Assembly: GCF_014204895.1 (NCBI RefSeq)
Contig: NZ_JACHMF010000001.1
Coordinates: forward strand, 3,162,001-3,226,000
Source: Paractinoplanes abujensis
Lineage (GTDB): Bacteria; Actinomycetota; Actinomycetes; Mycobacteriales; Micromonosporaceae
DNA length: 64,000 nt
Direction: 5' to 3'
Shown here: positions 1-64,000 of the stretch, in pieces
How positions within the stretch are numbered: the stretch's first letter is position 1
How the letters are laid out: every line of letters starts with the position of its first letter
The notes under the pieces: model-generated
Databases searched by the model: none
What the model saw: only the letters and a program-made list of their open reading frames with translations
What the model was told of the DNA's origin: nothing
Translations under genes and position numbers: made by a program

Positions 1-171
1 GCGCAGCCGCCCGCCATCCGCGTCGTCGAGGCCACCGCTGAGGTCAAGTACGTCGACCGGCTGCGCGAGATGTTCCCGGCGAAGTACGCGGATCTGGCGC
101 AGAAGGAGGCACTGACCGAGGACGAGACGGCCGAGCTGCGCCGCCGGTACGACAGCGCGGCCGGGCTCTGA
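1..171 (+). CDS. C-terminal end of an unidentified protein (5' truncated by window)
   Basis: An open frame runs from the first base to a TGA at 169-171, giving the last 56 residues of a protein whose start lies outside the window. The segment is charged and helical in character (RLREMFPAKYADLAQ, then an acidic stretch) and ends in AAGL. I do not recognise a family from so short a tail. Codon use is typical of the surrounding genome, so it is probably a real gene end. It converges on the next gene with only three bases between the stop codons. Confidence 0.6.
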   Translation, partial: AQPPAIRVVEATAEVKYVDRLREMFPAKYADLAQKEALTEDETAELRRRYDSAAGL

Positions 172-174
172 ACC

Positions 175-894
175 TCACCAGTCCATCCACCCGTCCAGGC
201 TGGGTTTGCGCAGGATCGCGGGCTCGTCGTAGTCGATCGCGGTCAGCCACTGCGTGCCCGGCCGCTCCCGATGACCGAGCCGGGCCAGATCCCGTACAAC
301 GATGGGGATGTGCAGCGCCCCGAAGACCACCGCGACCTCCGCGTCCTCGGCCGCGAACTCGGTGTCGATCTCGTGCATCACGTGGAGCAGTTCGTCCTCG
401 CGCTGAACGTCGAGCTCGTCGCGCGGCACCACGGTGTGGTCATGCAGGTTCTTCCAGTCCACCTGGGTGGCCAGCCAGTCGCCGGCGCGGGCCATGTGCC
501 AGGCCAGGAACGGTGTGCTCAGGTGGGCCAGCACCTGCTCCTCGACGGACATCCGGCGTTCCGGGTCCGCGTCCGGGGCCAGGAACGCATCCGGGAAGAT
601 GATCGGGACGCCGAGGGCGCGGTAGTCGATGTCCTGCGGCACCAGGTCACGAGCGGCGCGCTGCCGGGCCAGGCGCATGGCATTGGCGTACGTCATGCCG
701 GTCGAGCTCGGCCCGTCCCAGATCTCGGCGATCACCGCCGAGCACGACCGCAGCCGCTGCCAGATCGCCCAGTAGTAGTCGGCGTGCCCCATGTGGATCG
801 TCGGGATGATCACCCAGCGCAGCCCGCCGGCGGGTCGCTGGAAGACCGACACGGACGTCCGGAACCCGAGCTCGCTCATCTCGGTCAGCTGCAT
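175..894 (-). CDS. TraB/Tiki-like (GxxH) family protein
   Basis: A 239-residue protein with no signal peptide. Near the N-terminus is IPTIHMGHADYY, and near the C-terminus VVFGALHIPIVVRDLARLG; paired TxH and GxxH motifs of this kind are the signature of the TraB/PrgY/Tiki superfamily, whose members are proposed metal-dependent hydrolases. The ATG at 894 was chosen because the homologous-looking part starts there; the frame stays open upstream to 1101 but that part is low-complexity and overlaps the divergent sigma-like gene. Substrate unknown. It stands alone and is divergent from the sigma-like/clpP block. The family assignment rests on motifs only. Confidence 0.6.
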   Translation of the reverse strand: MQLTEMSELGFRTSVSVFQRPAGGLRWVIIPTIHMGHADYYWAIWQRLRSCSAVIAEIWDGPSSTGMTYANAMRLARQRAARDLVPQDIDYRALGVPIIFPDAFLAPDADPERRMSVEEQVLAHLSTPFLAWHMARAGDWLATQVDWKNLHDHTVVPRDELDVQREDELLHVMHEIDTEFAAEDAEVAVVFGALHIPIVVRDLARLGHRERPGTQWLTAIDYDEPAILRKPSLDGWMDW

Positions 895-972
895 GCCCGC
901 AAGGATAGGAAGCGGTAACCAGCCGACTACGCCGCACATGCGCACTGGAGTTGAGCCGCGCGGCCGACCAGA

Positions 973-1182
973 GTGCGATGCATGCCGACCCGATACGCCG
1001 ACCCGCCGATGGAGCAGATGCTGCGTCGCCTCCCGGCCCGGCATCGCGAAGTCCTCGTGGCCACCTACTTCCGCGGCCGCACGACCACCGAGGCGGCCCA
1101 CGTGCTCGGCCTGCCCCCGAAAGCGGTCAAGGCCCGGCTCTACGAGGCGATGCGGGAGCTCTCCGACATGCGCTTCTGCTGA
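973..1182 (+). CDS. Stand-alone sigma-70 region 4-like DNA-binding protein
   Basis: A 69-residue protein that is almost entirely a sigma-70 region 4 helix-turn-helix: LPARHREVLVATYFRG, then TTTEAAHVLGLPPKAVKARLYEAMREL, ending in Cys. There is no region 2, so it cannot act as a normal ECF sigma factor unless a partner supplies the -10 recognition. It may be the remnant of a SigL-like ECF factor or an independent regulator. The position just upstream of clpP3 is suggestive, since I recall a sigL gene near clpP3 in Streptomyces (from memory, unchecked). Its stop codon (1180-1182) lies inside the first PopR-type palindrome, so its 3' end and the clpP3 control region overlap. Confidence 0.6.
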   Translation: MRCMPTRYADPPMEQMLRRLPARHREVLVATYFRGRTTTEAAHVLGLPPKAVKARLYEAMRELSDMRFC

Positions 1183-1211
1183 CAGCAGACGGCCTGTCTG
1201 CTGACGGCAGA
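1175..1211. promoter_or_regulatory. Twin PopR-type operators upstream of clpP3
   Basis: Two palindromes: TCTGCT-GAC-AGCAGA (1175-1189, perfect) and TCTGCT-GAC-GGCAGA (1197-1211, one mismatch). Their centres are 22 bp apart, about two helical turns. They closely match the PopR target described in Streptomyces lividans (TTCTGCC-N3-GGCAGAA), and a popR-like gene lies at the far end of the same locus. They sit 61-97 bp before the clpP3 start, a position suited to activation. Confidence 0.75.
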
Positions 1212-1271
1212 TCGGCTTGGTGTCCGGCCCGTACGGCTCCCATGGTGGTCCCGAGAGAGCGAGGGGATCAC

Positions 1272-1880
1272 ATGACTCAACCGATTGCCGGATCGATCGA
1301 CGACCAGGTGGCCGCGCGGCTGCTGCATCAGCGCATCGTCGTGCTGGGCCAGGAGGTGGACGACCAGATCGCCAACCGGCTGTGCGGCCAGTTGCTGCTG
1401 CTGTCGGCCGAGGACCCGCGGGCCGTCATCAGCCTCTACATCAACTCGCCGGGCGGGTCGGTCAGCGCCGGGCTGGCCATCTACGACACCATGCGGCTGA
1501 TTCCCAACGAGGTCAGCACGCTGGCCTTGGGTCTGGCCGGCAGCATGGGCCAGTTCCTGCTGACGGCGGGCGCGCCGGGCAAGCGGTTCAGCCTGCCGCA
1601 CGCGCAGATCCTGATGCACCAGGGCTCGGCCGGGTTCGGCGGCACGGCGGCCGACGTGGAGATCTACGCCGACCAGCTGGAACGGGTGGGTACGACACTG
1701 CTGCGGCTGACCGCCGAGCACACCGGGCAGCCGATCGAGGTGGTGGAACGGGACAGCCGCCGCGATCGCTGGTTCACCGCCGGACAGGCCCGGGCGTACG
1801 GGCTGATCGATCACGTCCTGGACAGCGTGGACGACGTGCGCCCCGAGATGACCCGGCAGCCGATGGGGCTGAGCGCATGA
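1272..1880 (+). CDS. clpP3: ATP-dependent Clp protease proteolytic subunit, ClpP3-type
   Basis: A 202-residue ClpP peptidase subunit, which forms ring-shaped Clp protease cores with an AAA+ unfoldase. The catalytic triad is visible: Ser91 in GLAGSMGQ, His116 in ILMHQ and Asp165 in RRDRW. The ATG at 1272 follows a good ribosome site (GAGCGAGGGG). The gene overlaps clpP4 by 4 bp (ATGA), so the two are translationally coupled and probably form a mixed ring. Naming as clpP3 rests on the paired clpP genes with an adjacent popR and PopR-type operators, as in Streptomyces, where this second pair is normally silent unless ClpP1P2 fails. Confidence 0.88.
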
Positions 1881-2494
1881 GCCAGTACACAATTCCCACC
1901 GTCGTCGAGAAAACTCCCAACGGCGAACGGGCGTACGACATCTATTCGCGGCTGCTGTCCGACCGGATCATCTTCCTCGGCACCGAGATCGACGACGGCG
2001 TGGCCAACGTGGTGATCGCCCAGCTGATCCACCTCGAATCGGCCGGTGAGCAGGAGATCGGGCTCTACATCAACTCGCCCGGAGGGTCGTTCAGCGCGCT
2101 GACCGCCATCTACGACACCATGCATTTCGTCCGGTGCGACATCGCCACGATCTGCGTCGGTCAGGCCGCGTCGGCCGCCGCCGCCCTGCTGGCGGCGGGC
2201 ACACCCGGCAAACGCTCGGTGCTGCCGCACGCCAAGGTGACGCTGCACCAGCCGTCCAGCCAGGCCCGGGGCACGCTGCCCGACCTGGCGGTGGAGGCCA
2301 AGGAGGTGGCCAAGGTGCGGGCCGAGATGGATCGGATCCTGGGCCGGCACACGGGTCACCCGGTGGAGAAGATCCGCGCCGACACCGATCGGAGCATGGC
2401 GTTGACCGCGCCCGAGGCGGTCGCCTACGGCCTGGCCGACCGGGTGATCACGGCACGGCCGGAGCGGGCGTACCGGTTGAGCGCCGCGAGCTGA
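1877..2494 (+). CDS. clpP4: ATP-dependent Clp protease proteolytic subunit, ClpP4-type
   Basis: A 205-residue ClpP subunit starting inside the clpP3 stop. The triad is Ser99 (GQAASAAA), His124 (VTLHQPSS) and Asp171 (ADTDRSM). Its N-terminus has the extra segment common in the second subunit of actinobacterial ClpP pairs. No Clp ATPase gene is present in the window, so the partner unfoldase (ClpX or ClpC) must be encoded elsewhere. The stop codon at 2492-2494 abuts the popR stop at 2495 with no spacing, leaving no room for a separate terminator between these convergent genes. Confidence 0.87.
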
Positions 2495-2821
2495 TCAGGC
2501 GGCGAGCATCATGACGCCACCGGACCGTCCCGGCGCCGGCGGAGCCACGGGGGCCAGCCGCAGCACGGGCGCGACGTGGCCGACCAGGTCGAAGCGGACC
2601 TCGGCCAGCAGGTCGGACAACTCGATCCGCAAGGCGTCGCAGACCGCGGCCAGAATCTCGGAGCTGGGCTCCTTGCGGCCGCGCTCGACCTCCGACAGAT
2701 ATTGCACCGACACATTCGCCTCGCGGGCGACCTCGGCCAGGGTGCGGCGCTGTTCCAGCCGATGACGGCGCAGCACCCGGCCGACCACCGTACGCAACAA
2801 GGGCCGTGTGTTGTCCGCCAT
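2495..2821 (-). CDS. popR: PopR-like XRE-family activator with a Leu-Ala-Ala C-terminus
   Basis: A 108-residue regulator. Residues of about 10-75 form an XRE/Cro helix-turn-helix ([20 protein letters not shown], then [17 protein letters not shown]), the type found in the actinobacterial Clp regulators ClgR and PopR. A loop rich in Pro and Ala leads to a tail ending MMLAA. In S. lividans, PopR activates clpP3clpP4 and is destroyed by ClpP1P2, with terminal alanines needed for degradation; the tail here would fit that. The ATG at 2821 is the only start giving a complete HTH without low-complexity extension. ClgR is the alternative assignment, but adjacency to a clpP pair and TTCTGC-type operators favours PopR. 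Confidence 0.8.
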
Positions 2822-2876
2822 GCGGCTCACCGTACCCAGCCCGCGGACGGCCCCGATACCCCGGTTCGCCAGGAGC

Positions 2877-3983
2877 TTAGAGCGGCAGCCACTCCATGCT
2901 CGTGGTGATCTCGGCGAGGATCTCGGGGATCGGCTCGACGCCCAGGCCGGGCCCCGCCGGCACGGGCAGGTGGCCGTCCTCGAGCACGAACGGTGCGGTG
3001 ACGTCCGTACGGAAATAGCGGTCCGACCCCGACGTGTCGCCGGGCAGGGTGAAACCGGGCAGGGCGGCCAAAGCCACGTTGGCCGCCCTGCCCAGGCCTG
3101 TTTCGAGCATGCCGCCGCACCAGACGGGGATGCCGTTGGCGACACACACGTCGTGGATGCGGCGGGCCTCGAGGTAGCCGCCGACCCGGCCCGGTTTGAC
3201 GTTGACGATGCTGCACGCGCCCAGCCGGATGGCGTCGGCGGCGGCACGGGCCGACACGATCGACTCGTCCAGGCAGATCGGGGTCCGCACGCGGCGGGAC
3301 AGCTCGACGTGACCGAGCACGTCCTCCTCGTCCAGCGGCTGCTCGATCAGCAGCAGGCCGAACGGGTCGAGCGCGGCCAGCAGCGGCGCCTGCCCCACCG
3401 TGTACGCCGTGTTCGCGTCCACCTGCAGCAGCACATCGTCACCGAAGCGCTCGCGGACCGCCCGTACGGGCTCGACGTCCCAGCCCGGCTCGATCTTCAG
3501 CTTGATCCGGACGTAGCCCTGCGCGAGGTAGCCGTCGACCGCGTCGAGCAGCTGGGGGATCGAGTCCATGATGCCGACCGACACCCCGCACGGCACCCGG
3601 TCGCGGGTGGCGCCCAGCTCGCGGGCGAACGAGCGGCCCTCGGCGCGCAGTTCGGCGTCGAGCACCGCGGTCTCCAGTGCGGCCTTGGCCATCCGGTGAC
3701 CCTTGAACCTGTGCAGGGCCGGCGCGACGGCGGTGGCCGCGGCGGGTCGGCGGGCGGCCAGCGCGGGCACCAGGTAGCGGCGCAGCACGTCGGCCGCGGC
3801 CTCGACGTATTCGCTGGAGTAAAGGGGGTCGCTCATCGCGACGCACTCGCCCCACCCCTCGGCCTCGTCGGTGACGGCCCGCAGCAGCAGGACGTCGCGC
3901 TCGGTCTCGGTGCCGAACGACGTGCGGAACGGCGCCACCAGCGGCATCTTGATGCGGCGCAGCTCGATCCCGGTCAGTTTCAC
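2877..3983 (-). CDS. N-succinylamino-acid racemase / o-succinylbenzoate synthase (enolase superfamily)
   Basis: A 368-residue enolase-superfamily enzyme of the OSBS/NSAR group. Catalytic residues are in place: the KxK pair K161-L-K163, metal ligands D189 (VDAN), E214 (IEQP) and D239 (CLDES), and the second-face base K263 (NVKPGRVGG). OSBS makes a menaquinone precursor; NSAR racemises N-succinylamino acids. No other men gene is nearby, whereas a GNAT and an M20 amidohydrolase overlap in one operon. That is the arrangement of the Geobacillus pathway that turns D- into L-amino acids by succinylation, racemisation and desuccinylation. I therefore infer NSAR as the physiological role. The GTG start overlaps the GNAT stop (GTGA). 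Confidence 0.8.
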
Positions 3984-4801
3984 GCGTCTGCCCTCTCCAC
4001 CACATACCAGCCGGCCCGGTCGAAGCCGGTCACCCGGGCCCCGCCGTCGATCAGGGAACCGAGCACCTCCCGTACGGCGACCCGCCAGCGCCGGGCACAC
4101 GCCACATCGGTGCGGCGCAACGACTCGATGTCGGACGGCACCGCGACCAGCACCGTCCGGCCGGTGACGGGGCGCGGGACCGGGTCGCCGTCGGGCCCGC
4201 GGTCCAGGGCGACGGCCGCCCCGGTCAGGTCCGGCGCCGGCAGCGGGCCGTGCGGCGCGGTCAGGTCCCAGCGCATCAGCAGCCGGTCGGTGTCGTCGGC
4301 GCCGTTGATGCCGTCGGTCATGGCGCCGTAGAAGTGCGGCAGATACTGCACCGGGCGACCGCCCAGTTTGACCATGTTGAAGTACGCGTTACGGCTGACC
4401 AGCGGATCGAAGGTCCAGCTGATGGTGTGCACGCCCAGGTCGAGCGCCCAGGCCCGCTGATGCAGTTTGAGGGCGTAGCCGATGCCCCGGCCGTGCGCGG
4501 CCCGGCCGACCCCGGCGATGTGGCTGTGCATCTCGCGGCGCCCGGGCGGTCCGAAAAAGGCGATGCAGGCCCCGACCATGCCGCCGGCGTCGAACGCCCC
4601 CGCCACGTAGTTGCCGGCCTTGGTCATGGCGCGCAGCAGGTCACGGGTGACCGGCGGGTCGGCCGGGTCGGACCGCCAGATGCTGTCGAACAGCCGGCAC
4701 ACGTCGTGCAGCTCGGCCAGCTCGGTCAGGACACGGATCTCGACCCCGGCCGCCCGGGCCGCCGCGTCGGCCGCCGGGGTCGGGCTGAGCAGGTCACTCA
4801 C
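3980..4801 (-). CDS. GNAT-fold N-acyltransferase, probable D-amino-acid N-succinyltransferase
   Basis: A 273-residue GNAT protein. The acyl-CoA binding motif is clear at about 97-110 (VGRAAHGRGIGYALK), followed by a long C-terminal half (WTFDPLVSRNAYFNMVKLG) typical of the larger GNATs found beside enolase-superfamily racemases. In Geobacillus kaustophilus a GNAT in the same place succinylates D-amino acids; the activity here is inferred from context, and acetyl-CoA remains possible. The start is GTG at 4801, overlapping the upstream M20 gene by 8 bp, and its own stop overlaps the racemase start by 4 bp, so the three are tightly coupled. Confidence 0.75.
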   Translation of the reverse strand: MSDLLSPTPAADAAARAAGVEIRVLTELAELHDVCRLFDSIWRSDPADPPVTRDLLRAMTKAGNYVAGAFDAGGMVGACIAFFGPPGRREMHSHIAGVGRAAHGRGIGYALKLHQRAWALDLGVHTISWTFDPLVSRNAYFNMVKLGGRPVQYLPHFYGAMTDGINGADDTDRLLMRWDLTAPHGPLPAPDLTGAAVALDRGPDGDPVPRPVTGRTVLVAVPSDIESLRRTDVACARRWRVAVREVLGSLIDGGARVTGFDRAGWYVVERADA

Positions 4802-5891
4802 TGCCGGTCACCTCTCCCACCAGCGCCGCGACCAGCGCCGCCCGGCGCGGGATCTCGGCGACGACCACGTGTTCGCCGGGGGCGTGCGCGCCGCCGCCGA
4901 CCGCGCCGAGCCCGTCCAGGGTAGGCGTGCCGGCGCCGGCGGTGAAATTGCCGTCCGAGGCGCCGCCGACCGCGGCCCGGCCCAGCGGGGGCAGGCCGAG
5001 CCGCACGGCGACCGCCTCGGCCCGGGCGTAGAGGGCTTCGGACGCGGCGGCCTCCAGGGGCGGGCGGTTGGGGCCGCCCTCGATCGTGATCCGGGCACCC
5101 GGCAGCACCGGGGCCAGCGAGGTCAGGGCCACGTCGACGCGCCGCTGCTCGGCGGTGGTGCGGGCACGCACGTCGACGGCGAACTCGCCCCGGGCGGGAA
5201 CGGTGTTGGTGGTGGTGCCCGCGGTCATCCGGGCCGGCACCACTGTCGTGCCCAGGGCTGGGTCGGCCAGGGCCTGCACGGCGAGCACCTGGTGGGCCAG
5301 TTCCACGGTGGAGTTGACGCCGGCCTCGGGTTCCAGGCCCGCGTGCGCGGCCCGGCCGGTCACCCGTACGGCGTACAGGGAAACGCCTTTGCGCTCGGTC
5401 TTGAGGGCGCCCCCGTCGGCCGCCCCCTCCAGCACCAGGGCCGCCGCGCATCCGGCGGCCTCCTTCTCGATCAGCTCCCGCGACGTGGGCGAGCCCAGCT
5501 CCTCGTCCCCGGTGATCAGCACGGTCACCCCCGCGCGGTTCGTGAGTGCCGCCACCGCGTGCAGGGCCTGCACCACGCCCGCCTTCATGTCGAAGCAGCC
5601 CGGCCCGCGCAGGGTCTCACCCGTCACCTCGTACGGGTGGTGCGCGAGGGAACCGATCGGCCACACCGTGTCATGGTGACCCAGCAGCAGCACCCGCGGC
5701 GGGCCGTAGCCGAAACGCCACCGCAGGTGGGTACGCCCGTCGATCACGATCCGCTCCGGGTGCGCGCCGAGCCGGCGGTGACCGATCGCGGCCAGCACCT
5801 CGGCGCTGCGGGCCACGGCGGCCCGGTCGTCCGAGGGCGACTCGCAGGTCACCAGCTCCCGCAGGTCGGCCAGCATTTCGCGCAGGTCCAT
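4794..5891 (-). CDS. M20-family metallo-amidohydrolase, probable N-succinyl-L-amino-acid desuccinylase
   Basis: A 365-residue cytoplasmic M20 peptidase of the carboxypeptidase G2/ArgE type. Di-metal ligands can be placed: H72-x-D74 (GHHDTV), bridging D101 (GPGCFDMKAG), catalytic and ligand E130/E131 (TGDEELG), E155 (VLEG) and a C-terminal His in GGGAHAPGEHV. A dimerisation domain runs from about 170 to 280. The family removes acyl groups from amino acids or cuts C-terminal residues. Position between an S9-S12 peptidase and a GNAT/racemase pair suggests the last step of D-to-L conversion: release of the free L-amino acid. The ATG lies 1 bp after the upstream stop. Confidence 0.78.
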   Translation of the reverse strand: MDLREMLADLRELVTCESPSDDRAAVARSAEVLAAIGHRRLGAHPERIVIDGRTHLRWRFGYGPPRVLLLGHHDTVWPIGSLAHHPYEVTGETLRGPGCFDMKAGVVQALHAVAALTNRAGVTVLITGDEELGSPTSRELIEKEAAGCAAALVLEGAADGGALKTERKGVSLYAVRVTGRAAHAGLEPEAGVNSTVELAHQVLAVQALADPALGTTVVPARMTAGTTTNTVPARGEFAVDVRARTTAEQRRVDVALTSLAPVLPGARITIEGGPNRPPLEAAASEALYARAEAVAVRLGLPPLGRAAVGGASDGNFTAGAGTPTLDGLGAVGGGAHAPGEHVVVAEIPRRAALVAALVGEVTGSE

Positions 5892-5892
5892 C

Positions 5893-8800
5893 TCAGCTCA
5901 CCTTCGGGGTCGCCCGCACGCCCAGGTGCAGGTAACGCTCGCCGGTGGGCAGCCGGTAGAAGTACACCGGGAACCACGTGTCGCTCTGCGGCATCCGTAC
6001 GAGGAAAAGGTCGTCCTTGACGGCGACCAGGGGCAGCTCGTGCACGGGCTCGGGGGTGAGCTCGGCCAGCGGCCCGGTCTGGGTCATGCGCAGAGTGGGA
6101 CCCTCCAGGACCTCGAGGCGCGTGCTGGCCCGCTCGTAGGTGCCCAGGTGGGGCGTGATGTCAACCGCGACCGGCGGCGACGGCGGCGTCAACGGCCGGG
6201 GCATGGTCACCCCGGCCACCTCGGCGAAGATCTCACCGAACAGGTCCTGGTAGAGGTCGCGGGCACCCTCGCCGTTGGTCAGCAGGGTCACAGCCAGGTC
6301 CTGATCGGGCAGCAGGCGCAGGAACGCGGACTGGCCGATGGTGTTGCCGTCGTGGCCGATCAGCCGGTGCCCGTCCCAGCCGAACCGGATCCAGCCCAGC
6401 CCCCAGGAGTCGCCCAGCGTGTACTTCTCGGGCAGCTCGACCTGCTCCTCGGCCATGGCGGCGGTGCCGGCCGCGCTCAGCACGTCCCCGCCGCCGTTCA
6501 GGTGCATCCGCGCGAACGTCAGCAGATCGGCCGCCGTCGAGTTGATCAGACCGGCCGGGCCGAGGGCGCGCGGCAGCATCCAGACCGGCGCCACCTGCGG
6601 GCCGGGCACGTGACCGGTGGCCGCCCGGTGCAGCAGGGCCTCCTCGGGCAGGGTGCCGGTGCGGCGCAGGCCGAGCGGGGTGCTGATCCGATCCCGTACG
6701 GCCGCGTCCCAGGTGCCGCCGGTGAGCTTCTCGATCACCCGGCCGGCCAGGGAGAACCCGGAGTTGCAGTACGACCAGGTGGCGCCGAGCGGGTGGTTCT
6801 GCGCGACGTCGGCGAGCCCGTCGACGTACTTCTCCAGGCAGTCGTCGCCGCGTCCGGTGTCGGTGAAGACGTCACCGTCGATGCCGCTGGTGTGGGTGAG
6901 CAGATGCCGCATGGTGACCTTGGCCGCCACACCGGAGTCGGCCAGGGTCAGCTCGGGCAGCACATCGGCGATCGGCGCGTCCAGGTTGAGCTTGCCCTCG
7001 TCGACCAGTTGCTGCACGAGGGTGGCGGTCCAGACCTTGCTGATCGAACCGATCTGGAACACCGAATCGGTGGTGACGGCCACGCCGGTCTCGACATTGA
7101 GCACCCCGTACGCGGCCTCGACCAGCTCGTCCGTTCTGGAGATGCCCAGCACCGCCCCCGGCACGCCGTGCCGCTCGGCCAGCACGTTCAGGCGCCGCTG
7201 CCAGTGCGCGGCGTCCAGCGGCTTGCGCCCGGCGCCGGTGTGCCGCTGCACCCACTCGGCGATCCGCCGGTTGAAGTCGGCGCGCTGCGACGGCGGGCCC
7301 TCCACGATCAGCAGGTGCGAGCCCTCCGGGTAGAGCACCAGCTCGGCCGGGACGCCACGCTCGCGCAGCGCGGTGTGCCACTGCTGGGCCTGACCGACCG
7401 GGCAGCGCAGGTCGGCCGCCCCCTGGATGATCAGCGTCGGGGTGGTCACGTCGGCCACCCGGGTCAGCGGGGACATCGCGGCGTACCGTTCGGGCGCGTC
7501 CCACGGGCGTCCGCCGAGCTCGATGTCGGCCAGCAGATGCCCGTCGTCCGACGAGCCGGCCATGCTGGTCAGGTCGCTGACCACTCCCCCGGCCACGGCG
7601 GCGGCGAACCGGCCGTCGGTGGCGGTGAGAAAGCAGGTCATGAAGCCGCCGTAGCTGTACCCGGCCACCGCCAGCCGCGCCGGGTCGGCGAGGCCCTCGG
7701 CGACCAGCTGATCGAGCGGTTCGAGGAAGTCGCGGGCGTCGGCCTCGCCCCACGCGCCCAGGGCGGCGTTGAAGAACTGCTCGCCGTAGCCGTCGCTGGC
7801 CCGCGGATTGACCAGCAGCACCGTCCAGCCCCGGGCGACCAGGTGCTGGTGATACAGGTGGATGTCGTCGGCGGCGCCGTTCCACGCGTTGTGCGGGCCG
7901 CCGTGGATGTCGAGCAGCAGCGGCCCGGCGCCGGTGACCTCGGGGTCGCGCAGCAGCCAGCCCTGCACGACAGTGCCGTCCGAGATCGTGAACTCGCGCT
8001 CCTCGCGCACGAACAGCTCGATCTCGTCGTTCGTGAGTTCGGTGTGCACCGTTTCGGCGTTCGTCCCGGTGTTCACCGTGACGATTTCCCCGTACGAGGT
8101 GGGGGTGGCCAGGACGATCGCCGCGGTGTCACCGGCCGTGGACAGGCCGGCCACCACTCGTCCGGCGCCGGCCACGACCGGGCGGGGCTCACCGCCGTCG
8201 GTGCCGACCGCGTACAAATGCGAACAACCCTTGTCCCGTACGCAGAAAAGCACCTCGCCGCCGGCGAACCGCGGCACCGCGCCCGGGTACGCCGGCCCGC
8301 CCGGCATCACGTTGCGGTCGAGGCCCGCGGCCAGGTCACGCACCGGGCCGCCGTCGAGCGGCACCAGGAGCAGACGCGCGTGGCCCCGCGGAGCGCCCGG
8401 ATAGCCGACCACCACCAGCGCGTCACCCTGCGGCGTCCACACCGACGGACCGGCCACGCCGCCGGCCAGACCCACCACGACCGGGCGGGCCTTGAGGTCG
8501 GTGACGTCGAGGACGTGCAGGGGCGCACGGAACACCAGGTCGGCGTCCGGCGCGGTGGCCGCCGCGAACGCGAGCCGGGTCGAGTCGGGCGACCAGGCCG
8601 GGTCACCCGCGTGCCAGTCGCCCTCGGTCACCTGCCGCAGCTCACGGCGGCCGACGTCGAGCACGAACAGGTGCTTGCGCAAGTCACGCAGCCAGCCGGC
8701 GCCGTCGGCCTGATAGTCGAGACGCTCGGTGACGATCGGGTCGCCCCGCCCGGCCCCGGTCGTCGCGACGGCCGCGGCGAAGGCGATTTTCGTGCCGTCC

Positions 8801-9141
8801 GGGCTCCACACCGGCGCGCCCGCACCCGCGGGCAGGTCGGTGGCGGCCTCGGCCTCACCCCCCGCGGTGGGCAGCAGCCAGATCTGGGCCGGCCCGTCCT
8901 CACCACGCAGGAAGGCGAGGTGCGCCCCGTCGGGCGACCAGGCGGGTGACGTGTCGGCCGCCCCCCGCGTGAGCCGCCGCGCGCCGTCGTCGTCGGCCAG
9001 CCAGATACTGCGGGTGACCCGATCGGCCTTCTCGTCGTTGGCCCGGACCACGTACGCGATCCGTCCACCGTCCGGGCTCAGGGCGGGCTGCTCCGGCGTA
9101 GTCACCGACATCAGGTCATCGATCTGCGCACGACGTGCCAC
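5893..9141 (-). CDS. S9 prolyl-oligopeptidase-like / S12 beta-lactamase-like fusion hydrolase
   Basis: A 1082-residue protein joining two serine hydrolases. Residues about 1-380 form a TolB/WD40-type propeller (repeated WSPDG); about 385-640 is an S9 alpha/beta-hydrolase with Ser496 (GYSYGGF), Asp577 (GAADLRCP) and His609 (EGSHLL). From about 645 to the end is an S12 domain with S699-x-x-K702 (GSISKVW) and a YCN motif. S12 members include D-aminopeptidases, DD-peptidases and esterases. No signal peptide is visible, so it should act in the cytoplasm on imported peptides. GTG start with ribosome site GAGGGGG. The S12 half closely resembles the separate protein at 12323-13690, which suggests duplication. 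First gene of the racemase operon. Confidence 0.85.
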   Translation of the reverse strand: MARRAQIDDLMSVTTPEQPALSPDGGRIAYVVRANDEKADRVTRSIWLADDDGARRLTRGAADTSPAWSPDGAHLAFLRGEDGPAQIWLLPTAGGEAEAATDLPAGAGAPVWSPDGTKIAFAAAVATTGAGRGDPIVTERLDYQADGAGWLRDLRKHLFVLDVGRRELRQVTEGDWHAGDPAWSPDSTRLAFAAATAPDADLVFRAPLHVLDVTDLKARPVVVGLAGGVAGPSVWTPQGDALVVVGYPGAPRGHARLLLVPLDGGPVRDLAAGLDRNVMPGGPAYPGAVPRFAGGEVLFCVRDKGCSHLYAVGTDGGEPRPVVAGAGRVVAGLSTAGDTAAIVLATPTSYGEIVTVNTGTNAETVHTELTNDEIELFVREEREFTISDGTVVQGWLLRDPEVTGAGPLLLDIHGGPHNAWNGAADDIHLYHQHLVARGWTVLLVNPRASDGYGEQFFNAALGAWGEADARDFLEPLDQLVAEGLADPARLAVAGYSYGGFMTCFLTATDGRFAAAVAGGVVSDLTSMAGSSDDGHLLADIELGGRPWDAPERYAAMSPLTRVADVTTPTLIIQGAADLRCPVGQAQQWHTALRERGVPAELVLYPEGSHLLIVEGPPSQRADFNRRIAEWVQRHTGAGRKPLDAAHWQRRLNVLAERHGVPGAVLGISRTDELVEAAYGVLNVETGVAVTTDSVFQIGSISKVWTATLVQQLVDEGKLNLDAPIADVLPELTLADSGVAAKVTMRHLLTHTSGIDGDVFTDTGRGDDCLEKYVDGLADVAQNHPLGATWSYCNSGFSLAGRVIEKLTGGTWDAAVRDRISTPLGLRRTGTLPEEALLHRAATGHVPGPQVAPVWMLPRALGPAGLINSTAADLLTFARMHLNGGGDVLSAAGTAAMAEEQVELPEKYTLGDSWGLGWIRFGWDGHRLIGHDGNTIGQSAFLRLLPDQDLAVTLLTNGEGARDLYQDLFGEIFAEVAGVTMPRPLTPPSPPVAVDITPHLGTYERASTRLEVLEGPTLRMTQTGPLAELTPEPVHELPLVAVKDDLFLVRMPQSDTWFPVYFYRLPTGERYLHLGVRATPKVS

Positions 9142-9958
9142 GGTTCCCCCTCGCCTGACGACTTCTTAGCGCGAAGCCTGCCCGCCCCCAGGGCCCCGTG
9201 TCATTGTGCAAGCCAACGAGTCCAAGGCGTTCAACTCGTCCGCCCGCACGTAACTCCAGAACGTGCCCACCCCGAGCAAGCCGCGCACCCCACCGCCGCC
9301 ACCCCATGCGCACCATCGCGCAACCACCCAGCGCCGCTGCTTGGACGCACACCATCGCGCAACCACCCAGCTCCGACGCACACCATCGCGCAACCACCCA
9401 GCTCCGCTGCTTGGACGCGCACACCCAGCGCCGCTGCTTGGACGCACACCATCGCGCAACCGCTCAATGCCGCGCGCTACTCCGCCGTCGACCAACGCGC
9501 AATCAACCAACGCCGCGCGCTACTCCGCCGTCGACCAACGCGCAATCAACCAACGCCGCGCGCTACTCCGCCGTCGACCAACGCGCAATCAACCAACGCC
9601 GCGCGCTTCTCCGCCGTCGACCAACGTGCAACGCCGCGCCACCACTCATCCGCCGCGCCCAACGCACAACAATGCGCAACCACCGAGCGCCGTCCATCGC
9701 CGATATCCGAGCACCATCCGGCGCCGCCGACCAACACTCAACTCCGCGCACTACTCGCCCGCTGACGCCCGGCGCACAACAATGCGCAATTACTTGGCGC
9801 CGCCGTCCCGATGCCCTCCATCAGGCAGATCAATCAGCCGCCGTCCGATTGCACAACACCGCGCAATCACTCGGCGCCGTACGACGCTGCGCGAGCATTC
9901 CGCGCTGCGCGTGGGCAGGAAGCTGCGCGTCTCGGTGCGCGATGGGGGCGGTCGGGGG
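9142..9958. repeat. Intergenic region filled with degenerate short repeats
   Basis: About 800 bp without a credible gene. From about 9300 it holds repeated variants of CACCATCGCGCAACCACCCA alternating with GCTGCTTGGACGCACA. A 43-bp tandem array follows at 9467-9632, then looser copies of GCACAACAATGCGCAA (near 9665, 9774 and 9851). The right end (about 9905-9935) carries the motif in the opposite sense (GGAAGCTGCGCGTCTCGG). Frames on both strands stay open only because of base composition; units of different, non-triplet length and no ribosome sites argue against coding. The promoter of the S9-S12 operon must lie near 9145-9250, but I see no clear -35/-10 pair. Confidence 0.75.
9467..9632. 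repeat. 43-bp tandem repeat, about four copies
   Basis: The word CGCGCGCTAC recurs at 9471, 9514 and 9557, and as CGCGCGCTTC at 9600: an exact 43-bp period. Each unit contains CTCCGCCGTCGACCAACG and GCGCAATCAACCAACGCC. The first three copies are nearly identical and the fourth decays, as expected of recent slippage or unequal exchange. 43 is not a multiple of three, so this is not a protein repeat. Confidence 0.85.
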
Positions 9959-11587
9959 TCAGACGGAGAAGACGCGTAGTTGCAGCATCGCGCCGAAGCG
10001 GGCTTCCGGGTCGGTCAGGTCGAGGTCGCCCACTTCGGCCAGGCGGCGCAGGCGGTAGCGGAACGTGTTGGGATGCACGTGCAGTGCCGCGGCGGCGGCT
10101 ACGGCGTCGCCGAACGCGTCGAGCCAGGCGGCCAGGGTCTCGACCAGGCTGGCGTGGTGTTCGGCGTCGTAGGCGATCAGCTTGGCCAGCGGCCCGGTCG
10201 GCGCATCGCCGCGGGCCGCGATCAGATCCCGCAGTTCCAGCACCATCGCCTTGGTGTAGACGTCACTGAGCCGGGCCACCCGTAGCCCGCAGCCGGAGCG
10301 CAGCACCCGCAGCGCGCGGTCGGCGCCGGCCCGGGCCGCGGCCAGTTCGGCCACGGTGGCGGCGGGCGGGCTGACCCCGATCAGGGCGGGCACGCGGTCG
10401 CCGACCCGGTCGAGGAATTCGCTCGCGACCCGGGTGGCGCGTTCGGAGGTGGCCACCGGCAGGAGCCCGTACGCGACGTCGCCCAGCAGCGCCACCGCGC
10501 TGCCCGCGTGCACGGCGCTGAGGTGCATGGCCAGCGCGTCGGTCAGCCGTTGCCGGTCGGCGGCCAGCCCGGAACGGTCGGCCGTGCTCTCGGGCGCGGC
10601 CGGGGCCAGGGCCAGCACGATCAGGGGCTGGTCGGCCAGGCCGAGGCGGGCCAGCGACTCGCGGGCGCCGGTGCCACCTTCGAGGGCTGTGCCGACCAGG
10701 TCCGTACGGAGGCGGCGTTCGACGTCGGCCCCGGCGCGCAGCCGCAACATGTGCAGCGCGACCAGCTTGGCGGCGTCGCTGAAGGCGCGGGACCGGTCGG
10801 GGGTGAGCGGTTCGTGCACGGCGGCCCAGATCGAGCCGAGGAATTCGTCGCCCGCGCGCACGGCCACCGCGACGCGAGGCACCGAGAACTCGTCGGGCGC
10901 GGTCTCCGGCGGGGCCACGAACACCGGTTCGGCGCTGCGGTGCAGGTCGCGCAGCACCCCGGCCCGGGAGAGGATGCGGGCGAACCGTTCCGGCACCTGA
11001 CGGCCCAGAATGGTCTCGACGCGTGACGGGTCGGCCTCCTCCTGACGGCCCGAGAAGGCCAGCACCCGCGAGTCGGGGTCCTCGATCGTGACCGGCGCGT
11101 CGACCAGCGCGGCGACGGCGTTGGCCAGCGCGAACAGGTCGCCCGAGGGCAGCCCGCCGAGCATCTCGGGGCCGGCGTCACCGACGTCGCCCTGGCTGAG
11201 CATCGAGCGCAGCAGCGCGGCCAGCTGAGCCCAGGAGGCGCCGCGGGTCAACGCGAGCAGCGCCACCCCGGACTCCTCGGCCGCGACCCGCAGCTCGTCA
11301 CCGCCGGGCACCGGGGCCCGTACGATGAGACCCGCCGCACCCTGCGGACCCAGCGCACGCAGCAGAGCCGCGATCTCGGCGGGTTCGCGCAGGCCCACGC
11401 CGAGCACGAGCGCGGGCGAGGGCAGATGCGGTTCGTCGTACGGGTCGTGGATGGCGATCCCGGCGATCGGCTCGGTGGACAGGGCCTGGCCGTGCACCAG
11501 ATCGAGCAGCGTGGCCCCGAGGTCGTCGAGGACCCGCCCGAGACTGGCACGCGGCAGCTGGCTCATGCCCGTCGAGCCTAGTGCCAT
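9959..11587 (-). CDS. PucR-family transcriptional regulator
   Basis: A 542-residue regulator. The C-terminal 60 residues hold the PucR-type helix-turn-helix (ALHVHPNTFRYRLRRLAEV), preceded by a GGDEF-like central fold (about 300-450) and an N-terminal sensory region. PucR proteins commonly control purine, amino-acid or peptide catabolism in actinobacteria. It is the last gene of the transporter operon, 4 bp after the DppF stop, so it probably senses the substrate or product of that system and may autoregulate. The ATG at 11587 is taken because of close coupling; an ATG at 11566 is an alternative. Confidence 0.82.
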   Translation of the reverse strand: MALGSTGMSQLPRASLGRVLDDLGATLLDLVHGQALSTEPIAGIAIHDPYDEPHLPSPALVLGVGLREPAEIAALLRALGPQGAAGLIVRAPVPGGDELRVAAEESGVALLALTRGASWAQLAALLRSMLSQGDVGDAGPEMLGGLPSGDLFALANAVAALVDAPVTIEDPDSRVLAFSGRQEEADPSRVETILGRQVPERFARILSRAGVLRDLHRSAEPVFVAPPETAPDEFSVPRVAVAVRAGDEFLGSIWAAVHEPLTPDRSRAFSDAAKLVALHMLRLRAGADVERRLRTDLVGTALEGGTGARESLARLGLADQPLIVLALAPAAPESTADRSGLAADRQRLTDALAMHLSAVHAGSAVALLGDVAYGLLPVATSERATRVASEFLDRVGDRVPALIGVSPPAATVAELAAARAGADRALRVLRSGCGLRVARLSDVYTKAMVLELRDLIAARGDAPTGPLAKLIAYDAEHHASLVETLAAWLDAFGDAVAAAAALHVHPNTFRYRLRRLAEVGDLDLTDPEARFGAMLQLRVFSV

Positions 11588-11591
11588 GCGA

Positions 11592-12335
11592 TCAATTCCC
11601 GAGCGGTGCGCCGGGACGCGGGACAGCTTCGAGCAGTTCGCGTGTGTATTCGTGGCGCGGGTTGAGCAGTACCTGCTCGACCGGGCCGTACTCGACGATC
11701 CGGCCGTGGCGCATCACCGCCACGATGTCGCTGACGTAGCGCACCACGGCCAGGTTGTGCGAGATGAACAGCATCGTCAGCCGCATCCGGCGCTGCAGCT
11801 CACGGACCACGTTGAGCACCGTGCCCTGGATCGAGACGTCCAGGGCCGAGGTGATCTCGTCGGCCACGATCACCTCGGGCCGGCCGGCGAGGGCGCGGGC
11901 CAGCGCGACCCGCTGCCGCTGCCCGCCGGAAAGCTCGTCGGGGCGGGCGCCGGCCCGGTCCGCGGCCAGGCCGACCAGTTCCAGCAGCCGGGCCACCTCG
12001 GCCCGCCGGTCCGCGCCGCGCGGCATCGCCTCGGCGATGGAGGCGCCGATGGTCATCCGCGGGTCGAGCGCGGAGTACGGATCCTGGAAGATCATCTGCA
12101 GCGGCCGGGTCTTGAGCGTTGGCACGGGCCGGCCGTCGAGCAGGATCCGGCCCGCCGTCAGGGGCGCGAGCCCGACCGCGGCACGGGCCAGGGTCGACTT
12201 GCCCGAGCCGGACTCGCCGACCAGCCCCACCACCTGCCCGGCCGGCACGACCAGGTCGACGCCGTCGACCGCGAGCGTGCCGTGCCGGCGCGAACCGAAC
12301 CGCACCGACACGCCCTCGAAGGTCAGCTCGCGCAT
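11592..12335 (-). CDS. Dipeptide/oligopeptide ABC transporter ATPase (DppF/OppF type)
   Basis: A 247-residue nucleotide-binding subunit. Walker A is GESGSGKST (40-48), the Q-loop is MIFQDPYSALDPR, the signature LSGGQRQRVALARAL, Walker B VIVADEITSALD and the H-loop FISHN. It lacks most of the C-terminal oligopeptide-type extension, so it is slightly short for OppF (usually about 300 or more residues). It should pair with the second ATPase domain, which is fused to the DppC permease at 13687-16212. Its start overlaps the end of the S12 hydrolase gene by 13 bp. Confidence 0.88.
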   Translation of the reverse strand: MRELTFEGVSVRFGSRRHGTLAVDGVDLVVPAGQVVGLVGESGSGKSTLARAAVGLAPLTAGRILLDGRPVPTLKTRPLQMIFQDPYSALDPRMTIGASIAEAMPRGADRRAEVARLLELVGLAADRAGARPDELSGGQRQRVALARALAGRPEVIVADEITSALDVSIQGTVLNVVRELQRRMRLTMLFISHNLAVVRYVSDIVAVMRHGRIVEYGPVEQVLLNPRHEYTRELLEAVPRPGAPLGN

Positions 12336-13690
12336 CGCGGGGTCGCCCTCGCGCCGAAGTGCACGTACTTCTCGCCGGTGGGCAGCTCGTAGAAGGTGGC
12401 GGGCACCCAGTTGCCGGTCTCCGGGTCCTGGCAGACGAACAGGTCCGGCGCCACCGCGACCATCGGGTAGTCGACCGGCTCCTCCTGCAGCAGCTCGGCC
12501 ATCGCGCCGGTGATGCTCAGCCGCATGACCGGGCCGTTGGCGCCGACGTTGATCTCCTGACGGATGCTGGCCCGCTCGTACGTGCCCACGTACGGGTCGA
12601 CGTCGACGTCGACGGGCGTGGACGGCGGGCCGAGCGGGTGCGGGACGGGCACCCCGGCCAGCTCCGCGAAGACCTCGCGGTACAACTCCTCGTACAGCTT
12701 GGCGCCGTTACCGCCGTTGGTCAGCAGCGCGACCGCGACGTTCTGCTCGGGCAGGATGCGCAGAAACGCGGCCTGGCCGATGGTGTTGCCGTCGTGGCCG
12801 ATCAGCCGGTGGCCGTCCCACAGCGCGCGTTCCCAGCCCAGGCCCCACGAGTCGCCCAGCGTGTGCTTGTCGGGCAGCTCGACCTGGTGCTCGGCCATCG
12901 CGGCGGCGCTCGCCTCGCTCAGCACCCGGGTGCCGTCGGGCGCGACCCCGCCGGCCAGGTGCATGCGCGCGAACTCCAGCAGGTCGGCCACGGTCGAGAT
13001 GATCGAACCGGCCGGCCCCGCCGACCGCGGGATGGCCCAGACGGGCGCCACGGTCTGCTTGCCGTCGTGCGTGACATGCCCGGCCGCGGCCCGGTGCAGC
13101 AGTGCCTCCTCGGGCAGGGTCATCGTCCGTTCCAGCCCGAGCGGCGTGACGATCTTTTCCCGTACGGCGGCGTCCCACGTGCCGCCCGTGAGCTTCTCGA
13201 CCACGCGGCCGGCCAGCGAGAACCCGGAGTTGCAGTACGACCAGGTGGCCTCGAGCGGGTGGTTCTGGGCGGCGTCGGCCAGCCCCGTCACGTACTTCTC
13301 CAGACAGTCGTCGCCGCGCCCGGTGTCGGTGAAGATGTCGCCGTCGATGCCGCTGGTGTGGGTCAGCAGGTGCCGCATGGTCACCTTGGCCGTCACCCCC
13401 GGGTCGCTCAGCCGCAGCTCGGGCAGCACATCGACCAGCGGCGCGTCGAGCTGCAGCTTGCCCTCGTCGACCAACTGCATGACCAGGGTGGTCGTCCACA
13501 CCTTGCTGATCGAGCCGATCTGGAACAGCGAGTCGGTGGTCACGTCGACGCCGGTCCGCAGGTTCAGGACCCCGTACGCGGCCTCGCCGATCTCACCCTC
13601 GTGCAGAATGCCCAGGGTCGCCCCCGGCACGTCATGCCGCTCGGCGATCTCAGCCAGGCGCCGGGTCCAGTGTTCGACATCAATGGTCAT
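12323..13690 (-). CDS. S12-family serine hydrolase (beta-lactamase/D-aminopeptidase fold)
   Basis: A 455-residue stand-alone S12 enzyme. Motifs are S60-x-x-K63 (QIGSISKVW), YCN (about residue 153) and an HDG motif (RLIGHDGNTIGQ) in the place of KTG. A C-terminal beta-barrel-like extension follows, as in D-aminopeptidases and esterases of the group. There is no signal peptide, so it is unlikely to be a secreted beta-lactamase or cell-wall DD-peptidase. It is highly similar, over its whole length, to the C-terminal half of the S9-S12 fusion at 5893-9141. Encoded between two transporter ATPases with ATGA coupling to the upstream gene, it probably hydrolyses the imported substrate, plausibly peptides with D-residues. 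Confidence 0.82.
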   Translation of the reverse strand: MTIDVEHWTRRLAEIAERHDVPGATLGILHEGEIGEAAYGVLNLRTGVDVTTDSLFQIGSISKVWTTTLVMQLVDEGKLQLDAPLVDVLPELRLSDPGVTAKVTMRHLLTHTSGIDGDIFTDTGRGDDCLEKYVTGLADAAQNHPLEATWSYCNSGFSLAGRVVEKLTGGTWDAAVREKIVTPLGLERTMTLPEEALLHRAAAGHVTHDGKQTVAPVWAIPRSAGPAGSIISTVADLLEFARMHLAGGVAPDGTRVLSEASAAAMAEHQVELPDKHTLGDSWGLGWERALWDGHRLIGHDGNTIGQAAFLRILPEQNVAVALLTNGGNGAKLYEELYREVFAELAGVPVPHPLGPPSTPVDVDVDPYVGTYERASIRQEINVGANGPVMRLSITGAMAELLQEEPVDYPMVAVAPDLFVCQDPETGNWVPATFYELPTGEKYVHFGARATPRCAS

Positions 13691-16212
13691 CCTCGTTCTC
13701 CTCCCAGGGAAGCGGCGGGCCGATCGTCCTTCTCGTCATCCGGCACGACGTCGTGGTCCGGAACCGTCCGGTTGTCCGGCACGACGTCGTCATCCGGCAC
13801 GACGTCGTCGTCCGGAACCGTCCGGTTGTCCGGCACGGCCGCCGGCGGGCCGGCCGGGGCTGTCCGGTTGCCGGGCACGGCTGCGGGGGCCCGGTCGGCG
13901 TGCCAGCAGGCGACCCGGCGTCCGGCGGCGTACGAGGCCAGCGGCGGGTCTGCGCGCCGGCACTGCTCGGTGGCGAGCGGGCAACGCGGGGCGTACGGAC
14001 ACCCCACGGGCAGGTCGTGCGGGTCCGGCGGCCGGCCCGGAATGACCGCCAGCGGGGCGTCGCGGTCGGTCGTCATGTCGGGAACGGCGGCCACCAACGC
14101 CCGCGTGTACGGGTGGCGGGCATCGTGCAGCAGGGCATCGGTGGGCACGTCCTCGACCACGCGGCCGGCGTACATGACCAGCACCCGGTCGCAGACCTGC
14201 CCGACCACCGTCACGTCGTGACTGATGAACAGCAGCCCGACGTCTTCGGCGGCACGAATGTTCGCGAGCAACTGCAGAACCTGCCGCTGCACAGTCACGT
14301 CGAGCGCCGTGGTCGGCTCGTCGGCGATGATCAGCTTCGGGTTGGCCATCACGCCCATGCCGATCATCGCGCGCTGGCGCATACCGCCGGAGAACTCGTG
14401 CGGCAGCTGCTTGGCGCGACGCTCAGCATCCGAGATGCGCACCGCGGACAGCCGATCGACAGCCCGGCGCCAAGCCGTCCGCCGATCCACCCGCTGATGC
14501 TCGCGAACAACTTCGGCCAGTTGCCGCCCCACCCGATGAACAGGATTGAGCGAAGTCATCGGATCCTGAAAGACCATGGCCAACGAGGTCCCCAACATCC
14601 GCCGCCGCTCGCTCGCGCTCAGCCCCGGCCCCGCACCCAAACGCTCACCCTCACGCGAACGCTCACCATCGCCCGAACGCTCACCATCACCCACCTGCTC
14701 GACGCCGCGCGCACGCTCACCATCGCGCACCTGCTCAACGCCGCGCAGCCGCTCACCATCACCCGACTGCTCAACGCCGCGCAGGCGCTCACCATCACGC
14801 AACTGCTCGGTGCTGCTCGGACGCTCGGAATCGCGCGACTGCTCGACGCTGCTCGAAAGCTCACCATCGCCCGAACGCGCAACTGCGCGCGACTGCTCGA
14901 CGCTGCCCGCATGCTCACCACCGCGCAACTGCTCAACGCCGCGCAGCCGCTCACCATCACGCAACTGCTCGACGCTGCGCGAGCGCTCATCGTCGCGCAG
15001 GTCGACGCCGAGGAACTCCAGGCGGTCGGCGGTTACCCGGCCGGGGTGTTCGATCAGTTGGGCGATGGCGAGCGCGGTCAGGCTCTTGCCCGAACCGCTT
15101 TCGCCGACGATGCCGATTGCTTCGCCGGGGCGCATCGTGAGGCTGACCCCGCGTACGGGGGTCACCTCACCGGTCGCCGTGGGGAAGCCGACGCGCAGGT
15201 TGCGCACCGCCAGGAGCGGCTGATCGGCAGGAGGCGGTTCGGGTTGCGCCGCCGGCGGTTCGTGGCCGGGGGCCGTCCCGGTGTGCTTGCTCGTGTGTGA
15301 CGCGCGCACACCGATCGCGCGGGCGACGGCCTCACCGGACAGGTTGAACGCCATCGCGGCCAGCACCACGGCCACCCCCGCGGCCAGGGCGCCCGCCGGG
15401 TGCACGTAGATCTGGGCCAGCCCCTCCCCCAGCAACCGCCCCCAGTCGTAGCTGGGCGCCTGCACGCCCAGCCCGAGGAACGACAGGCTCGCGAAGGACA
15501 ACAGCGCGCTGCCCAGCGCCATCGTGGCCGAGACCACCAGCGGCTCGGCGATGTTGGGCAGCACGTGGCGGATCAGGATGCGCATCCGCCCGATCCCGGC
15601 CACGCGGGCGGCGGCGATGAAGTCCCGGCTGGAGATACCGGCGGCCATCGTCTGGGTGAGGCGGGCGAAGCCGGGTGCGGTCGCGAAACCGATCGCCAGC
15701 ACCGCACCGCGCGCGCCGACGCCGAAGATCACGGCGAAGAACAGCGCGAGCAGCAGCGACGGGAAGGCGACGGCGATGTTGATGAACGCGCTGATCCAGC
15801 GGCCGACCCAGCGACCGAGCCGGCGTTCGCCGCCGCGGCCGAGCAGGGTGGGCGCGGTGCCGAGCACGAGCCCGGCGGTCACCCCGATCACGGTGGCCAG
15901 CAGGGCCAGCCCCACCGACAGGCGGGTGGCGACCAGCACCCGGGCCAGAATGTCGCGGCCGAGCAGGTCGGTGCCGACCGGGTGGGCCGACGACGGGCCC
16001 TGCAGGATCTCGGCCGACTGCACCGCCTCCGCGCGGTCCTGCCAGATCAGCGGGGCCACCACCGCCAGCACCAGCACCGCGAGCAGCAGCACGGCGGCGG
16101 TGATCCCAAGCGGGCTGCGCAGCGCGGCCGGCCACCGCCGGGCCGTGGGCGCCGGCCGGGTGAGCTCGATGGCCATCAGGTCTTCGGGGGCACCGTTGAG
16201 TGGGGCGGCCAT
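13687..16212 (-). CDS. Fused peptide ABC transporter permease-ATPase (DppC-DppD) with inserted repeats
   Basis: An 841-residue polypeptide carrying two transporter subunits that are normally separate. Residues about 25-300 are a DppC permease with several membrane segments and the EAA loop (AARVAGIGRMRILIRHVLPN). After a Pro-rich linker, about 330-780 is a DppD ATPase: Walker A GESGSGKS (about 365), Q-loop VFQDPMTSLNP (about 550), signature FSGGMRQRAM, Walker B LIIADEPTTALD and the Cys-bearing oligopeptide C-terminal domain. Two repeat blocks break the family pattern: a 120-residue hexad array between Walker A and the Q-loop, and a C-terminal VPDDDV/VPDNRT tail. All core motifs are intact, so it may be functional. 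It overlaps DppB by 1 bp and the S12 gene by 4 bp. Confidence 0.85.
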   Translation of the reverse strand: MAAPLNGAPEDLMAIELTRPAPTARRWPAALRSPLGITAAVLLLAVLVLAVVAPLIWQDRAEAVQSAEILQGPSSAHPVGTDLLGRDILARVLVATRLSVGLALLATVIGVTAGLVLGTAPTLLGRGGERRLGRWVGRWISAFINIAVAFPSLLLALFFAVIFGVGARGAVLAIGFATAPGFARLTQTMAAGISSRDFIAAARVAGIGRMRILIRHVLPNIAEPLVVSATMALGSALLSFASLSFLGLGVQAPSYDWGRLLGEGLAQIYVHPAGALAAGVAVVLAAMAFNLSGEAVARAIGVRASHTSKHTGTAPGHEPPAAQPEPPPADQPLLAVRNLRVGFPTATGEVTPVRGVSLTMRPGEAIGIVGESGSGKSLTALAIAQLIEHPGRVTADRLEFLGVDLRDDERSRSVEQLRDGERLRGVEQLRGGEHAGSVEQSRAVARSGDGELSSSVEQSRDSERPSSTEQLRDGERLRGVEQSGDGERLRGVEQVRDGERARGVEQVGDGERSGDGERSREGERLGAGPGLSASERRRMLGTSLAMVFQDPMTSLNPVHRVGRQLAEVVREHQRVDRRTAWRRAVDRLSAVRISDAERRAKQLPHEFSGGMRQRAMIGMGVMANPKLIIADEPTTALDVTVQRQVLQLLANIRAAEDVGLLFISHDVTVVGQVCDRVLVMYAGRVVEDVPTDALLHDARHPYTRALVAAVPDMTTDRDAPLAVIPGRPPDPHDLPVGCPYAPRCPLATEQCRRADPPLASYAAGRRVACWHADRAPAAVPGNRTAPAGPPAAVPDNRTVPDDDVVPDDDVVPDNRTVPDHDVVPDDEKDDRPAASLGGERG
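13739..13836 (-). repeat. 18-bp tandem repeat encoding a C-terminal hexapeptide tail
   Basis: Units of 18 bp alternate between GTCCGGCACGACGTCGTC and GTCCGGAACCGTCCGGTT (plus-strand reading), five full copies and a partial one. They encode Val-Pro-Asp-Asp-Asp-Val and Val-Pro-Asp-Asn-Arg-Thr hexads at the C-terminus of the permease-ATPase fusion. A related but degenerate copy (VPGNRTAPAG) precedes them. Confidence 0.85.
14641..15000 (-). repeat. 360-bp in-frame array of 18/36-bp repeats inside the DppD ATPase domain
   Basis: On the plus strand CTGCTC recurs at 14695, 14731, 14767, 14803, 14839, 14893, 14929 and 14965, spaced 36 bp except for one 54-bp step. Each 36-bp unit is two 18-bp halves (CTGCTCAACGCCGCGCAG and CCGCTCACCATCACGCAA). 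Three single 18-bp units precede them from 14641. The array encodes about 120 residues of RDGERLRGVEQL-type dodecads (residues 405-524), placed between FLGVDLR and LSASERR, where other DppD/OppD proteins have only a short link. Confidence 0.9.
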
Positions 16213-17195
16213 CAGCTCTCCCGGATCGCCGAGCGCGGATCGAGCAGGGCCAGCGCCACGTCGACCACCAGGTTGATCAGCAGCACGCCGATGCCGTAGA
16301 CGAGCACCACGCCCTGCACCGTCGGGTAGTCCTTGGCCAGGATGGACTGGACGATCGTGCCGCCCAGCCCGGGCCAGGCGAAGATGTTCTCGACCAGCAC
16401 GGTGCCCGCCACGAGCGCGCCCAGCAGCAGGCCGCCGATCGTCAGCGTGGCGGTCAGCGCGTTGGGCAGGGCGTGCCGCAGGTAGACGGCCGTGGAGCGC
16501 AGACGTTTGGCTCGGGCCGTACGGATGTAGTCGGTCTGCATCACCGCGAGCAGTTCCACCCGTACGATCCGGGCCAGCATGAAGGCCGGGCCGATGGCCA
16601 GTGACAGCACCGGGAGCACGTACGAGTCGGGGCCGGAACGGCCGGCCACGGGGAGCCAGCCCAGCTGGACGCCGAAAACGAACACCAGCCCCACCGCCAT
16701 CAGGAACTCGGGGATGGTGGCGACGACGACACCGGTCGAGGTGAGGAACCAGTCCCCGCCGCGGCGCCGCCCGTGCCGGGCCAGCACGGTCATCAGCGTG
16801 CCCAGCGGCACCGAGACGACGACGGCCACGGCGAACGCCAGCAGCGCCATCTCGACGGTGGAACCGAGCCGGGCCGAGATCACCTCGCTCACCGGCAGCC
16901 CGGACGTCATCGAGACGCCCAGGTCGCCGGTCACGAGGTGGCCCAGGTAGTGCAGGTACTGCAGCCACAGCGGGTCGTTGAAGCCGAGCGCCTCGCGCCG
17001 CTGCTCGATCAGCGCGAGCGGGGCGGTCGGGCCCAGCGCCGCCCGTACGGGATCGCCAGGAAGCACGTGGATCATGAGGAACGCGGCGGTCACCAGCACC
17101 CAGACCGACACCACGAGCCGCGCCGCCCGGCGCAGGCCGAACCGTACCCACGGGTTGTCGGCCAGGGTCACCGGCCGGGACGCCACGATCGTCAT
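16212..17195 (-). CDS. Dipeptide/oligopeptide ABC transporter permease (DppB type)
   Basis: A 327-residue integral membrane permease. The first membrane segment is near residue 30, followed by the conserved periplasmic block LPGDPVRAALG and five further segments. The cytoplasmic EAA loop ARAKRLRSTAVYLRHALPNA contacts the ATPase. Start ATG at 17195 has a GGAGG ribosome site. It lies 12 bp downstream of the binding-protein gene and overlaps the permease-ATPase fusion by one base (TGATG), consistent with a single transporter operon. Confidence 0.92.
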   Translation of the reverse strand: MTIVASRPVTLADNPWVRFGLRRAARLVVSVWVLVTAAFLMIHVLPGDPVRAALGPTAPLALIEQRREALGFNDPLWLQYLHYLGHLVTGDLGVSMTSGLPVSEVISARLGSTVEMALLAFAVAVVVSVPLGTLMTVLARHGRRRGGDWFLTSTGVVVATIPEFLMAVGLVFVFGVQLGWLPVAGRSGPDSYVLPVLSLAIGPAFMLARIVRVELLAVMQTDYIRTARAKRLRSTAVYLRHALPNALTATLTIGGLLLGALVAGTVLVENIFAWPGLGGTIVQSILAKDYPTVQGVVLVYGIGVLLINLVVDVALALLDPRSAIRES

Positions 17196-17207
17196 GTCAG
17201 CCTCCGG

Positions 17208-18755
17208 TCAGCCCAGCATGCGGATCGACGACGGGTCGACGTCACCTTCGGAGAGGTTGAACTCGACCCCGTTGCCGATCGACGGCGCGTTGGAGTTGGC
17301 GAACGGCACCAGGTCCAGATTCGACACCACCGCCTTCTCGGCCGCGGCCCACTGCGCACAACCGCTCTCGCCGGTCAGTTTCTGGGCCTCGGTGACCGCG
17401 GCGACGTATTCCTTGTTGTCGAAGGCGGCGAAGTTGGCCCCGTTGGGCGGAGTCGGTCCGGACAGGAACGAGATCAGCTGGCTGGGCAGCGTCACGCCGA
17501 TCGGGAACAGCGCCACGTCCCAGGCCAGCTGACCGGCGGCGATCTGTCCGACCTGCGTGGTCGTCACCGACTTGAGTTCCACCTGTACGCCGGCCGCCTG
17601 CCACTGCTGCTGCAGGAGCTCGGCGGCGGCCTGCGCACCCGGGTTGCCGGTGTTGCCCCAGGCCACCACGAGCTTCTTGCCGACGGCCCCGGTGGCGGCC
17701 AGGGCCGTCTTGCCTCCCGCGGCGTCGAAGGCCGGCAGGTTGCCGGTCACCGTGTCGCCCTTGCAGGGGGTCATCGCCGGGGCGACCAGGCCGGTCGCCG
17801 CGGTGCCGCGGCCGCTGGTGAAGACCTGCTGCATCTGGTTCAGGTCGACCGACTGGATCAGCGCCTTGCGCACGGCCAGGTCGGCGGTCGGCAGCCCGGC
17901 CTTCTGGTTGAACCAGAGCTCGCCGGTCGGGGCCAGCACGTCGCGCTTGAGGAACTGGTCGCCCTGCAGCCGGGCGGTGTCGGGGCCGGTGAACCGGGCC
18001 ACGTTGACCTCGCCCGAGAGCACCAGGTTGGCGGTGGTGGTCTCGTTGGTGATGACCCGGATGACCACCTTGTCGGGCAGGCCCACCGTGTCGGCCTTGT
18101 AGTCGCCCGGCCCCCACGCGTACTCCTTGCGCCGGGTCAGCGTGTAGTGATCGTCCGGCACGGCCTCGGTCACCGTGTACGCCCCGGTGCCTTCGGACGC
18201 CTGCTTGAGCGTGGTCCGGTCGGCCAGGCCCTTCTCGCAGACGATCGGCAGGCCACCCAGGTTGCGCTCGAGGAACGCGTCGGGCGTGGGCGAGGTGACG
18301 CTGACCGTGCCCGCGGTGTCGTCGGCGGTGGCCTTCGCGCCGGCCGGCACGTAGAGGCCGATCCGGGTCGAGGAGTTCTTGGGGTCGCCGACGAAGGTGA
18401 TGTTCTTGGCCACCGTGGCCGCGGTCAGGGGCGTGCCGTCCGCGCAGGTGATGCCCTTGCGCAGGGTGAAGGTGGCCGCCGTGCTGGTCGACTCCCACTT
18501 CTCGGCCAGACCGGGCAGCGTCTTGCCGTCCGGCGCGAACCCGAGCAGGGAGTCGTACAGGAATCGGTCGACCTGGCCGGTGACTGTCAGGGACGTGAAG
18601 TGAGGATCGAGGTTGCCGGGGTCGCCCGCGACAGCCATCGTGAACGTCTTGCCGTTGACGGGCTGGCGGCCGCTCGCGCCGCCCCCGCCGTCGTTACCGC
18701 AGGCGGCCGCGAGCACCACAGTGCCCAGCGCGGCCGCGTATCGCCAAGCCTTCAT
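17208..18755 (-). CDS. Peptide-binding lipoprotein of ABC transporter (SBP family 5)
   Basis: A 515-residue extracellular substrate-binding protein anchored as a lipoprotein: a short signal peptide and lipobox LAAAC with Cys19, followed by a Gly-rich linker. The mature part begins KTFTMAVAGDPGNLDPH, characteristic of the DppA/OppA family (SBP_bac_5). It captures peptides or related compounds for the DppB/DppC-D/DppF machinery. It is the first gene of the operon (GGAGG ribosome site before ATG 18755). The substrate cannot be read from sequence; the downstream S12 hydrolase and D-to-L enzymes suggest peptides with D-residues, for example from peptidoglycan. Confidence 0.9.
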   Translation of the reverse strand: MKAWRYAAALGTVVLAAACGNDGGGGASGRQPVNGKTFTMAVAGDPGNLDPHFTSLTVTGQVDRFLYDSLLGFAPDGKTLPGLAEKWESTSTAATFTLRKGITCADGTPLTAATVAKNITFVGDPKNSSTRIGLYVPAGAKATADDTAGTVSVTSPTPDAFLERNLGGLPIVCEKGLADRTTLKQASEGTGAYTVTEAVPDDHYTLTRRKEYAWGPGDYKADTVGLPDKVVIRVITNETTTANLVLSGEVNVARFTGPDTARLQGDQFLKRDVLAPTGELWFNQKAGLPTADLAVRKALIQSVDLNQMQQVFTSGRGTAATGLVAPAMTPCKGDTVTGNLPAFDAAGGKTALAATGAVGKKLVVAWGNTGNPGAQAAAELLQQQWQAAGVQVELKSVTTTQVGQIAAGQLAWDVALFPIGVTLPSQLISFLSGPTPPNGANFAAFDNKEYVAAVTEAQKLTGESGCAQWAAAEKAVVSNLDLVPFANSNAPSIGNGVEFNLSEGDVDPSSIRMLG

Positions 18756-18821
18756 CGTGCCTCCACGTGCTGCGTGTCACAGCAGCCTGCCGAGCACACG
18801 GGTGCCTTGTCTTTGGTGCCG

Positions 18822-18851
18822 CCGACAACATGACACCGGTCCAGTTGTCGG
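18822..18851. promoter_or_regulatory. Inverted repeat between tetR and the transporter operon
   Basis: CCGACAAC (18822-18829) and GTTGTCGG (18844-18851) form a perfect 8-bp inverted repeat with a 14-bp centre. It is 1 bp past the tetR-like stop and about 67 bp upstream of the binding-protein start. No T-run follows on either strand, so an operator for the transporter operon (possibly for the PucR protein) is as likely as a terminator for tetR. Confidence 0.45.
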
Positions 18852-18852
18852 T

Positions 18853-19413
18853 TCAGACCAGGCGGGCCACTGCCCTTACCACGGCCGTACGGCGGTCGGG
18901 TTGCCCGCCCATTTCGGCCGACGCCGCGAACTCCGGGTTGAGCGAGTTCCACGAGGCGGCCATGGACTGGATGAGGGTGAGCAACTCGGCGGGGGTGAAG
19001 TCGGGGCTGAGCCGGCCCTCGGCCTGCGCGGCGGCCAGCGCGGCCAGGCGGTCGTGGTTGGCCGCGTGCACCACCGCCAGACCGGGGCCGTGCGGGCGCT
19101 CCAGGCGATACCACATGGTCAGGCGCTGGGCGTGCGGGTGCTCGGCGAAGTAGTCGAACATGCGGCCCGCGTATCCCGGCAGGTCGGCGGCGTCGAAGCG
19201 TACGGACTCGAGGGTTTGCTGCGCGCTGGCCGTGAACACGATGTCGAACAGCCTGTCCTTGTTGCCGAAGTAGGCGTAGATCCGTTCCTTGCTGCTCGCC
19301 GCGCGCTCGGCCACCCGGTCCATCCGCGCGCCGGCGATCCCGTAGTTCGCGAACTCGGCGGTGGCGGCGGCGAGGATGCGGCGGCGGGAGTCTTCCGGAT
19401 CACGTACGGCCAT
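18853..19413 (-). CDS. TetR-family transcriptional repressor
   Basis: A 186-residue TetR-type regulator. The N-terminal helix-turn-helix is clear (RRRILAAATAEFANYGIAGA, then MDRVAERAASSKERIYAYFGNKD), with the usual YxYFxNK motif ending helix 4. The C-terminal ligand domain resembles those of TetR proteins with a TetR_C-type fold and is not informative for ligand. It is divergent from an SDR gene 72 bp away, with palindromes between the two starts, so it most probably represses that SDR gene and itself. Confidence 0.88.
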   Translation of the reverse strand: MAVRDPEDSRRRILAAATAEFANYGIAGARMDRVAERAASSKERIYAYFGNKDRLFDIVFTASAQQTLESVRFDAADLPGYAGRMFDYFAEHPHAQRLTMWYRLERPHGPGLAVVHAANHDRLAALAAAQAEGRLSPDFTPAELLTLIQSMAASWNSLNPEFAASAEMGGQPDRRTAVVRAVARLV

Positions 19414-19427
19414 GCTTCCGGACTCTA

Positions 19428-19471
19428 CCAACCTACTGGTTGGTTGGCTAACGTGGAACCAACTAGCTAGT
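19428..19471. promoter_or_regulatory. Palindromic operator region between tetR and SDR genes
   Basis: CCAACC-TACT-GGTTGG (19428-19443, perfect arms) and ACTAGCTAGT (19462-19471, perfect palindrome) lie in the 72-bp divergent promoter region, which is notably AT-richer than its surroundings. TTGG/CCAA words recur (TTGGTTGG, GGAACCAAC). This is the expected place and form for a TetR-family operator controlling both genes. Confidence 0.6.
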
Positions 19472-19485
19472 AGGTAGGAGTCTCG

Positions 19486-20307
19486 ATGTCTCGCACCTGG
19501 TTCATCACCGGCAGCTCGCGCGGCCTCGGCCGGGAACTGACGATCGCCGCGCTCGACGCCGGCGACAACGTCGTGGCCACGGCCCGCCGGCCGGAACAGC
19601 TCAAGGATCTGGCCACCGATCGCCTGCTGCCGCTCGCGCTCGACGTGACCGACCCGGCCGCCGTCGCCGCCGCCGTGGCCGCCGCCGTCGACCGCTTCGG
19701 CCGGCTCGACGTGGTCGTCAACAACGCCGGCTACGCCAACTCGGGGTCGATCGAGGACACCCCGATGGACGACTTCCGCGCGCAGGTGGAGGCCAACTTC
19801 TTCGGCGCGGTGCTGGTCACCAAGGCCGCCCTGCCGATCCTGCGGCGGCAGCGCTCCGGCCACTTCCTGCAGTTCTCGTCGATCGGGGGCCGGGTCGGCG
19901 GCACCGCGGGCAACGCGGCCTACCAGGCGGCCAAGCACGCCCTCGAGGGCTTCTCGAACGTGCTCAACACCGAGGTGGCCCCGCTCGGCATCAAGGTCAC
20001 CATCGTCGAGCCAGGCCCGTTCCGCACCGGTTACGGCTCGTCGATGCGGTTCCACCCGGTGAGCCCCGGCTACGAGCAGACGGTGGGCACGGTCAACGAC
20101 TTCCGCCGGCAGAGCGAGGGCACCTGGGCCGGCGATCCCGCGCGGGCCGCCCGCATCCTGGTCGACATCGTCGGCCGGCCCGAGCCGCCGCTGCGGCTGC
20201 TGCTGGGCGCGCAGGCCGTCGAGATCGCCGCGAAGGCCTCAGCGGAACGAGCCTCGGAGGCGGACCGGTGGGCCGAGGTGAGCCGCTCGGCCGACTTCCC
20301 CGCGTAG
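19486..20307 (+). CDS. Short-chain dehydrogenase/reductase
   Basis: A 273-residue classical SDR. The NAD(P)-binding motif is TGSSRGLG (9-16), NNAGYAN marks the central strand, Ser at SSIGG and the catalytic YxxxK is present (AAYQAAKHAL). Arg after the glycine motif and ARR further on suggest NADPH preference. It starts 7 bases after a TAGGAG ribosome site. The subgroup often carries out reduction of aldehydes or ketones in detoxification; the substrate is unknown. Likely repressed by the divergent TetR protein. A related SDR lies at 33327-34136. Confidence 0.88.
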   Translation: MSRTWFITGSSRGLGRELTIAALDAGDNVVATARRPEQLKDLATDRLLPLALDVTDPAAVAAAVAAAVDRFGRLDVVVNNAGYANSGSIEDTPMDDFRAQVEANFFGAVLVTKAALPILRRQRSGHFLQFSSIGGRVGGTAGNAAYQAAKHALEGFSNVLNTEVAPLGIKVTIVEPGPFRTGYGSSMRFHPVSPGYEQTVGTVNDFRRQSEGTWAGDPARAARILVDIVGRPEPPLRLLLGAQAVEIAAKASAERASEADRWAEVSRSADFPA

Positions 20308-20360
20308 GGGTGTCGTTTTCGTCCAAGACCGTGCGGTGATCGGCTTCTACGCTTGGGGGC

Positions 20361-20933
20361 ATGCGAGAAATTGTGTACACGGGGTTCATGTCGCTCGACG
20401 GGGTCGTCGACTCCCCCGGCGGGGCGGTGGAGGGTCACCGCAGCGGCGGCTGGGTCTTCCAGGACATCGAGTTCGTGCCCGAGGCGTGGACGATCAAGGG
20501 CGAGGAGCTCGAGGAGACCACGGCCCTGATGTTCGGCGGGCGCAGCTACGAGGCCTTCGCGGCCGTCTGGCCCGGCTCGGCCGACCACGTCGCTTACAAA
20601 GACCTTCCCAAGTACGTCGTGTCGAGCTCGCTGTCCGAGGACGCGCTGGTCGACGGGTGGGGCCCGCAGACGGTTCTGCGCTCCACCGAGGAGGTCGCCG
20701 CGCTGAAGGAGGGCGAGGGCGGCGCCATCTTCGTGCACGGCAGCGCCGAACTGGCCCGGCGGCTGTCCGAGGCGGGGCTGATCGACCGCTACCACCTGCT
20801 GGTCTTCCCGGTGCTGCTGGGCGCGGGCAAGAGCCTGTTCAGCCGGGAGGACAACGACAAGCGCACGCTGACCCTGCGCTCGTCCGAGGCCTACAAGAAC
20901 GGCATCCTCAAGCTGATCTACGACGTGAACTGA
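20361..20933 (+). CDS. RibD C-terminal/dihydrofolate-reductase-like family protein
   Basis: A 190-residue protein with the pattern of the RibD_C/YwjB-type reductase-like family: start MREIVYTGFMSLDGVVDSPGG, a central LMFGGRSYEAF, FVHGSAELARRL, and LLVFPVLLGAGKSLF near the end. Members share the DHFR fold and bind NADPH but are rarely true DHFRs or riboflavin enzymes. The function is unknown. The last 16 bp overlap the convergent AraC-type gene. Confidence 0.85.
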   Translation: MREIVYTGFMSLDGVVDSPGGAVEGHRSGGWVFQDIEFVPEAWTIKGEELEETTALMFGGRSYEAFAAVWPGSADHVAYKDLPKYVVSSSLSEDALVDGWGPQTVLRSTEEVAALKEGEGGAIFVHGSAELARRLSEAGLIDRYHLLVFPVLLGAGKSLFSREDNDKRTLTLRSSEAYKNGILKLIYDVN

Positions 20934-21637
20934 TCCGCCGCCTGCTCCAGGTTGAGCGAGATCGCGCCGCCGGCGCCCTCGCGCAGCTGTTTCGAGGTGC
21001 GGCCGACGTAGCGGCGCAGGGCCCGGGCCAGGTGCGGCTCGTCGAAGTAGCCGAGACCGGTGACCACGTCGGCCACCGGGGCGGCGGCAGCCAGCCGGGT
21101 GGCGGCCTCGGTCACGCGTTCGATCTGGTGGACCGTGCCGCGGGTCAGCCCGGTCGCGGCGCGGAAACGGCGTTCGAGGGTGCGCGGGGTGACGTCGGGA
21201 CGGCCGCCGCGGCGGACCTCGGTCACCAGCGGGTCGCGGACGATCGCACCCGCGCGGACCAGGCGGTCGACCAGGGCCTCGGCGTCGTCGGGGCCCGGCG
21301 TCTCCCAGCGGTCGCCGGCCAGGCGGAAGAACCTGCCGGTGGCGTCGGGCAGCTCGAGCCCGCCGTCGACTAGGGCCGCCGTGGGCACGATGCGCAGCGA
21401 CGTGCCCACGGCGAAGTCGATGCCGACGAACGTGGCGCCCTCGGGCACGGGGGCCGCGCTCGGGCCGGTCTCGGGGCCGGTGACGGCCGCGTACGAGCGC
21501 CCCTGCCGCTGCCAGAACACCAGGCCCCAGTGCACCCCGGCGACGGAGGTCATCTCCGTGACCCGCTCGCTCGTGCAGGTCCAGACCTCGCTCACCCACG
21601 GCGAATCGGACCCGCGCGCCTGGAACCGCAGCTGCAT
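20918..21637 (-). CDS. AraC-family transcriptional regulator
   Basis: A 239-residue regulator. The C-terminal half carries an AraC DNA-binding domain (TPRTLERRFRAATGLTRGTV, then VADVVTGLGYFDEPHLARAL), and the N-terminal half is a cupin-like sensor (WGLVFWQRQGRSYAAVTGPE). ATG at 21637 gives a full-length family member; the frame continues upstream but with implausible sequence. It converges on and overlaps the RibD-like gene by 16 bp. Its promoter is back-to-back with the mannanase promoter; no operator of its own is obvious. Confidence 0.85.
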   Translation of the reverse strand: MQLRFQARGSDSPWVSEVWTCTSERVTEMTSVAGVHWGLVFWQRQGRSYAAVTGPETGPSAAPVPEGATFVGIDFAVGTSLRIVPTAALVDGGLELPDATGRFFRLAGDRWETPGPDDAEALVDRLVRAGAIVRDPLVTEVRRGGRPDVTPRTLERRFRAATGLTRGTVHQIERVTEAATRLAAAAPVADVVTGLGYFDEPHLARALRRYVGRTSKQLREGAGGAISLNLEQAADQFTS

Positions 21638-21718
21638 CGTCGAAGCGTACGGGAAACCGGCTTTGTTGCATCGACGTTTCCGAATGGTTGACAACGCTGT
21701 CACGCTCGCTCACGCTCA

Positions 21719-21732
21719 TGGGAGCGCTCCCA
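21719..21732. promoter_or_regulatory. Perfect CebR/CelR-type operator before the mannanase gene
   Basis: TGGGAGCGCTCCCA is a perfect 14-bp palindrome identical to the operator bound by the LacI-family cellobiose repressors CelR (Thermobifida) and CebR (Streptomyces). It sits 21 bp before the GTG start at 21753. A TTGACA hexamer at 21688-21693 may be the -35 box, putting the operator just downstream of a weak -10 and able to block initiation. No LacI gene is in the window. Confidence 0.85.
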
Positions 21733-21752
21733 AACCCCTTGAGGTGATCCCC

Positions 21753-23153
21753 GTGAACGTGCGAAGAAGATGGCTGGCCGGACTCGCTGCCCTGGTGGCC
21801 GCGGCCGGGCTGGCGCTCACCGTCGCCACACAACCCGCGGCCGCGGCGACCGGCATCAAGGTCAGCGGCACCCAGATCCTCGAAGCCAACGGCAACCCGT
21901 TCGTGATGCGCGGCGTCAACCACGCGCACACCTGGTACGCCGACCGGTTCTCGTCGCTGGCCGACATCAAGGCGCTCGGCGCCAACACCGTACGGGTCGT
22001 GCTGAGCACCGGTGACCGGTGGACCCGCAACGACGCCACCGACGTGGCCCGGGTGATCGCCGAGTGCAAGCGCCTGCGGCTGATCTGCGTGCTCGAGGCG
22101 CACGACACCACCGGCTACGGCGAGGACGCGGCGGCCACCACCCTGGCCAAGGCCACCGACTACTGGATCAGCATCAAGAGCGCCCTGGACGGGCAGGAGA
22201 ACTACGTCGTCCTGAACATCGGCAACGAGCCGTACGGGAACCAGAACGCCACCGGCTGGATCAACGACACCAAGACCGCGATCAGTCGTCTGCGCGCGGC
22301 CGGCTTCGCGCACGCGCTCATGGTGGACGCGCCCAACTGGGGCCAGGACTGGCAGTTCATCATGCGCGACAACGCCGCCTCGGTCTTCGCCGCCGACCCG
22401 CAGCGCAACACGATCTTCAGCATCCACATGTACGGGGTCTTCGACACCGCGGCCGAGATCACCGATTACGTCGGCCGGTTCCAGACCGCCGGCCTGCCGC
22501 TGGTGATCGGCGAGTTCGGCTTCAACCACTCCGACGGCAACCCCGACGAGGACACCATCCTGGCCACCGCCCAGGCCCGCGGCATCGGCTACCTGGGCTG
22601 GTCGTGGAGCGGCAACGGCGGCGGCGTGGAATACCTCGACATGGTCACCGGCTTCAACCCGGCCCAGCTGACGACGTGGGGCCAGCGCCTCTTCAACGGC
22701 GCCAACGGCATCAAGGCCACCGCCCGCGAGGCCACCATCTACGGCGGCACCACCCCACCCACGACGCCGCCGACCACACCCCCGACCACGCCTCCCACCA
22801 CACCCCCGACGACGCCTCCCACCACACCGCCGACCACACCCCCGGCCACGGGCGCCTGCACGGCCACCTACGCCGTGACCGGCTCGTGGGGCAGCGGCTT
22901 CCAGGGCGCGGTTACCGTCACCGCCGGCTCGGCGCCGATCCGCGGCTGGACCGTCACCTGGACGTGGCCCAGCGGTCAGCAGTTCACCAACACCTGGAAC
23001 GCGTCGGTCACCACCTCGGGCAGCGCCGTCACCGCCCGCAACATGCCCTACAACGGCACCCTGGCCGCGGGCGCCAACGCGACCTGGGGCTTCACCGCCT
23101 CGAGCACCGGCACCAACACGGCCCCCACCGGCGTGACCTGCGTCGCCGCCTGA
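21753..23153 (+). CDS. Secreted GH5 endo-beta-1,4-mannanase with CBM2
   Basis: A 466-residue exported enzyme. A signal peptide covers about 1-32, with RRR, a long hydrophobic stretch and an Ala-rich cleavage area. The GH5 domain (about 35-330) has FVMRGVNHAHTWY and the two catalytic glutamates, Glu159 (NIGNEPYG, acid/base) and Glu254 (VIGEFGF, nucleophile); the sequence looks like actinobacterial GH5 subfamily 8 mannanases. A (TPPT)n linker follows and then a C-terminal CBM2 (CTATYAVTGSWGSGFQGAVT). GTG at 21753 is preferred to GTG 21744 because of the GAGG site. Regulated by the CelR/CebR-type box. Depolymerises mannan outside the cell; a cellulase activity cannot be excluded. Confidence 0.88.
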   Translation: MNVRRRWLAGLAALVAAAGLALTVATQPAAAATGIKVSGTQILEANGNPFVMRGVNHAHTWYADRFSSLADIKALGANTVRVVLSTGDRWTRNDATDVARVIAECKRLRLICVLEAHDTTGYGEDAAATTLAKATDYWISIKSALDGQENYVVLNIGNEPYGNQNATGWINDTKTAISRLRAAGFAHALMVDAPNWGQDWQFIMRDNAASVFAADPQRNTIFSIHMYGVFDTAAEITDYVGRFQTAGLPLVIGEFGFNHSDGNPDEDTILATAQARGIGYLGWSWSGNGGGVEYLDMVTGFNPAQLTTWGQRLFNGANGIKATAREATIYGGTTPPTTPPTTPPTTPPTTPPTTPPTTPPTTPPATGACTATYAVTGSWGSGFQGAVTVTAGSAPIRGWTVTWTWPSGQQFTNTWNASVTTSGSAVTARNMPYNGTLAAGANATWGFTASSTGTNTAPTGVTCVAA

Positions 23154-23163
23154 CACACACCCT

Positions 23164-23198
23164 GGCCGCTCCGGGCCTTCCTACCGCCCGGAGCGGCC
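23164..23198 (+). terminator. Strong hairpin after the mannanase gene
   Basis: GGCCGCTCCGGGC (23164-23176) and GCCCGGAGCGGCC (23186-23198) form a perfect 13-bp stem with a 9-base loop, 10 bp after the stop codon. There is no T-run, which is common for actinobacterial terminators. Confidence 0.75.
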
Positions 23199-23490
23199 CC
23201 CTCCGCAAGAGCCGGACGTTGTCGGCGATCGTGCACCTTCGGCTGACGCCCACGCGAGCGAAGCCGCACATTGAACGCTCGGCCGGCCCCGGAGCGGCAC
23301 AATCCGCAAGAGCCCGACGTTGCCGGCGATCGTGCAGCTTCGGCTGACGCCCACGCGAGCGAAGCCGCACATTGAACGCTCGGCCGGCCCCGGAGCGGCA
23401 CAATCCGCAAGAGCCCGACGTTGCCGGCGATCGTGCAGCTTCGGCTGACGCCCACGCGAGCGAAGCCGCACATTGAACGCTCGGCCGGCC
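23184..23490. repeat. 101-bp tandem repeat, about three copies
   Basis: GGCGATCGTGCA recurs at 23224, 23325 and 23426, an exact 101-bp period. Copies two and three are essentially identical; the first is diverged at its left end, where it merges with the mannanase terminator hairpin (GGAGCGGC is shared). Each unit contains GAGCGAAGCCGCACATTGAA and AATCCGCAAGAGCCCGACGT. The non-triplet period argues against coding. Confidence 0.85.
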
Positions 23491-23497
23491 CCCGCCC

Positions 23498-23650
23498 GAG
23501 CGAAACCGCACGTTCCGAGCGGTGACGAACACTCGGACAATGCCCGCCCAAGCGCGCACGTTCCGAACGATGGCAAGCACTCGGACAATGCCCGCCCGAG
23601 CGCGCACGTTCCGAGCGATGGCGAACACTCGGACAATCCCGGCCCGAGCA
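23498..23650. repeat. 48-bp tandem repeat, about three copies
   Basis: ACTCGGACAA recurs at 23531, 23579 and 23627 (48-bp period), each followed by TGCCCGCCC or TCCCGGCCC and GAGCGCGCACGTTCCGAGCG variants. The core word GAGCG-(AA)-(GC)-CGCACGTT is shared with the preceding 101-bp unit, so the two arrays are related rather than independent. Confidence 0.8.
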
Positions 23651-24213
23651 AACCGAACGTTCTTAGCGAACATGCGCGTCTGCTCGATGATGAGCGTTCG
23701 AGGGCCGCCAGTTTGAGCGAAGCTGCACGTTGGGTCAGTCATGCGCACTCCGGCGCCCTTCGTTATGGCCGGACTGCGCGTTCGGTCATCAATGAGCGTC
23801 AGGAGCTGCCGGCCTGAGCGAAGCTGCACGCCGTGAGCAGTCTCCTCGTTACGCCGCGCGTCCGCCCGTTTGACCTTCTCGTTCACCGGGAGGGCGAGCA
23901 CTCGATGAGCGATGCTGAGCACTCGAACGACGCCCAGGGAACAAGTCGTATATTGCGCGTCAGTGCGCACCCGGACGATGAAGGCCTGATCGAAGTTGCA
24001 CGAAGCTGCGCATCTGGTCAGTCATGTGCGCTCCAGCATCGTCGGTCCGCGTTCGGTCGATGCGGAAAGCTGACCGTCGACGACTGAACGAAGCTGCGCG
24101 TTCCAGCACACGACAGCCGACCACTGAACGCAGGTGCGCGTTTGGCCGGCGGTGGCCGATGTGGTGGGGCGATCGGGCGGCGAGGCTGGTGGTGGGTCCT
24201 CGGGGCGGTGCGG
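23651..24213. repeat. Interspersed degenerate copies of the same core repeat
   Basis: No credible gene. Scattered variants of GAGCGAAGCTGCACGTT occur near 23714, 23816, 23990, 24088 and 24126, with linking words such as GGTCAGTCATG repeated near 23734 and 24018. The frames open on both strands lack ribosome sites and domain similarity. I see no promoter or RNA hairpin of note in this stretch. Confidence 0.6.
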
Positions 24214-24999
24214 CTACTCCTTGATGGCCACGCCGCAGAACTGGTTGACGTCGACGTCGCCTGTTTCGGCGTCGGGGTGCCAGCGGTTGCACGGGACGAT
24301 GCCGGGGTCGAGCAGGCGCAACCCGTCGAAGAAGCGGCCGATCTGCTCCGCGCTGCGGTATTTGATCTTCGGGGTGCCGCGTTCGTTCCAGAAGTCGACG
24401 ATGCGGTTGGCCTCGTCGGTGTTGATGTCGTCGCAGCCGTGGGCGATGACCAGGTAGCTGCCGGACGGCACGGCGTCGACCAGGGTGCGTACGGCGGCCA
24501 AGGATGCCTCGTCGTCGCGCAGGAAGTGCAGGATGCCGAGCAGCGTGATGGCGACCGGCCGGGTGAGGTCGAGCGTGCCGCCGGCCGCGCGCAGGATCGC
24601 CGCGGGGTCGTTGAGGTCGGCCTCGACGTATTCGGTTCTGCCCTCGGACGTGCCGGCCAGCAGCGTCAAGGCGTGCACGAGCACGAGCGGATCGTTGTCG
24701 ACGTAGACGACCCGCGTGTCCGGCGCGACGGCCTGCGCCACCTGGTGGGTGTTGTCGGCGGTCGGGAGCCCGGCCCCGATGTCGAGGATCTGCCGGATTC
24801 CGCCCTCGCCGACCAGGTGACGCACGGAGCGGCGCAGGAACTTCCGGTCCTCCTGGGCGAGGGTGACGATCGACGGCAGGATCCCCGCGATGACGTCCCC
24901 CGCCTCGCGGTCCACCGGGAAGTTGTCGGTGCCGCCGAGCCAGTAGTTCCACAGCCGCGCCGAGTGCGGCACGCTCGAGTTGAGTCGCGGGTCCGTCAT
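24214..24999 (-). CDS. SAM-dependent methyltransferase, DUF574/Methyltransf_19 family
   Basis: A 261-residue methyltransferase of the actinobacterial DUF574 type. It opens with PHSARLWNYWLGGTDNFPVDR, the family hallmark; the SAM-binding loop is LDIGAGLPT and the acidic strand end is VVYVDNDPLVL. The C-terminal VDVNQFCGVAIK is also characteristic. Substrates for this large family are mostly unknown. ATG at 24999 is preceded by a GGGGGAGCG ribosome site. It is isolated between the repeat tract and a degraded region. Confidence 0.88.
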   Translation of the reverse strand: MTDPRLNSSVPHSARLWNYWLGGTDNFPVDREAGDVIAGILPSIVTLAQEDRKFLRRSVRHLVGEGGIRQILDIGAGLPTADNTHQVAQAVAPDTRVVYVDNDPLVLVHALTLLAGTSEGRTEYVEADLNDPAAILRAAGGTLDLTRPVAITLLGILHFLRDDEASLAAVRTLVDAVPSGSYLVIAHGCDDINTDEANRIVDFWNERGTPKIKYRSAEQIGRFFDGLRLLDPGIVPCNRWHPDAETGDVDVNQFCGVAIKE

Positions 25000-25071
25000 G
25001 CGCTCCCCCTAGGTCCACAGTGTCCGGTGCTCCCACATGCTGCCACGCCGGCCGCCCATACTTGAACGCCC

Positions 25072-25505
25072 TGGAGCGGAGCGAAGAAGGCGGGCAGATC
25101 GGCGGCCAGGTCGGCCGGGGCCTCGAGGGCCGGGAAGCGCCCGCCGTGGGCGAACTCCGCCCAGCGGGCCTCCGGCGGGGCCGGGATCAGGCGGCGGGCC
25201 GTCTCGTCGGAGCCGAAGACCGCGCAGGCCTGCGGTACGGCGACCGGCCTGCCCCAGCCGGTGGAGTGGGCCTGGTCGCTCAGCGTGTGGGCCGCGCTCG
25301 CGCCCGAGCGGGTGAACCAGCAGAGGCTCACGTCAGCAGCAGCGCGTCGCGGTCCACGGACGGCCGGGTCCGACCTGCTCAGCGATCCAGGCCAGCTGGA
25401 ACAGCGGGGAGTCGGTCAACCCGTACGCGATGGTCTGTGGCCTGGTGTTCTGGATCGCCGGGTAGCCCGAGCCGTCGTGACTGAAGGCGTTCATCGGCTG
25501 CCGGG
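25072..25505 (-). pseudogene. Epoxide-hydrolase remnant, 5' deleted and frameshifted
   Basis: Pieces of an alpha/beta-hydrolase of the microsomal epoxide-hydrolase type appear in successive frames on the minus strand. GSGYPAIQNTRPQTIAYGLT and LFQLAWIAEQ come first (25400-25470), then VDRDALLLT (about 25335-25360) in a second frame and VSLCWFTRSG (about 25310-25330) in a third. RWAEFAHGGRFPALEAP (about 25110-25160) is the end, with the catalytic-His region altered from GGHF to GGRF. At least two frameshifts and loss of the N-terminal half, including the nucleophile domain, make it non-functional. Confidence 0.75.
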
Positions 25506-25519
25506 TCGTCGGTCGCACG

Positions 25520-25877
25520 GCGGGAGCCAGAGCCGCCGCGAGATCACGGGGACCGGGTGGCGCGCGGCGTCGGCACGGCCACCTGGCGCTACCGGGCGCG
25601 GGTGCGGGTCGAAACCCCGGCCGAGTACGTCCGGGCCCGGATGCCGGTGCCGGTCGACGTGCGGCCGCTCGGGAGAAGGGTGGGCGGGGAGCTGGTGCAG
25701 AACCGGCCCGACTACCGGTGCGAGTCCAGTCCGGGCGCGGATGATCCGAACCGGCCGGCCGCGTATCTCGGCCGGCTCGGCGCCGGCTTCACGGTGGTCG
25801 ACGGCCCCGAACTGGTCGAGGCCGTCGCCCGCCTGGCCGATCGCTGCCGCCGGGCGGCGACCGGCGGTCAGCGCTAG
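25520..25877 (+). pseudogene. WYL-domain regulator remnant (C-terminal part only)
   Basis: The segment TATWRYRARVRVETPAEYVR through RPAAYLGRLGAGFTVVDGPE and LVEAVARLADRCRRA matches the C-terminal end of YafY-type HTH-WYL regulators. The helix-turn-helix and most of the WYL fold are missing. The stop TAG at 25875-25877 overlaps the stop of the convergent GH16-like gene. Together with the neighbouring epoxide-hydrolase remnant it looks like what is left after one deletion between two divergent genes. Confidence 0.6.
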
Positions 25878-27160
25878 AGCGGCAGCCAGAGTGCGGCCAC
25901 GTTCGGCGGCTCCCAGCTGACCAGCGACGTGTGCGCGATCCGGCATTCGTAGCGCCGGCCCTGGTAGGTGACGACCTGACCTCGCGCGTACGCCACCCCG
26001 GGCGCCCACGCCGTGCCGCCCGGAGCCGCGGTGGTGGGCCGGGTGGTGGGCGGCGTGGTCGCGGGCGGCGTGGTCGCGGGCGGCGTGGTCGCAGGCGGCG
26101 TGGTCGCAGGCGGGGTGGTCGCGGGCGGGGTGGTCGCGGGCGGCGTGGTCGCAGGCGGCGTGGTCGCAGGCGGCGTGGTCGCAGGCGGCGTGGTCGCAGG
26201 CGGCGTGGTCGCAGGCGGCGTGGTCGCGGGCGGGGTGGTCACCGTGCAGTCGCCGGCGGAGGCGATCGTGTCGGTGTGGGTGGTGCCGGCCGACCGGTAG
26301 GACGCCACCGCCGCGGCGGCCTGGGCCGGGGTGAGGGTCTGATTCTTGGCGTGGAACACGTAGTCGACGGACTGCTGCCAGGTCGAGGTGGCCCCGGCGG
26401 CCCGCCCGGCCAGGTCGATGAACCACTGGTTGAAGTCGATCGACATGGCTTGGCGGGGGTAGAACTTGCCCGAGTGGTCGCCCACCAGCACCCCGTCGAT
26501 GTAGTACTTCACGTGACCGTCGCCCACCGTGGCCTGCACGTCGTGCCAGCCGGCGATGCTACGGGCCTGCTGGCTGTGCTGGTTGTCGGCGTACCAGGGC
26601 TCGGCCACGTACGTGTACCAGCTGGTCTGGTAGTTGATCGGCCCGGCCTCGCCCCAGCCGCCGTTGGGCAGGTATTCGGAGAAGTCCAGTTCGGAATAGG
26701 TGGGGTCGCGCGGCGCGGCGAGCGGGGAGATCGCGTAGAAGGTCTGGTTGACGTGGTCGCCGTCGGGGCCGCTGACCGGGGCGTCGGCGAACTTGACCCG
26801 GGCCAGGTAGGTGCCGGCCAGGAAGCGCCGCTGGCTCTGCGAGAACTCGGCGTGCGACGTGCCGGCCGCGGTGCCGTTGGTCGTGGCGGTCAGTTGGGCC
26901 ACTTTCTGGCCGTCGACCGTGGGGAAGGCGATGTTGTCGGCGCGCCAGCCCGCGCCGGCCACGCCCGGTCCGCCGGCGGCGGTGCGGATGCTCCAGCCGC
27001 GCTGAGCGAGCGTGGGGTCCGTACGGGAGCTGTAGTTGAAGTCGTCGAAGAGCGCGCCGCACGCCGCGGCCGCGCTGCTGGACGAGGTCGCGGCGACGCC
27101 GAGCGCGACGGTGACGGAGGCGACGGTGGCGCCCAGGACGATATTTCGGGTGCGGCCCAT
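25874..27160 (-). CDS. Secreted GH16-like glycoside hydrolase with CBM5/12-like domain
   Basis: A 428-residue exported protein: signal peptide (about 1-32, ending SSSSAAAA), a jelly-roll domain (about 35-270) with the GH16-type acidic cluster ELDFSEYLP, an (ATTPP)n linker, and a C-terminal domain, WAPGVAYARGQVVTYQGRRY to ALWLPL, of the CBM5/12 chitin-binding type. GH16 enzymes cut beta-1,3/1,4-glucans and galactans, with the two Glu of ExDxxE as nucleophile and acid. The sequence around the motif is not a standard laminarinase, so the substrate and even the activity are uncertain. ATG 27160 follows a plausible ribosome site. Divergent from a GntR regulator that may control it. Confidence 0.7.
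   Translation of the reverse strand: MGRTRNIVLGATVASVTVALGVAATSSSSAAAACGALFDDFNYSSRTDPTLAQRGWSIRTAAGGPGVAGAGWRADNIAFPTVDGQKVAQLTATTNGTAAGTSHAEFSQSQRRFLAGTYLARVKFADAPVSGPDGDHVNQTFYAISPLAAPRDPTYSELDFSEYLPNGGWGEAGPINYQTSWYTYVAEPWYADNQHSQQARSIAGWHDVQATVGDGHVKYYIDGVLVGDHSGKFYPRQAMSIDFNQWFIDLAGRAAGATSTWQQSVDYVFHAKNQTLTPAQAAAAVASYRSAGTTHTDTIASAGDCTVTTPPATTPPATTPPATTPPATTPPATTPPATTPPATTPPATTPPATTPPATTPPATTPPATTPPTTRPTTAAPGGTAWAPGVAYARGQVVTYQGRRYECRIAHTSLVSWEPPNVAALWLPL
26049..26240 (-). repeat. 15-bp tandem repeat encoding a Thr-Pro linker
   Basis: About 12-13 copies of a 15-bp unit (plus strand GGCGTGGTCGCAGGC with third-position G/A and C/G changes) encode the pentapeptide TTPPA. It forms the flexible linker between the catalytic and carbohydrate-binding domains. 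Near-identity of the copies indicates recent expansion. Confidence 0.9.
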
Positions 27161-27190
27161 GGGGGTGGGGCCCTTCTGAGGGGGGAAAAG

Positions 27191-27202
27191 TTGACCACTG
27201 GT
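27191..27202. promoter_or_regulatory. Candidate GntR operator in the GH16/gntR divergent region
   Basis: TTGACCACTGGT contains the odd-length palindrome ACCA-C-TGGT (27194-27202), 31 bp upstream of the GH16-like start and about 98 bp from the gntR start, next to an A-rich run (27203-27208). HutC/DasR-type GntR proteins bind TGGT/ACCA-containing sites, but the arrangement here is not the DasR consensus. Confidence 0.35.
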
Positions 27203-27299
27203 AAAAAACCCCAGGCCAACGGCGTACGTCAATGCCCTTGACGGGATTTAAGGCGTGGCACAGGTGACTCGGCCCGGATGAACCGGCAGAGTTGGCCCG

Positions 27300-27959
27300 A
27301 TGAGGCGGACCGAGGTGCGCGAACGGCTGCGCGAGATCGTCGGCACGGTCACGCCCGGTGAGCCGCTTCCCTCCGAGCGTGACCTCAGCGTGCAGCTCGG
27401 CACGTCGCGCCCGACCCTGCGCATCGCGATCGAGGAGCTGACCCGCGAGGGCCTGCTGGTGCGCCGCCACGGTCGCGGCACGTTCCGCAACCTCCGTAAA
27501 ATCTCCCAGGAGGTGCCGTCGTCGGCCGACCTGCCCCCGGCCGAGGGCGATTGGCGAAGCGAACTGCTCGAGTACGCGGTGACGACCCCGGACGACACGA
27601 TCCGCGCGCTACGCCTGCGGATCGTCGACGGGGCCCCGATGGCACTGGAGGAGATCCGCGTGCCGCTGGCCGTCGCCCCCGGCCTGTCCGAGGCCGACTT
27701 CACGAGCGAGTCGCTCTACCAGCGGCTGCGCGAGGTTCACGGGGTGTTCCCGGCCGAGGCCGTGCAGACCACCGAGCCCACGCTGACCACGCCCGCGCAG
27801 TCCCGCCTGCTCGAGGTGCCGCCGCACTCCCCCGCCCTGCTGTTCGAGCGCACCACCCGCGACGCCGCGGGCCGGGTCATCGAGCACGCCCGTTCGGTCT
27901 ATCGCGGCGACCGCTACCGCATCACCCAGCACCTACGGTTCGGCCCGGAATCAGGCTGA
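27300..27959 (+). CDS. GntR-family (HutC subfamily) transcriptional regulator
   Basis: A 219-residue regulator: an N-terminal winged helix (LPSERDLSVQLGTSRPTLRI, then AIEELTREGLLVRRHGRGTF) and a UTRA ligand domain (about 75-215) with the typical LFERTTRDAAGRVIEHARSVYRGDRY ending. HutC-type GntR proteins sense sugars or amino-acid derivatives; DasR, for N-acetylglucosamine, is the best known actinobacterial example. Divergent from the GH16-like gene with its chitin-binding-type domain, which suggests a carbohydrate signal. The ATG at 27300 leaves a very short N-terminal helix, normal for the family. Confidence 0.88.
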   Translation: MRRTEVRERLREIVGTVTPGEPLPSERDLSVQLGTSRPTLRIAIEELTREGLLVRRHGRGTFRNLRKISQEVPSSADLPPAEGDWRSELLEYAVTTPDDTIRALRLRIVDGAPMALEEIRVPLAVAPGLSEADFTSESLYQRLREVHGVFPAEAVQTTEPTLTTPAQSRLLEVPPHSPALLFERTTRDAAGRVIEHARSVYRGDRYRITQHLRFGPESG

Positions 27960-27963
27960 AGCC

Positions 27964-28085
27964 GGCACCTGCGGCGCGGGGCCCGCGATCAGGCCGAGAC
28001 CAGTACCTGCGGCGCGGGGCCCGCGATCAGGCCGAGACCAGTACCTCCGGCCCGGGGCCCGCGATCAGGCCGAGATCAGTTCCTC
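27964..28085. repeat. 38-bp tandem repeat, about three copies, between gntR and a zinc-ribbon gene
   Basis: CCTGCGGCGCGGGGCCCGCG recurs from 27968 and 28006, and with two changes from 28044; a fourth partial copy begins at 28082. Each unit also holds ATCAGGCCGAGACCAGTA. The GGGCCCGCG part can fold. The array starts just after the gntR stop and runs into the 3' end of the convergent zinc-ribbon gene, so the last codons of that gene (ISA) come from repeat sequence. Confidence 0.8.
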
Positions 28086-28292
28086 CCGGGCGGCGTAACG
28101 CGAGCGGCCGCAGTTCGTGCACACCACGAAGTGGCGAGCCGGGCGGACCGGGAACAGCGGCACGAAGAACAGGCTGAATTTCGTCGTACGCCGGACGAGC
28201 GTCTGCGCCGCCACGGCCCCGCACACCTCGCACTGCCCGACCCGCGACCCGACGATCTTGTCTTTGCTGCGCAGTCCGAAGATGAAGAACAC
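28065..28292 (-). CDS. Small zinc-ribbon protein
   Basis: A 75-residue protein. After MFFIFGLRSKDKIVGSRVGQ come two CxxC knuckles, CEVCG (about 22-26) and CTNCG (about 59-63), separated by TLVRRTTKFSLFFVPLFPV, a hydrophobic stretch typical of actinobacterial zinc-ribbon domain proteins of unknown function. The four cysteines should bind one zinc ion. ATG 28292. Its C-terminal codons lie in a 38-bp tandem repeat. Confidence 0.8.
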   Translation of the reverse strand: MFFIFGLRSKDKIVGSRVGQCEVCGAVAAQTLVRRTTKFSLFFVPLFPVRPARHFVVCTNCGRSRYAAREELISA

Positions 28293-28508
28293 GCTGTCAA
28301 CGGTACGTCAGCCGCGCCCGGGGCTCCGGAACAGCGCGTTCGGCCGCCCCGGCGGAGGTGGGTCCAGCAGCCGCCGGGCCGGTCGCTGCCGGCCATCGAC
28401 ACCGAAAGTCGCCGTCCTGAACGCCGGCGCCGGTGCCGGAGAAACCGCCGTGCGCCGCGATCGGCCACGGACGACCGGGACCGGCCGGGTCTGACTACCA
28501 TCGGTGTC

Positions 28509-28841
28509 GTGGCTCCTCCGGAATCCAAGACCTGCGCCTCGTGCGGACGCACGATCACCTGGCGCAAGGCCTGGGCCGCGGACTGGGACAACGTCCGCTG
28601 GTGCAGCAGCGCCTGCCGCCGGCGGGGTCTTCGCGACGGTGATCGCGAGCTGGAGGTCCGGATCCTGGCCGCGAGCGAGCGCAAGCGGCGTTTCCCGCTC
28701 ACCGACATCGACGGTGAGCGCGAGGATGTGCGGCGCGCGGCGCGCCGGCTGGCGGCGGCCGGGCGGGTTCGCTGGCTGCAGAACGGGCGCCCGGTGGATC
28801 CGAGCACCGCGCGCGGGGACGTCGACATCAGCAAGCTGTGA
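28509..28841 (+). CDS. DUF2256/DUF3253-type small zinc-finger protein
   Basis: A 110-residue protein. The N-terminus has a zinc-binding knuckle pair (CASCGRTITWRKAWAADWDN, then VRWCSSACRRRGL), as in DUF2256. The rest (ILAASERKRRFPLTDIDGER to GDVDISK) matches DUF3253, a small winged-helix-like domain. The two often occur fused. Function unknown. Start is GTG at 28509; no better start lies near the first cysteine. The 216 bp upstream (28293-28508) contain no other gene that I can see. Confidence 0.75.
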   Translation: MAPPESKTCASCGRTITWRKAWAADWDNVRWCSSACRRRGLRDGDRELEVRILAASERKRRFPLTDIDGEREDVRRAARRLAAAGRVRWLQNGRPVDPSTARGDVDISKL

Positions 28842-28867
28842 CGGCGGTTTCCCCCAGGTCGCGGGCG

Positions 28868-31800
28868 CTAGAGGGCGGGACCTCCGACCAGATCGGGGTG
28901 GGTCGCCACGAACTGCGGCAACTTCTCTTCCCGTACGGCCCGGAACAGTTGGTGGGCGGGCGGGTCGAGCACTTCGCCGAGGTAGTTGCCGGCGGCGTCG
29001 TGGCGGCCGTGACCCGGGGTGCGCAGCATGGTGATCCGGCCGGGGTTGATGCCGCGCAGGGCGAAGGCCAGGTCGAGCGGTTCGGCCGGGCCGGTCGTCA
29101 CGGTCATCGCGTGCCCGGCCGCGCGCAGCAGGGAGTCCAGCTTGACCGGGTTGGCCGCCAGGTTCTGCCGTTTCGCCTCGGCCGCGATCGAGCCGATGAA
29201 CTGCTGCTGGTGGGCCTGCCGGCCGTAGTCGCTGCCCTTGACCTTCTTGCGCTGCCGCAGGTAGTCGATGGCGTCCTCGCCGCTCATCTTGCGGCACCCG
29301 GCCCGGAACATCTTGTGCGTGTGGATCGAGCGCACGTCGGCGTCGACGCACACGTTCATGCCGCCGAGCGCCTTGACCACGTCGGAGAAGCCGTAGAAGT
29401 CGACCAGCACCGCCGCGTCGAGCCCGGGCAGGCCGGTCAGTTCGCGCACTGTCGCGGCCAGCAGGCGCCCGCCTCGGGCCCGGTCCTGTTCGATTCCCGC
29501 CCCGTACGCGAAGGAGCTGTTGAGCCTGTCCCGGCCGCCGCGGAAGCCGGTGGCCGCGAGCGGCGGGATGTCGACGATGGTGTCGCGCGGCAGCGAGAAC
29601 AGGTAGGCGCGGTCCTTGGCCTTCGGCACGTGCAGCACCATCACCGTGTCCGAGCGGATCATGCCGGTCTGGCCCTTGCGCCAGTCCACACCGATGAGCA
29701 GGATGTTCAGCGCCTTGTCGAGGCTCCAGCCGTCCGGGTCGGCGTGGTAGGCGGCGGCCTCGCCGAGCAGGTCCTCGCGCGACACGGCGTCGGCGTACCG
29801 GCCGGTGAGCATCGTGCCGCCCGCCCACACACCCGCGCTGATCAAGATCAAGACCATTCCCGCCCGTACGGTGTAGCGCGCCCAGCGGGGGTCGCGATAG
29901 ATGCCCAGTCGGATCAGCCGCACGAGGCGCTGGGTGCGTGCCGCCTTCGCGTCGTCGGTGGTGACCAGCGCCGCCGCCCGCCCGGTCCGTTTTGACACGT
30001 GCCAGCGCAGCCCGCTGCCGGCCAGCGCGGTCACCGCGGACTGGATCGTCACCAGGTAGATCAGCTGCCGGTAGCCGATCTGCAGCAGCGGCAACGACCA
30101 CAGCGGACCGGCCGGTTCCTTGTCGAGCCGGAACGCGTACGCCGCCACGGCGACCTGGGCCACGTGGATGCCGAGCCAGAACACCGCTTCCAGCCCGGGC
30201 GGCCGGAACAGCAGCGAATAGACCAGGTAGACGTCGATGATCGGGGCCAGCAGCGGCTGCAACAGCTGGAACGCCGCCACATAACCCAGCCCGCGCCGCC
30301 CGAAGCGTCCGGCCGGCCCCTTCTCGACCAGGGCGTGCCGGTGCTTCCACATCGCCTGCATCGTGCCGTAGCACCAGCGGTAACGCTGCCGCCACAGGCC
30401 CTTCCACGTGCCCGGGGCCTCGGTCCAGGCGCAGGCCATGTCGTCGTAGACCACCCGCCAGCCGGCCCGCACGACCGCCATCGTCAGGTCGGTGTCCTCG
30501 GCCAGGGTGTCACTGTGCACGCCGCCCGCCGCCTCCAGCGCGGCCCGCCGGAACCCGCCCAGCGCGCCCGGCACGGTCGTCATGCAGTCGCCCATCTCGA
30601 ACACGCGCCGGTCCAGGTTGAACGCGACCACGTATTCGAGGTGCTGCCAACGCCCGATGACGCCGCGCCGGTTGGCCACCTTGGCGTTGCCCGCGACAGC
30701 CCCGACCGCGGGGTCGGCGAACGAGCGCACGAGCATGCCGATCGTGTCCGGCTCGACGATCGTGTCCCCGTCGATCAGCACCAGGATGTCGTGCGTGGCC
30801 GCGGCCACTCCCGCCCGCAGCGCGGCCGCCTTGCCACCGTTGCGCCGGCGCAGAACCCGTACGGGGAACTGCTCCTCCACCAGGTCGGCCGTGCCGTCGG
30901 TCGAGCCGTCGTCGACCACGACGATCTCCAGCTCACGGTGCTCACTCGCGAGCAGGGAGCGCACGGTGGCGGCGATGTTGGCCGCCTCGTTGAACGCCGG
31001 CACGATGACCGAGACCGGCACGTCGTACGGGGGAAGCGGTTCTTTGCGCCGCCGCCGGGCATGCCGCCACGCGCAGACGCCCTGAATGGCCATGCGCGTG
31101 CCGGCCAGTGCGGTCGCGAAAATCATCAACCAGAACAGGCCCGTACGGGTCCAGCCCGCTCCCCGCTGCACCAGGGCGAACGCGCCACCCTGCAGTTTCT
31201 CCCTCGTGCGGGCTTCCTGCGGCACGCCCGGGACGACCGTCGTGGTGCGACCGTCAGCGGCCAGCCGGGGCAGCAGCAGGTCGAGGGCCGCCACGGTGCT
31301 GGACCGGTCCCCGCCGCCGTCGTGCATGAGGACGATCGCGCCCTTCGCGTCGGGCGGCATGGCCAGGTTGGCAATCGTCTTCGGGGTGGGCCGCCGCCAG
31401 TCGGTGGTGTCCCGATCGGCCAGCACGGTCGTGTAGCCGCTCGCGCCCGCATCGGTGATCATGTCGAGGGCCCGCTTGTCCACCTTGGCCGGCGACGCCA
31501 GGTACGGCGGCCGGAACAGCCGCACATCCAGCCCGGTGGCGTGCGCGACGGCGTTGCGGGTCAGCTCGAACTCGACCCGCCGCCGCGGCTCCGACATGGT
31601 CGCCAGGTCGCGGTGGGTGAACGAGTGCAGCCCCAGCTGATGCCCCTCGGCCACGATCCGGCGGACCAGCTCCGGGTGCTGATTGACGTGCGCCCCGACC
31701 ACGAAGAAGGTCGCCTTCACGTGATGCCGCTGCAGCGCGTCCAGGATCTGCGGAGTCCACACGGGGTCAGGCCCGTCGTCGAACGTCAGCGCGACCGTCC

Positions 31801-32026
31801 GCGGGGGCAGCCGCTCCGCCACCACCCGGTTGTTCACCACGCGGATCAGCGGCCCGTCCACAGCCGAGCCGCGCTCGACGATCTCGGTCTCCCCCGGCGG
31901 CACGGTCCCGCCACCCGTCTCCCGCGCGAAGTCGTCCAGAAAAAGCGTGGCCACCAGCGCGGCCAGGGCCAGCCCGAAGATCGCCCAGTGCGCCCGCGGG
32001 CGCCCGGCGTTACGGTGTCGCGGCAC
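28868..32026 (-). CDS. Three-domain cell-surface glycan enzyme: NodB deacetylase, GT2 synthase, LCP transferase
   Basis: A 1052-residue membrane protein. After one membrane segment (14-30) comes a NodB polysaccharide deacetylase: TFDDGPDP (D83, D84), HSFTH (H134, H138) and RPPY. A second segment (about 296-316) leads to a cytoplasmic family 2 glycosyltransferase with VSVIVPAFNEA, VVDDGSTDG, DGD, EDTD and RQRYRW, the processive-synthase motif. Several membrane segments follow (about 590-765), then an extracytoplasmic LytR-CpsA-Psr domain (about 770-920: LLIGVDWRKGQ, RSDTVMVLHV, SLPRDT). Deacetylase-GT2 fusions are known in actinobacteria; the added LCP domain is unusual. I infer synthesis, N-deacetylation and wall attachment of a GlcNAc-type polymer. 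Confidence 0.85.
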   Translation of the reverse strand: MPRHRNAGRPRAHWAIFGLALAALVATLFLDDFARETGGGTVPPGETEIVERGSAVDGPLIRVVNNRVVAERLPPRTVALTFDDGPDPVWTPQILDALQRHHVKATFFVVGAHVNQHPELVRRIVAEGHQLGLHSFTHRDLATMSEPRRRVEFELTRNAVAHATGLDVRLFRPPYLASPAKVDKRALDMITDAGASGYTTVLADRDTTDWRRPTPKTIANLAMPPDAKGAIVLMHDGGGDRSSTVAALDLLLPRLAADGRTTTVVPGVPQEARTREKLQGGAFALVQRGAGWTRTGLFWLMIFATALAGTRMAIQGVCAWRHARRRRKEPLPPYDVPVSVIVPAFNEAANIAATVRSLLASEHRELEIVVVDDGSTDGTADLVEEQFPVRVLRRRNGGKAAALRAGVAAATHDILVLIDGDTIVEPDTIGMLVRSFADPAVGAVAGNAKVANRRGVIGRWQHLEYVVAFNLDRRVFEMGDCMTTVPGALGGFRRAALEAAGGVHSDTLAEDTDLTMAVVRAGWRVVYDDMACAWTEAPGTWKGLWRQRYRWCYGTMQAMWKHRHALVEKGPAGRFGRRGLGYVAAFQLLQPLLAPIIDVYLVYSLLFRPPGLEAVFWLGIHVAQVAVAAYAFRLDKEPAGPLWSLPLLQIGYRQLIYLVTIQSAVTALAGSGLRWHVSKRTGRAAALVTTDDAKAARTQRLVRLIRLGIYRDPRWARYTVRAGMVLILISAGVWAGGTMLTGRYADAVSREDLLGEAAAYHADPDGWSLDKALNILLIGVDWRKGQTGMIRSDTVMVLHVPKAKDRAYLFSLPRDTIVDIPPLAATGFRGGRDRLNSSFAYGAGIEQDRARGGRLLAATVRELTGLPGLDAAVLVDFYGFSDVVKALGGMNVCVDADVRSIHTHKMFRAGCRKMSGEDAIDYLRQRKKVKGSDYGRQAHQQQFIGSIAAEAKRQNLAANPVKLDSLLRAAGHAMTVTTGPAEPLDLAFALRGINPGRITMLRTPGHGRHDAAGNYLGEVLDPPAHQLFRAVREEKLPQFVATHPDLVGGPAL

Positions 32027-32031
32027 CTCGG

Positions 32032-32208
32032 TCAGCCGCTCCCCGCCGCCAGCAGGACACCGGCCACGATGAGCACCAGCCAGCCCGCCAGCGCCGCGCC
32101 GGCAACGATTCCCACCCCGATGACCACCCGGCGCCGCCTGCCCCGCCAGTCGGTGAACACCGGCTTCCGCGCCGGCCGAAGCCGCCGCGTGTCATTGATG
32201 TCGCTCAT
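32032..32208 (-). CDS. 58-residue single-pass membrane protein upstream of the NodB-GT2-LCP gene
   Basis: A short gene: MSDINDTRRLRPARKPVFTD, a basic segment RGRRRR, then one membrane helix (about 30-54, VVIGVGIVAGAALAGWLVLI...) and a short exterior tail. The ATG at 32208 has a GGGGGAGC ribosome site. It ends 5 bp before the giant deacetylase/synthase gene, so the two are co-transcribed. No family is recognised. By analogy with the small PgaD/IcaD partners of poly-GlcNAc synthases it could be an accessory subunit; this is inference from position and shape only. Confidence 0.6.
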   Translation of the reverse strand: MSDINDTRRLRPARKPVFTDWRGRRRRVVIGVGIVAGAALAGWLVLIVAGVLLAAGSG

Positions 32209-32328
32209 GCTCCCCCATGCTGTGCCGAGCGATCTTAAACGACCCCGGTGAACCCCTGCTTCCGGGAAACTGTGCTCTGCCCCACGCCCGAGGCGTCGTC
32301 ATTGCGGCGAACCCCAAAGAGAGAAGAC

Positions 32329-32373
32329 ATGACCACTTACAACGGATTCAAACCATTAAGAGATGATTTGTGA
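32329..32373 (+). other. AT-rich 14-codon open frame with a TTA codon
   Basis: ATGACCACTTACAAC...TTGTGA reads MTTYNGFKPLRDDL, 12 bp after AAAGAGAG, a fair ribosome site. The stretch 32310-32375 is much richer in A and T than anything around it and uses TTA, AGA and AAA codons. It lies 60 bp before the Tat-exported protein gene and could be a leader peptide or an inserted fragment. Not supported by homology. Confidence 0.3.
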
Positions 32374-32390
32374 GACAGTCGGTCCCGGCC

Positions 32391-32408
32391 GCGTCCACCT
32401 GAGGACGC
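32391..32408. other. Small inverted repeat upstream of the Tat-exported repeat protein
   Basis: GCGTCC-ACCTGA-GGACGC forms a 6-bp perfect stem with a 6-base loop, 18 bp after the AT-rich mini-frame and 25 bp before the next start codon. It could be an mRNA leader hairpin or an operator half. Confidence 0.35.
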
Positions 32409-32433
32409 GAGATCGGTCCGTGGAGGCACCGCC

Positions 32434-33315
32434 ATGACACTCGACGTCGTTCTGTCCCGCCGCGCTCTGCTGACCGCCGCCGGGCTCACCGCCGGCGCCG
32501 GAGCCGGCCTGCTGAGCTCCGCCCCGGCGCAGGCGAAAGCGGCTGCGGTCACCGCCTATCACGGCGTTTCCGGCGCGACGCACCAGCAGCGTTTCGACAG
32601 CCTGAGCCAGCAGGGCTATCGGATGATCTCGATCAGCGTGTACGGCAACCGGTCCGACCCGCTCTACGCCGCGGTCTGGGTCCGGCGCGGTGGACCGGCC
32701 TGGGCGGCGGTCCATGGTCTCAGTGCCGCCGGCTACCAGGCGAGGTTCAACGAACTCGGCGCAGCCGGATACGTCGCGGTGCGGGTCAGTGCCACCGGCA
32801 GCCGGGCCAACCCGGTGTTCGCCGCCGTGTTCGAGAAGCGGCCGCCGGGCACGTATCTGGCTCGGCACGGCCTGGTCGACGGCGCGTCCACCACCCCCGG
32901 GACCTTGGCCAACGTGATGACCTGGGCTCGCCGGAACCGGTGTGTCCCCAGCTCCCTGGCCATCTACGGCGGGCCGGCCGACCGTGCCTACGCCGTCACC
33001 TGCGTGCCCAACCCCGATCGCATCGCGTGGCGGGCGCAGGCGATGGGTACGTCCGGCGAGTATCAGAACTGGTTCGACCAATACACCCCGCAGGGAATGC
33101 GGCCCACGATGGTGGACGCGTCCGACGATCTGCAGTACGCGGCAATCTTCACCAACGACCACATCGGCCCCTGGGTGGCCCGGCACGATCTGACGCCGGC
33201 GCAGTACCAGGCCGAGTTCGACGCGCAGGCCGCGCTGGGCCGCTACCCGATCTCGGTGCAGGGCGGTGGGCTCGGCGCCGGCATCCGCTACGCGGCCGTG
33301 TTCGCCGGAGTCTGA
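32434..33315 (+). CDS. Tat-exported protein of bacterial tandem repeat domain 1 (BTRD1) units
   Basis: A 293-residue secreted protein. The twin-arginine signal (SRRALLTAAGLTAGAGAGLL to AQA, about 8-34) implies folding before export. The mature part is built of about 40-50-residue repeats with the pattern HGxS...YQxxFxxLxxxGYxxxxVxxxG....YAAVxx, recognisable as BTRD1 units (also seen in polyglycine hydrolases). Examples are QQRFDSLSQQGYRMISISVY and YQARFNELGAAGYVAVRVSA. There is no obvious catalytic serine-hydrolase domain, so it may be a binding protein. GGAGG site before ATG 32434. Confidence 0.8.
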   Translation: MTLDVVLSRRALLTAAGLTAGAGAGLLSSAPAQAKAAAVTAYHGVSGATHQQRFDSLSQQGYRMISISVYGNRSDPLYAAVWVRRGGPAWAAVHGLSAAGYQARFNELGAAGYVAVRVSATGSRANPVFAAVFEKRPPGTYLARHGLVDGASTTPGTLANVMTWARRNRCVPSSLAIYGGPADRAYAVTCVPNPDRIAWRAQAMGTSGEYQNWFDQYTPQGMRPTMVDASDDLQYAAIFTNDHIGPWVARHDLTPAQYQAEFDAQAALGRYPISVQGGGLGAGIRYAAVFAGV

Positions 33316-33326
33316 CCAGCTGCCCC

Positions 33327-34136
33327 TCAGATCGCCTGCTCCGCCAGCGGGCGCCACTCGTCCCAGGTGGCGAGCCGTTCGCGGTAGAGCTTCTCGGCCA
33401 CGACGTACGGGTACGGGCCGAGGAACAGGCGCAGGGGCGGACGTTCCGCGTCGACCAGGTGCAGGATGACCGGGGCGGTCACCGCGGGGTCGGCCGGCCT
33501 GCGCCCCGTCGCTCCGGCCCGGCGCGCCTCGCGTACCGGCTCGTAAGCCTCGATCGGGTCGGTGTGCACGGCAGACTCGCCGGACCAGTCCGTGCCGTAC
33601 GGGCCGGGCTCGATGATCGTCACTCGGGGCCCGAACGGGGCCAGCTCGGCGGCGAGGGCCTCGCTGAGCCCTTCGAGCGCCCACTTCGACGCGTTGTAGA
33701 GACCGAGGGTCGGGAAGGCGCCGATGCCGCCGATGCTGGAGACCTGCAGGAGGTGACCCTGGGCCTGGGCCCGCAGCACAGGCAGGACGGCCTGGGTCAC
33801 CCACAGCGCGCCGAAGAAGTTCGTCTCCATCTGCGCGCGGGCCTGGTCCTCGGTGGTCTCCTCGACCGTGCCGAACAATCCGTATCCGGCGTTGTTGACC
33901 ACGACGTCCAGGCGGCCGAACGTGTCGACGGCCCGTGACACCGCCGCGAACACGGCCGGGCGGTCGGTGACGTCCAAGGGCAGCGCGAGGAACCGGTCGC
34001 CGTGCGCCCGGGCCAGGTCTTCGAGTGTGCGCGGGTCTCGTGCGGTCCCGGCGACCCGATCGCCGCGGTCGAGCGCCGCTCGCGCCCAGACCCGTCCGAA
34101 GCCGCGGGACGCACCGGTGATGAACCATGTTTTCAT
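33327..34136 (-). CDS. Short-chain dehydrogenase/reductase
   Basis: A 269-residue SDR: TGASRGFG (8-15), NNAGYG, SSIGG and the catalytic YNASKWAL (Y..xK). It resembles the SDR at 19486-20307 in length, order of motifs and C-terminal region (PPLRLFLG), so the two are paralogues of one subgroup. The start ATG at 34136 gives MKTWFITGAS. It is divergent from an XRE regulator gene 63 bp away that probably controls it. The substrate is unknown. Confidence 0.87.
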   Translation of the reverse strand: MKTWFITGASRGFGRVWARAALDRGDRVAGTARDPRTLEDLARAHGDRFLALPLDVTDRPAVFAAVSRAVDTFGRLDVVVNNAGYGLFGTVEETTEDQARAQMETNFFGALWVTQAVLPVLRAQAQGHLLQVSSIGGIGAFPTLGLYNASKWALEGLSEALAAELAPFGPRVTIIEPGPYGTDWSGESAVHTDPIEAYEPVREARRAGATGRRPADPAVTAPVILHLVDAERPPLRLFLGPYPYVVAEKLYRERLATWDEWRPLAEQAI

Positions 34137-34199
34137 GACTCGACCGTCCGCCTCCGGACCACCGGTAACCAGACCCCTGCCAGGGGTAGCCTCGAGCAG

Positions 34200-34985
34200 G
34201 TGCACGGCGACAACGAGTTCGGCCATTTCCTCCGGGCCCGGCGCGGGCGGATCCCGCCGCAGCAAGTGGGACTGAAGCCGTCCGGGCGCCGGCGTGTGCC
34301 GGGGCTGCGTCGTGAGGAACTTGCCCGCATCGCCGGAGTGAGCCCGCGCTACCTGACCCGGCTCGAGCAGGGACAGGACCGGAACCCCTCGCCACAGGTG
34401 TTGCGGGCGCTGGCCACCGCTCTGCGGCTGAACGCCGACGAAACGGCGCACCTGTACGCGCTGGCCGGGCCGCCACCGCTGGTCACGGGGCACGACGAGG
34501 TGTCCGATGTCGTGCAGCGACTGCTCGACGCGTGGACCGACGTCCCGGCGTACGTCCGCAACCGGCGCTTCGACGTGCTGGCGGCCAACAAGAGCGCCAT
34601 GGCACTCTCCACGCTCTACCTGCCCGGCGAAAACCTGGTGCGGGGCATGTTTCTCGATCCGGCCGTGCGCACACTGTTCCCCGACTGGACCGAGATTGCC
34701 GCGCAGACCGCTGCCGCCCTGCGTGCGGAGGGTGTCCGGGACGATCCCCGTACGGCTGAACTCATCTCGTCGATGCTGGGCGACAGCGACTTCCGGGCGA
34801 TGTGGTCGGCTCACGACGTCCGGCCGGTACGCGACGCGGTCAAGCGATTCGACCACCCGATCGTCGGGTCGCTGACACTACGGCGCGAGGCGCTGTCGAT
34901 CGCGGGTAGCCCGGACCGGGTGCTCATCACCTACCAGGGCGACCCGGGCACGTCGTCTGCGGCCGCGCTGGCCCGCTTACGTTGA
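34200..34985 (+). CDS. XRE-family regulator with MmyB-like ligand domain
   Basis: A 261-residue regulator. The helix-turn-helix covers about 10-80 (LRREELARIAGVSPRYLTRL, then EQGQDRNPSPQVLRALATAL), preceded by FGHFLRARRGRI. The remainder (VPAYVRNRRFDVLAANKSAM and LRREALSIAGSPDRVLITY) is the MmyB-like PAS-related ligand-binding domain. Such proteins are very common next to SDR genes in actinobacteria and usually repress them. Start taken as GTG 34200, which gives the complete HTH and a normal intergenic space. Confidence 0.85.
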   Translation: MHGDNEFGHFLRARRGRIPPQQVGLKPSGRRRVPGLRREELARIAGVSPRYLTRLEQGQDRNPSPQVLRALATALRLNADETAHLYALAGPPPLVTGHDEVSDVVQRLLDAWTDVPAYVRNRRFDVLAANKSAMALSTLYLPGENLVRGMFLDPAVRTLFPDWTEIAAQTAAALRAEGVRDDPRTAELISSMLGDSDFRAMWSAHDVRPVRDAVKRFDHPIVGSLTLRREALSIAGSPDRVLITYQGDPGTSSAAALARLR

Positions 34986-35044
34986 GGAGACTTACGGGTA
35001 TCCACCGATGTCCTCCGGCGCGGCGTCGTTCCTAGGCTTCGGCT

Positions 35045-35560
35045 ATGAGACCGACGGCTCTCCTCGCGCCCCTTTTCCTGCTGGCGTACGGCATCGCGCG
35101 GTGGATCGACGGCTGGGACGGCGACCGGCACAACGGGCCGGCGTGGGACATCGGCCACGTCGCCTTCTTCATCGGCATGGCGCTGTTCGGCCTTCTCGCG
35201 GTGCAGCTGCGCGGTTCGGTCCCGGTCCGGCGCCGCGGGGTCGCCACGGCGGCGGCCGTCGCAGCGGTGGCCGGTGTGGCGTCTTTCCTCTGGGTGATCG
35301 CAGGTGACCTGTACGGCGACTTCCCGCCGCTGGCCGGATGGCTCGAGGTCACCGGGCCGGCGCTGTTCGGGCTGGGCCTGCTGACTCTGCTGGGCCTGCT
35401 CGCGGCGGCCGGGCGGGTGCCACTGTGGAGCCCGCTGCTGTTCCTGGCCGGCTATGTGTCGATCAGCGTACGGCTGGATCTGCTGCCGTTCGCGGCGGCG
35501 ACGATCCTGGTGGCCTGCCTGCCGCTGGCTCTGCCGTCGCGGGAGCCGGCCCCGGTCTGA
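35045..35560 (+). CDS. Five-helix integral membrane protein, function unknown
   Basis: A 171-residue membrane protein with about five hydrophobic segments (near 5-17, 35-55, 66-90, 105-125 and 130-160). A conserved-looking IDGWDGDRHNGPAWDIGHVAFF loop lies between the first two. It does not resemble a transporter or enzyme that I know. ATG 35045. It lies alone between the XRE regulator and a convergent MFS gene. Confidence 0.7.
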   Translation: MRPTALLAPLFLLAYGIARWIDGWDGDRHNGPAWDIGHVAFFIGMALFGLLAVQLRGSVPVRRRGVATAAAVAAVAGVASFLWVIAGDLYGDFPPLAGWLEVTGPALFGLGLLTLLGLLAAAGRVPLWSPLLFLAGYVSISVRLDLLPFAAATILVACLPLALPSREPAPV

Positions 35561-35630
35561 GGCGGCGCGCCCTCAGCGCAACCATGGCACCTGCTTCGAG
35601 GTATACCGTTGCGGGCCTTGTGGACGCCGG

Positions 35631-36917
35631 TTACGGGCGGGACGCGTCGTGGATGTCACGCAGGGTGGGAACGGCCGAGAAGGCCACCCACAGGGTGGCC
35701 GCGGCGACGCCGGCCGCGCCGGTTGCCATCGCGGTGAAGGGGCCGGCCTGGGTGGCGATGATGCCGCCGGCCGCGGCCCCGAGCGGGATGGCGCCCCAGG
35801 ACACCAGGCGGTAGGCGGCGTTGACCTGACCGCGCAGTTCTGTCGGGGTGGCGGCCTGGCGCAGGCTGACGGCGTGGACGTTGGCGATGCCGATGCCGGC
35901 TCCCATGACGACGAAGATCGCGCACAGCAGGGCCAGAAGCCCGCTGCCGCTCCGGTCGGCGAGGAGCACACCGAGGGGTGCGCTGTTGCCGGCGGCCAAC
36001 GTGACGAGCAGGACCCGGCCGTAGCCGAAACGGGCGGTGAAGCGGGCCCCGAACCAGGCGCCGGCGAACGATCCCAGGCCACCGGCCGTGAAGATCGCGC
36101 CGATGGCCAGCGGGCTCAGGTGGGCGGTCCGGACGGCGTACAGCAGCAGGCCGAGCATCAGGATCTCGTTGAAGAGGTTGAAGGTGGCGGCCTCGCCGAG
36201 CAGTGGCCGCACGAAACGGTGGCACAGCGTGAACGTGATGCCGCGCACCAGGCCGGGCCGGGCCGGTGCGCGGTCGGCCGGCTGGTCCTCGTGCGGGCGC
36301 GGCAGGCGGATCCGGCTCAGGGAGTTCGCTGAGATCAGGTAGCCGACGGCGTTGAGCAGGAGGGCGACGGGAGCGGACAGGGCTTGGATGAGCAGGGCCC
36401 CGACACCGCGTCCGCCGATCTCGGCCGCCGACTGTGTGGCGGCCAGTTTGCCGTTGGCCTCGACCAGCTGACCCTCCGTGACGATCTTCGGCAGGAGCGC
36501 GAAGTCGGCGACCTGGAAGACGACCGTGAGGGTGGCGGCGGCGAAGACGACAACGTAGAGCATCGGCATGCCGGCCGTCCCCGTCCACGCGGCCACGGGC
36601 AGAAGCGCGATGAGCAGCGCGCGCCCGAGGTCGGCGCCGATCATCAGGCGTAGACGGCTGTGCTCGAACCGGTCGACCAGCAGCCCGACCGGCAGGGTGG
36701 CCAGCAGGAACGGCAGGAACTGGGCCACCCGCAGGGTGCTGGCCTCGGCCGCGGAGGCGGACAACGTCACCAGGGCGAACAGGGGCAGCGCGATCTCGGC
36801 GACCTCGCTGCCGAGGGTCGATGCGGCCGACCCGCGCCAGAGCCGGCGGAAGTTCTGGTTGGACCACGTGGAGGTCACCGGCTCGTGGTCCGCCGCGGTC
36901 GGAGTAACCGGCTTCAT
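35631..36917 (-). CDS. MFS transporter (MFS_3/EntS-like)
   Basis: A 428-residue major-facilitator protein with about 12 membrane segments. The N-terminus, FRRLWRGSAASTLGSEVAEI, and the cytoplasmic loop GLLVDRFEHSRLRLMIGADL are typical of the MFS_3 group (enterobactin exporter EntS and macrolide-type exporters). Probably an exporter of a small hydrophobic compound. Divergent from a CGNR zinc-finger protein with a 55-bp shared promoter containing direct repeats, so that protein probably regulates it. Confidence 0.85.
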   Translation of the reverse strand: MKPVTPTAADHEPVTSTWSNQNFRRLWRGSAASTLGSEVAEIALPLFALVTLSASAAEASTLRVAQFLPFLLATLPVGLLVDRFEHSRLRLMIGADLGRALLIALLPVAAWTGTAGMPMLYVVVFAAATLTVVFQVADFALLPKIVTEGQLVEANGKLAATQSAAEIGGRGVGALLIQALSAPVALLLNAVGYLISANSLSRIRLPRPHEDQPADRAPARPGLVRGITFTLCHRFVRPLLGEAATFNLFNEILMLGLLLYAVRTAHLSPLAIGAIFTAGGLGSFAGAWFGARFTARFGYGRVLLVTLAAGNSAPLGVLLADRSGSGLLALLCAIFVVMGAGIGIANVHAVSLRQAATPTELRGQVNAAYRLVSWGAIPLGAAAGGIIATQAGPFTAMATGAAGVAAATLWVAFSAVPTLRDIHDASRP

Positions 36918-36938
36918 AGCTAAGGAGGTTATGGCTAA
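36914..36938. promoter_or_regulatory. Direct repeats in the MFS/CGNR divergent promoter
   Basis: TCATAGCTAA (36914-36923) and TTATGGCTAA (36929-36938) are direct repeats with 15-bp spacing, overlapping the MFS start codon and extending towards the CGNR gene. The region is AT-rich relative to the genome. Probable binding site for the CGNR regulator. Confidence 0.45.
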
Positions 36939-36972
36939 CCGTTGAAAGAGGCAAGAGAGTTATGATGGCGGA

Positions 36973-37533
36973 GTGTCAACCGGTGTTTCGATGGCGGCCC
37001 CGGATCGGCTGGAGCTGGTCCGTCGATTCGTCAACACCCTGGACATCGAGGACGGCGTCGATGCCATCGGGGACACCGAGGGCCTGCGCCGCTGGCTGAG
37101 CTCGGCCGGCTTGGGGCCGGCCGGGCCGGTCGGCGACGACGAGTTCCGCCGGGCGCACGAGCTTCGCGAAGCCTTGCGGACGGCGGCCTTCTGCAATCAC
37201 GACAGGGTCGCTCTGCCCATCGCGGTGACGACCGTCCTGGACGACGTCGCGCGCCGGGCGGCCATCGCGTTCTCCTTCACCCCCGAGCGCGACTGGCACG
37301 CGACAGCGCAGGCGCAGGGTGCCGACGGAGCGCTCGGCGAAATCGTTCTCCGGGTGATCGAATCGATGACCGCGGGCACCTGGCCGAGGCTCAAAGTGTG
37401 CGCCCGGGACACGTGCCGCTGGGCGTTCTACGACACCTCCCGCGGCGGCACCGGGAAATGGTGTTCCATGCGACTGTGCGGCAACCGGGCCAAGCAGGAG
37501 GCCTGGCGCGACCGTCGCCGGACGGCTGAATAG
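36973..37533 (+). CDS. ABATE/CGNR zinc-finger regulator
   Basis: A 186-residue protein: an N-terminal ABATE domain (about 10-125, starting PDRLELVRRFVNTLDIEDG) and a C-terminal CGNR zinc finger (CARDTCRWAFYDTS, then WCSMRLCGNRAKQEAWRDRR) in which Cys residues bind zinc. Such proteins are putative stress-linked transcription regulators in actinobacteria. GTG start at 36973. Divergent from an MFS exporter. Confidence 0.88.
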   Translation: MSTGVSMAAPDRLELVRRFVNTLDIEDGVDAIGDTEGLRRWLSSAGLGPAGPVGDDEFRRAHELREALRTAAFCNHDRVALPIAVTTVLDDVARRAAIAFSFTPERDWHATAQAQGADGALGEIVLRVIESMTAGTWPRLKVCARDTCRWAFYDTSRGGTGKWCSMRLCGNRAKQEAWRDRRRTAE

Positions 37534-37557
37534 GACGGGTGGAACCCCGCCGGCCCG

Positions 37558-37965
37558 TCAGGCCGGATCGGCGACGTCCGAAGCAGCGCCCAAGTGCTCG
37601 GACAGGACGCTCAGATGAGTGGTTCGGGCCTGCTCGTGCCGCTGCCGCCCCGCCGAGGTGAGCTCGACGAACACGCCGCGCCGGTCGTCCTGGCACATGG
37701 TGCGGAGCACCAAGCCGTCCTTCTCCAGGCGGGCCACCGTCCGGGAGAGGGCGCTCTGGCTCAGGTACATCTCGGAGGCGAGGTCCTGCATGCGCCGCTT
37801 GTCACACTCGCGGGTGGTGAGGCGGTCGAGCGTCTCGAAGTCGCTGAGCGTCAGCTCGTGCGCGTCCTGCAGGGCGCGTTCGAGGTGGGCGGCGACCAGG
37901 TTGTAGCTGGTCAGCAGCGAACGCCACCGATCGATCAGCGCGGAGTCGGTCACCATGCCCGGCAT
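37558..37965 (-). CDS. MarR-family transcriptional regulator
   Basis: A 135-residue winged-helix regulator. Helices ELTLSDFETLDRLTT and RMQDLASEMYLSQSALSRTV, then the wing KDGLVLRTMCQDDRRGVFVE are the MarR pattern. MarR proteins repress exporter genes and release on binding phenolic or other ligands. It is divergent from a 14-helix MFS exporter, and the shared promoter contains a long palindrome. Start taken at ATG 37965; ATG 37956 is possible. Confidence 0.9.
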   Translation of the reverse strand: MPGMVTDSALIDRWRSLLTSYNLVAAHLERALQDAHELTLSDFETLDRLTTRECDKRRMQDLASEMYLSQSALSRTVARLEKDGLVLRTMCQDDRRGVFVELTSAGRQRHEQARTTHLSVLSEHLGAASDVADPA

Positions 37966-37982
37966 GCTACTCGCCGCGAGAG

Positions 37983-38047
37983 CTAGATGCACGCGCAATA
38001 TATGTGCGCAGCTTTTATGCTTGTGCATTGAATGCGCGTGCATCTAG
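37983..38047. promoter_or_regulatory. 15-bp inverted repeat and nested MarR-type sites between marR and MFS genes
   Basis: CTAGATGCACGCGCA (37983-37997) and TGCGCGTGCATCTAG (38033-38047) are perfect inverted repeats. Between them lie GCGCA-ATATATG-TGCGC (37993-38009) and TTGTGCATTGAATGCGCG, so the GTGCA/TGCAC word occurs several times. TATATT on the minus strand (37997-38002) and TATGCT on the plus strand (38016-38021) are possible -10 boxes for marR and the MFS gene. Confidence 0.7.
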
Positions 38048-38057
38048 TGTCGCCGAC

Positions 38058-39470
38058 GTGCTCACATCAGAGATTCTTCCCGCGGCGCCGGCGAGGCCCT
38101 CCGTTCAGGCGTGGAACGCCCGGCTCTGGGGCGTGCTCGCGGTCCTGTGCGCCGTGCTCTTCCTCGACGGCCTCGACGTCTCCATGGTCGGTGTGGCGCT
38201 GCCGTCCATCGGCTCCGAGCTGGGCCTGTCCACGACGTCGCTGCAGTGGGTGGTCAACGGCTACGTGCTCGGCTACGGCGGCCTGCTGCTGCTCGGCGGC
38301 CGCACCGCCGACCTGCTCGGCCGGCGCCGGGTCTTTCTGATCGCGCTCGGCGTCTTCACCGTCGCCTCGCTGATCGGCGGGCTCGTGGACGACGGCGGCC
38401 TGCTCATCGCCACCCGCTTCATCAAGGGTGTGGCCGCGGCGTTCACCGCCCCCACGGCCCTGTCCATCCTCACCACCACGTTCGGAGAGGGGCCGGCCCG
38501 CAACAAGGCGCTGTCGATGTTCACCGTCTTCGGCGCCAGCGGCTACTCGTCCGGGCTGATCCTCGGTGGGGTGCTGACCAGCCTGGGCTGGCGATGGAAC
38601 TTCCTCGTCCCGGTGCCGCTGGCCATCGCCGCCCTGATCGGCGGTCTCTTCCTGATCGCCCGCGACCGGCCCGCCACCGAAGGCGGCCACGACCTGGGCG
38701 GAGCGGTGACGCTCACCGCCGGCACCCTGCTCACCGTCTATGCCGTCGTGACCGCACCAGCCCGGGGCTGGCTCGCACCGACGAGTATCATCCTGTTCGT
38801 GCTGGCCGTCGCGCTGCTGACCGCCTTCGTGCTCATCAAGAACCGCGTACGGCATCCGCTGGTGCGCCTCGGCATCCTGCGCAGCGGCTCGATCGTCCGG
38901 GCCAACCTGAGCATGGTGGCCCTGCTCGGGTCGTACGTCAGCTTCCAGTTCATCATGACGCTGTACCTGCAGGACGTCCTGCACTGGTCGCCGCTGCGGA
39001 TGGCCCTCGCCCTGCTGCCGGCCGGCCTGCTGGTCGCCTTCGGTTCTCCGTTCGTGGGCCGGCTCATCGACCGCTACGGAACGACCCGCCTGATCACCGT
39101 CGCGATGATCTCGCTGAGCCTGGGTTACGTGTGGATCCTGGTGACGGCGGGCAGCGACCCGCGCTACCCGGCCACCATCCTGCCCACCATGCTGCTGCTC
39201 GGTGGCGGCTTCGGTTTCGGTTTCAGCGCCATCATGGCCCAGGCGACCGACGGTGTCGACGACTCCGAGCAGGGCCTGGCCTCCGGCCTCGTGCAGTCGA
39301 GCGGTCAGGTGGGGGCCGCCCTGGTCCTCGCCGTCGTGGCCGGGCTGGTCGTCGCGGCCACCACGTCCGGCAGCTTCAGCGCTTTCCACCCCGGGGTGGG
39401 CCTGGTCACCGGCGTGGCCGTCGCGGGCCTGCTGCTCAACGTCGTCCCGCTGGCCCTGCGCCGGCCCTGA
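38058..39470 (+). CDS. 14-helix MFS drug exporter (DHA2/EmrB-QacA type)
   Basis: A 470-residue transporter. Motif A region RTADLLGRRRVFL and the antiporter motif around APTALSILTTTFGEGPARNK mark a drug:H+ antiporter with 14 predicted membrane segments. GTG at 38058 is chosen because an earlier GTG (38004) would place coding sequence inside the MarR operator. The divergent MarR protein is the likely repressor. Substrates are probably lipophilic antibiotics or the cell's own metabolites. Confidence 0.85.
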   Translation: MLTSEILPAAPARPSVQAWNARLWGVLAVLCAVLFLDGLDVSMVGVALPSIGSELGLSTTSLQWVVNGYVLGYGGLLLLGGRTADLLGRRRVFLIALGVFTVASLIGGLVDDGGLLIATRFIKGVAAAFTAPTALSILTTTFGEGPARNKALSMFTVFGASGYSSGLILGGVLTSLGWRWNFLVPVPLAIAALIGGLFLIARDRPATEGGHDLGGAVTLTAGTLLTVYAVVTAPARGWLAPTSIILFVLAVALLTAFVLIKNRVRHPLVRLGILRSGSIVRANLSMVALLGSYVSFQFIMTLYLQDVLHWSPLRMALALLPAGLLVAFGSPFVGRLIDRYGTTRLITVAMISLSLGYVWILVTAGSDPRYPATILPTMLLLGGGFGFGFSAIMAQATDGVDDSEQGLASGLVQSSGQVGAALVLAVVAGLVVAATTSGSFSAFHPGVGLVTGVAVAGLLLNVVPLALRRP

Positions 39471-39482
39471 CCGAGGATCCGA

Positions 39483-39514
39483 GCCCGGGTACGCCGTACG
39501 CGGCGGACCCGGGC
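39483..39514. terminator. Bidirectional hairpin between MFS and phoX genes
   Basis: GCCCGGGT (39483-39490) and ACCCGGGC (39507-39514) pair, and inside them CGCCG-TACG-CGGCG forms a second stem, giving a long bulged hairpin between two convergent genes. There is no T-run. Confidence 0.7.
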
Positions 39515-39533
39515 CGGTCGGCGCGACGCGAGC

Positions 39534-40985
39534 TCAGCCCAGGTATTTCTCCCACGGGCCGGTGATGGCCAGGGTCAGGCCCGGGTCCTGCATGTTGACG
39601 AAGAGGACACGGCCGTCGTCGGTGAAGGTGGGGCCGCAGAACTCGGAGTCGTTGAGCTGGTTACGGGCGATCGCGTAGGTGGGTCCGCCCGGGAACGAGC
39701 TGAGCACGTGGGAGGCGCCGGCGCCGTCCTCGGCCAGCACCAGGCTGCCCCAGGGGGTGACGGTGACGTTGTCGGGGCCGTCGAACTGCAGGTCGGTGTA
39801 TTTGGCGGGCGCCCCGTCCTCGGCCGGGGGCTGGTGCGGGAAGTACGTGACGAGCTGAATCGTCTGGTTCTGGTAGTGGTAGAACCAGACCATGCCGTCG
39901 TGGGGTGCGGCGTCGGCGGGCAGCTCGCCCTCCTCCCAGGCGTACGAGTTGACGACGTAGACGCCCTCGTCGGTACCCCACACACCCTCGAACTTGCGGC
40001 CCCGCGTGACCTGGCCGTCGGTGAACTGCTCACGGACGGGCGCGGTGCGCGCATCCCGCTCGGGCACCTCGATCCACCGTACGGGGAAGGGCCGGCCCAG
40101 CTGGGCCGAGGTCAGGTAGGCGACGTCGGGCAGCACCGACCCGTCGTCCAGGATGATCTGCATGGCGGCCAGCACCCCGGCGTCGGCGGGCAGGCGGGTC
40201 AGCACCTTGGGGCCGACCTTGACGCCGCGCGGGGCGGTCCAGCGGTAGAACAGGCCGTTGGGCTGGTCGGCGTCCTCGGACAGGTAGATGTGGGTGCGAT
40301 CCTTGTCGATGGCCAGGGCCTCGTGGGCGTAACGGCCCAGGCACTTGATCGGCCGTGGGTCGGTGGTGCCGTCCGCCCACACCTCGAAGACGTAGCCGTG
40401 GTCCTTCTGGAAGACGCCCGTACGGCCGCCCTCGGCCCAGCGGGAGCCGGCCCGGTCCTCGGTCTCCTCGCAGGTCAGCCACGTGCCCCACGGGGTCGGG
40501 CCGCCGGCGCAGTTGGAGACGGTGCCGGAGATGGCCACGAACTCGCCCAGGTTGCGCCCGGCGCGGTCGGTCGTGATCACCGTGCAGCCGCCGGCGTCGA
40601 GGGCGCCCGGGTCGTAGACGGTGCCCTTGACGTGCGGCACGCCGAACTCGGCGCCGGGGTCGTTCTCGTGGTTCTGGATCAGCGTGTAGCGGCCGCGGCC
40701 CGCGTCGAAGACCGCCATGCCGTCGTGGTCGGACGGGGTGACGCCCTGACCGCGGTCGAGCTTGGTGACACCCGTACGGGTGACGATCGCGTACTGGAAA
40801 CCCTCGGGCAGGGCCAGGATGCCGTCGGGGTCGTCGACGAGCGGCGGGAACGGAACGTGACCCCGGCCGGGACCGGCCGGGCGGCCCGGGTGGGCCTGGG
40901 CCAGCGACGGGACGGAACCGGCCACGGCAAGACCGACACCGGCGGCGGCGCCACCGGCGAGAAAGGTGCGGCGAGATGCAGGCAT
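39534..40985 (-). CDS. phoX: Tat-exported alkaline phosphatase of the PhoX family
   Basis: A 483-residue secreted protein. The twin-arginine signal SRRTFLAGGAAAGVGLAVAG (4-23) means export in folded form with its metal cofactor. The mature part shows PhoX-like blocks: LIQNHEN, the TPWGTWLTCEETE block with acidic ligands, RYAHEALAIDK, YLSEDADQPNGLFYRW and DGPDNVTVTPWGSLVLAEDG. PhoX enzymes carry Ca/Fe centres and release phosphate from organic esters. Two 7-bp words with 11-bp spacing upstream resemble a PHO box, in keeping with phosphate-starvation control. ATG 40985. Confidence 0.86.
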   Translation of the reverse strand: MPASRRTFLAGGAAAGVGLAVAGSVPSLAQAHPGRPAGPGRGHVPFPPLVDDPDGILALPEGFQYAIVTRTGVTKLDRGQGVTPSDHDGMAVFDAGRGRYTLIQNHENDPGAEFGVPHVKGTVYDPGALDAGGCTVITTDRAGRNLGEFVAISGTVSNCAGGPTPWGTWLTCEETEDRAGSRWAEGGRTGVFQKDHGYVFEVWADGTTDPRPIKCLGRYAHEALAIDKDRTHIYLSEDADQPNGLFYRWTAPRGVKVGPKVLTRLPADAGVLAAMQIILDDGSVLPDVAYLTSAQLGRPFPVRWIEVPERDARTAPVREQFTDGQVTRGRKFEGVWGTDEGVYVVNSYAWEEGELPADAAPHDGMVWFYHYQNQTIQLVTYFPHQPPAEDGAPAKYTDLQFDGPDNVTVTPWGSLVLAEDGAGASHVLSSFPGGPTYAIARNQLNDSEFCGPTFTDDGRVLFVNMQDPGLTLAITGPWEKYLG

Positions 40986-41029
40986 GCCGCACAGCCAACC
41001 GTCATGGACCAACACCGATGCGCCATCCA

Positions 41030-41047
41030 CATGAGGGATCGGTGAAG
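41030..41047 (-). promoter_or_regulatory. PHO-box-like direct repeat upstream of phoX
   Basis: On the minus strand CTTCACC (41047-41041) is followed after 4 bp by CCTCATG (41036-41030): an 11-bp repeat unit like the Streptomyces PhoP consensus GTTCACC-N4-GTTCATC, with the first unit matching in six of seven positions and the second more weakly. About 45 bp upstream of the phoX start. Confidence 0.4.
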
Positions 41048-41066
41048 AATCAGTTGCGGCCGTCCG

Positions 41067-43349
41067 TCAGGAGGCGACGGGCGCGCTGCCCCGCTCGAGG
41101 AGGTATTCGGCCATCGCCGGGCCGGGCATCGGGCGGGCGAAGTGGTAGCCCTGCCCGTACGTGCAGCCCATCTCGACCAGGCACCGGGCCTGCGCGTCGG
41201 TCTCGATGCCCTCGGCCACCACGTACAGCTCGTACGCGTGGGCCAGGCGCACCACGGCCTCGGCGACCGCGTACGTGCCGGGGTCGGTGTCGATGCCGGT
41301 GACGAACGAGCGGTCCATCTTGAGCACGGAGACCGGCAGCGTCCGCAGGTAGCTCAGCGCCGCGTAGCCGGTGCCGAAGTCGTCGACCGAGATGCCGATG
41401 CCCATCGCGCGCAGCGCGTTGAGCCGGTCCACGGTCTGCTCGTCGGGTTGCAGCACCACGCTCTCGGTCAGCTCGAGCACCAGGTGGTCGGCCGGGAACC
41501 CGGTCTCGTCGAGGATCGCCCGGATCGTGGGGACCAGGTCGGCCTGCACGACCTGCCGCGCGGACAGGTTGACGCTGAGCCACACGCCTTCGGCGGCGGG
41601 GTTCGTGGCCCGCCACCCGGCCGCCTGCCGGCACGCGTCGCGCAGCACCCACTCGCCGATGGGGATCACCGCGCCGGTCTCCTCGGCCAGGTCGATGAAG
41701 GCGCCCGGCATCAGCAGCCCGCGGGTGGGGTGGTTCCACCGGACGAGGGCCTCGACGGCCAGCCGCTCGCCGCCGTGCAGGTCGACCACGGGCTGGAAGT
41801 GCACGACGAGCTCGTCGTTGTCGACCGCGCGGCGCAGTTCGGCGTCGCGGGCCTGGGTGTCCAGCTCCGGTGTGAAGACGCGGAAGTGGCCGCGGCCGGC
41901 GCGCTTGGCCGCATACATGGCGACGTCGGCGTGCGCCATCAGCTGGGTGGCGTCGGAGGTGGTCTCGTCGTGGAACGCCACGCCGATGCTGGCCTCGACG
42001 CTGAGCACGAGATCGCCGAAGATCACGGGCGTGCGCAGGGCGTCGACCAGCCGCTGGGCGATGCTCTCGGCAGCGGCCCGGCCGGGCAGGGCGGGCAGCA
42101 CGACGGCGAACTCGTCGCCGCCGAGCCGGCCCGCGGTGTCGCCGGAACGGATCACGGCGCGCATCGCCGTCGCGACGGCCTGCAGCACGGCGTCGCCGGC
42201 TTCGTGCCCGTGCGCGTCGTTGATCGGCTTGAAGCGGTCGAGGTCGATCAGCAGGACGGCGCTGAGCCGGCCCTTGCGCGGCGGCTGCGCGGTCACGTCG
42301 GCCAGCCGCTCGGTGATCAGCGCGCGGTTGTAGAGCCCGGTCAGCGGGTCGGTGACGGCCAGGCGCCGGTTCTCGCGCTGGGCGAACATCTGCCGGGCGA
42401 TGACGAGGCTGGTCAGCACGACCGCGCCGAACATCATCCCGCCCAGGGGGTAGAAGTCCTGCTCGCGGGCGAGGAAGGTCATCAGCCCGTACGCGAGGGC
42501 GACCGCACCGTACGGGAGCCAGCCGAGCCGGCCCCGGCGGCCCTGACGCACGCCCTGGCTCAGGGCGTCGTGCTGCAGGCGGCGGTACACAGCCAGCAGC
42601 GAGAGGAAGGCGCCCGCGGCCCACAGCACGAACGGCCAGCTGCCGGGCCGGAAGAACACGTTGAACTGCACGTACGCGATGGTGTAGGTGCTGTCGGCGA
42701 TCACCTTGAGCGCCATCGACCCGCTCAGCAGCCCCACCACGGAGCCGATCTCGGGGCGGCGCAGCAGCAGGGTGATGAATGCGAAGACCAGCAGCAGGTC
42801 GAGCACCGGGACGGCGGTCGAGAAGACGAGCACCTCGAGGTCGGCCCCGGGCATCTGCACGAGCGGGCCGATCTCCAGGTACCACAGGGCCATGCAGGCG
42901 CCGGCCACGATGATCAGCGAGTCGATGAGCAGCTTGAGGCGCTCGGTCCGGCTGCGGTGCCCGGCCGGCATCACGAGCAGACCGGCCACCACGAACGGGA
43001 TGGCCGCCGAGTACAGGTAATCGGACACGCCGGGATAGGCGGGCATCTCCGGCAGATAGTTCCTGGCCAGCGAGGCCGCGTGGGCCACGGCCTGCGCGAC
43101 GAAGGACACCTCGAGCAGGATCCAGGCGCGGCGCTCCCGCCGCTCCAGGCGGCTCGAACGGATCACCCGCCACGCCAGCCCCGCCGTCAGCAGGGTGACG
43201 GGCAGGTAGGCCAGGTCGTTGAGCACCTGCGCCTGCGCGTCGTCGCCCCAGCCGGTCACGTACTGGACCAGGATCGCCGCCAGCACGGCCCCCGAACCCC
43301 ACACGGACGCGGCCAGCAGCCGGGACGGGTGCGCACGCAGTTCTGCCAT
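41067..43349 (-). CDS. Membrane-bound GGDEF-EAL cyclic-di-GMP protein
   Basis: A 760-residue protein. The first about 330 residues contain around ten membrane segments, a putative sensor. The GGDEF domain (about 345-500) retains the intact GGDEF signature at about residue 411 and the metal site LIDLDRFKPIND. The EAL domain (about 515-755) retains EAL (AVEALVRW), LSVNLSARQ and DDFGTG with following Lys. Both synthase and phosphodiesterase activity are therefore possible. Such proteins tune c-di-GMP, which controls development in filamentous actinobacteria. Solitary, 69 bp after a histidine kinase gene on the same strand. Confidence 0.88.
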   Translation of the reverse strand: MAELRAHPSRLLAASVWGSGAVLAAILVQYVTGWGDDAQAQVLNDLAYLPVTLLTAGLAWRVIRSSRLERRERRAWILLEVSFVAQAVAHAASLARNYLPEMPAYPGVSDYLYSAAIPFVVAGLLVMPAGHRSRTERLKLLIDSLIIVAGACMALWYLEIGPLVQMPGADLEVLVFSTAVPVLDLLLVFAFITLLLRRPEIGSVVGLLSGSMALKVIADSTYTIAYVQFNVFFRPGSWPFVLWAAGAFLSLLAVYRRLQHDALSQGVRQGRRGRLGWLPYGAVALAYGLMTFLAREQDFYPLGGMMFGAVVLTSLVIARQMFAQRENRRLAVTDPLTGLYNRALITERLADVTAQPPRKGRLSAVLLIDLDRFKPINDAHGHEAGDAVLQAVATAMRAVIRSGDTAGRLGGDEFAVVLPALPGRAAAESIAQRLVDALRTPVIFGDLVLSVEASIGVAFHDETTSDATQLMAHADVAMYAAKRAGRGHFRVFTPELDTQARDAELRRAVDNDELVVHFQPVVDLHGGERLAVEALVRWNHPTRGLLMPGAFIDLAEETGAVIPIGEWVLRDACRQAAGWRATNPAAEGVWLSVNLSARQVVQADLVPTIRAILDETGFPADHLVLELTESVVLQPDEQTVDRLNALRAMGIGISVDDFGTGYAALSYLRTLPVSVLKMDRSFVTGIDTDPGTYAVAEAVVRLAHAYELYVVAEGIETDAQARCLVEMGCTYGQGYHFARPMPGPAMAEYLLERGSAPVAS

Positions 43350-43418
43350 AACCCCAAGATCGGTGCTGAACGCCCCCGGCTGTGCCCGAACGCGGTTGCG
43401 AGCCGGGAGCAAACCCGC

Positions 43419-44468
43419 TCAGACCGGGACGGTGAAGGCGACCCGGTACCCGCCGCCGGGGCGGGGACCGCACTGCAGGGTGCCACCGGCCAGGCGGGCC
43501 CGCTCCCGCATGCCGACCAGGCCGTGCCGGGCCCGGTCGGCGCTCTCGATCCGCGGCGGCGGGCGGGCCGGCACGTCGTTGACGATCTCGACCAGCAGCC
43601 ACTCGCCGTCGAGCACCACCCGGACGCGCGTGGCGGCGCCCGGCGCGTGCCGGATCACGTTGCTCAGCGACTCCTGCACGATCCGGTACGCGGCCAGGCC
43701 CACCGGGCCGGGAACCTCCAGGTCGCCGGGCACGTCGAGGTCGACCGGGACACCGCCGAGGCGGGCCGACGCGGCCAGGTCGCCCAGATGCCGCAGGTCC
43801 GGCGCGGGCTGCCGGGCGGCCTCGTCCGTCTCGTCGCGCAGCAGGGCCAGCAGCTGCCGCATCTCGCGCATGGCGGCGCGGGTGCCGGCGGCGATCCGCC
43901 CGAACTCGGCCCGGGCGGGCTGGTCGATGTCCGTGATCCGGTACGCGGCCGAGGTCGCCTGCATGTGGATGACCGCCATGGTGTGGGCCACGATGTCGTG
44001 CAGCTCGCGGGCGATCCGGTTGCGCTCGGAGACCAGGGCCCGCTGCGCCTGTTCGAGCTCGACGTCGCGGCGGGCGGCGGCCAGCTGACGGTGCACGGCG
44101 CCGCGCTGCCGCCAGGCCATCGCGGCGAAGAGCACGAGCATCGAGTTGACCGGGAAGACGATCAGCGTCGCCTCGTCGTCGGTGAACGGGTGGGCGGCCG
44201 GGTCGAGCAGCACCAGCACGAGGGTCAGCAGCACGCTCGACCACCAGCTCACGACGGCCGTGCGCCACGGGTGCCGCAGGGCGACCCAGCCGAGGTACAC
44301 CGCCAGCACCACCAGCGCCGCCTCGGGCAGCGGCCGGGCGCCGCCGGGGCGGGCCCACGCGGACAGGACGACCCCGGCGAACTGCAACAGGGTGCCCAGC
44401 CAGGGCCGCCGGACGGCGAGCGGGAACGCGGCGCACTGCGCGATCGCGGCCACCAGCGCGGCCGCCAT
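43419..44468 (-). CDS. NarL-type sensor histidine kinase without adjacent response regulator
   Basis: A 349-residue kinase. Four or five membrane segments (about 1-130) are followed by a HisKA_3 dimerisation region with the phospho-acceptor His in ERNRIARELHDIVAHTMAVI (about 155) and an ATPase domain ending SHGLVGMRER-like (RHGLVGMRERARLAGGTL). It closely resembles the kinase at 46404-47597. No response regulator gene is near. Coupled to the upstream DedA-like gene by a 1-bp overlap (TGATG at 44466-44470), so the two are probably one functional unit. Confidence 0.85.
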   Translation of the reverse strand: MAAALVAAIAQCAAFPLAVRRPWLGTLLQFAGVVLSAWARPGGARPLPEAALVVLAVYLGWVALRHPWRTAVVSWWSSVLLTLVLVLLDPAAHPFTDDEATLIVFPVNSMLVLFAAMAWRQRGAVHRQLAAARRDVELEQAQRALVSERNRIARELHDIVAHTMAVIHMQATSAAYRITDIDQPARAEFGRIAAGTRAAMREMRQLLALLRDETDEAARQPAPDLRHLGDLAASARLGGVPVDLDVPGDLEVPGPVGLAAYRIVQESLSNVIRHAPGAATRVRVVLDGEWLLVEIVNDVPARPPPRIESADRARHGLVGMRERARLAGGTLQCGPRPGGGYRVAFTVPV

Positions 44469-45088
44469 CACTCGCCCCGCGCGCCCGCGCCGGCCAGGGC
44501 GGGCGCGCCGGCCTCGGCGGCCGCCCGGGCCCGGTGGCGGTCCCACAGCCGGCGGGCCAGTTCGCCCAGCCCGGTGATGGTCAGGGCGAGCCCGGCCCCG
44601 AGGGCCAGCCCGAGCGCCGGGTCGGACTCGAAAACGGCGCCGCCCAGGTAGCCGATCAGCCCGGAGTACGTGGCCCAGACGGTCGCCGCGATCGCAGTGA
44701 ACAGCGAGAACCGGGCCAACGGGTAGCCCGTCACGCCGCCGGCGGTGACGATCGCGGTGCGGCCGCCGGGCACGAAACGGCCCGCGATGATCAGCGCTCC
44801 CCCACGGCGGTGCAGGTGCGGGCCGGCCTTGTCGGCGAGCCGGGCCAGCCGGCGGCGCCGGCGCATCTGCCGGCCGAGGGCGTAGCCGATGTGGTCGCCG
44901 ATGAAGGCGCCCACGGCGGCCAGCACGATGATCAGCGGCAGGGACGGGATGCCTGACACGGCGAAGACGGCGGCCGCGATCACGACCGTCTCCGACGGGA
45001 CGATCGGCAGGAACGCGTCGAGCAGGGCCAGCACGAGGACGGCCAGGTAGATGACGGGCGAGGTCAGCACGCCTTCGATCCAGTGCAT
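44468..45088 (-). CDS. DedA/SNARE-associated (VTT) membrane protein
   Basis: A 206-residue membrane protein of the DedA family: long hydrophobic segments, the acidic FLPIVPSETVVIAA, the central GDHIGYALGRQ and the basic FVPGGRTAIVTAGG motif with Arg essential in the family. DedA proteins act as lipid-carrier flippases, for example for undecaprenyl phosphate. ATG 45088 shares a base with the upstream stop. It is in an operon with a DUF998 protein and a histidine kinase. Confidence 0.85.
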   Translation of the reverse strand: MHWIEGVLTSPVIYLAVLVLALLDAFLPIVPSETVVIAAAVFAVSGIPSLPLIIVLAAVGAFIGDHIGYALGRQMRRRRRLARLADKAGPHLHRRGGALIIAGRFVPGGRTAIVTAGGVTGYPLARFSLFTAIAATVWATYSGLIGYLGGAVFESDPALGLALGAGLALTITGLGELARRLWDRHRARAAAEAGAPALAGAGARGE

Positions 45089-45732
45089 CACCACCGGGAT
45101 CGCTCCTCCGCCTCGAGCACCCACGCGCACAGCCCGACGACCATGAGCACGAGCGCGAGCAGGATCCGTTCGGCCAGACCCGCGTACGGGGGAAGGCTTT
45201 GCCCGAGCAGCACCGCGGGCCCGTTGACGACGGCGAACGCGAGGCACGCGGCCGAGGCCGACCACCCCGCCACCCGCAGCGCCCGGACCCGCCCGGTCAC
45301 CTCGCGGCGCGCGGCCGGACGGGCCACGAGCAGGGCGATGAGCGGCGGGAGGGCAGCCGTCGCGCCCGCACCGACCCGGTGGATCACGGCCGCGACGCCG
45401 GGCTCGGAGCCGGGCAGGTTGGTGGGGAAGACGGCCAGCGCCAGCAGCGACACCGACCACACCCCCAGCAGCACGGTGAGCAGCCCCGGCCGGGGCAGCG
45501 CGCGCCGGGCGCCGGCCAGCAGACAGGCCCCCGCCGCGGCCAGCCCGCACGCGGCCAGGGCGAGCAGCACGGCGCCGGGCACTGTCGAGACCGAGTCGCT
45601 GAGCATCTGGTTCATCGGGTCGACGTGACCCACCACCAGCAGCCCCGCCCCGGCCACCGTGGCCAGGGCCAGGCTGAGCTGGGTGTGGCGATACCAGCGG
45701 CTCGTCGCGGCCCGGACCGTCGCGGTGGTCAC
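45088..45732 (-). CDS. DUF998-type membrane protein
   Basis: A 214-residue protein with about six membrane helices. The segments HVDPMNQMLSDSVSTVPGAV and VFPTNLPGSEPGVAAVIHRV fit DUF998, a family of unknown function. Start is GTG at 45732. First gene of the DUF998-DedA-kinase operon, 25 bp after another DedA-like gene on the same strand. Confidence 0.8.
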   Translation of the reverse strand: MTTATVRAATSRWYRHTQLSLALATVAGAGLLVVGHVDPMNQMLSDSVSTVPGAVLLALAACGLAAAGACLLAGARRALPRPGLLTVLLGVWSVSLLALAVFPTNLPGSEPGVAAVIHRVGAGATAALPPLIALLVARPAARREVTGRVRALRVAGWSASAACLAFAVVNGPAVLLGQSLPPYAGLAERILLALVLMVVGLCAWVLEAEERSRW

Positions 45733-45757
45733 GCGGCGACCTCGTCGAGGGTGCGCA

Positions 45758-46309
45758 TCAGATGGTGCCCTTTCGCTGGTGGTAGCGCTTCATGGCCAGG
45801 TGGAACAGGAAGACCGGCACGGCGACGGCCCCGGTCAGCAGGAAGATCCCGCCGGGCCGGGCGAGCAGGCCGGAGAGCTGCGTGCCGAGCAGCGCGCCGA
45901 GACCGATCAGGAGCAGACCCCGTACGGCGGCGGTGGCCCCGGCCCAGGCCGCGAACCGGCGGTAGGAGATGCGCTGCAGCCCGGCCCAGATGAACGCGGG
46001 CAACGCCACGACGTCGACGATCTTGGCCGTGATGACCAGGCGCGGCAGCGGGACCTCGGCCGGCCGGCCCAGTTTGATCCTGCGCAGCCACCGGGCCACC
46101 CAGGGCCGGCGCGCGCTGCGGCCGATCAGGTAGAGCAGGGTGTCGCCGAGGACCTCGGCCAGCACGACGATCAGCCAGATGGGCCAGAACGTGGCCGCCC
46201 CGGCCGCCACGAGCGTGCCCGCGGTGATCGTCGCGGCCGGCCCCTCCAGCAGCACGAGGGGTCCGAGCACCAGGTAGGGGTGCTCGAGCACGGCCTGTGT
46301 CAGATCCAT
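45758..46309 (-). CDS. DedA-like (VTT) membrane protein
   Basis: A 183-residue membrane protein. MDLTQAVLEHPYLVLGPLVL, then GPAATITAGTLVAAG and LGDTLLYLIGRSARR are the DedA/VTT features; the basic RLVITAKIVDV motif differs from the sister protein at 44468-45088. A related protein, therefore, but more diverged, and possibly with another lipid substrate. ATG 46309. Divergent from the second histidine kinase. Confidence 0.78.
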   Translation of the reverse strand: MDLTQAVLEHPYLVLGPLVLLEGPAATITAGTLVAAGAATFWPIWLIVVLAEVLGDTLLYLIGRSARRPWVARWLRRIKLGRPAEVPLPRLVITAKIVDVVALPAFIWAGLQRISYRRFAAWAGATAAVRGLLLIGLGALLGTQLSGLLARPGGIFLLTGAVAVPVFLFHLAMKRYHQRKGTI

Positions 46310-46403
46310 GCCCAGAAGGTTCGCGGTCCGGTGGCGCCCCGGGCGTCCCTCCGCGGGGCTCTTCGCCGTAGCTCCGTCGTAGGGGGTCGGCTGGTCCGGA
46401 CGT

Positions 46404-47597
46404 ATGACGCGTACCGTCGCGGAGGTGAGAACGGCATCGCGCACCCGGCTGCTGATCGTCGGGGCGGTCGCGGGCTTCCTGCTGGTCGTGACGTCGCTGC
46501 TGATGACCTCGGTCTACGACGTGCCGTTGCTGATCTCGTACGCCGCCGCCACCGCCCAGTGCGTGGCCCTGCCCCTGGCCCTGCGCCGCCCGTGGCCCGC
46601 GCTGCTCCTGCAACTGGCCGGGGTGGCCGCGTTCAGCCTGGGCAAGCCGGGGGTGGAGGGGTTGTGGCCGCTCCCGCTGCCGGTGATGGTGCTGCTGATC
46701 GCACACGTCGGGCTGATCGGGGCGACCCGGCCCTGGCGCGACGCCGTGATCACCTGGTGGGCCAGCGCGCTGACCGGCATCGTGCTGGTGCTGACCGACC
46801 CGCAGCACCGGCCGCTCGACGAGGCCGATCTCCCCCTGATCCTGTACGCGCTGACGTCGCTGCTGGCCGTCTTCGGCGCGATCGCCTGGAACCAGCGGGG
46901 AGCCGCCCGCCGCCAGCTGGCCGAGGTACGACACGACGTCGAGCTTGAACAGGCCCAGCGGGCCCTCGTCGAGGAGCGCAACCGGATCGCCCGCGAGCTG
47001 CACGACGTGGTCGCGCACAGCATGTCGGTCATCCACATGCAGGCCACGTCGGCGGCCTACCGGATCAAGGACATCGATCCCGAGGCGAAGCAGGAGTTCG
47101 GCCGGATCGCCGCGGGCACCCGCACCGCCCTGCACGAGATGCGGCAGTTGCTGGCCCTGCTGCGCGACGAGGACGCCGACCGCGAACTCGCGCCCGTGCC
47201 CGACCTCGAGCACCTGGGCGAGCTGACCGCCTCGGCCCGCCGCGGCGGCATCCCGGTCGAGCTGACCGTCACCGGCGACCTGGCCGCCGCGGACCTGCCC
47301 GACACGGTGGGGCTGGCCGCGTACCGGATCGTGCAGGAGTCGCTGAGCAACGTCGTGCGCCACGCCCCGGGTGCGGCGACCCGCGTGACCGTCACGCTCA
47401 CCGAGGACGACCTGCTCGTCGAGGTCGTCAACGACGCGCCGGCCGAGGAGCCGCAGCCGATCGAGGCCGGCGCGCGGGCCAGTCACGGGCTGGTCGGCAT
47501 GCGCGAACGGGCCCGGCTGGCCGGCGGAACCGTGGAGACCGGGCCCCGGCCCGGCGGCGGCGGTTACCGGGTCGCGGCTCGGTTCCCTCTTGTCTGA
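46404..47597 (+). CDS. NarL-type sensor histidine kinase, paralogue of the kinase at 43419-44468
   Basis: A 397-residue kinase with about five membrane segments (1-160), phospho-acceptor His in ERNRIARELHDVVAHSMSVI and an ATPase domain with SLSNVVRHAPGAATRV and SHGLVGMRERARLAGGTVE. Long stretches match the kinase at 43419-44468 residue for residue. No response regulator gene flanks either one. Divergent from a DedA-like gene. Stress or antibiotic sensing is common among such kinases but cannot be inferred specifically. Confidence 0.86.
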   Translation: MTRTVAEVRTASRTRLLIVGAVAGFLLVVTSLLMTSVYDVPLLISYAAATAQCVALPLALRRPWPALLLQLAGVAAFSLGKPGVEGLWPLPLPVMVLLIAHVGLIGATRPWRDAVITWWASALTGIVLVLTDPQHRPLDEADLPLILYALTSLLAVFGAIAWNQRGAARRQLAEVRHDVELEQAQRALVEERNRIARELHDVVAHSMSVIHMQATSAAYRIKDIDPEAKQEFGRIAAGTRTALHEMRQLLALLRDEDADRELAPVPDLEHLGELTASARRGGIPVELTVTGDLAAADLPDTVGLAAYRIVQESLSNVVRHAPGAATRVTVTLTEDDLLVEVVNDAPAEEPQPIEAGARASHGLVGMRERARLAGGTVETGPRPGGGGYRVAARFPLV

Positions 47598-47667
47598 GCG
47601 GCTATCCTCGATGCCACGTTGTGCTCGGCGCCTCGGGAGGGTGATCACGGTGCATCCGGTCTAGCGA

Positions 47668-47686
47668 CCGCCCCGGCCCGGGGCGG
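47668..47686 (+). terminator. GC-rich hairpin after the second histidine kinase
   Basis: CCGCCCCG (47668-47675) and CGGGGCGG (47679-47686) form a perfect 8-bp stem with a 3-base loop, 71 bp after the kinase stop and 22 bp before the next start. Confidence 0.55.
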
Positions 47687-47708
47687 CACGGAGCCGGAAG
47701 GCGCCCGT

Positions 47709-48026
47709 ATGAGCAGGACCGACAAGACCCGCCCGTGGTGGGTCCAGATGGCTGACGCCCCGATGGTGGCGTGCAAGCCGCACCACGATCACCGGTTCGG
47801 GCCGTGCACGCTGCCCGACAAGATCACCCGCGACAGCGCCGGGCTGGGCGACCACCGCCCGGGCTGCTCCTGGCAAGGCACCGAGTCGTACTGGTATCGC
47901 CGCTGCGAGAGCGCAGGGGCCCGCGAGTGGGCGTTCTGGCGGCGTACGGAGAACCGGCGGGATCGCCACCGGGCCCGGCAGGCCCTCAGAGCCATCCCGC
48001 GCGACGCAACAGACGGTGCAGGGTGA
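47709..48026 (+). CDS. Small conserved-looking hypothetical protein, Trp/Cys/His-rich
   Basis: A 105-residue basic protein: SRTDKTRPWWVQMADAPMVA, then CKPHHDHRFGPCTL and RPGCSWQGTESYWYRRCESA, with an Arg-rich C-terminus. Four cysteines and three close histidines could bind metal. I do not recognise a named family. ATG 47709 has an upstream GGAAGG. Its last 41 bp overlap the end of the convergent corA-like gene. Confidence 0.65.
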   Translation: MSRTDKTRPWWVQMADAPMVACKPHHDHRFGPCTLPDKITRDSAGLGDHRPGCSWQGTESYWYRRCESAGAREWAFWRRTENRRDRHRARQALRAIPRDATDGAG

Positions 48027-49053
48027 ACGCGCTGACGAACAGCAGCGCCATCACGATCGGGTAGCCGTAGTGCGAGTTCAGCTCGGGCATGTGCGTGAAG
48101 TTCATGCCGTAGATGCCGGCGATGGCGGTCGGCAGCGCGGCGATCGCGGCCCATGAGGCGATCTTGCGCATGTCGTTGTTCTGCTCCACGGTCAGCTGGG
48201 CCAGGCGGGCCTGGAGCAGGGCATTGAGCACGTCGTCGAAGGCCACCACCTGCTCGACGGCGGCGGTGTGGTGGTCGGCCACGTCGCTGAAATAGCGGCG
48301 GATCTCCTTGGGCAGCTCCTTGCCGGCCAGCGCGGCCAGCGGGCGCTGCAACGGCAGCACCGCCGCTTTGAACTTCATCAGCTGGCGTTTGAGCTGGTAG
48401 ATCTGCTCGACGGTGACCGGGGTGCCGGGGGCGAACACCTCGGCCTCGGTCAGCTCGATGTCGGTCTGCAGGGCGGCCGCGATGTCGACGTACGCGTCGA
48501 CCAGCCGGTCCAGGATCGCGTGGACCACCGCCCACGGCCCCTGGGCCAGCGCGCGGGGGTCGGCGCTGAGGTCGGCGCGCAGCGAGCTGAGCTCCATCAC
48601 GGTGCCCTGCCGGACGGTGATCACGAAGTGCGGGCCGGCGAAGAGCCGGACGAACCCGGTGCTGACGATCTCGCTGGTCGCCGTGAGCCGCTCGTGCTCG
48701 ACGTACTGCGCGGCCCGGACGACGAAGAACATCACGTCCTCGTACCGCTCGATCTTGACCCGCTGCTCGCGGTGCAGGATGTCCTCGACGGCCAGCGGGT
48801 GCAGCCCGAACACCTCGGCCACCCGGCTCAGCGCGGCCTCGGTGGGCTCGTGCAGGCCCAGCCAGACGAACGCGCCCTCCTGCTCCCGGGCCCGCGCGTA
48901 GAGCCCGGCCAGGTCGGCCGCGGGCCCCGGGTCCTCGACGGCGATCCCGTCGACGAACAGCCCGCAGCCGACGATCGCCGTGTGATCGGCCCGCCCGCGG
49001 CCCACCGGCCGCGGCGGCTGCCAGGTGCGTCGGCCGTCCACGATCCCCCTCAC
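47986..49053 (-). CDS. corA: CorA-family divalent metal transporter
   Basis: A 355-residue transporter. The large N-terminal cytoplasmic domain contains WLGLHEPTEAALSRVAEVFG and HPLAVEDILHREQRVKIERY, both typical of CorA. The two C-terminal membrane helices are joined by the signature YGMNF that forms the pore mouth. It probably carries Mg2+ (or Co2+/Ni2+). The start is GTG at 49053; a few codons of uncertainty remain at the N-terminus. The end overlaps the convergent hypothetical gene. Confidence 0.88.
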   Translation of the reverse strand: MRGIVDGRRTWQPPRPVGRGRADHTAIVGCGLFVDGIAVEDPGPAADLAGLYARAREQEGAFVWLGLHEPTEAALSRVAEVFGLHPLAVEDILHREQRVKIERYEDVMFFVVRAAQYVEHERLTATSEIVSTGFVRLFAGPHFVITVRQGTVMELSSLRADLSADPRALAQGPWAVVHAILDRLVDAYVDIAAALQTDIELTEAEVFAPGTPVTVEQIYQLKRQLMKFKAAVLPLQRPLAALAGKELPKEIRRYFSDVADHHTAAVEQVVAFDDVLNALLQARLAQLTVEQNNDMRKIASWAAIAALPTAIAGIYGMNFTHMPELNSHYGYPIVMALLFVSAFTLHRLLRRAGWL

Positions 49054-49284
49054 CCCCGCCCGGAGCCTACTGCGCCCGGGTGACGCCTCAGCCGGGCAGG
49101 ACCAGCTCGGCCAGGCGCTCGATCTCGTCCGGGTCGTCGGTCGCGGGGTGCAGGATCCGCTCGTCGCCGCCGATGTGCCTCGTCGCCGAGACCGGCCGCG
49201 ATTCACCCGTGCTGCGCGAACTGCTCCGCAACGCCCACGCGATCGGTGACTACTGCGGGGCGCCGCCCAAGATCGCAGGTGCGG
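49054..49284. other. Intergenic region with a possible gene fragment
   Basis: On the minus strand 49088-49180 reads RHIGGDERILHPATDDPDEI, ERLAELVLPG and stop, with gene-like codon use but no visible start or domain; it could be the end of a decayed gene. On the plus strand 49200-49289 reads DSPVLRELLRNAHAIGDYCG and APPKIAGAV. Neither is recognisable. No hairpin of note. Confidence 0.3.
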
Positions 49285-49290
49285 TATAAC
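49285..49290 (+). promoter_or_regulatory. -10 box for a probably leaderless trkH transcript
   Basis: TATAAC ends 6 bp before the ATG at 49297. Transcription would begin at or next to the start codon, giving a leaderless mRNA, which is common in actinobacteria. No Shine-Dalgarno sequence precedes the ATG, in agreement. Confidence 0.55.
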
Positions 49291-49296
49291 TGCCTG

Positions 49297-50634
49297 ATGC
49301 GCTCCGCCCGTCCGCACCCGGCGCGGACCGTGACGGTGGCGTTCCTGGGCGCGGTCATGGTCGGCACGGCGATCCTGCTGCTGCCGGTGTCCCGGGCCGG
49401 GCCGGAGTCGCCGTCACTGCTGACCGCGTTCTTCACCGCCACCTCGGCCATCACCACCTCCGGCATGACGGTGGTCGACACGGCCACGTACTGGTCCGAT
49501 TTCGGGCACGTGCTGCTGGCCGTGCTGACCCAAGCCGGCGGATTCGGGATCACCACGATCGCGACGCTGGCCGGCCTGCTCGTGTCGCAGCGGCTGGGGC
49601 TGCGGGGCCGGATGATGACCGGGGTCGAGACCAACACCGGGCTGGCCCACGGCGACGTGCGGCAGGTGCTCGTGCTGGCCGCGATCGTCATGTTCGCGAG
49701 CGAGACCGTGATCGCCACGATCTTCGCCACCCGGCTTCACCTGGCCTACGACGTACCGCTGGGTCAGGCGATCGGGGAAGGCGTGTTCAACGCCGTCCAA
49801 GCGTTCAACAACTGCGGCTTCTCGCTGCGCAGCGACGGGCTGACCAGCTTCGTCAGCGACTGGTGGGTCTGCGTCCCGCTGACCCTGGGCGTGATCGTCG
49901 GCGGCATCGGCGTGCCCGTGCTCTACGAGATCGGCCGGCAGACGCGCCGCCCGGCCGCCTGGACGACCCACACCAGGCTCACCGTGGGCGGCACGCTGGT
50001 GCTGCTCGTGGCCGGCTTCGTCGCGGTGCTGGGCTTCGAGTGGGGCAACGACGAGACGCTGGGGCCGCTCGGCGTACCGGGGAAGATCCTCGCGGCCTTC
50101 GTGCAGGGCACGATCCCCCGTTCCGGCGGCTTCAACACGGTCGACTTCGGCGCGGTGAACGAGGACACGTCGGCCATCATCGTCGGTCTGATGTTCATCG
50201 GCGGCGGCAGCGCGAGCACCGCCGGCGGCATCAAAGTGACGACGTTCTTCCTGCTCGCGTACGTGATCTGGACCGAGGTGCGGGGCGAACACGACGTCGT
50301 CATCGGGCGCCGCCGCATCGCCGAAGCCACCCAGCGCCAAGCCACGGCGGTCGCCCTGCTCGGCGTGGCCACCGTCGCCACCGGCACGCTGGTGCTGCTG
50401 GCCATGACCGACGGGGTGCCGTTCGACCGGGCCCTGTTCGAGGTCATGTCGGCCTTCAGCACCAGCGGCCTGACCACCGGGCTCACCGCCGAACTGACCA
50501 CCGCCGGGCAGCTCGTGCTGAGTGCGATGATGTTCATCGGCCGGGTCGGAACGGTCGCCGTGGCGTCCGCGCTGGCCCTCAACACCCGGCACCGCTTGTA
50601 CCGCTATCCCGAGGAGCGACCCATCGTTGGCTGA
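49297..50634 (+). CDS. trkH: TrkH/KtrB-type potassium transporter membrane subunit
   Basis: A 445-residue K+ transporter subunit with four membrane-pore-membrane repeats. The selectivity-filter glycines are visible in each: TSAITTSGMT, FNNCGFSLRSDG, IPRSGGFNTVDF and FSTSGLTTGL. The intramembrane loop GGGSASTAGGIKVTT is the characteristic gate region of the third repeat. It imports potassium with the TrkA/KtrA gating ring encoded next (8-bp overlap). The short N-terminus is more like KtrB than E. coli TrkH. Confidence 0.9.
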   Translation: MRSARPHPARTVTVAFLGAVMVGTAILLLPVSRAGPESPSLLTAFFTATSAITTSGMTVVDTATYWSDFGHVLLAVLTQAGGFGITTIATLAGLLVSQRLGLRGRMMTGVETNTGLAHGDVRQVLVLAAIVMFASETVIATIFATRLHLAYDVPLGQAIGEGVFNAVQAFNNCGFSLRSDGLTSFVSDWWVCVPLTLGVIVGGIGVPVLYEIGRQTRRPAAWTTHTRLTVGGTLVLLVAGFVAVLGFEWGNDETLGPLGVPGKILAAFVQGTIPRSGGFNTVDFGAVNEDTSAIIVGLMFIGGGSASTAGGIKVTTFFLLAYVIWTEVRGEHDVVIGRRRIAEATQRQATAVALLGVATVATGTLVLLAMTDGVPFDRALFEVMSAFSTSGLTTGLTAELTTAGQLVLSAMMFIGRVGTVAVASALALNTRHRLYRYPEERPIVG

Positions 50635-51295
50635 GGACATCGCACAGGACGACAACATCGTCGTGATCGGGCTGGGCCGGTTCGGCGGGCAGGTGGCCGA
50701 CTCGCTGCTGCAACTCGGCCACGAGGTGCTCGGCGTCGACGAGAACCCCGAACTGGTGCAGCAGTGGTCGGACAAACTGACCCACGTCGTGCAGGCCGAC
50801 TCCACCGACGAGGACGCGTTGCTGCAGGTCGGCATCAAGGAATTCACGCGCGCCGTGGTCGGCATCGGCAACGACATCGAAGCCAGCGTGCTGACCGTGC
50901 TTACCCTGCACGAACTGGGCATCCGCGAGATCTGGGCCAAGGCCGTCTCGGCCAAGCACGGCCGCATCCTGCGCTCCGTCGGCGCCCACCACGTCATCTA
51001 CCCCGAGGCCACGATGGGCGAACGGGTGGCCAATCTGATCGCCAGCCGCATGCTCGACTTCATCGCGTTCGACGACGGCTTCGCCATCGCCAAGACCCGC
51101 GCCCCGCGTCACGCGGCCGGCCGCACCCTGGCCGACCTGGCCGTGCGCACCCAATACGGCATCACGGTCGTCGGCATCAAAACCCACGGCACCGACTTCC
51201 TGTACGCCGCCCCCGAGACGGTCGTGCCCGAGAACGCCGAACTGGTGGTGGCGGGCAGCACCGAACTCGTCCAGAAGTTCGCCGCCACCACCTGA
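50627..51295 (+). CDS. trkA: TrkA/KtrA-type potassium transport regulatory subunit
   Basis: A 222-residue RCK protein. The nucleotide-binding Rossmann motif is GLGRFGGQVA (about 15-24), the acidic strand end GVDENP, and the RCK_C domain covers about 140-220 (LADLAVRTQYGITVVGIKTH). It forms the octameric ring that gates the TrkH/KtrB pore in response to nucleotides. The start is TTG at 50627, overlapping trkH by 8 bp; no ATG or GTG lies before the Rossmann motif. Confidence 0.9.
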   Translation: MAEDIAQDDNIVVIGLGRFGGQVADSLLQLGHEVLGVDENPELVQQWSDKLTHVVQADSTDEDALLQVGIKEFTRAVVGIGNDIEASVLTVLTLHELGIREIWAKAVSAKHGRILRSVGAHHVIYPEATMGERVANLIASRMLDFIAFDDGFAIAKTRAPRHAAGRTLADLAVRTQYGITVVGIKTHGTDFLYAAPETVVPENAELVVAGSTELVQKFAATT

Positions 51296-51387
51296 AAGCA
51301 ATCAGCCGAAGACGCTCGCAGCGAACTCGTCAGGGGCGCCGCGCGGTGGATCGGCGCCCGTCAAGGACTGACATCGGAGCTGAGACA

Positions 51388-51597
51388 GTGGACCCGACGC
51401 TGCAGGCGGTCCGGAACCATTCCATCGACGTATGGCTCGACGACGCCTTCGCGTCTGCCCCGGAAGGCACAAGGATGCTCGCGGGTCTTCAGAACCTCTA
51501 CGAATACTTCGAGCTCTTCCCGGACGGTGCGGCGCTTGAAGAAGCGATCCTCGCGCGGCTGTCCGAATCCCCGGACTTGTTCGACGACGGCGAATAA
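51388..51597 (+). CDS. Small acidic hypothetical protein
   Basis: A 69-residue acidic protein (VDPTLQAVRNHSIDVWLDDA, with a tail SESPDLFDDGE). No recognised domain. GTG start at 51388; the frame is open upstream but without gene-like sequence. It lies 4 bp before the next gene, so the pair is probably one transcript. It could be an immunity-type or partner protein, but there is no evidence for this. Confidence 0.5.
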   Translation: MDPTLQAVRNHSIDVWLDDAFASAPEGTRMLAGLQNLYEYFELFPDGAALEEAILARLSESPDLFDDGE

Positions 51598-51601
51598 GAA
51601 T

Positions 51602-52183
51602 ATGGGTGTGCTGTGGCGCGACGTGCTGGTTTCTGATCATGTTGTGGGTAGTGATGGGCTCACCGCCGAGGTCGGCGGCGTCGTGGAGATGTCGCTGCAC
51701 CTGCACTGCCGGGAGCTGACGCTGCTGGGTAAGGACGAGCCGCCGGGGCCGCGGGTGCCGGAGGGCTACGGCGAGCCGGGGCAGCGGTGGGTTCAGGACC
51801 TCGTGGGCCAGGTTGCCGAGGGGCGCAGCGGCATCTGGGCGGACGGCTGGGTGCTCGACGTCGACGGTCTCGCCCTCTACGTCGACGGGACAGCTGTGCC
51901 GGAGCCGGGCGGCTGGGTGCGGGCGACCGGCGAGCTCAGCATCGCCGAGGCCTACGAGACGGACGCGTTCGAGCCCGGGGAGGAGCTGGTGCGCAAGGCC
52001 GAGCGGTCGTGGCTGGTCCGCCGGATCGTTCGCGTCGACAGGCAGTCGGGCGGGCCGGGGGCACGGCATCGGACACGCCACGTCGAGGTCGACGTCATGC
52101 GTTTCGGCCCGGGCCGGCGCCGTGGTGGCTGGTGGACGGTCGGTTATCTGCTCGATCTGGACGGAGCGGCGGCGGCCCCCTGA
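51602..52183 (+). CDS. Hypothetical protein, function unknown
   Basis: A 193-residue soluble protein rich in beta-type segments (GVVEMSLHLHCRELTLLGKD, and WADGWVLDVDGLALYVDGT) and with a basic C-terminal third ending GYLLDLDGAAAAP. No signal peptide, membrane helix or known motif is seen. It follows the small acidic gene at once. ATG 51602 is preceded by an AT-rich GAATAAGAAT rather than a strong ribosome site. Confidence 0.55.
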   Translation: MGVLWRDVLVSDHVVGSDGLTAEVGGVVEMSLHLHCRELTLLGKDEPPGPRVPEGYGEPGQRWVQDLVGQVAEGRSGIWADGWVLDVDGLALYVDGTAVPEPGGWVRATGELSIAEAYETDAFEPGEELVRKAERSWLVRRIVRVDRQSGGPGARHRTRHVEVDVMRFGPGRRRGGWWTVGYLLDLDGAAAAP

Positions 52184-52194
52184 CCGCCGCCGCT
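52165..52194. terminator. Hairpin between convergent genes
   Basis: AGCGGCGGCGG (52165-52175) and CCGCCGCCGCT (52184-52194) form a perfect 11-bp stem with an 8-base loop that contains the stop codon of the upstream gene. It probably ends transcription from both directions. Confidence 0.7.
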
Positions 52195-52201
52195 GCGCCG
52201 G

Positions 52202-53227
52202 TCAGTCGCGGGTCAGGACGACCTTGCCGGTGACGGTGCCCGATTCGGCCAGGGCCATCGCCTCGGCGGCGCGGCTCAGGGGCAGCGTGGCGGCGATCTG
52301 CGGGGTGATCACGCCGTCCGCCAGCAGGCCGAATACCGAGGTCAAGTCCTCGGACAGCCGCTCGCGGAACGTGGCGATTCTCCGGTGACCGGCCCAGAAA
52401 TTGTAGAACTTGGCGCTTTTGCCGTTGGGCGAGTTGTTCCACATGAACAGCTGGGAGAACAGCTTCATGTAGGCCAGTTGCGCCGAGCCGGGCTCGTCCT
52501 TGATGGACGCGATGCCGTACGAGACCAGAGTTCCGCGTTTGTGCAGCAGGTGCCACGACTCTTTGAGGCCTTCGCCGCCCACGTGGTCGAAGACGGCGTC
52601 GGCACCGTTGGGAACGAGGTCGGCGATGCGGCGGGCCATGTCGGGGTCGCGGTAGTCGACCGGGGCCGCCCCGAGCTTCTCGACCGCGGTGTGGTGCCGT
52701 GACGACGCCGTGCCGATGACGCGGATGCCGGCGTGCCGGGCCAGCTGCACGAGGGTGGAGCCGACGCCGCCGTTGGCGCCGAGGACGACAATCGTTCCCC
52801 CCGTACGCACCTCGGCCACCCGGAACAGCATCTGCCACGCGGTGACGCCGTTGACGACCACGGTCTCGGCCGCGGCCGGGTCGATGCCGTCGGGCACGGC
52901 GACCAGGTCGGCCGCGTCGACCGGCACGTGGCTGGCCCACGCGCCGACCTTGGTGACCGCGGCGTACCGGCGCCCGGTCAGGCCGGTGGCCACGCCGGGG
53001 CCGACGGCGGCCACGGTGCCGACGACGTCGTAGCCGGGGACGAACGGGAACGGGGGCTGGCCGTAGTACTTGCCGCGGCGCATCTGCTGCTCGGCGAACG
53101 AGACCCCGGTGGCCTCGGTGTGCAGCACGACCTGGCCGGGACCGGGTGCGGGCAGGTCCCGCGTACGGACCTGCAGCCCGTCGGGGGCCACGAGGCCGGG
53201 CAGAACGATTTCGGTCGCGAGGGTCAC
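52202..53227 (-). CDS. Zinc-free quinone-oxidoreductase-like alcohol dehydrogenase
   Basis: A 341-residue medium-chain dehydrogenase/reductase. It has the N-terminal GroES-like domain (VSFAEQQMRRGKYYGQPPFP, FVPGYDVVGTV) and the NADPH-binding VVLGANGGVGSTLVQLA. Catalytic and structural zinc cysteines are absent, as in quinone oxidoreductases. GTG start at 53227, 35 bp after the multicopper oxidase stop on the same strand, so perhaps co-transcribed with it. The substrate is unknown. Confidence 0.85.
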   Translation of the reverse strand: MTLATEIVLPGLVAPDGLQVRTRDLPAPGPGQVVLHTEATGVSFAEQQMRRGKYYGQPPFPFVPGYDVVGTVAAVGPGVATGLTGRRYAAVTKVGAWASHVPVDAADLVAVPDGIDPAAAETVVVNGVTAWQMLFRVAEVRTGGTIVVLGANGGVGSTLVQLARHAGIRVIGTASSRHHTAVEKLGAAPVDYRDPDMARRIADLVPNGADAVFDHVGGEGLKESWHLLHKRGTLVSYGIASIKDEPGSAQLAYMKLFSQLFMWNNSPNGKSAKFYNFWAGHRRIATFRERLSEDLTSVFGLLADGVITPQIAATLPLSRAAEAMALAESGTVTGKVVLTRD

Positions 53228-53262
53228 TGCTTCGTCTTCTTTCTGGACCAGGGGGGAGGTCG

Positions 53263-55065
53263 TCACTCGGGAAGCTGGTCCTCGTCCGAGTACGGGGTGG
53301 TGACGCCCGTGTAGGCGAGATGCATGACCATCCCGTTGGCGCCGTGCTGGAAGTTGTGGCAGTGGTCCATCCAGATGCCGGAGTTGTCGGCCACGAACGC
53401 GATCTCGTACACCTGGCCGGGGCCCACGTTGAGCGTGTCGGTCCACCACGGGCTGCCGGTCGCGGGTTCGCCGTTGCGCGAGAGCACCCGTACGCGGTGG
53501 CCGTGCAGATGGAACGGGTGGTTGATGATGCTGCGGCTGGCGATCCGCATCGTGACCCGATCGCCCCGCGTGACCTGCAGCGACGGTACGGCCGGGTACA
53601 GGCGGCCGTTGATCAGGCTGCTCACGTAGCTCAGCCGGCCCTGACTGAACCCGAACCCGTCGTCCAGGCGCAGGTCGTACGTCCGCTGGTACGACTCGGC
53701 GGGCGGGGGTGAGCCGGACCCGTACGAGAGGGGGTCGAACTGCCCGCCGGCGCCGCCCGGCGCCGGTCCGCCGGAGCCGAACGTGAGGGACGTGCCGGCC
53801 AGGGCGGCCGTGACCGGTCCGGCCGGCATCGTGAACGTCACGTCGTACCGGCCGCCCGCGGCCAGCGTGAGCGTGGTCCCGGGTTCGAGCGGGGTGGCGC
53901 CGGAGACCGTGTTGCCGTCGATGGCGGCCACCCGGAACGGCGTACCGGACACCTGGATCTGCTGGGGCTCCTCCGAGCTGTTGATCGCGCGCAGACGCAC
54001 GTTCTGCCCGGCCGTGGCGGCCTGGACGGCGGGCCGGTCGTCACGGTCGAGGGCGGTGACGTCGCCGCCGGGCCCGGGCCAGGCGTGGGTGAAGACCGTG
54101 CGCCCGAGCTCGCCGGCGGCCGGGCCGTCCTCCACGATCAGGGCGCCGAACAGGCCTTTCTTGACGTTGAGGAGCCCGTCGCGGTGGGTGTGATACCAGA
54201 ACGTGCCGGCCCGGCCGGGGATGAACCGGTAGACGTGGCGGCCGCCGGGCGGGACGGCGTTCTGGGTCACGCCGGGCACACCGTCCTCGGCGTTGGGCAC
54301 GTCCACGCCGTGCCAGTGCACGGTCACGCCCTCCGCGACATCCGTGTTGACCAGCGTCACTTCGAGGAGCTGGCCCTTGCGCACGCGGATCTCGGGACCC
54401 GGCGACGTGCCGTTGAAGCTCAGCCCGTCCACTGTCGCGCCCGACGCCAGGCGCACCTGGGTGCGGGCCGCGGTCAGCGTCATCCGTACGGCCGGGGTCT
54501 GCTCTCGCGGCCCGGTGAGCTGCTCGACGCTGAGCTGCCCGGAACCGCCGTGGTCGTGACCGGACGCCGCGGCGTCGGCCTGCCCCGCCAGCACGAGCGT
54601 GGTGGCCGGCACCAGCAGGAAAGCCGTGGTCAACCAGGGCAGACGGGACAGCCGGGAACGCGACTCACGCCAGCGGACGACCGCGATCGACAGCCCGGCG
54701 ATGGCCGCCAGCGCCGCCACCGAACCGGCCAGCACCAGCGGTGTGTCCTGCGGGGCGAACGGCGCCAGCAGCCACCACACCGCCAGCACGGAGCCCGCCG
54801 CGGCGACGTGCGCGGTCGTCCGGCTCGGCCGCCACACCGCCCAGGCCGCGGGCAGCACCGCCAGCGGCACCTGCACGCCGAGCCGGGTGTCGGCCAGCAG
54901 CAGACCGCCGGTCACCAGCAGCAGGACAGCGGCGAGCAGACGCCCCGCGGCCAGCCCGGCCAGGAGGAACAGCCGGCGGCGGGTGGCCTTGACGCCGGCC
55001 ACGGGCGCGGCCACCAGGGTCAGGACCGCCAGCGTGAGGTCGGCATAGATCAGAATTGCTTGCAC
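53263..55065 (-). CDS. Membrane-anchored multicopper oxidase
   Basis: A 600-residue protein. The first about 170 residues carry four or five membrane helices; a His-rich stretch (SGHDHGGSG) leads to an exterior multicopper oxidase. All copper ligand groups are present: HWHG, WYHTH, HPFHLHGH and HCHNFQHG. It should oxidise Cu(I), metals or phenols with O2. The membrane module is of the kind seen in some actinobacterial copper oxidases. Start GTG at 55065. No copper-responsive regulator is adjacent. Confidence 0.88.
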   Translation of the reverse strand: MQAILIYADLTLAVLTLVAAPVAGVKATRRRLFLLAGLAAGRLLAAVLLLVTGGLLLADTRLGVQVPLAVLPAAWAVWRPSRTTAHVAAAGSVLAVWWLLAPFAPQDTPLVLAGSVAALAAIAGLSIAVVRWRESRSRLSRLPWLTTAFLLVPATTLVLAGQADAAASGHDHGGSGQLSVEQLTGPREQTPAVRMTLTAARTQVRLASGATVDGLSFNGTSPGPEIRVRKGQLLEVTLVNTDVAEGVTVHWHGVDVPNAEDGVPGVTQNAVPPGGRHVYRFIPGRAGTFWYHTHRDGLLNVKKGLFGALIVEDGPAAGELGRTVFTHAWPGPGGDVTALDRDDRPAVQAATAGQNVRLRAINSSEEPQQIQVSGTPFRVAAIDGNTVSGATPLEPGTTLTLAAGGRYDVTFTMPAGPVTAALAGTSLTFGSGGPAPGGAGGQFDPLSYGSGSPPPAESYQRTYDLRLDDGFGFSQGRLSYVSSLINGRLYPAVPSLQVTRGDRVTMRIASRSIINHPFHLHGHRVRVLSRNGEPATGSPWWTDTLNVGPGQVYEIAFVADNSGIWMDHCHNFQHGANGMVMHLAYTGVTTPYSDEDQLPE

Positions 55066-55133
55066 CGCACCACGGTGCGGCCCGGCCCCTCCCGGCCGCG
55101 TCGGCAACTGTTGCCTATTGCTGCCCGTACGGG

Positions 55134-57899
55134 CTAGGCAGTCAGCACCGGGTGGTCCTTGAGCTGGCGACGCGAGGTGACGCCGAGCTTACGGAAGATG
55201 TTGCGCAGATGCGCGTCGACGGTGCGCTTGCTGACGAACAGCTGCACGGCGGCCTCCTGGGAGGTGGCGCCCGCCGCGACCAGCCGGGCCACCGCCGACT
55301 CCTGCGGGGTGAGGGTGTCGAACGAGCGTTCCGCGCGCTGCTGCACACCGACGCCGGCCGCTCGCAACTCGTCGGCGGCCCGGCGGGCGAAGCCCTCGGC
55401 CCCCGACGCGGTGAGCAGCTCGTGGGCCTGGCGCAGCTGCCCGATGCCGTCGTTGCGCCGGCCCTTGCGGCGCAGCCACTCGCCGTAGAGCAGGTGGGCG
55501 CGGCCCCGGTACGGGATCAGCGGAGTCTCGGCCAGGCATTCGATCGCCGCCCGGAAGTGGTCCTCGACGCCGGTCACGAGACCTCGCGCGTACGCGGCGA
55601 TGCCCCGGCCCGCCTCCGTGCCGCTAGCGTCAGTACGGGTGGTCAGCGACTCCAGGGCGTGCGCGGCGACCTCGGGCTCCCGGCTGCGCACGGCCGCCTC
55701 GACCAGCTCGGCCGACGCGATCCCGGCCAGGAACAGCTGATCCGGAGCGGTGGCGGCCCGGCCCGCGGCCAGCGCCGCCGGGTAGTCCCCCAGGCCGTTG
55801 CCGAGCAGCGCGGTGATCCAGTGGACGTTCGTGACCTGCCCGCTGCCGTCGGCGGTCCGGGCCCGTTCCGCCGCGCCCAGCAGCTCCGACGTCTCGTCGC
55901 GGCGCCCGCGCAGGGCGGCCAGCTGCAGCCGCGGATAGAGCAGCGGCTGATCTCCGGCCGCGTCCGCGATCGCCGCCTCCTCGGCCAGCGCGGCCAGCGC
56001 CTTGGCCACGTCGCCGGTGAAGGTGGCGTCGGTCGCGGTCTGGGCCAGGCCGAGCCGTAACAGCGTCGGCGAGCCCGACTCGCGGCCCTGCTTGACCAGC
56101 CATTCGGCGATGGCGGCGATCGTCAGGGGATCCCACAGCTCGGTCGAGATCATGGTGGCCAGGGCCGGCCGCCGGATCCACGCGGGCCGGCGGTCGGCGT
56201 GCAGCAGCCCGGCCAGCATCGGCATCGCCACCCGGTGCTGCCCCGCCCCGAACGAGAGCAACGCGCTCAGCAGGTCCGGTTCCGGCACCGGCGGCGCCGA
56301 CCGGGCCGCGACCAGGATCTCGGGGATGAAACCGCCGCCCCGGCCGACGACCAGGCTCGCCTCCAGCGCGTCCAGATAGGACTCGCGGGACCGGCCCGCG
56401 TCCAGGGCCGCCAGCCGCCGGGCGCCCGCGGCCATCAACGCGGGCCCGGCGCCGTCACCGGGCCGGGTGAAGGCGACCCGGCCCCGCAGCAGCTCCGCGC
56501 GGGCGTGCCGGAAGTCGTCCAGCCCGGCGGTCTCGATCGTCATCAGCAGCTCACGGGCCGTGGTGCCGAGTCCCGCCTCCAGGTAGACCTGCGCCGCGTC
56601 GAGCGTACGGTCGATCCGCCGGTCCGCGTCCGGCGACAACTCGGCCGCCCGGTGCAGGAACGCGGCTGCGGCGGCCACCCCGCCCCGGGCCTGCGCCCGC
56701 GCCGCGCACCGCTGCAGATCGTCGGCGACGTCGGCGTCCGGGCTGACGGTGGCCTGGGCCCGATGCCAGGCCCGCCGGTCGGGCGCGGTCACCGGGTCGG
56801 TGATCGCGGCCAGTTCCCGATGCGCGGCCCGGCGGTCGTGGGCGCTCGCGGCCCGGTAGACGGCCGAACGGGCCAGCGGATGACAGAACCGGACCCGCGT
56901 GCCGAACTCGGCCAGTCCCGCGGCTTCGGCGTCGGCCCCGGCCCCCTCGACACCGAGCCGGCGCGCGGCCGCCCACAGCAGGGCCGGGTCGCCGGTCGGG
57001 TCGGCGCCGGCCACGGTCAGCAACAGCCGGGCGTCGCCGGGCAGCCCCCGGAAGCGCTCCTGGAACGCCTGCTCGATCCGGTTGGGCACCGAGCCCGTCG
57101 CCGGGAGCGCGAAACCGCCGGCCCGGGGCAGCTCGAGCAGGGCCAACGGGTTGCCGCCGGCCTCCGCCACCAGCCGATCCCGTACGCGTTCATCCAGGAC
57201 AAAAGGACTCCGCGCCGTCAACAGCCGGCGGGCGCTCTCGTCGCTGAGCCCACCGACGGCCAGCGCCGGCAGCGCATCCAGCTCCCCCGCGCCTGCGGCA
57301 TCCAGCGGTTGCCGGACCGCGATCAGGATGGCGATCGGGTCGGCGCCGATCCGGCGGGCCAGGAAGGCCAGCGCCCGCGACGAGGCCGGATCGAGCCAGT
57401 GCGCATCGTCGACCACGCACAGCAGGGGACGTTCGCGGGCGGCCGCGGCCACCAGTTCGAGCGCCGCCAGCCCTACCCGGAACGGATCCGGGGCCCCCGC
57501 CGTGAGCCCGAACGCCACCCGGAGCGACTCCCGGTGACGCTCCGGCAACTCGTCGGCGTGGCCCAGCACCGGCAGGCAGAGCTGGTGCAGGACGGCGTAC
57601 GGGAACTCCCGCTCGAACTCGGCCCCGGACGCCCGCACGACCTGGAAACCGGTGGCGGCCTGTTCCGCCTGGTCCAGCAGCGCGGTCTTGCCGATGCCGG
57701 CCTCGCCGGCGAGCACCAGCGCGCCGCCCACGCCCGCGGAGGCGGCCGCGATCAGCTCGGCGACCCGGCTCGTCTCCGCGGCCCGCCCGACGAGCGAGCC
57801 GTCGCCGCCCGGATGTGCGCGCTCCGGGGCCGGGCGCACGTCCTGGTGTGCGTCTCGGCGGCTGCGGGGCGCCTCGGGTCCTTGGACGGCTGGTGGCAT
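55134..57899 (-). CDS. LAL-family (large ATP-binding LuxR) transcriptional regulator
   Basis: A 921-residue regulator. The N-terminal NTPase has Walker A GEAGIGKT (65-72) and Walker B LLCVVDDAHWLD. A long helical, TPR-like central region follows, then a C-terminal LuxR helix-turn-helix (ATSQEAAVQLFVSKRTVDAH, then LRNIFRKLGV). LAL proteins are typical activators of secondary-metabolite or catabolic genes in actinomycetes. It is upstream of no biosynthetic genes in this window; neighbours are a quinone-oxidoreductase-like gene and the multicopper oxidase. ATG 57899. Confidence 0.9.
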   Translation of the reverse strand: MPPAVQGPEAPRSRRDAHQDVRPAPERAHPGGDGSLVGRAAETSRVAELIAAASAGVGGALVLAGEAGIGKTALLDQAEQAATGFQVVRASGAEFEREFPYAVLHQLCLPVLGHADELPERHRESLRVAFGLTAGAPDPFRVGLAALELVAAAARERPLLCVVDDAHWLDPASSRALAFLARRIGADPIAILIAVRQPLDAAGAGELDALPALAVGGLSDESARRLLTARSPFVLDERVRDRLVAEAGGNPLALLELPRAGGFALPATGSVPNRIEQAFQERFRGLPGDARLLLTVAGADPTGDPALLWAAARRLGVEGAGADAEAAGLAEFGTRVRFCHPLARSAVYRAASAHDRRAAHRELAAITDPVTAPDRRAWHRAQATVSPDADVADDLQRCAARAQARGGVAAAAAFLHRAAELSPDADRRIDRTLDAAQVYLEAGLGTTARELLMTIETAGLDDFRHARAELLRGRVAFTRPGDGAGPALMAAGARRLAALDAGRSRESYLDALEASLVVGRGGGFIPEILVAARSAPPVPEPDLLSALLSFGAGQHRVAMPMLAGLLHADRRPAWIRRPALATMISTELWDPLTIAAIAEWLVKQGRESGSPTLLRLGLAQTATDATFTGDVAKALAALAEEAAIADAAGDQPLLYPRLQLAALRGRRDETSELLGAAERARTADGSGQVTNVHWITALLGNGLGDYPAALAAGRAATAPDQLFLAGIASAELVEAAVRSREPEVAAHALESLTTRTDASGTEAGRGIAAYARGLVTGVEDHFRAAIECLAETPLIPYRGRAHLLYGEWLRRKGRRNDGIGQLRQAHELLTASGAEGFARRAADELRAAGVGVQQRAERSFDTLTPQESAVARLVAAGATSQEAAVQLFVSKRTVDAHLRNIFRKLGVTSRRQLKDHPVLTA

Positions 57900-57963
57900 G
57901 AGCCAAACGGTAGTTGATCGCCGCCGCTGGGCCTGTCCTGCCGATCACGTGGCAGGACGGGGC

Positions 57964-58836
57964 CTATACGACCACCACGATCTTGCCCTGGCTGTGGCCC
58001 CGCTCGGCGTGGGCGTGGGCGTCGGCGATCTTCTCCAGCGGGTAGCTCGCCTCGACGCGGGGCGTGTAGTCGCCGGCCTGGCCCAGCCACGACACCTCGG
58101 CCAGATGGGCGGAGGCCCGCGCCAGCGGCTCGACCAGCGTGACCCCCAGGGTGGCCGCGTTGTAGTCGGCCACCGTCGCGACTCGGGCCGCGTTCCCGGT
58201 CAGGGCGACGAGCTCGGCCAGTGTGCCCGCGCCCGCGGTGTCCAGGGCCAGCTCGATCCCGCCGGGCGTCTCCCCGTACGCGACCGGCACGGCGCCCAGC
58301 GTGCGCAGGTAGTCGTGGTGCTCGGCGCGGGCCCGGCCGACGACCCGGGCGCCCCGGGCCAGCGCGATCTGCACGGCGGCCGATCCGACGCCACCGGCCG
58401 CGCCTTCGACCAGGAGCGTACGGCCGTCGAGGTCACCCAGGGCCTCGAGCCCGGCCATCGCCGTGACCGACACCAGCCCCGCCGCGGCGCCCTGCTCGAA
58501 CGACCACGGGCCGGGCAGCCGGGCCGAGAACGGCAGCACAGCGAACTCGGCCGCCCCGGCGCGGGTCAGCCCGAACACGCGGTCACCGGCCCCCACCCCG
58601 GTCACCTGGTCGCCGACCTCGTCGACCACTCCCGCCGCGTCGGCGCCCGGGATCGCCGGGAACGTGGTCGGGATCGCCGCCGCCAGATGCCCGGCCCGAA
58701 CCTTCCAGTCGATCGGGTTGACGCTCGTCGCGACCACTCTGATGCGCACCTCGCCGGGACCGGCGTGGGGTTCCGCCACGTCCTCGAGCGTGAGCACGCC
58801 CGGTTCGCCGTACCGGTGAAAACGTACCGCCCGCAC
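57964..58836 (-). CDS. NADP-dependent quinone-oxidoreductase-like enzyme
   Basis: A 290-residue MDR-family enzyme: MRAVRFHRYGEPGVLTLEDV, SVNPIDWKVRAGHL, GADAAGVVDEVG and the cofactor loop LVEGAAGGVGSAAVQIALARGA. No zinc ligands. Such enzymes reduce quinones or alpha,beta-unsaturated carbonyls. GTG start at 58836, 3 bp after the upstream Dabb-domain gene, so the two form an operon. It ends 65 bp before the LAL regulator gene on the same strand. Confidence 0.85.
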   Translation of the reverse strand: MRAVRFHRYGEPGVLTLEDVAEPHAGPGEVRIRVVATSVNPIDWKVRAGHLAAAIPTTFPAIPGADAAGVVDEVGDQVTGVGAGDRVFGLTRAGAAEFAVLPFSARLPGPWSFEQGAAAGLVSVTAMAGLEALGDLDGRTLLVEGAAGGVGSAAVQIALARGARVVGRARAEHHDYLRTLGAVPVAYGETPGGIELALDTAGAGTLAELVALTGNAARVATVADYNAATLGVTLVEPLARASAHLAEVSWLGQAGDYTPRVEASYPLEKIADAHAHAERGHSQGKIVVVV

Positions 58837-58839
58837 GGG

Positions 58840-59253
58840 TCAGCCCTCCAGCCCGGAGCCGGTGAACTCGGGCAGGTCCCGGACGAGCCGGGCCAGCGCC
58901 GGCAGCTCGGCGTAACGCCGCTGATGCAGGGCCGCGACCTTGATGCCGAACTCGGGATCCGGGTCGTCGGTGGTGTCGTACGTCAGGAACTTCTCGACCA
59001 GCGGCAGCCCGATCTCGTCGGAGCGCAGGTGCGCCGGGTGCATCAGGTACGACCAGTAGCCGTCGAGGTCGTCGAAGACGAACGTGGCACCCCAGTCGAA
59101 GTCGCCCCCGATCTCCCGGCCGACCAGGTAGTGCTTGACGGCGGCGATCTCGCGGCCCTGGTGGCGCAGGCTTTCGAGCAGTTCGGCCTGCTGCGCCTCG
59201 GTGACGCCGGCCTTCAGCACGCTCCGGAAGTGGTGATAGATCATGCCCGGCAT
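58840..59253 (-). CDS. Dabb-domain (stress-responsive A/B barrel) protein
   Basis: A 137-residue protein (or 134 if started at ATG 59244). MIYHHFRSVLKAGVTEAQQA, VKHYLVGREIGGDFDWGATF and LDGYWSYLMHPAHLR are the Dabb ferredoxin-like fold pattern, with the conserved His near the end of YLMHPAH. Members include small monooxygenases or cyclases. Co-transcribed with the NADP-dependent enzyme that follows. Function not known. Confidence 0.78.
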   Translation of the reverse strand: MPGMIYHHFRSVLKAGVTEAQQAELLESLRHQGREIAAVKHYLVGREIGGDFDWGATFVFDDLDGYWSYLMHPAHLRSDEIGLPLVEKFLTYDTTDDPDPEFGIKVAALHQRRYAELPALARLVRDLPEFTGSGLEG

Positions 59254-59313
59254 CCTCGCGGCGCCGGACCGGCGGGCGCATCGGCAACGGCTGCCTAGGT
59301 AAAGTGCACCGCA

Positions 59314-59379
59314 TGTCGAGTCCCGAGTCGGACACAGCGGGGGCTGCCGGTCACTCCGTCAGCCCCGTGAACCGCTGAT
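59314..59379 (+). CDS. Candidate 21-residue leader peptide upstream of a Cmx-like exporter
   Basis: ATG 59314 to TGA 59379 reads MSSPESDTAGAAGHSVSPVN plus Arg. Inside it GGGGCTG (59340-59346) and CAGCCCC (59360-59366) form a 7-bp stem with a 13-base loop. Chloramphenicol exporter genes of this family in other bacteria are induced by translational attenuation at a short leader; a similar role here is a guess. No strong ribosome site is evident. Confidence 0.3.
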
Positions 59380-59459
59380 TCGCTGAGCCCAGCCGTTCTG
59401 CGGGCCGCTGGCCGTGGTGACGAGAAGACCCTCGTTGATCTCTCACCTCGGAGCACTCG

Positions 59460-60632
59460 ATGCCCTTCGCCCTCTATCTGCTCGCCCTGGCCGTCTTCGT
59501 CATGGGCACCTCGGAATTCATGCTCGCGGGCCTGCTGCCCGCCATCGCCGCCGACCTCGAAGTCACCGTCGGCACCGCAGGCCTGCTCACCTCGGCCTTC
59601 GCCGCCGGCATGGTGGTCGGCGCACCCGCCACCGCCGCCTTCGCGCGCCGCTGGCCGCCCCGGCTCACCCTGGTGGCGTGCCTCTTCGTGTTCGCGGGGT
59701 GTCACGTCGCCGGCGCGCTCACCCCGGCGTTCCCGATTCTGCTGGCCACACGAGTCGTGGCCGCGCTGGCCAACGCGGGCTTCCTCGCGGTCGCGCTGAG
59801 CACGGCCACCGCCCTCGTGCCACCCGGCCGGAAGGGACGCGCCCTGGCCGTGGTGCTCTCGGGCACCACGATCGCCACCGTCGCCGGGGTGCCGGCCGGT
59901 GCGCTGCTCGGCACCGGCCTGGGCTGGCGCGCCACGTTCTGGGCGGTCGCCCTGCTGTGTGTGCCCGCCGCCTTCGGCATCTCCCGGCGGCCGGCCGGCG
60001 CGGACGACGGGTCCGCGCCGGACCTGGCCGACGAGGTCCGCCAGTTGGGCTCGCCCCGGCTCGTCCTGGCGCTGCTGCTCGCCGCGCTGGTCAACGGCGG
60101 CACTTTCGCCGCCTTCACGTTCCTGGCGCCGGTCGCGACCGGGGTCGCCGGGCTGGGCGAAGCCTGGATCGCCGTCGTGCTGGTGCTGTTCGGCGCCGGA
60201 TCGTTCCTCGGTGTGGTGATCGCCGGTCGGCTGTCGGACCGGCGGCCCGGTCTCGTGATCGGGGTGGGCGGCCCGCTGCTGGCGGCCGGTTGGAGCGCGC
60301 TGGCCCTGACGGCGGCGCATCCGGCGGTTTTCCTCACCCTGGCCCTCACGCAGGGTGGGCTGAGCTTCGCGGTCGGCAGCACACTGATCACCCGAGTCCT
60401 GTACGCCGCCACGGGCGCGCCGACGATGGGCGGGGCGTACGCGACGGCCGCGCTCAACGCCGGCGCCGCCGCCGGGCCGGCGCTCGCGGCGGCCGTGCTC
60501 GCGACCGGCGCCGGGGTGACCGCTCCCGTCTGGGTCGCCGTGGCGCTGACCGCCGCAGCCCTCGCGGTGAAATTTGCTCCCTGGTGGACAGGGAGCCGCC
60601 GGCCGGACCCGATCAAGCGGCCGCGGCTATAG
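59460..60632 (+). CDS. Cmx/Cml-type MFS efflux protein (possible chloramphenicol exporter)
   Basis: A 390-residue, 12-helix MFS protein. MPFALYLLALAVFVMGTSEF, MLAGLLPAIAADLEVTVGTA and TSAFAAGMVVGAPATAAFA are highly characteristic of the Cmx/Cml chloramphenicol exporter group; ARRWPPRLTLVACLFVF and GALLGTGLGWRATFWAV fit as well. Related members transport arabinose-like sugars or other drugs, so chloramphenicol is not certain. ATG 59460 with CGGAG upstream. The 206-bp region before it may hold a leader peptide. Confidence 0.82.
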   Translation: MPFALYLLALAVFVMGTSEFMLAGLLPAIAADLEVTVGTAGLLTSAFAAGMVVGAPATAAFARRWPPRLTLVACLFVFAGCHVAGALTPAFPILLATRVVAALANAGFLAVALSTATALVPPGRKGRALAVVLSGTTIATVAGVPAGALLGTGLGWRATFWAVALLCVPAAFGISRRPAGADDGSAPDLADEVRQLGSPRLVLALLLAALVNGGTFAAFTFLAPVATGVAGLGEAWIAVVLVLFGAGSFLGVVIAGRLSDRRPGLVIGVGGPLLAAGWSALALTAAHPAVFLTLALTQGGLSFAVGSTLITRVLYAATGAPTMGGAYATAALNAGAAAGPALAAAVLATGAGVTAPVWVAVALTAAALAVKFAPWWTGSRRPDPIKRPRL

Positions 60633-60667
60633 CATCCGGCGCACCGACGAAACGGGGGCTACCTGCT

Positions 60668-60844
60668 ATGAAGTCCACACTGCATCGCACCATCAGCACG
60701 CTGGCCGTGACCGGAGCGCTCGTGGTGACCACCGGGGCCGTCGGCGCCGCGGCGGCGGCGGTCGACGCCAAACCGCTGCGAGCCGAGCTCGGGCCCGGCT
60801 CCGCCACGGTTCAGGTGGTGGCCAAGCCACTGCGGGCCGAGTGA
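60668..60844 (+). CDS. 58-residue exported peptide with duplicated AKPLRAE motif
   Basis: A tiny secreted protein. MKSTLHRTISTLAVTGALVV and a following Ala-rich segment (to about residue 31) form a signal peptide with a likely AAAAA-V cleavage region. The mature part of about 27 residues contains AKPLRAE twice, once near its start and again as the very C-terminus, separated by LGPGSATVQVV. No Cys. The family is unknown. A signal peptide plus a repeated heptapeptide suggests a secreted signalling or surface peptide. The hairpin directly downstream supports it as an independent gene. Confidence 0.6.
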   Translation: MKSTLHRTISTLAVTGALVVTTGAVGAAAAAVDAKPLRAELGPGSATVQVVAKPLRAE

Positions 60845-60851
60845 TCCGGGA

Positions 60852-60880
60852 CCGCCGCCCCGTGACACGCGGGGCGGCGG
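60852..60880. terminator. Hairpin between the small exported peptide and RTX-like genes
   Basis: CCGCCGCCCCG (60852-60862) and CGGGGCGGCGG (60870-60880) make a perfect 11-bp stem with a 7-base loop, 7 bp after the peptide stop and 7 bp from the end of the convergent RTX-like gene. It serves both. Confidence 0.75.
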
Positions 60881-60887
60881 GCTCCGG

Positions 60888-62090
60888 TCAGGAGAGCAAG
60901 CGCTCGCAGCCGACCAGCGTGTCGCCGGGGTCGTGGCCGCACTCGTCGCCGTCGGCCGTGGTGTTCGCGCCGCCGTCGACCACGTCGGTGGTGGCTTTGT
61001 CGAAGATGTCCCAGCCGCGCAGCAGGTCGTCGCCGGCCTCGCCGTAGAGCTTGTCGCGACCCTGGTCACCGCTCAGGTCGTCGCGGCCCGCGCCGCCGCG
61101 GATCACGTCGTTGCCCTCGCCGCCCGAGATCACGTTGGCCGCGGCGTTGCCGGTCAGCACGTCGTTGCCGCGTCCGCCCTCGAGGGTCTCGACGTCGGCC
61201 CCCACCAGGTCGCGCTCGCCGGCCTGCCCGTCGTCGGCCACCCCGTCCAGGTCGACGGTCACCGCCTTGACGTGGCTCGAGTAGTCGACGTGATCACGGC
61301 CCGGGCCGCCCCGCATGACGTCCCGGTCGATCTCGGCCGCGACGAACTCGCCGCTCAGCCAGTCGTCGCCGCTGCCCGCGTCGAGCAGGTCGCGGCCGCG
61401 CTCGCCGTACAGGCTGTCGTTGCCCGGCCCGCCGTACAGGTGGTCGCCCGCGGGGCCGCCGCGCAGCGAATCGTTGCCGTTGCCGCCGTAGAGCCGGTCG
61501 GCGCCCGTGCCCGGCTCGCCGCCCACACCGTGCTCGCCGAAGATCGCGTCGTTGCCGTCGCCGCCCGAGAGCGCGTCGTTGCCGCCGCCGCCCTGCAGCC
61601 GGTCGTTGCCGCCGAGCCCCCAGACGGCGTCGTTGCCGGCCGGCCCGCCGGTGATCGGGTCGCCCTCGAGGATGTCCGCCTTGGGCCCGCCGGTGATCCG
61701 GTCGCTGCCGTATCCCCCGTACGCGGTCATCGACAGGTCGCTCTTGTTGACGATGGTGTCGTTGCCCTCGTACGTGTAGATCGCGACCCGGGTCGGCGCG
61801 GCCTTCGTGGTGCACCGGGCCTTGGTCTTGTCCCCGCTGACCAGCACGCACCCGGTGCCGGCCTTGATCGCGACCACGTCGTCGACGGTGACCGTCCGCC
61901 CCGAACGCGTGACGACCACATTGTTGCTGGTCTTGGCGGCCTGCATCTCGGCCGCCTTGTACTGCACCAGCGTGCCCGCGATCGACGCGATCCCCGGCAC
62001 CGTCGCGGCGTCGGCCGGCAGCACGACCACCCCGACCCCCACCGCGGCCAGCACTGCCACTCCGGCCCCCGCAAACCAAGCTTTTCGCAC
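60888..62090 (-). CDS. Secreted RTX-like (hemolysin-type calcium-binding repeat) protein
   Basis: A 400-residue exported protein. A signal peptide (about 3-28, ending ADA) is followed by a region with two cysteines ([13 protein letters not shown]). From about residue 115 many GGxGNDxLxGG nonapeptides follow ([33 protein letters not shown]), which bind calcium and form a parallel beta-roll. It has no catalytic domain, so probably a structural or adhesive surface protein. GTG start at 62090 is preceded at once by a -10 box, suggesting a leaderless mRNA. Confidence 0.85.
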
Positions 62091-62096
62091 GCGCGG

Positions 62097-62102
62097 ATAG
62101 TA
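62097..62102 (-). promoter_or_regulatory. -10 box for a probably leaderless RTX-gene transcript
   Basis: TACTAT on the minus strand ends 6 bp before the GTG start at 62090. There is no Shine-Dalgarno sequence before that start. The arrangement matches that upstream of trkH (TATAAC, 6 bp before ATG). Confidence 0.5.
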
Positions 62103-62303
62103 GACCCCGGCCTCGAGCGCACCCGAAGCGGCCGCATCGATCGGCATGCTTTCGGGGCCACCGCCGACGCGCAGGATTCCCTCGCGCTCGGTCCGGCCGT
62201 ACGCGATAAGCTCGGCACCACGAATTAGGACGGAGACGGAACCGCGGGGTGACTCCATCCGTTACCCTGCGAGACTGCACCGCTGATTTCGGGAGTTGCC
62301 TGT

Positions 62304-62798
62304 ATGAAGAAGTCCCTTGTCGCGCTGATCGTCGTGGCCGTGTCCGGCACGACGGCCGCCGTCGCCGGCACCGCCGCCGCTCAGGAGCGCCCCGCCCCGG
62401 CCGTTGTCCGGGCCGCGCCCGCCCCGGTCGCCGCCGCCCCGGCAGCCGAAGCCGCTGACAAGGGCCTCACGTATGCGCAGTCGGGCCAGGTCGTCACGGT
62501 CAAGAAGGGCCGGACCCGGGTCGCCACCGTCACGCTGACCTCGGCCAAGTACGCGGCGAAGTCCGCCTCGGCCGTTCTCACGGTCAAGGCGGACCGCCCG
62601 TTCACGATCGACCCGGCGCTGTTCACCGTCTACGACCTCGAGGGCTGGGAGAACGACCCGGCCCAGACCAAGCCCGTGCGGTTCGGCGCCGGCACCGGCA
62701 CCCTCAAGCTCACGTTCCCCAAGACCCACGCCCGCCCGATGGCGCTGGGCTGGGTCCCCCAGCTCGACCGCGAGGCCGCCGCGGTCTGGGAGCGCTGA
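62304..62798 (+). CDS. Secreted protein of unknown function
   Basis: A 164-residue exported protein. The signal peptide covers about 1-26 (MKKSLVALIVVAVSGTTAAV to AAAQ), followed by an Ala/Pro-rich spacer. The folded part (about 53-164) includes GLTYAQSGQVVTVKKGRTRV and LFTVYDLEGWENDPAQTKPV, a beta-rich pattern without catalytic motifs. Its last 89 bp are overlapped by the convergent LysR-type gene. No family recognised. Confidence 0.75.
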   Translation: MKKSLVALIVVAVSGTTAAVAGTAAAQERPAPAVVRAAPAPVAAAPAAEAADKGLTYAQSGQVVTVKKGRTRVATVTLTSAKYAAKSASAVLTVKADRPFTIDPALFTVYDLEGWENDPAQTKPVRFGAGTGTLKLTFPKTHARPMALGWVPQLDREAAAVWER

Positions 62799-63723
62799 TC
62801 GCCCAGCTCGGCTTCCACGTCGCGGGCCTGTCGTGACTCGTCGTCGCGTCGGCGAGGTGCCGCCGGAAGGCCGTCAGCGCCGGATGGGCGTTGTCGCGCT
62901 GCCACAGCAGTGAGTGCGGATAGACGGGGGCCGGATCGGTCACGGGGATGCGGCGCAGGTCGTGGCCGGCCGGCCAGACCAGCCGGGTCTGCGCCCCGAT
63001 GAAGGTGGCCAGGGCCGGGGTGTCGGCGACGGTGTCGAGCAGCGCGTCGGCGCCCAGGTTGGGGCCGGTGGCCTCGATGGTGAGGCCGAACTCGGCCACG
63101 AGGTCGTCGTAGTAGGCGGTCCACTCCGTGCCGGGGGTGAGGCCCGGCATCCAGATGCGATGACCGGTCAGCTGCGCGATCGTCACCGACCGGGCCGGCG
63201 CCAACGGGTGGGCGGGGCCGGTGAGCAGTTCGAGCGGCTCGTCGAGCACCGGGACCACGTCGATGTCCTCGGGCAGGGGATTCCCGGGCATGGTGACGGC
63301 GCGGAACGACGCATCGATCGCCCCCGAGCGCAGGGCCGCCACGGCGGCGTCCACCTCGAACAGTTTCAGCACGTCGAGCTCGATCTCCGGATGCGCCCGG
63401 TGGAAGCCGCGCAACAGGCCGGCCGGGGCCAGACGCGAGGCGATCACGTCGACGCGCAGCGGGCGGTTCCCGGGGCGTACGGAATCCGCGGCCCGCTCGG
63501 CCACGCGGAGCAGGTCACGGGCGTGCGGCAGGAACGCCTGACCGTCGATGGTGAGCCGGGCGCCGCGCGGCGTGCGGGTGAACAGCCGCACCCCGAGGGC
63601 GCGTTCCAGCGCGGCGATGCGTTTGGAGACGGCCTGCTGGCTGATCGACAGTTCGGCCGCCGTCTCCTGGAACCGCCCCACGCCGACGGCCGTGACGAAG
63701 GTGCGTACCGCATCGAGGTCCAT
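62710..63723 (-). CDS. LysR-family transcriptional regulator
   Basis: A 337-residue regulator. The N-terminal helix-turn-helix is standard (FQETAAELSISQQAVSKRIA, then ALERALGVRLFTRT) and the substrate domain runs from about 90 to 295. The last 30-40 residues (PRPRRPRGRAGGPSPAPSGG) are low-complexity and are encoded antisense to the secreted-protein gene, so the original stop has probably been lost. ATG 63723. It is divergent from an MFS gene that starts at 63844 and may control it. Confidence 0.87.
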   Translation of the reverse strand: MDLDAVRTFVTAVGVGRFQETAAELSISQQAVSKRIAALERALGVRLFTRTPRGARLTIDGQAFLPHARDLLRVAERAADSVRPGNRPLRVDVIASRLAPAGLLRGFHRAHPEIELDVLKLFEVDAAVAALRSGAIDASFRAVTMPGNPLPEDIDVVPVLDEPLELLTGPAHPLAPARSVTIAQLTGHRIWMPGLTPGTEWTAYYDDLVAEFGLTIEATGPNLGADALLDTVADTPALATFIGAQTRLVWPAGHDLRRIPVTDPAPVYPHSLLWQRDNAHPALTAFRRHLADATTSHDRPATWKPSWAISAPRPRRPRGRAGGPSPAPSGGRGSWGT

Positions 63724-63843
63724 GACGCCGGACCCTACGCCCACAACCATGGGTTGTGCGGAAGTGGTGTCTCGGTTGTTTGATCCCCTGCTGCCCGCCC
63801 TGGTCTGATCTGAGCGGTCAACGTCGGGTGGATCGCGGGGGGC

Positions 63844-64000
63844 ATGGTGGGTCGGCAATTCGGGTGGCTGTGGACGGCGTACACGATCAGCACGTTCGGC
63901 ACCTGGCTCGGGTTCGGCGCCTTCCCGCTGATCGCGATCCTGGTGCTGCGGGCCGGGCCGGTCGAGGTGTCGCTCCTGTCCGCAGCGGGTCTGGCCGTCG
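63844..64000 (+). CDS. MFS transporter, N-terminal part (cut by window end)
   Basis: The first 52 residues of a membrane transporter: MVGRQFGWLWTAYTISTFGT, then WLGFGAFPLIAILVLRAGPV and EVSLLSAAGLAV. The pattern F..LW..Y.IS..G.W and the loop GP.EVSLL are typical of MFS_3 exporters. The gene continues beyond the window. Divergent from the LysR regulator with about 120 bp between. Confidence 0.7.
   Translation, partial: MVGRQFGWLWTAYTISTFGTWLGFGAFPLIAILVLRAGPVEVSLLSAAGLAV

What the first reader, a model, noticed from the sequence alone, without database searches (positions are those of the whole stretch)
2877..18755. A complete candidate system for importing D-residue peptides and converting them to L-amino acids
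Seen: one strand carries a peptide-binding lipoprotein, DppB, DppC-DppD, an S12 hydrolase, DppF, a PucR regulator, an S9-S12 fusion peptidase, M20, GNAT and an OSBS/NSAR enolase-superfamily gene, most of them overlapping or a few bases apart. Known: in Geobacillus kaustophilus GNAT + NSAR + M20 convert D- to L-amino acids irreversibly by succinylation, racemisation and desuccinylation; S12 includes D-aminopeptidases. Inference: peptides containing D-residues, perhaps muropeptides, are imported, cut by the two S12 activities plus an S9 peptidase, and the freed D-amino acids are inverted for use. I know of no description of all these parts as one unit.
Basis: partly seen in the sequence, partly recalled or inferred. 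Interest (0 to 1): 0.82.

Follow-up and report, generated by a model that had tools for sequence, protein, structure and literature searches.

The report
D-peptide import and inversion gene set
A conserved block of soil-bacterium genes looks like a complete kit for taking in peptides that contain mirror-image (D-) amino acids, cutting them up and flipping the D-amino acids into the usable L form, but none of its enzymes has been tested here.

Summary
In detail: 2877-18755 (- strand) encodes a peptide-type ABC importer, an S12 hydrolase, a PucR regulator, an S9-S12 fusion, M20, GNAT and NSAR. It is a conserved unit. Of 80 actinobacterial loci fetched by GNAT similarity, 79 have NSAR, 71 M20, 67 PucR; 24 hold all eleven parts, all 24 in one order. 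Similar sets lie on Streptomyces plasmids, in two near-identical records with a divergent Dpp importer. The NSAR is 77% identical to the characterised Amycolatopsis enzyme.
The main rival, menaquinone OSBS, fails computationally: of 31 genomes holding the locus, 22 have MenD and the same 22 a separate MenC; 8 others have futalosine genes, 1 neither.
D-specificity of S12, GNAT and M20 is inferred; muropeptides are not supported. The pieces have precedents (Pab87, dpp-ykf, the Geobacillus pathway), so this is a new variant of a known kind; my paper searches found no account of the whole. It bears on a textbook promiscuity case: an enzyme published as OSBS and stored as menC sits in an N-acylamino acid racemase setting.

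The parts
17208..18755 (-). family-5 solute-binding protein (N-terminus looks like a lipoprotein signal, LAAAC; judged by eye, my simple pattern did not match it)
   Evidence: PF00496, E 2e-48; sequence
16212..17195 (-). DppB-type permease
   Evidence: PF00528, PF19300
13687..16212 (-). DppC-DppD fused permease/ATPase (open frame to 17151; likely ATG at 16212)
   Evidence: PF00528 + PF00005 + oligo_HPY in one frame; one frame in 42 of 43 loci where both were found
12323..13690 (-). stand-alone S12 serine hydrolase, no evident signal peptide (by eye); SISK (60), YCN (152), HDG (299)
   Evidence: PF00144 1.1e-66; motifs; tree
11592..12335 (-). DppF-type ATPase
   Evidence: PF00005 + oligo_HPY
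9959..11587 (-). PucR-family regulator
   Evidence: PF13556 + PF17853; in 67 of 80 loci
9142..9958 (-). gap without a called gene, with tandem-repeat array (43 bp x 3.9 at 9465-9631; others 9304-9461)
   Evidence: sequence
5893..9141 (-). S9 (beta-propeller + prolyl-oligopeptidase) fused to S12 hydrolase, 1082 aa
   Evidence: PF07676, PF00326, PF00144; Ser496/Asp577/His609 and S699/K702, Y791/N793, H930/G932 invariant in 31 aligned fusions; fused in 37 of 47 loci with S9
4794..5891 (-). M20 metallo-hydrolase of the carboxypeptidase-G2-like group
   Evidence: PF01546 + PF07687; closest solved 1cg2
3980..4801 (-). GNAT acyltransferase, COG3375-like (COG name taken from the finding, not tested)
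   Evidence: weak PF00583/PF13480, just under cut-offs; R105/G108/A110 invariant in 52 sequences; many relatives named 'predicted GNAT superfamily acetyltransferase'
2877..3983 (-). N-succinylamino acid racemase/OSBS-family enzyme (frame opens at 4100)
   Evidence: TIGR01928 303 bits, cut-off 200.65; 282 of 365 residues identical to 1SJA; catalytic Lys, metal ligands and Arg266 equivalent present

Best explanation
An inducible catabolic module for D-residue peptides. The binding protein and DppBCDF import short peptides; the cytoplasmic S9 and S12 activities of the fusion, helped here by a second S12 enzyme, release single residues, S12 at the D-residues; GNAT acylates (probably succinylates) the freed D-amino acids; NSAR racemises the N-acyl derivatives; M20 hydrolyses only the N-acyl-L form, pulling the racemisation towards L-amino acids; PucR senses a pathway compound. 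Shown by computation: the genes, their conservation as a unit, kept catalytic residues of NSAR, S12 and S9, and that menaquinone does not explain NSAR in the genomes tested. Inferred: every substrate and stereospecificity, the cell compartment, induction and the regulator's role.
For: Conserved order in 24 of 24 complete loci and content in 80. NSAR 77% identical to the Amycolatopsis enzyme; a review lists kcat/Km 42,000 M-1 s-1 for AmyNSAR on N-succinyl-phenylglycine, and 1,111 and 350 for the Amycolatopsis enzyme on N-acetyl-methionine enantiomers (PMC8142540, passages). GNAT with NSAR in 41 of 44 phylum loci, in Deinococcus radiodurans with one gene between (same GNAT family, 135 bits), and with M20 as a second paralogous triad in this genome. 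Dpp genes of another lineage beside GNAT-NSAR-M20 in L128 and beside S9-S12-M20-GNAT-NSAR on a Streptomyces plasmid (L157). A D-aminoacylase-like gene in 31 of 80 loci. S12 relatives include D-specific peptidases. Menaquinone role not supported.
Against: No activity is shown. The closest solved S12 is an esterase reported without apparent enantio-preference (PMC9972953, passages). The full module is not universal: in 44 deep loci only 6 have M20, 5 an S12 relative, 2 an S9 relative; of 20 same-genus GNAT loci that I chose, mostly divergent, 10 have no NSAR in the stretch; 18 of the 80 loci show fewer than two Dpp genes at 40% identity, some because the stretch ends. A D-aminoacylase in the variant would undo the GNAT step unless it acts on imported N-acyl-D-amino acids. 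The loci were chosen by GNAT similarity, which biases GNAT-linked counts. In the phylum sample NSAR goes with MenD (35 of 46 against 67 of 152), so a double OSBS role in deep lineages is open.
Confidence: 0.6

Rival explanations
1. NSAR is the o-succinylbenzoate synthase (MenC) of menaquinone synthesis and its neighbours are unrelated.
For: TIGR01928 'o-succinylbenzoate synthase' over cut-off; plasmid records annotate it menC with a menaquinone term; a review says the Amycolatopsis enzyme's biologically relevant function is OSBS (PMC4215206, passage); NSAR and MenD associate across the phylum sample.
Against: This genome has no MenD over cut-off and two MqnA/D-type genes. In 31 genomes with the locus, MenD is in 22, a separate MenC of the actinobacterial type in the same 22, futalosine genes in 8 others, neither in 1.
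Confidence: 0.03
2. The module salvages N-acylated amino acids or acyl-peptides of either hand: GNAT is a side activity, and NSAR with M20 (and the D-aminoacylase-like enzyme) recovers free amino acids from racemic N-acyl pools.
For: M20 is closest to carboxypeptidase G2, which acts on N-acyl-L-glutamates (specificity recalled); a D-aminoacylase-like gene in 31 of 80 loci; best-matching S9 chains include acyl-peptide hydrolases.
Against: The most conserved partner of NSAR is an acyltransferase (41 of 44), which a purely deacylating pathway does not need.
Confidence: 0.17
3. Defence or detoxification: the set destroys D-residue non-ribosomal peptides made by neighbours.
For: S12 relatives 6ksu (SurE, name recalled), Ulm16, ClbP and alkaline D-peptidase act on D-residue products (recalled); plasmid copies lie among transposase genes; D-stereospecific peptidases are reported to give resistance to such peptides (cited in PMC12516957, passage).
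Against: Neither S12 protein shows an evident signal peptide (by eye), and a full import and inversion path points to nutrition.
Confidence: 0.13
4. The S12 parts are esterases or peptide ligases and the peptide importer serves ordinary L-peptides.
For: Closest solved structure IS11 is a carboxylesterase; a PBP-type cyclase is among the next.
Against: Repeated linkage of S12 with GNAT-NSAR, also in deep loci L088, L089, L098 and Arthrobacter L160.
Confidence: 0.07

Closest known systems
Geobacillus kaustophilus GNAT + NSAR + M20 pathway (from the finding and recall; the original paper was not seen)
   Same: Same three enzyme families, adjacent here.
   Different: Here joined to a Dpp importer, S9-S12 fusion, extra S12 and PucR; activities untested.
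Pab87/CubicO D-peptidase and its neighbourhood in Pyrococcus abyssi (PMC2651629, passages and the conclusion section)
   Same: S12 enzyme proposed to process environmental D-peptides, beside a dipeptide ABC transporter and a D-aminoacylase.
   Different: No NSAR, GNAT or S9 fusion named in what I read; archaeal; its context lists a PLP aminotransferase.
Bacillus subtilis dpp-ykf murein-peptide genes (PMC2954226, passages)
   Same: Dipeptide importer beside an enolase-superfamily enzyme that deals with a D-residue.
   Different: Uses an L-Ala-D-Glu epimerase, LD-carboxypeptidase and NlpC/P60 peptidase; none seen here.
Amycolatopsis N-acylamino acid racemase/OSBS (1SJA; PMC8142540, PMC4215206 passages)
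   Same: Close relative, 77% identical, same catalytic residues.
   Different: Discussed there as a single enzyme; the operon setting and menaquinone survey are added here.
IS11 carboxylesterase, S12 with lipocalin domain (PMC9972953, passages)
   Same: Closest solved S12 relative, similar length.
   Different: Assayed on esters (best on an (R)-2-hydroxy-3-phenylpropionate ester); from a hot-vent metagenome.

Membership tests
D- to L-amino acid inversion pathway (GNAT-NSAR-M20) | NSAR with two catalytic lysines, metal ligands and the Arg266 equivalent | tested here: met
   window protein. Orthologues: KLK in 79 of 79, KPGR in 69 and KPSR in 10 of 79. A stricter four-motif pattern matched 65 of 79; besides KPSR, the misses are a changed DES motif in 8 and KLKxP in 1, not examined. 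Residue numbers recalled
D- to L-amino acid inversion pathway (GNAT-NSAR-M20) | GNAT and M20 encoded together with NSAR | tested here: met
   NSAR 79 of 80, M20 71 of 80 GNAT loci; but M20 in only 6 of 44 deep loci
D- to L-amino acid inversion pathway (GNAT-NSAR-M20) | succinyl-CoA:D-amino acid transferase and L-specific desuccinylase activity | not testable with these tools
   needs enzyme assay
MenC / OSBS of menaquinone synthesis | sequence over an OSBS model's cut-off | tested here: met
   TIGR01928 303.1 bits, cut-off 200.65; whether that model separates NSAR from OSBS was not tested
MenC / OSBS of menaquinone synthesis | MenD present and no other MenC | tested here: not met
   0 of 31 genomes has MenD without a separate MenC; the window genome has no MenD over cut-off
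S12 D-peptidases (Pab87/CubicO, DAP) | SxxK, YxN, HxG motifs | tested here: met
S12 D-peptidases (Pab87/CubicO, DAP) | C-terminal lipocalin domain | tested here: inconclusive
   about 100 residues follow the stretch aligned to 7spn, which ends at residue 354; no structure could be predicted
S12 D-peptidases (Pab87/CubicO, DAP) | cleavage of D-residue peptides | not testable with these tools
   needs assay
dpp-ykf murein peptide use | dipeptide epimerase (not NSAR) | tested here: not met
   L-Ala-D/L-Glu epimerase models 53-60 bits, cut-offs 343-500
dpp-ykf murein peptide use | LD-carboxypeptidase and NlpC/P60 endopeptidase | tested here: not met
   absent from the ten proteins of the locus
Dpp/Opp peptide importer | family-5 binding protein, two permeases, two ATPases | tested here: met
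   substrate not tested, and the NCBIfam Nik/Opp/Dpp models shown are all below cut-off

The most novel reading that the evidence does not exclude
A widespread actinobacterial module, also carried on Streptomyces plasmids, turns D-residue peptides (most likely non-ribosomal peptides or their fragments) into L-amino acids. It would be the true biological setting of the enzyme long cited as a promiscuous OSBS, with the S9-S12 fusion acting as a combined L- and D-residue peptidase in one chain.
Probability: 0.35. Interest if true: 0.8.

Novelty: new variant of a known kind. Interest (0 to 1): 0.64.

Why it matters
It gives a physiological context to the NSAR/OSBS enzyme, a standard example of enzyme promiscuity, and suggests that database names (menC, menaquinone) are wrong for the members that sit in this locus. 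It predicts how soil actinobacteria reuse D-amino acids from peptides, links S12 'beta-lactamase-like' hydrolases and an S9-S12 fusion to a pathway, and supplies a compact gene set that can be tested whole in a laboratory strain.

Tried and rejected
Menaquinone role: not supported in the 31 genomes tested. Muropeptide-only reading: no supporting peptidases among the ten proteins. A conserved regulator box: TTGYRCAA, seen by eye near the repeats, occurs 12 times in the window stretch plus 80 loci and 0 times in the 250 bases upstream of the seven genes tested in those loci; dropped. tRNA-Pro as an insertion point: no tRNA in five relatives' loci (L006-L009, L013), which shows only that it is not shared; dropped. 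Mirror-tree correlations (r 0.62-0.87) reflect shared ancestry too and are not used as evidence. A GNAT C-terminal motif as a mark of NSAR-linked copies did not separate them (0 of 41 far, 4 of 10 linked and 1 of 10 unlinked genus copies). Structures of GNAT and the fusion could not be made.

Papers: the ten searches were made; none listed a paper that I recognised as describing the whole set. The library lacks most subscription journals, so this is weak evidence of absence. Nine papers were opened, all as passages, plus one section of PMC2651629; PMC5808125, PMC7431475 and PMC4922564 gave nothing that the argument rests on.
Full report
WHAT IS THERE. The window lies in a 9.33 Mb single-contig genome; the four best-matching named loci are Paractinoplanes. 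On the - strand, reading 18755 to 2877, Pfam and NCBIfam give: family-5 solute-binding protein, DppB permease, fused DppC-DppD, S12 hydrolase, DppF, PucR regulator, an 817-base gap, S9-S12 fusion of 1082 residues, M20, GNAT and an NSAR/OSBS-family enzyme. Within the two blocks genes overlap or nearly touch. The importer parts score under the cut-off of every NCBIfam model shown (the lists of the ATPases are capped at 25), so the importer is peptide/nickel-type by family and its substrate is open. GNAT is weak in Pfam, just under the cut-offs, and has no relative in the PDB at E 0.01, but many homologues are named GNAT acetyltransferases by their sources.

CONSERVATION. A scan of species genomes with the GNAT protein confirmed 106 loci and kept the best 80. 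At 40% identity or more, of 80: NSAR 79, M20 71, PucR 67, S12 63, SBP 54, DppB 53, DppD 49, DppF 47, S9 47, DppC 43. Eight of the 80 are 20,000 bases or shorter, and in others the stretch ends inside the set (for example nine where S9 runs off the end), so transporter and S9 counts are lower bounds. The loci were chosen by GNAT, so GNAT itself is not counted. Controls, four genes flanking the window locus, do not travel with it: ClpP in 2 of 80 (L006, L007), an SDR at 30-39% identity in 4, the RibD-like and methyltransferase genes in 0. Twenty-four of 80 hold all eleven parts and all 24 have the order SBP-DppB-DppC-DppD-DppF-S9-S12-M20-GNAT-NSAR-PucR, in Kribbella, Nocardioides, Actinophytocola, Kibdelosporangium, Actinomadura and others. 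The window's own order differs: PucR lies between DppF and the fusion and an S12 gene is inserted, as in the Paractinoplanes, Micromonospora and Nucisporomicrobium loci. S9 and S12 share one frame in 37 of 47 loci with S9; 9 run off the locus end and 1 has S9 alone. A database search across the junction gave 1539 proteins, of which the best 120 are listed; as far as I read the rows, all carry both PF00326 and PF00144.

A SECOND ARCHITECTURE. Thirty-one of 80 loci, mostly Amycolatopsis with some Streptomyces and others, hold a relative of a PF07969 amidohydrolase; in the example L029 it directly precedes M20. That one representative is closest among solved structures to N-acyl-D-glutamate deacylase and D-aminoacylase. 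Complete copies on Streptomyces plasmids read PucR, MFS, PF13354 hydrolase, amidohydrolase, M20, GNAT, NSAR, PucR, S12, PF13354 hydrolase, SBP, DppB, DppC-DppD, DppF, S9-S12 (in one search the first PucR is seen only by profile, and searches show a transposase gene before SBP). The fusion covers at least 80% of the query in 10 of 72,556 plasmid records, of which I opened 8. In all I opened 12 plasmid records (two stretches of one record). By profile: Streptomyces L154, L155, L162, L163 and L158 hold the enzyme set with a high-scoring importer (DppB 463-558 bits), S9 and S12 being in separate frames in L158; L157 has a divergent Dpp importer (DppB 168 bits) with S9-S12, M20, GNAT and NSAR; L164 is nearly the same sequence as L157, not independent, and GNAT was not separately called there; L161 lacks Dpp and S9 in the stretch and is cut by transposase genes; L160 (Arthrobacter) has Dpp, two S12, M20, GNAT, NSAR but no S9; L156 (Embleya) has the fusion with NSAR some 85 kb away; L153 (Variovorax) has S12 and S9 adjacent without NSAR; L159 (Deinococcus radiodurans) has only NSAR, a binding protein and GNAT. 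Where these records are annotated, NSAR is called menC with a menaquinone term.

DEEPER RELATIVES. In 198 genomes drawn across the phylum, GNAT (E 1e-20) is in 40 and NSAR (E 1e-45) in 46; all 40 GNAT genomes have NSAR. I fetched 44 loci from 43 of these 46 genomes (not the window's, G058 or G080): GNAT lies with NSAR in 41 of 44 (in L088 with PucR between); M20 in 6 (one, L092, at only 43 bits), an S12 relative in 5, an S9 relative in 2. L088 has S9 and S12 in one frame beside GNAT, PucR and NSAR, so the fusion is linked there too. L128 shows SBP, DppB, DppC, DppD, DppF, GNAT, NSAR, M20 with distant proteins, apparently a separate assembly of the same idea. The window genome holds a second GNAT (36-37% identical), NSAR (42-43%) and M20 (38%) side by side. 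Against this: in the genus, GNAT relatives (E 1e-40) occur in 37 of 67 genomes, and of 20 loci I chose there, mostly divergent, 10 have NSAR, 5 M20, 1 S9. So the stable core is GNAT-NSAR, often with M20 in the nearer relatives; importer and peptidases are a frequent but not universal extension.

THE ENOLASE-FAMILY ENZYME. It is 77% identical (282 of 365) to the Amycolatopsis enzyme of 1SJA. Residues at the positions of Lys163, Lys263, Asp189, Glu214, Asp239 and Arg266 (numbers recalled) are kept in the window protein. In the 79 orthologues KLK is in all, KPGR in 69 and KPSR in 10; a stricter four-motif pattern matched 65, the other misses being a changed DES motif in 8 and KLKxP in 1, which I did not examine. 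[quoted passage not shown] another lists AmyNSAR and AmedNSAR with high activity on N-succinyl-phenylglycine (PMC8142540, passage). I tested the menaquinone role in the window genome and in the 31 genomes whose loci held DppD, DppF, S9, S12, M20, GNAT, NSAR and PucR. Window genome: no MenD over cut-off (best 61 bits, cut-off 244), two MqnA/D-type genes. Of the 31: MenD in 22 (21 over cut-off), MqnA/D-type genes in 8 others, neither in 1, whose assembly quality is not given; a separate actinobacterial-type MenC is over cut-off in exactly the 22 MenD genomes. So in none is this enzyme the only candidate MenC beside a MenD. Across the phylum sample, however, NSAR is commoner in MenD genomes (35 of 46 against 67 of 152, p 1.7e-4, not corrected for kinship), so a double role in deep lineages stays open.

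THE PEPTIDASES. The stand-alone S12 and the fusion's S12 domain keep SxxK, YxN and HxG motifs. In the tree of 76 S12 domains the window's stand-alone gene and six Micromonosporaceae kin fall inside the fused clade; 30 other stand-alone genes (Amycolatopsis, Streptomyces, Umezawaea and others) form a separate clade; one Nocardioides stand-alone row (L064) sits within the fused rows and seems to have lost S9. The closest solved relative is IS11, an esterase with a lipocalin domain; then 6ksu, PBP cyclase Ulm16, 9sn1, Pab87 (2qmi), the R61-type DD-peptidase, alkaline D-peptidase, another S12 peptidase and ClbP. Pab87 degrades D-residue peptides, and its gene lies near a D-aminoacylase and a dipeptide transporter (PMC2651629): a similar neighbourhood. 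The S9 part is nearest to S9/acyl-peptide hydrolases. Neither S12 protein shows an evident signal peptide, so cleavage is probably in the cytoplasm after import (by eye). M20 is nearest to carboxypeptidase G2; the second-locus and L128 M20 proteins score best against the same three NCBIfam models, below their cut-offs.

READING. Linkage, order, plasmid copies and two pairings with other Dpp importers (L128, L157) support one function: uptake of peptides and conversion of residues through N-acyl intermediates. The D-specific steps rest on the families: NSAR activity in a close relative (published), S12 relatives, and the D-aminoacylase-like partner of the variant. Muropeptides are possible but unsupported. 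No tool here could test substrate, stereospecificity or induction, and the structure queue was full at all 19 tries.

NOVELTY. Every part has a precedent, and the concept of D-peptide use with a Dpp importer was proposed for Pyrococcus and, for murein peptides, in Bacillus. What appears new, within the ten paper searches listed under Tried and rejected, is the joined actinobacterial module, the S9-S12 fusion in it, its plasmid copies and the menaquinone survey that separates this NSAR from MenC.

Noticed in passing
window 9304-9683 (- strand intergenic): Tandem-repeat array (43 bp x 3.9, 31 bp x 2 and others) between PucR and the S9-S12 gene; the one motif tried was not shared by relatives.
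   Followed up: partly
L086 (window genome C1:2461000-2480000): A second GNAT, NSAR-like and M20 set, 36-43% identical to the window's, with M20 on the opposite strand.
   Followed up: partly
L132, L135-L139, L141, L143, L144, L151: Same-genus GNAT relatives without NSAR in the fetched stretch; role unknown (L151 has S9 and M20 instead).
   Followed up: partly
window 28868-32026: 1052-residue protein joining polysaccharide deacetylase, GT2 glycosyltransferase and LytR-CpsA-Psr domains.
   Followed up: no
window 60888-62258: Protein with five RTX-type calcium-binding repeat stretches, in an actinobacterium.
   Followed up: no
window 32434-33315: Protein with four BTRD1 repeat stretches (polyglycine hydrolase-like).
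   Followed up: no
window 2353-2447: tRNA-Pro (cgg) just downstream of the locus; none found in five relatives' loci.
   Followed up: partly
L153 (Variovorax plasmid CP063168.1): S12 and S9 genes adjacent but unfused, with a membrane dipeptidase and another serine hydrolase nearby; no NSAR.
   Followed up: no
L159 (Deinococcus radiodurans pMP1): The NSAR gene, annotated menC, is separated by one gene, an ABC binding protein, from a GNAT of the same family.
   Followed up: partly
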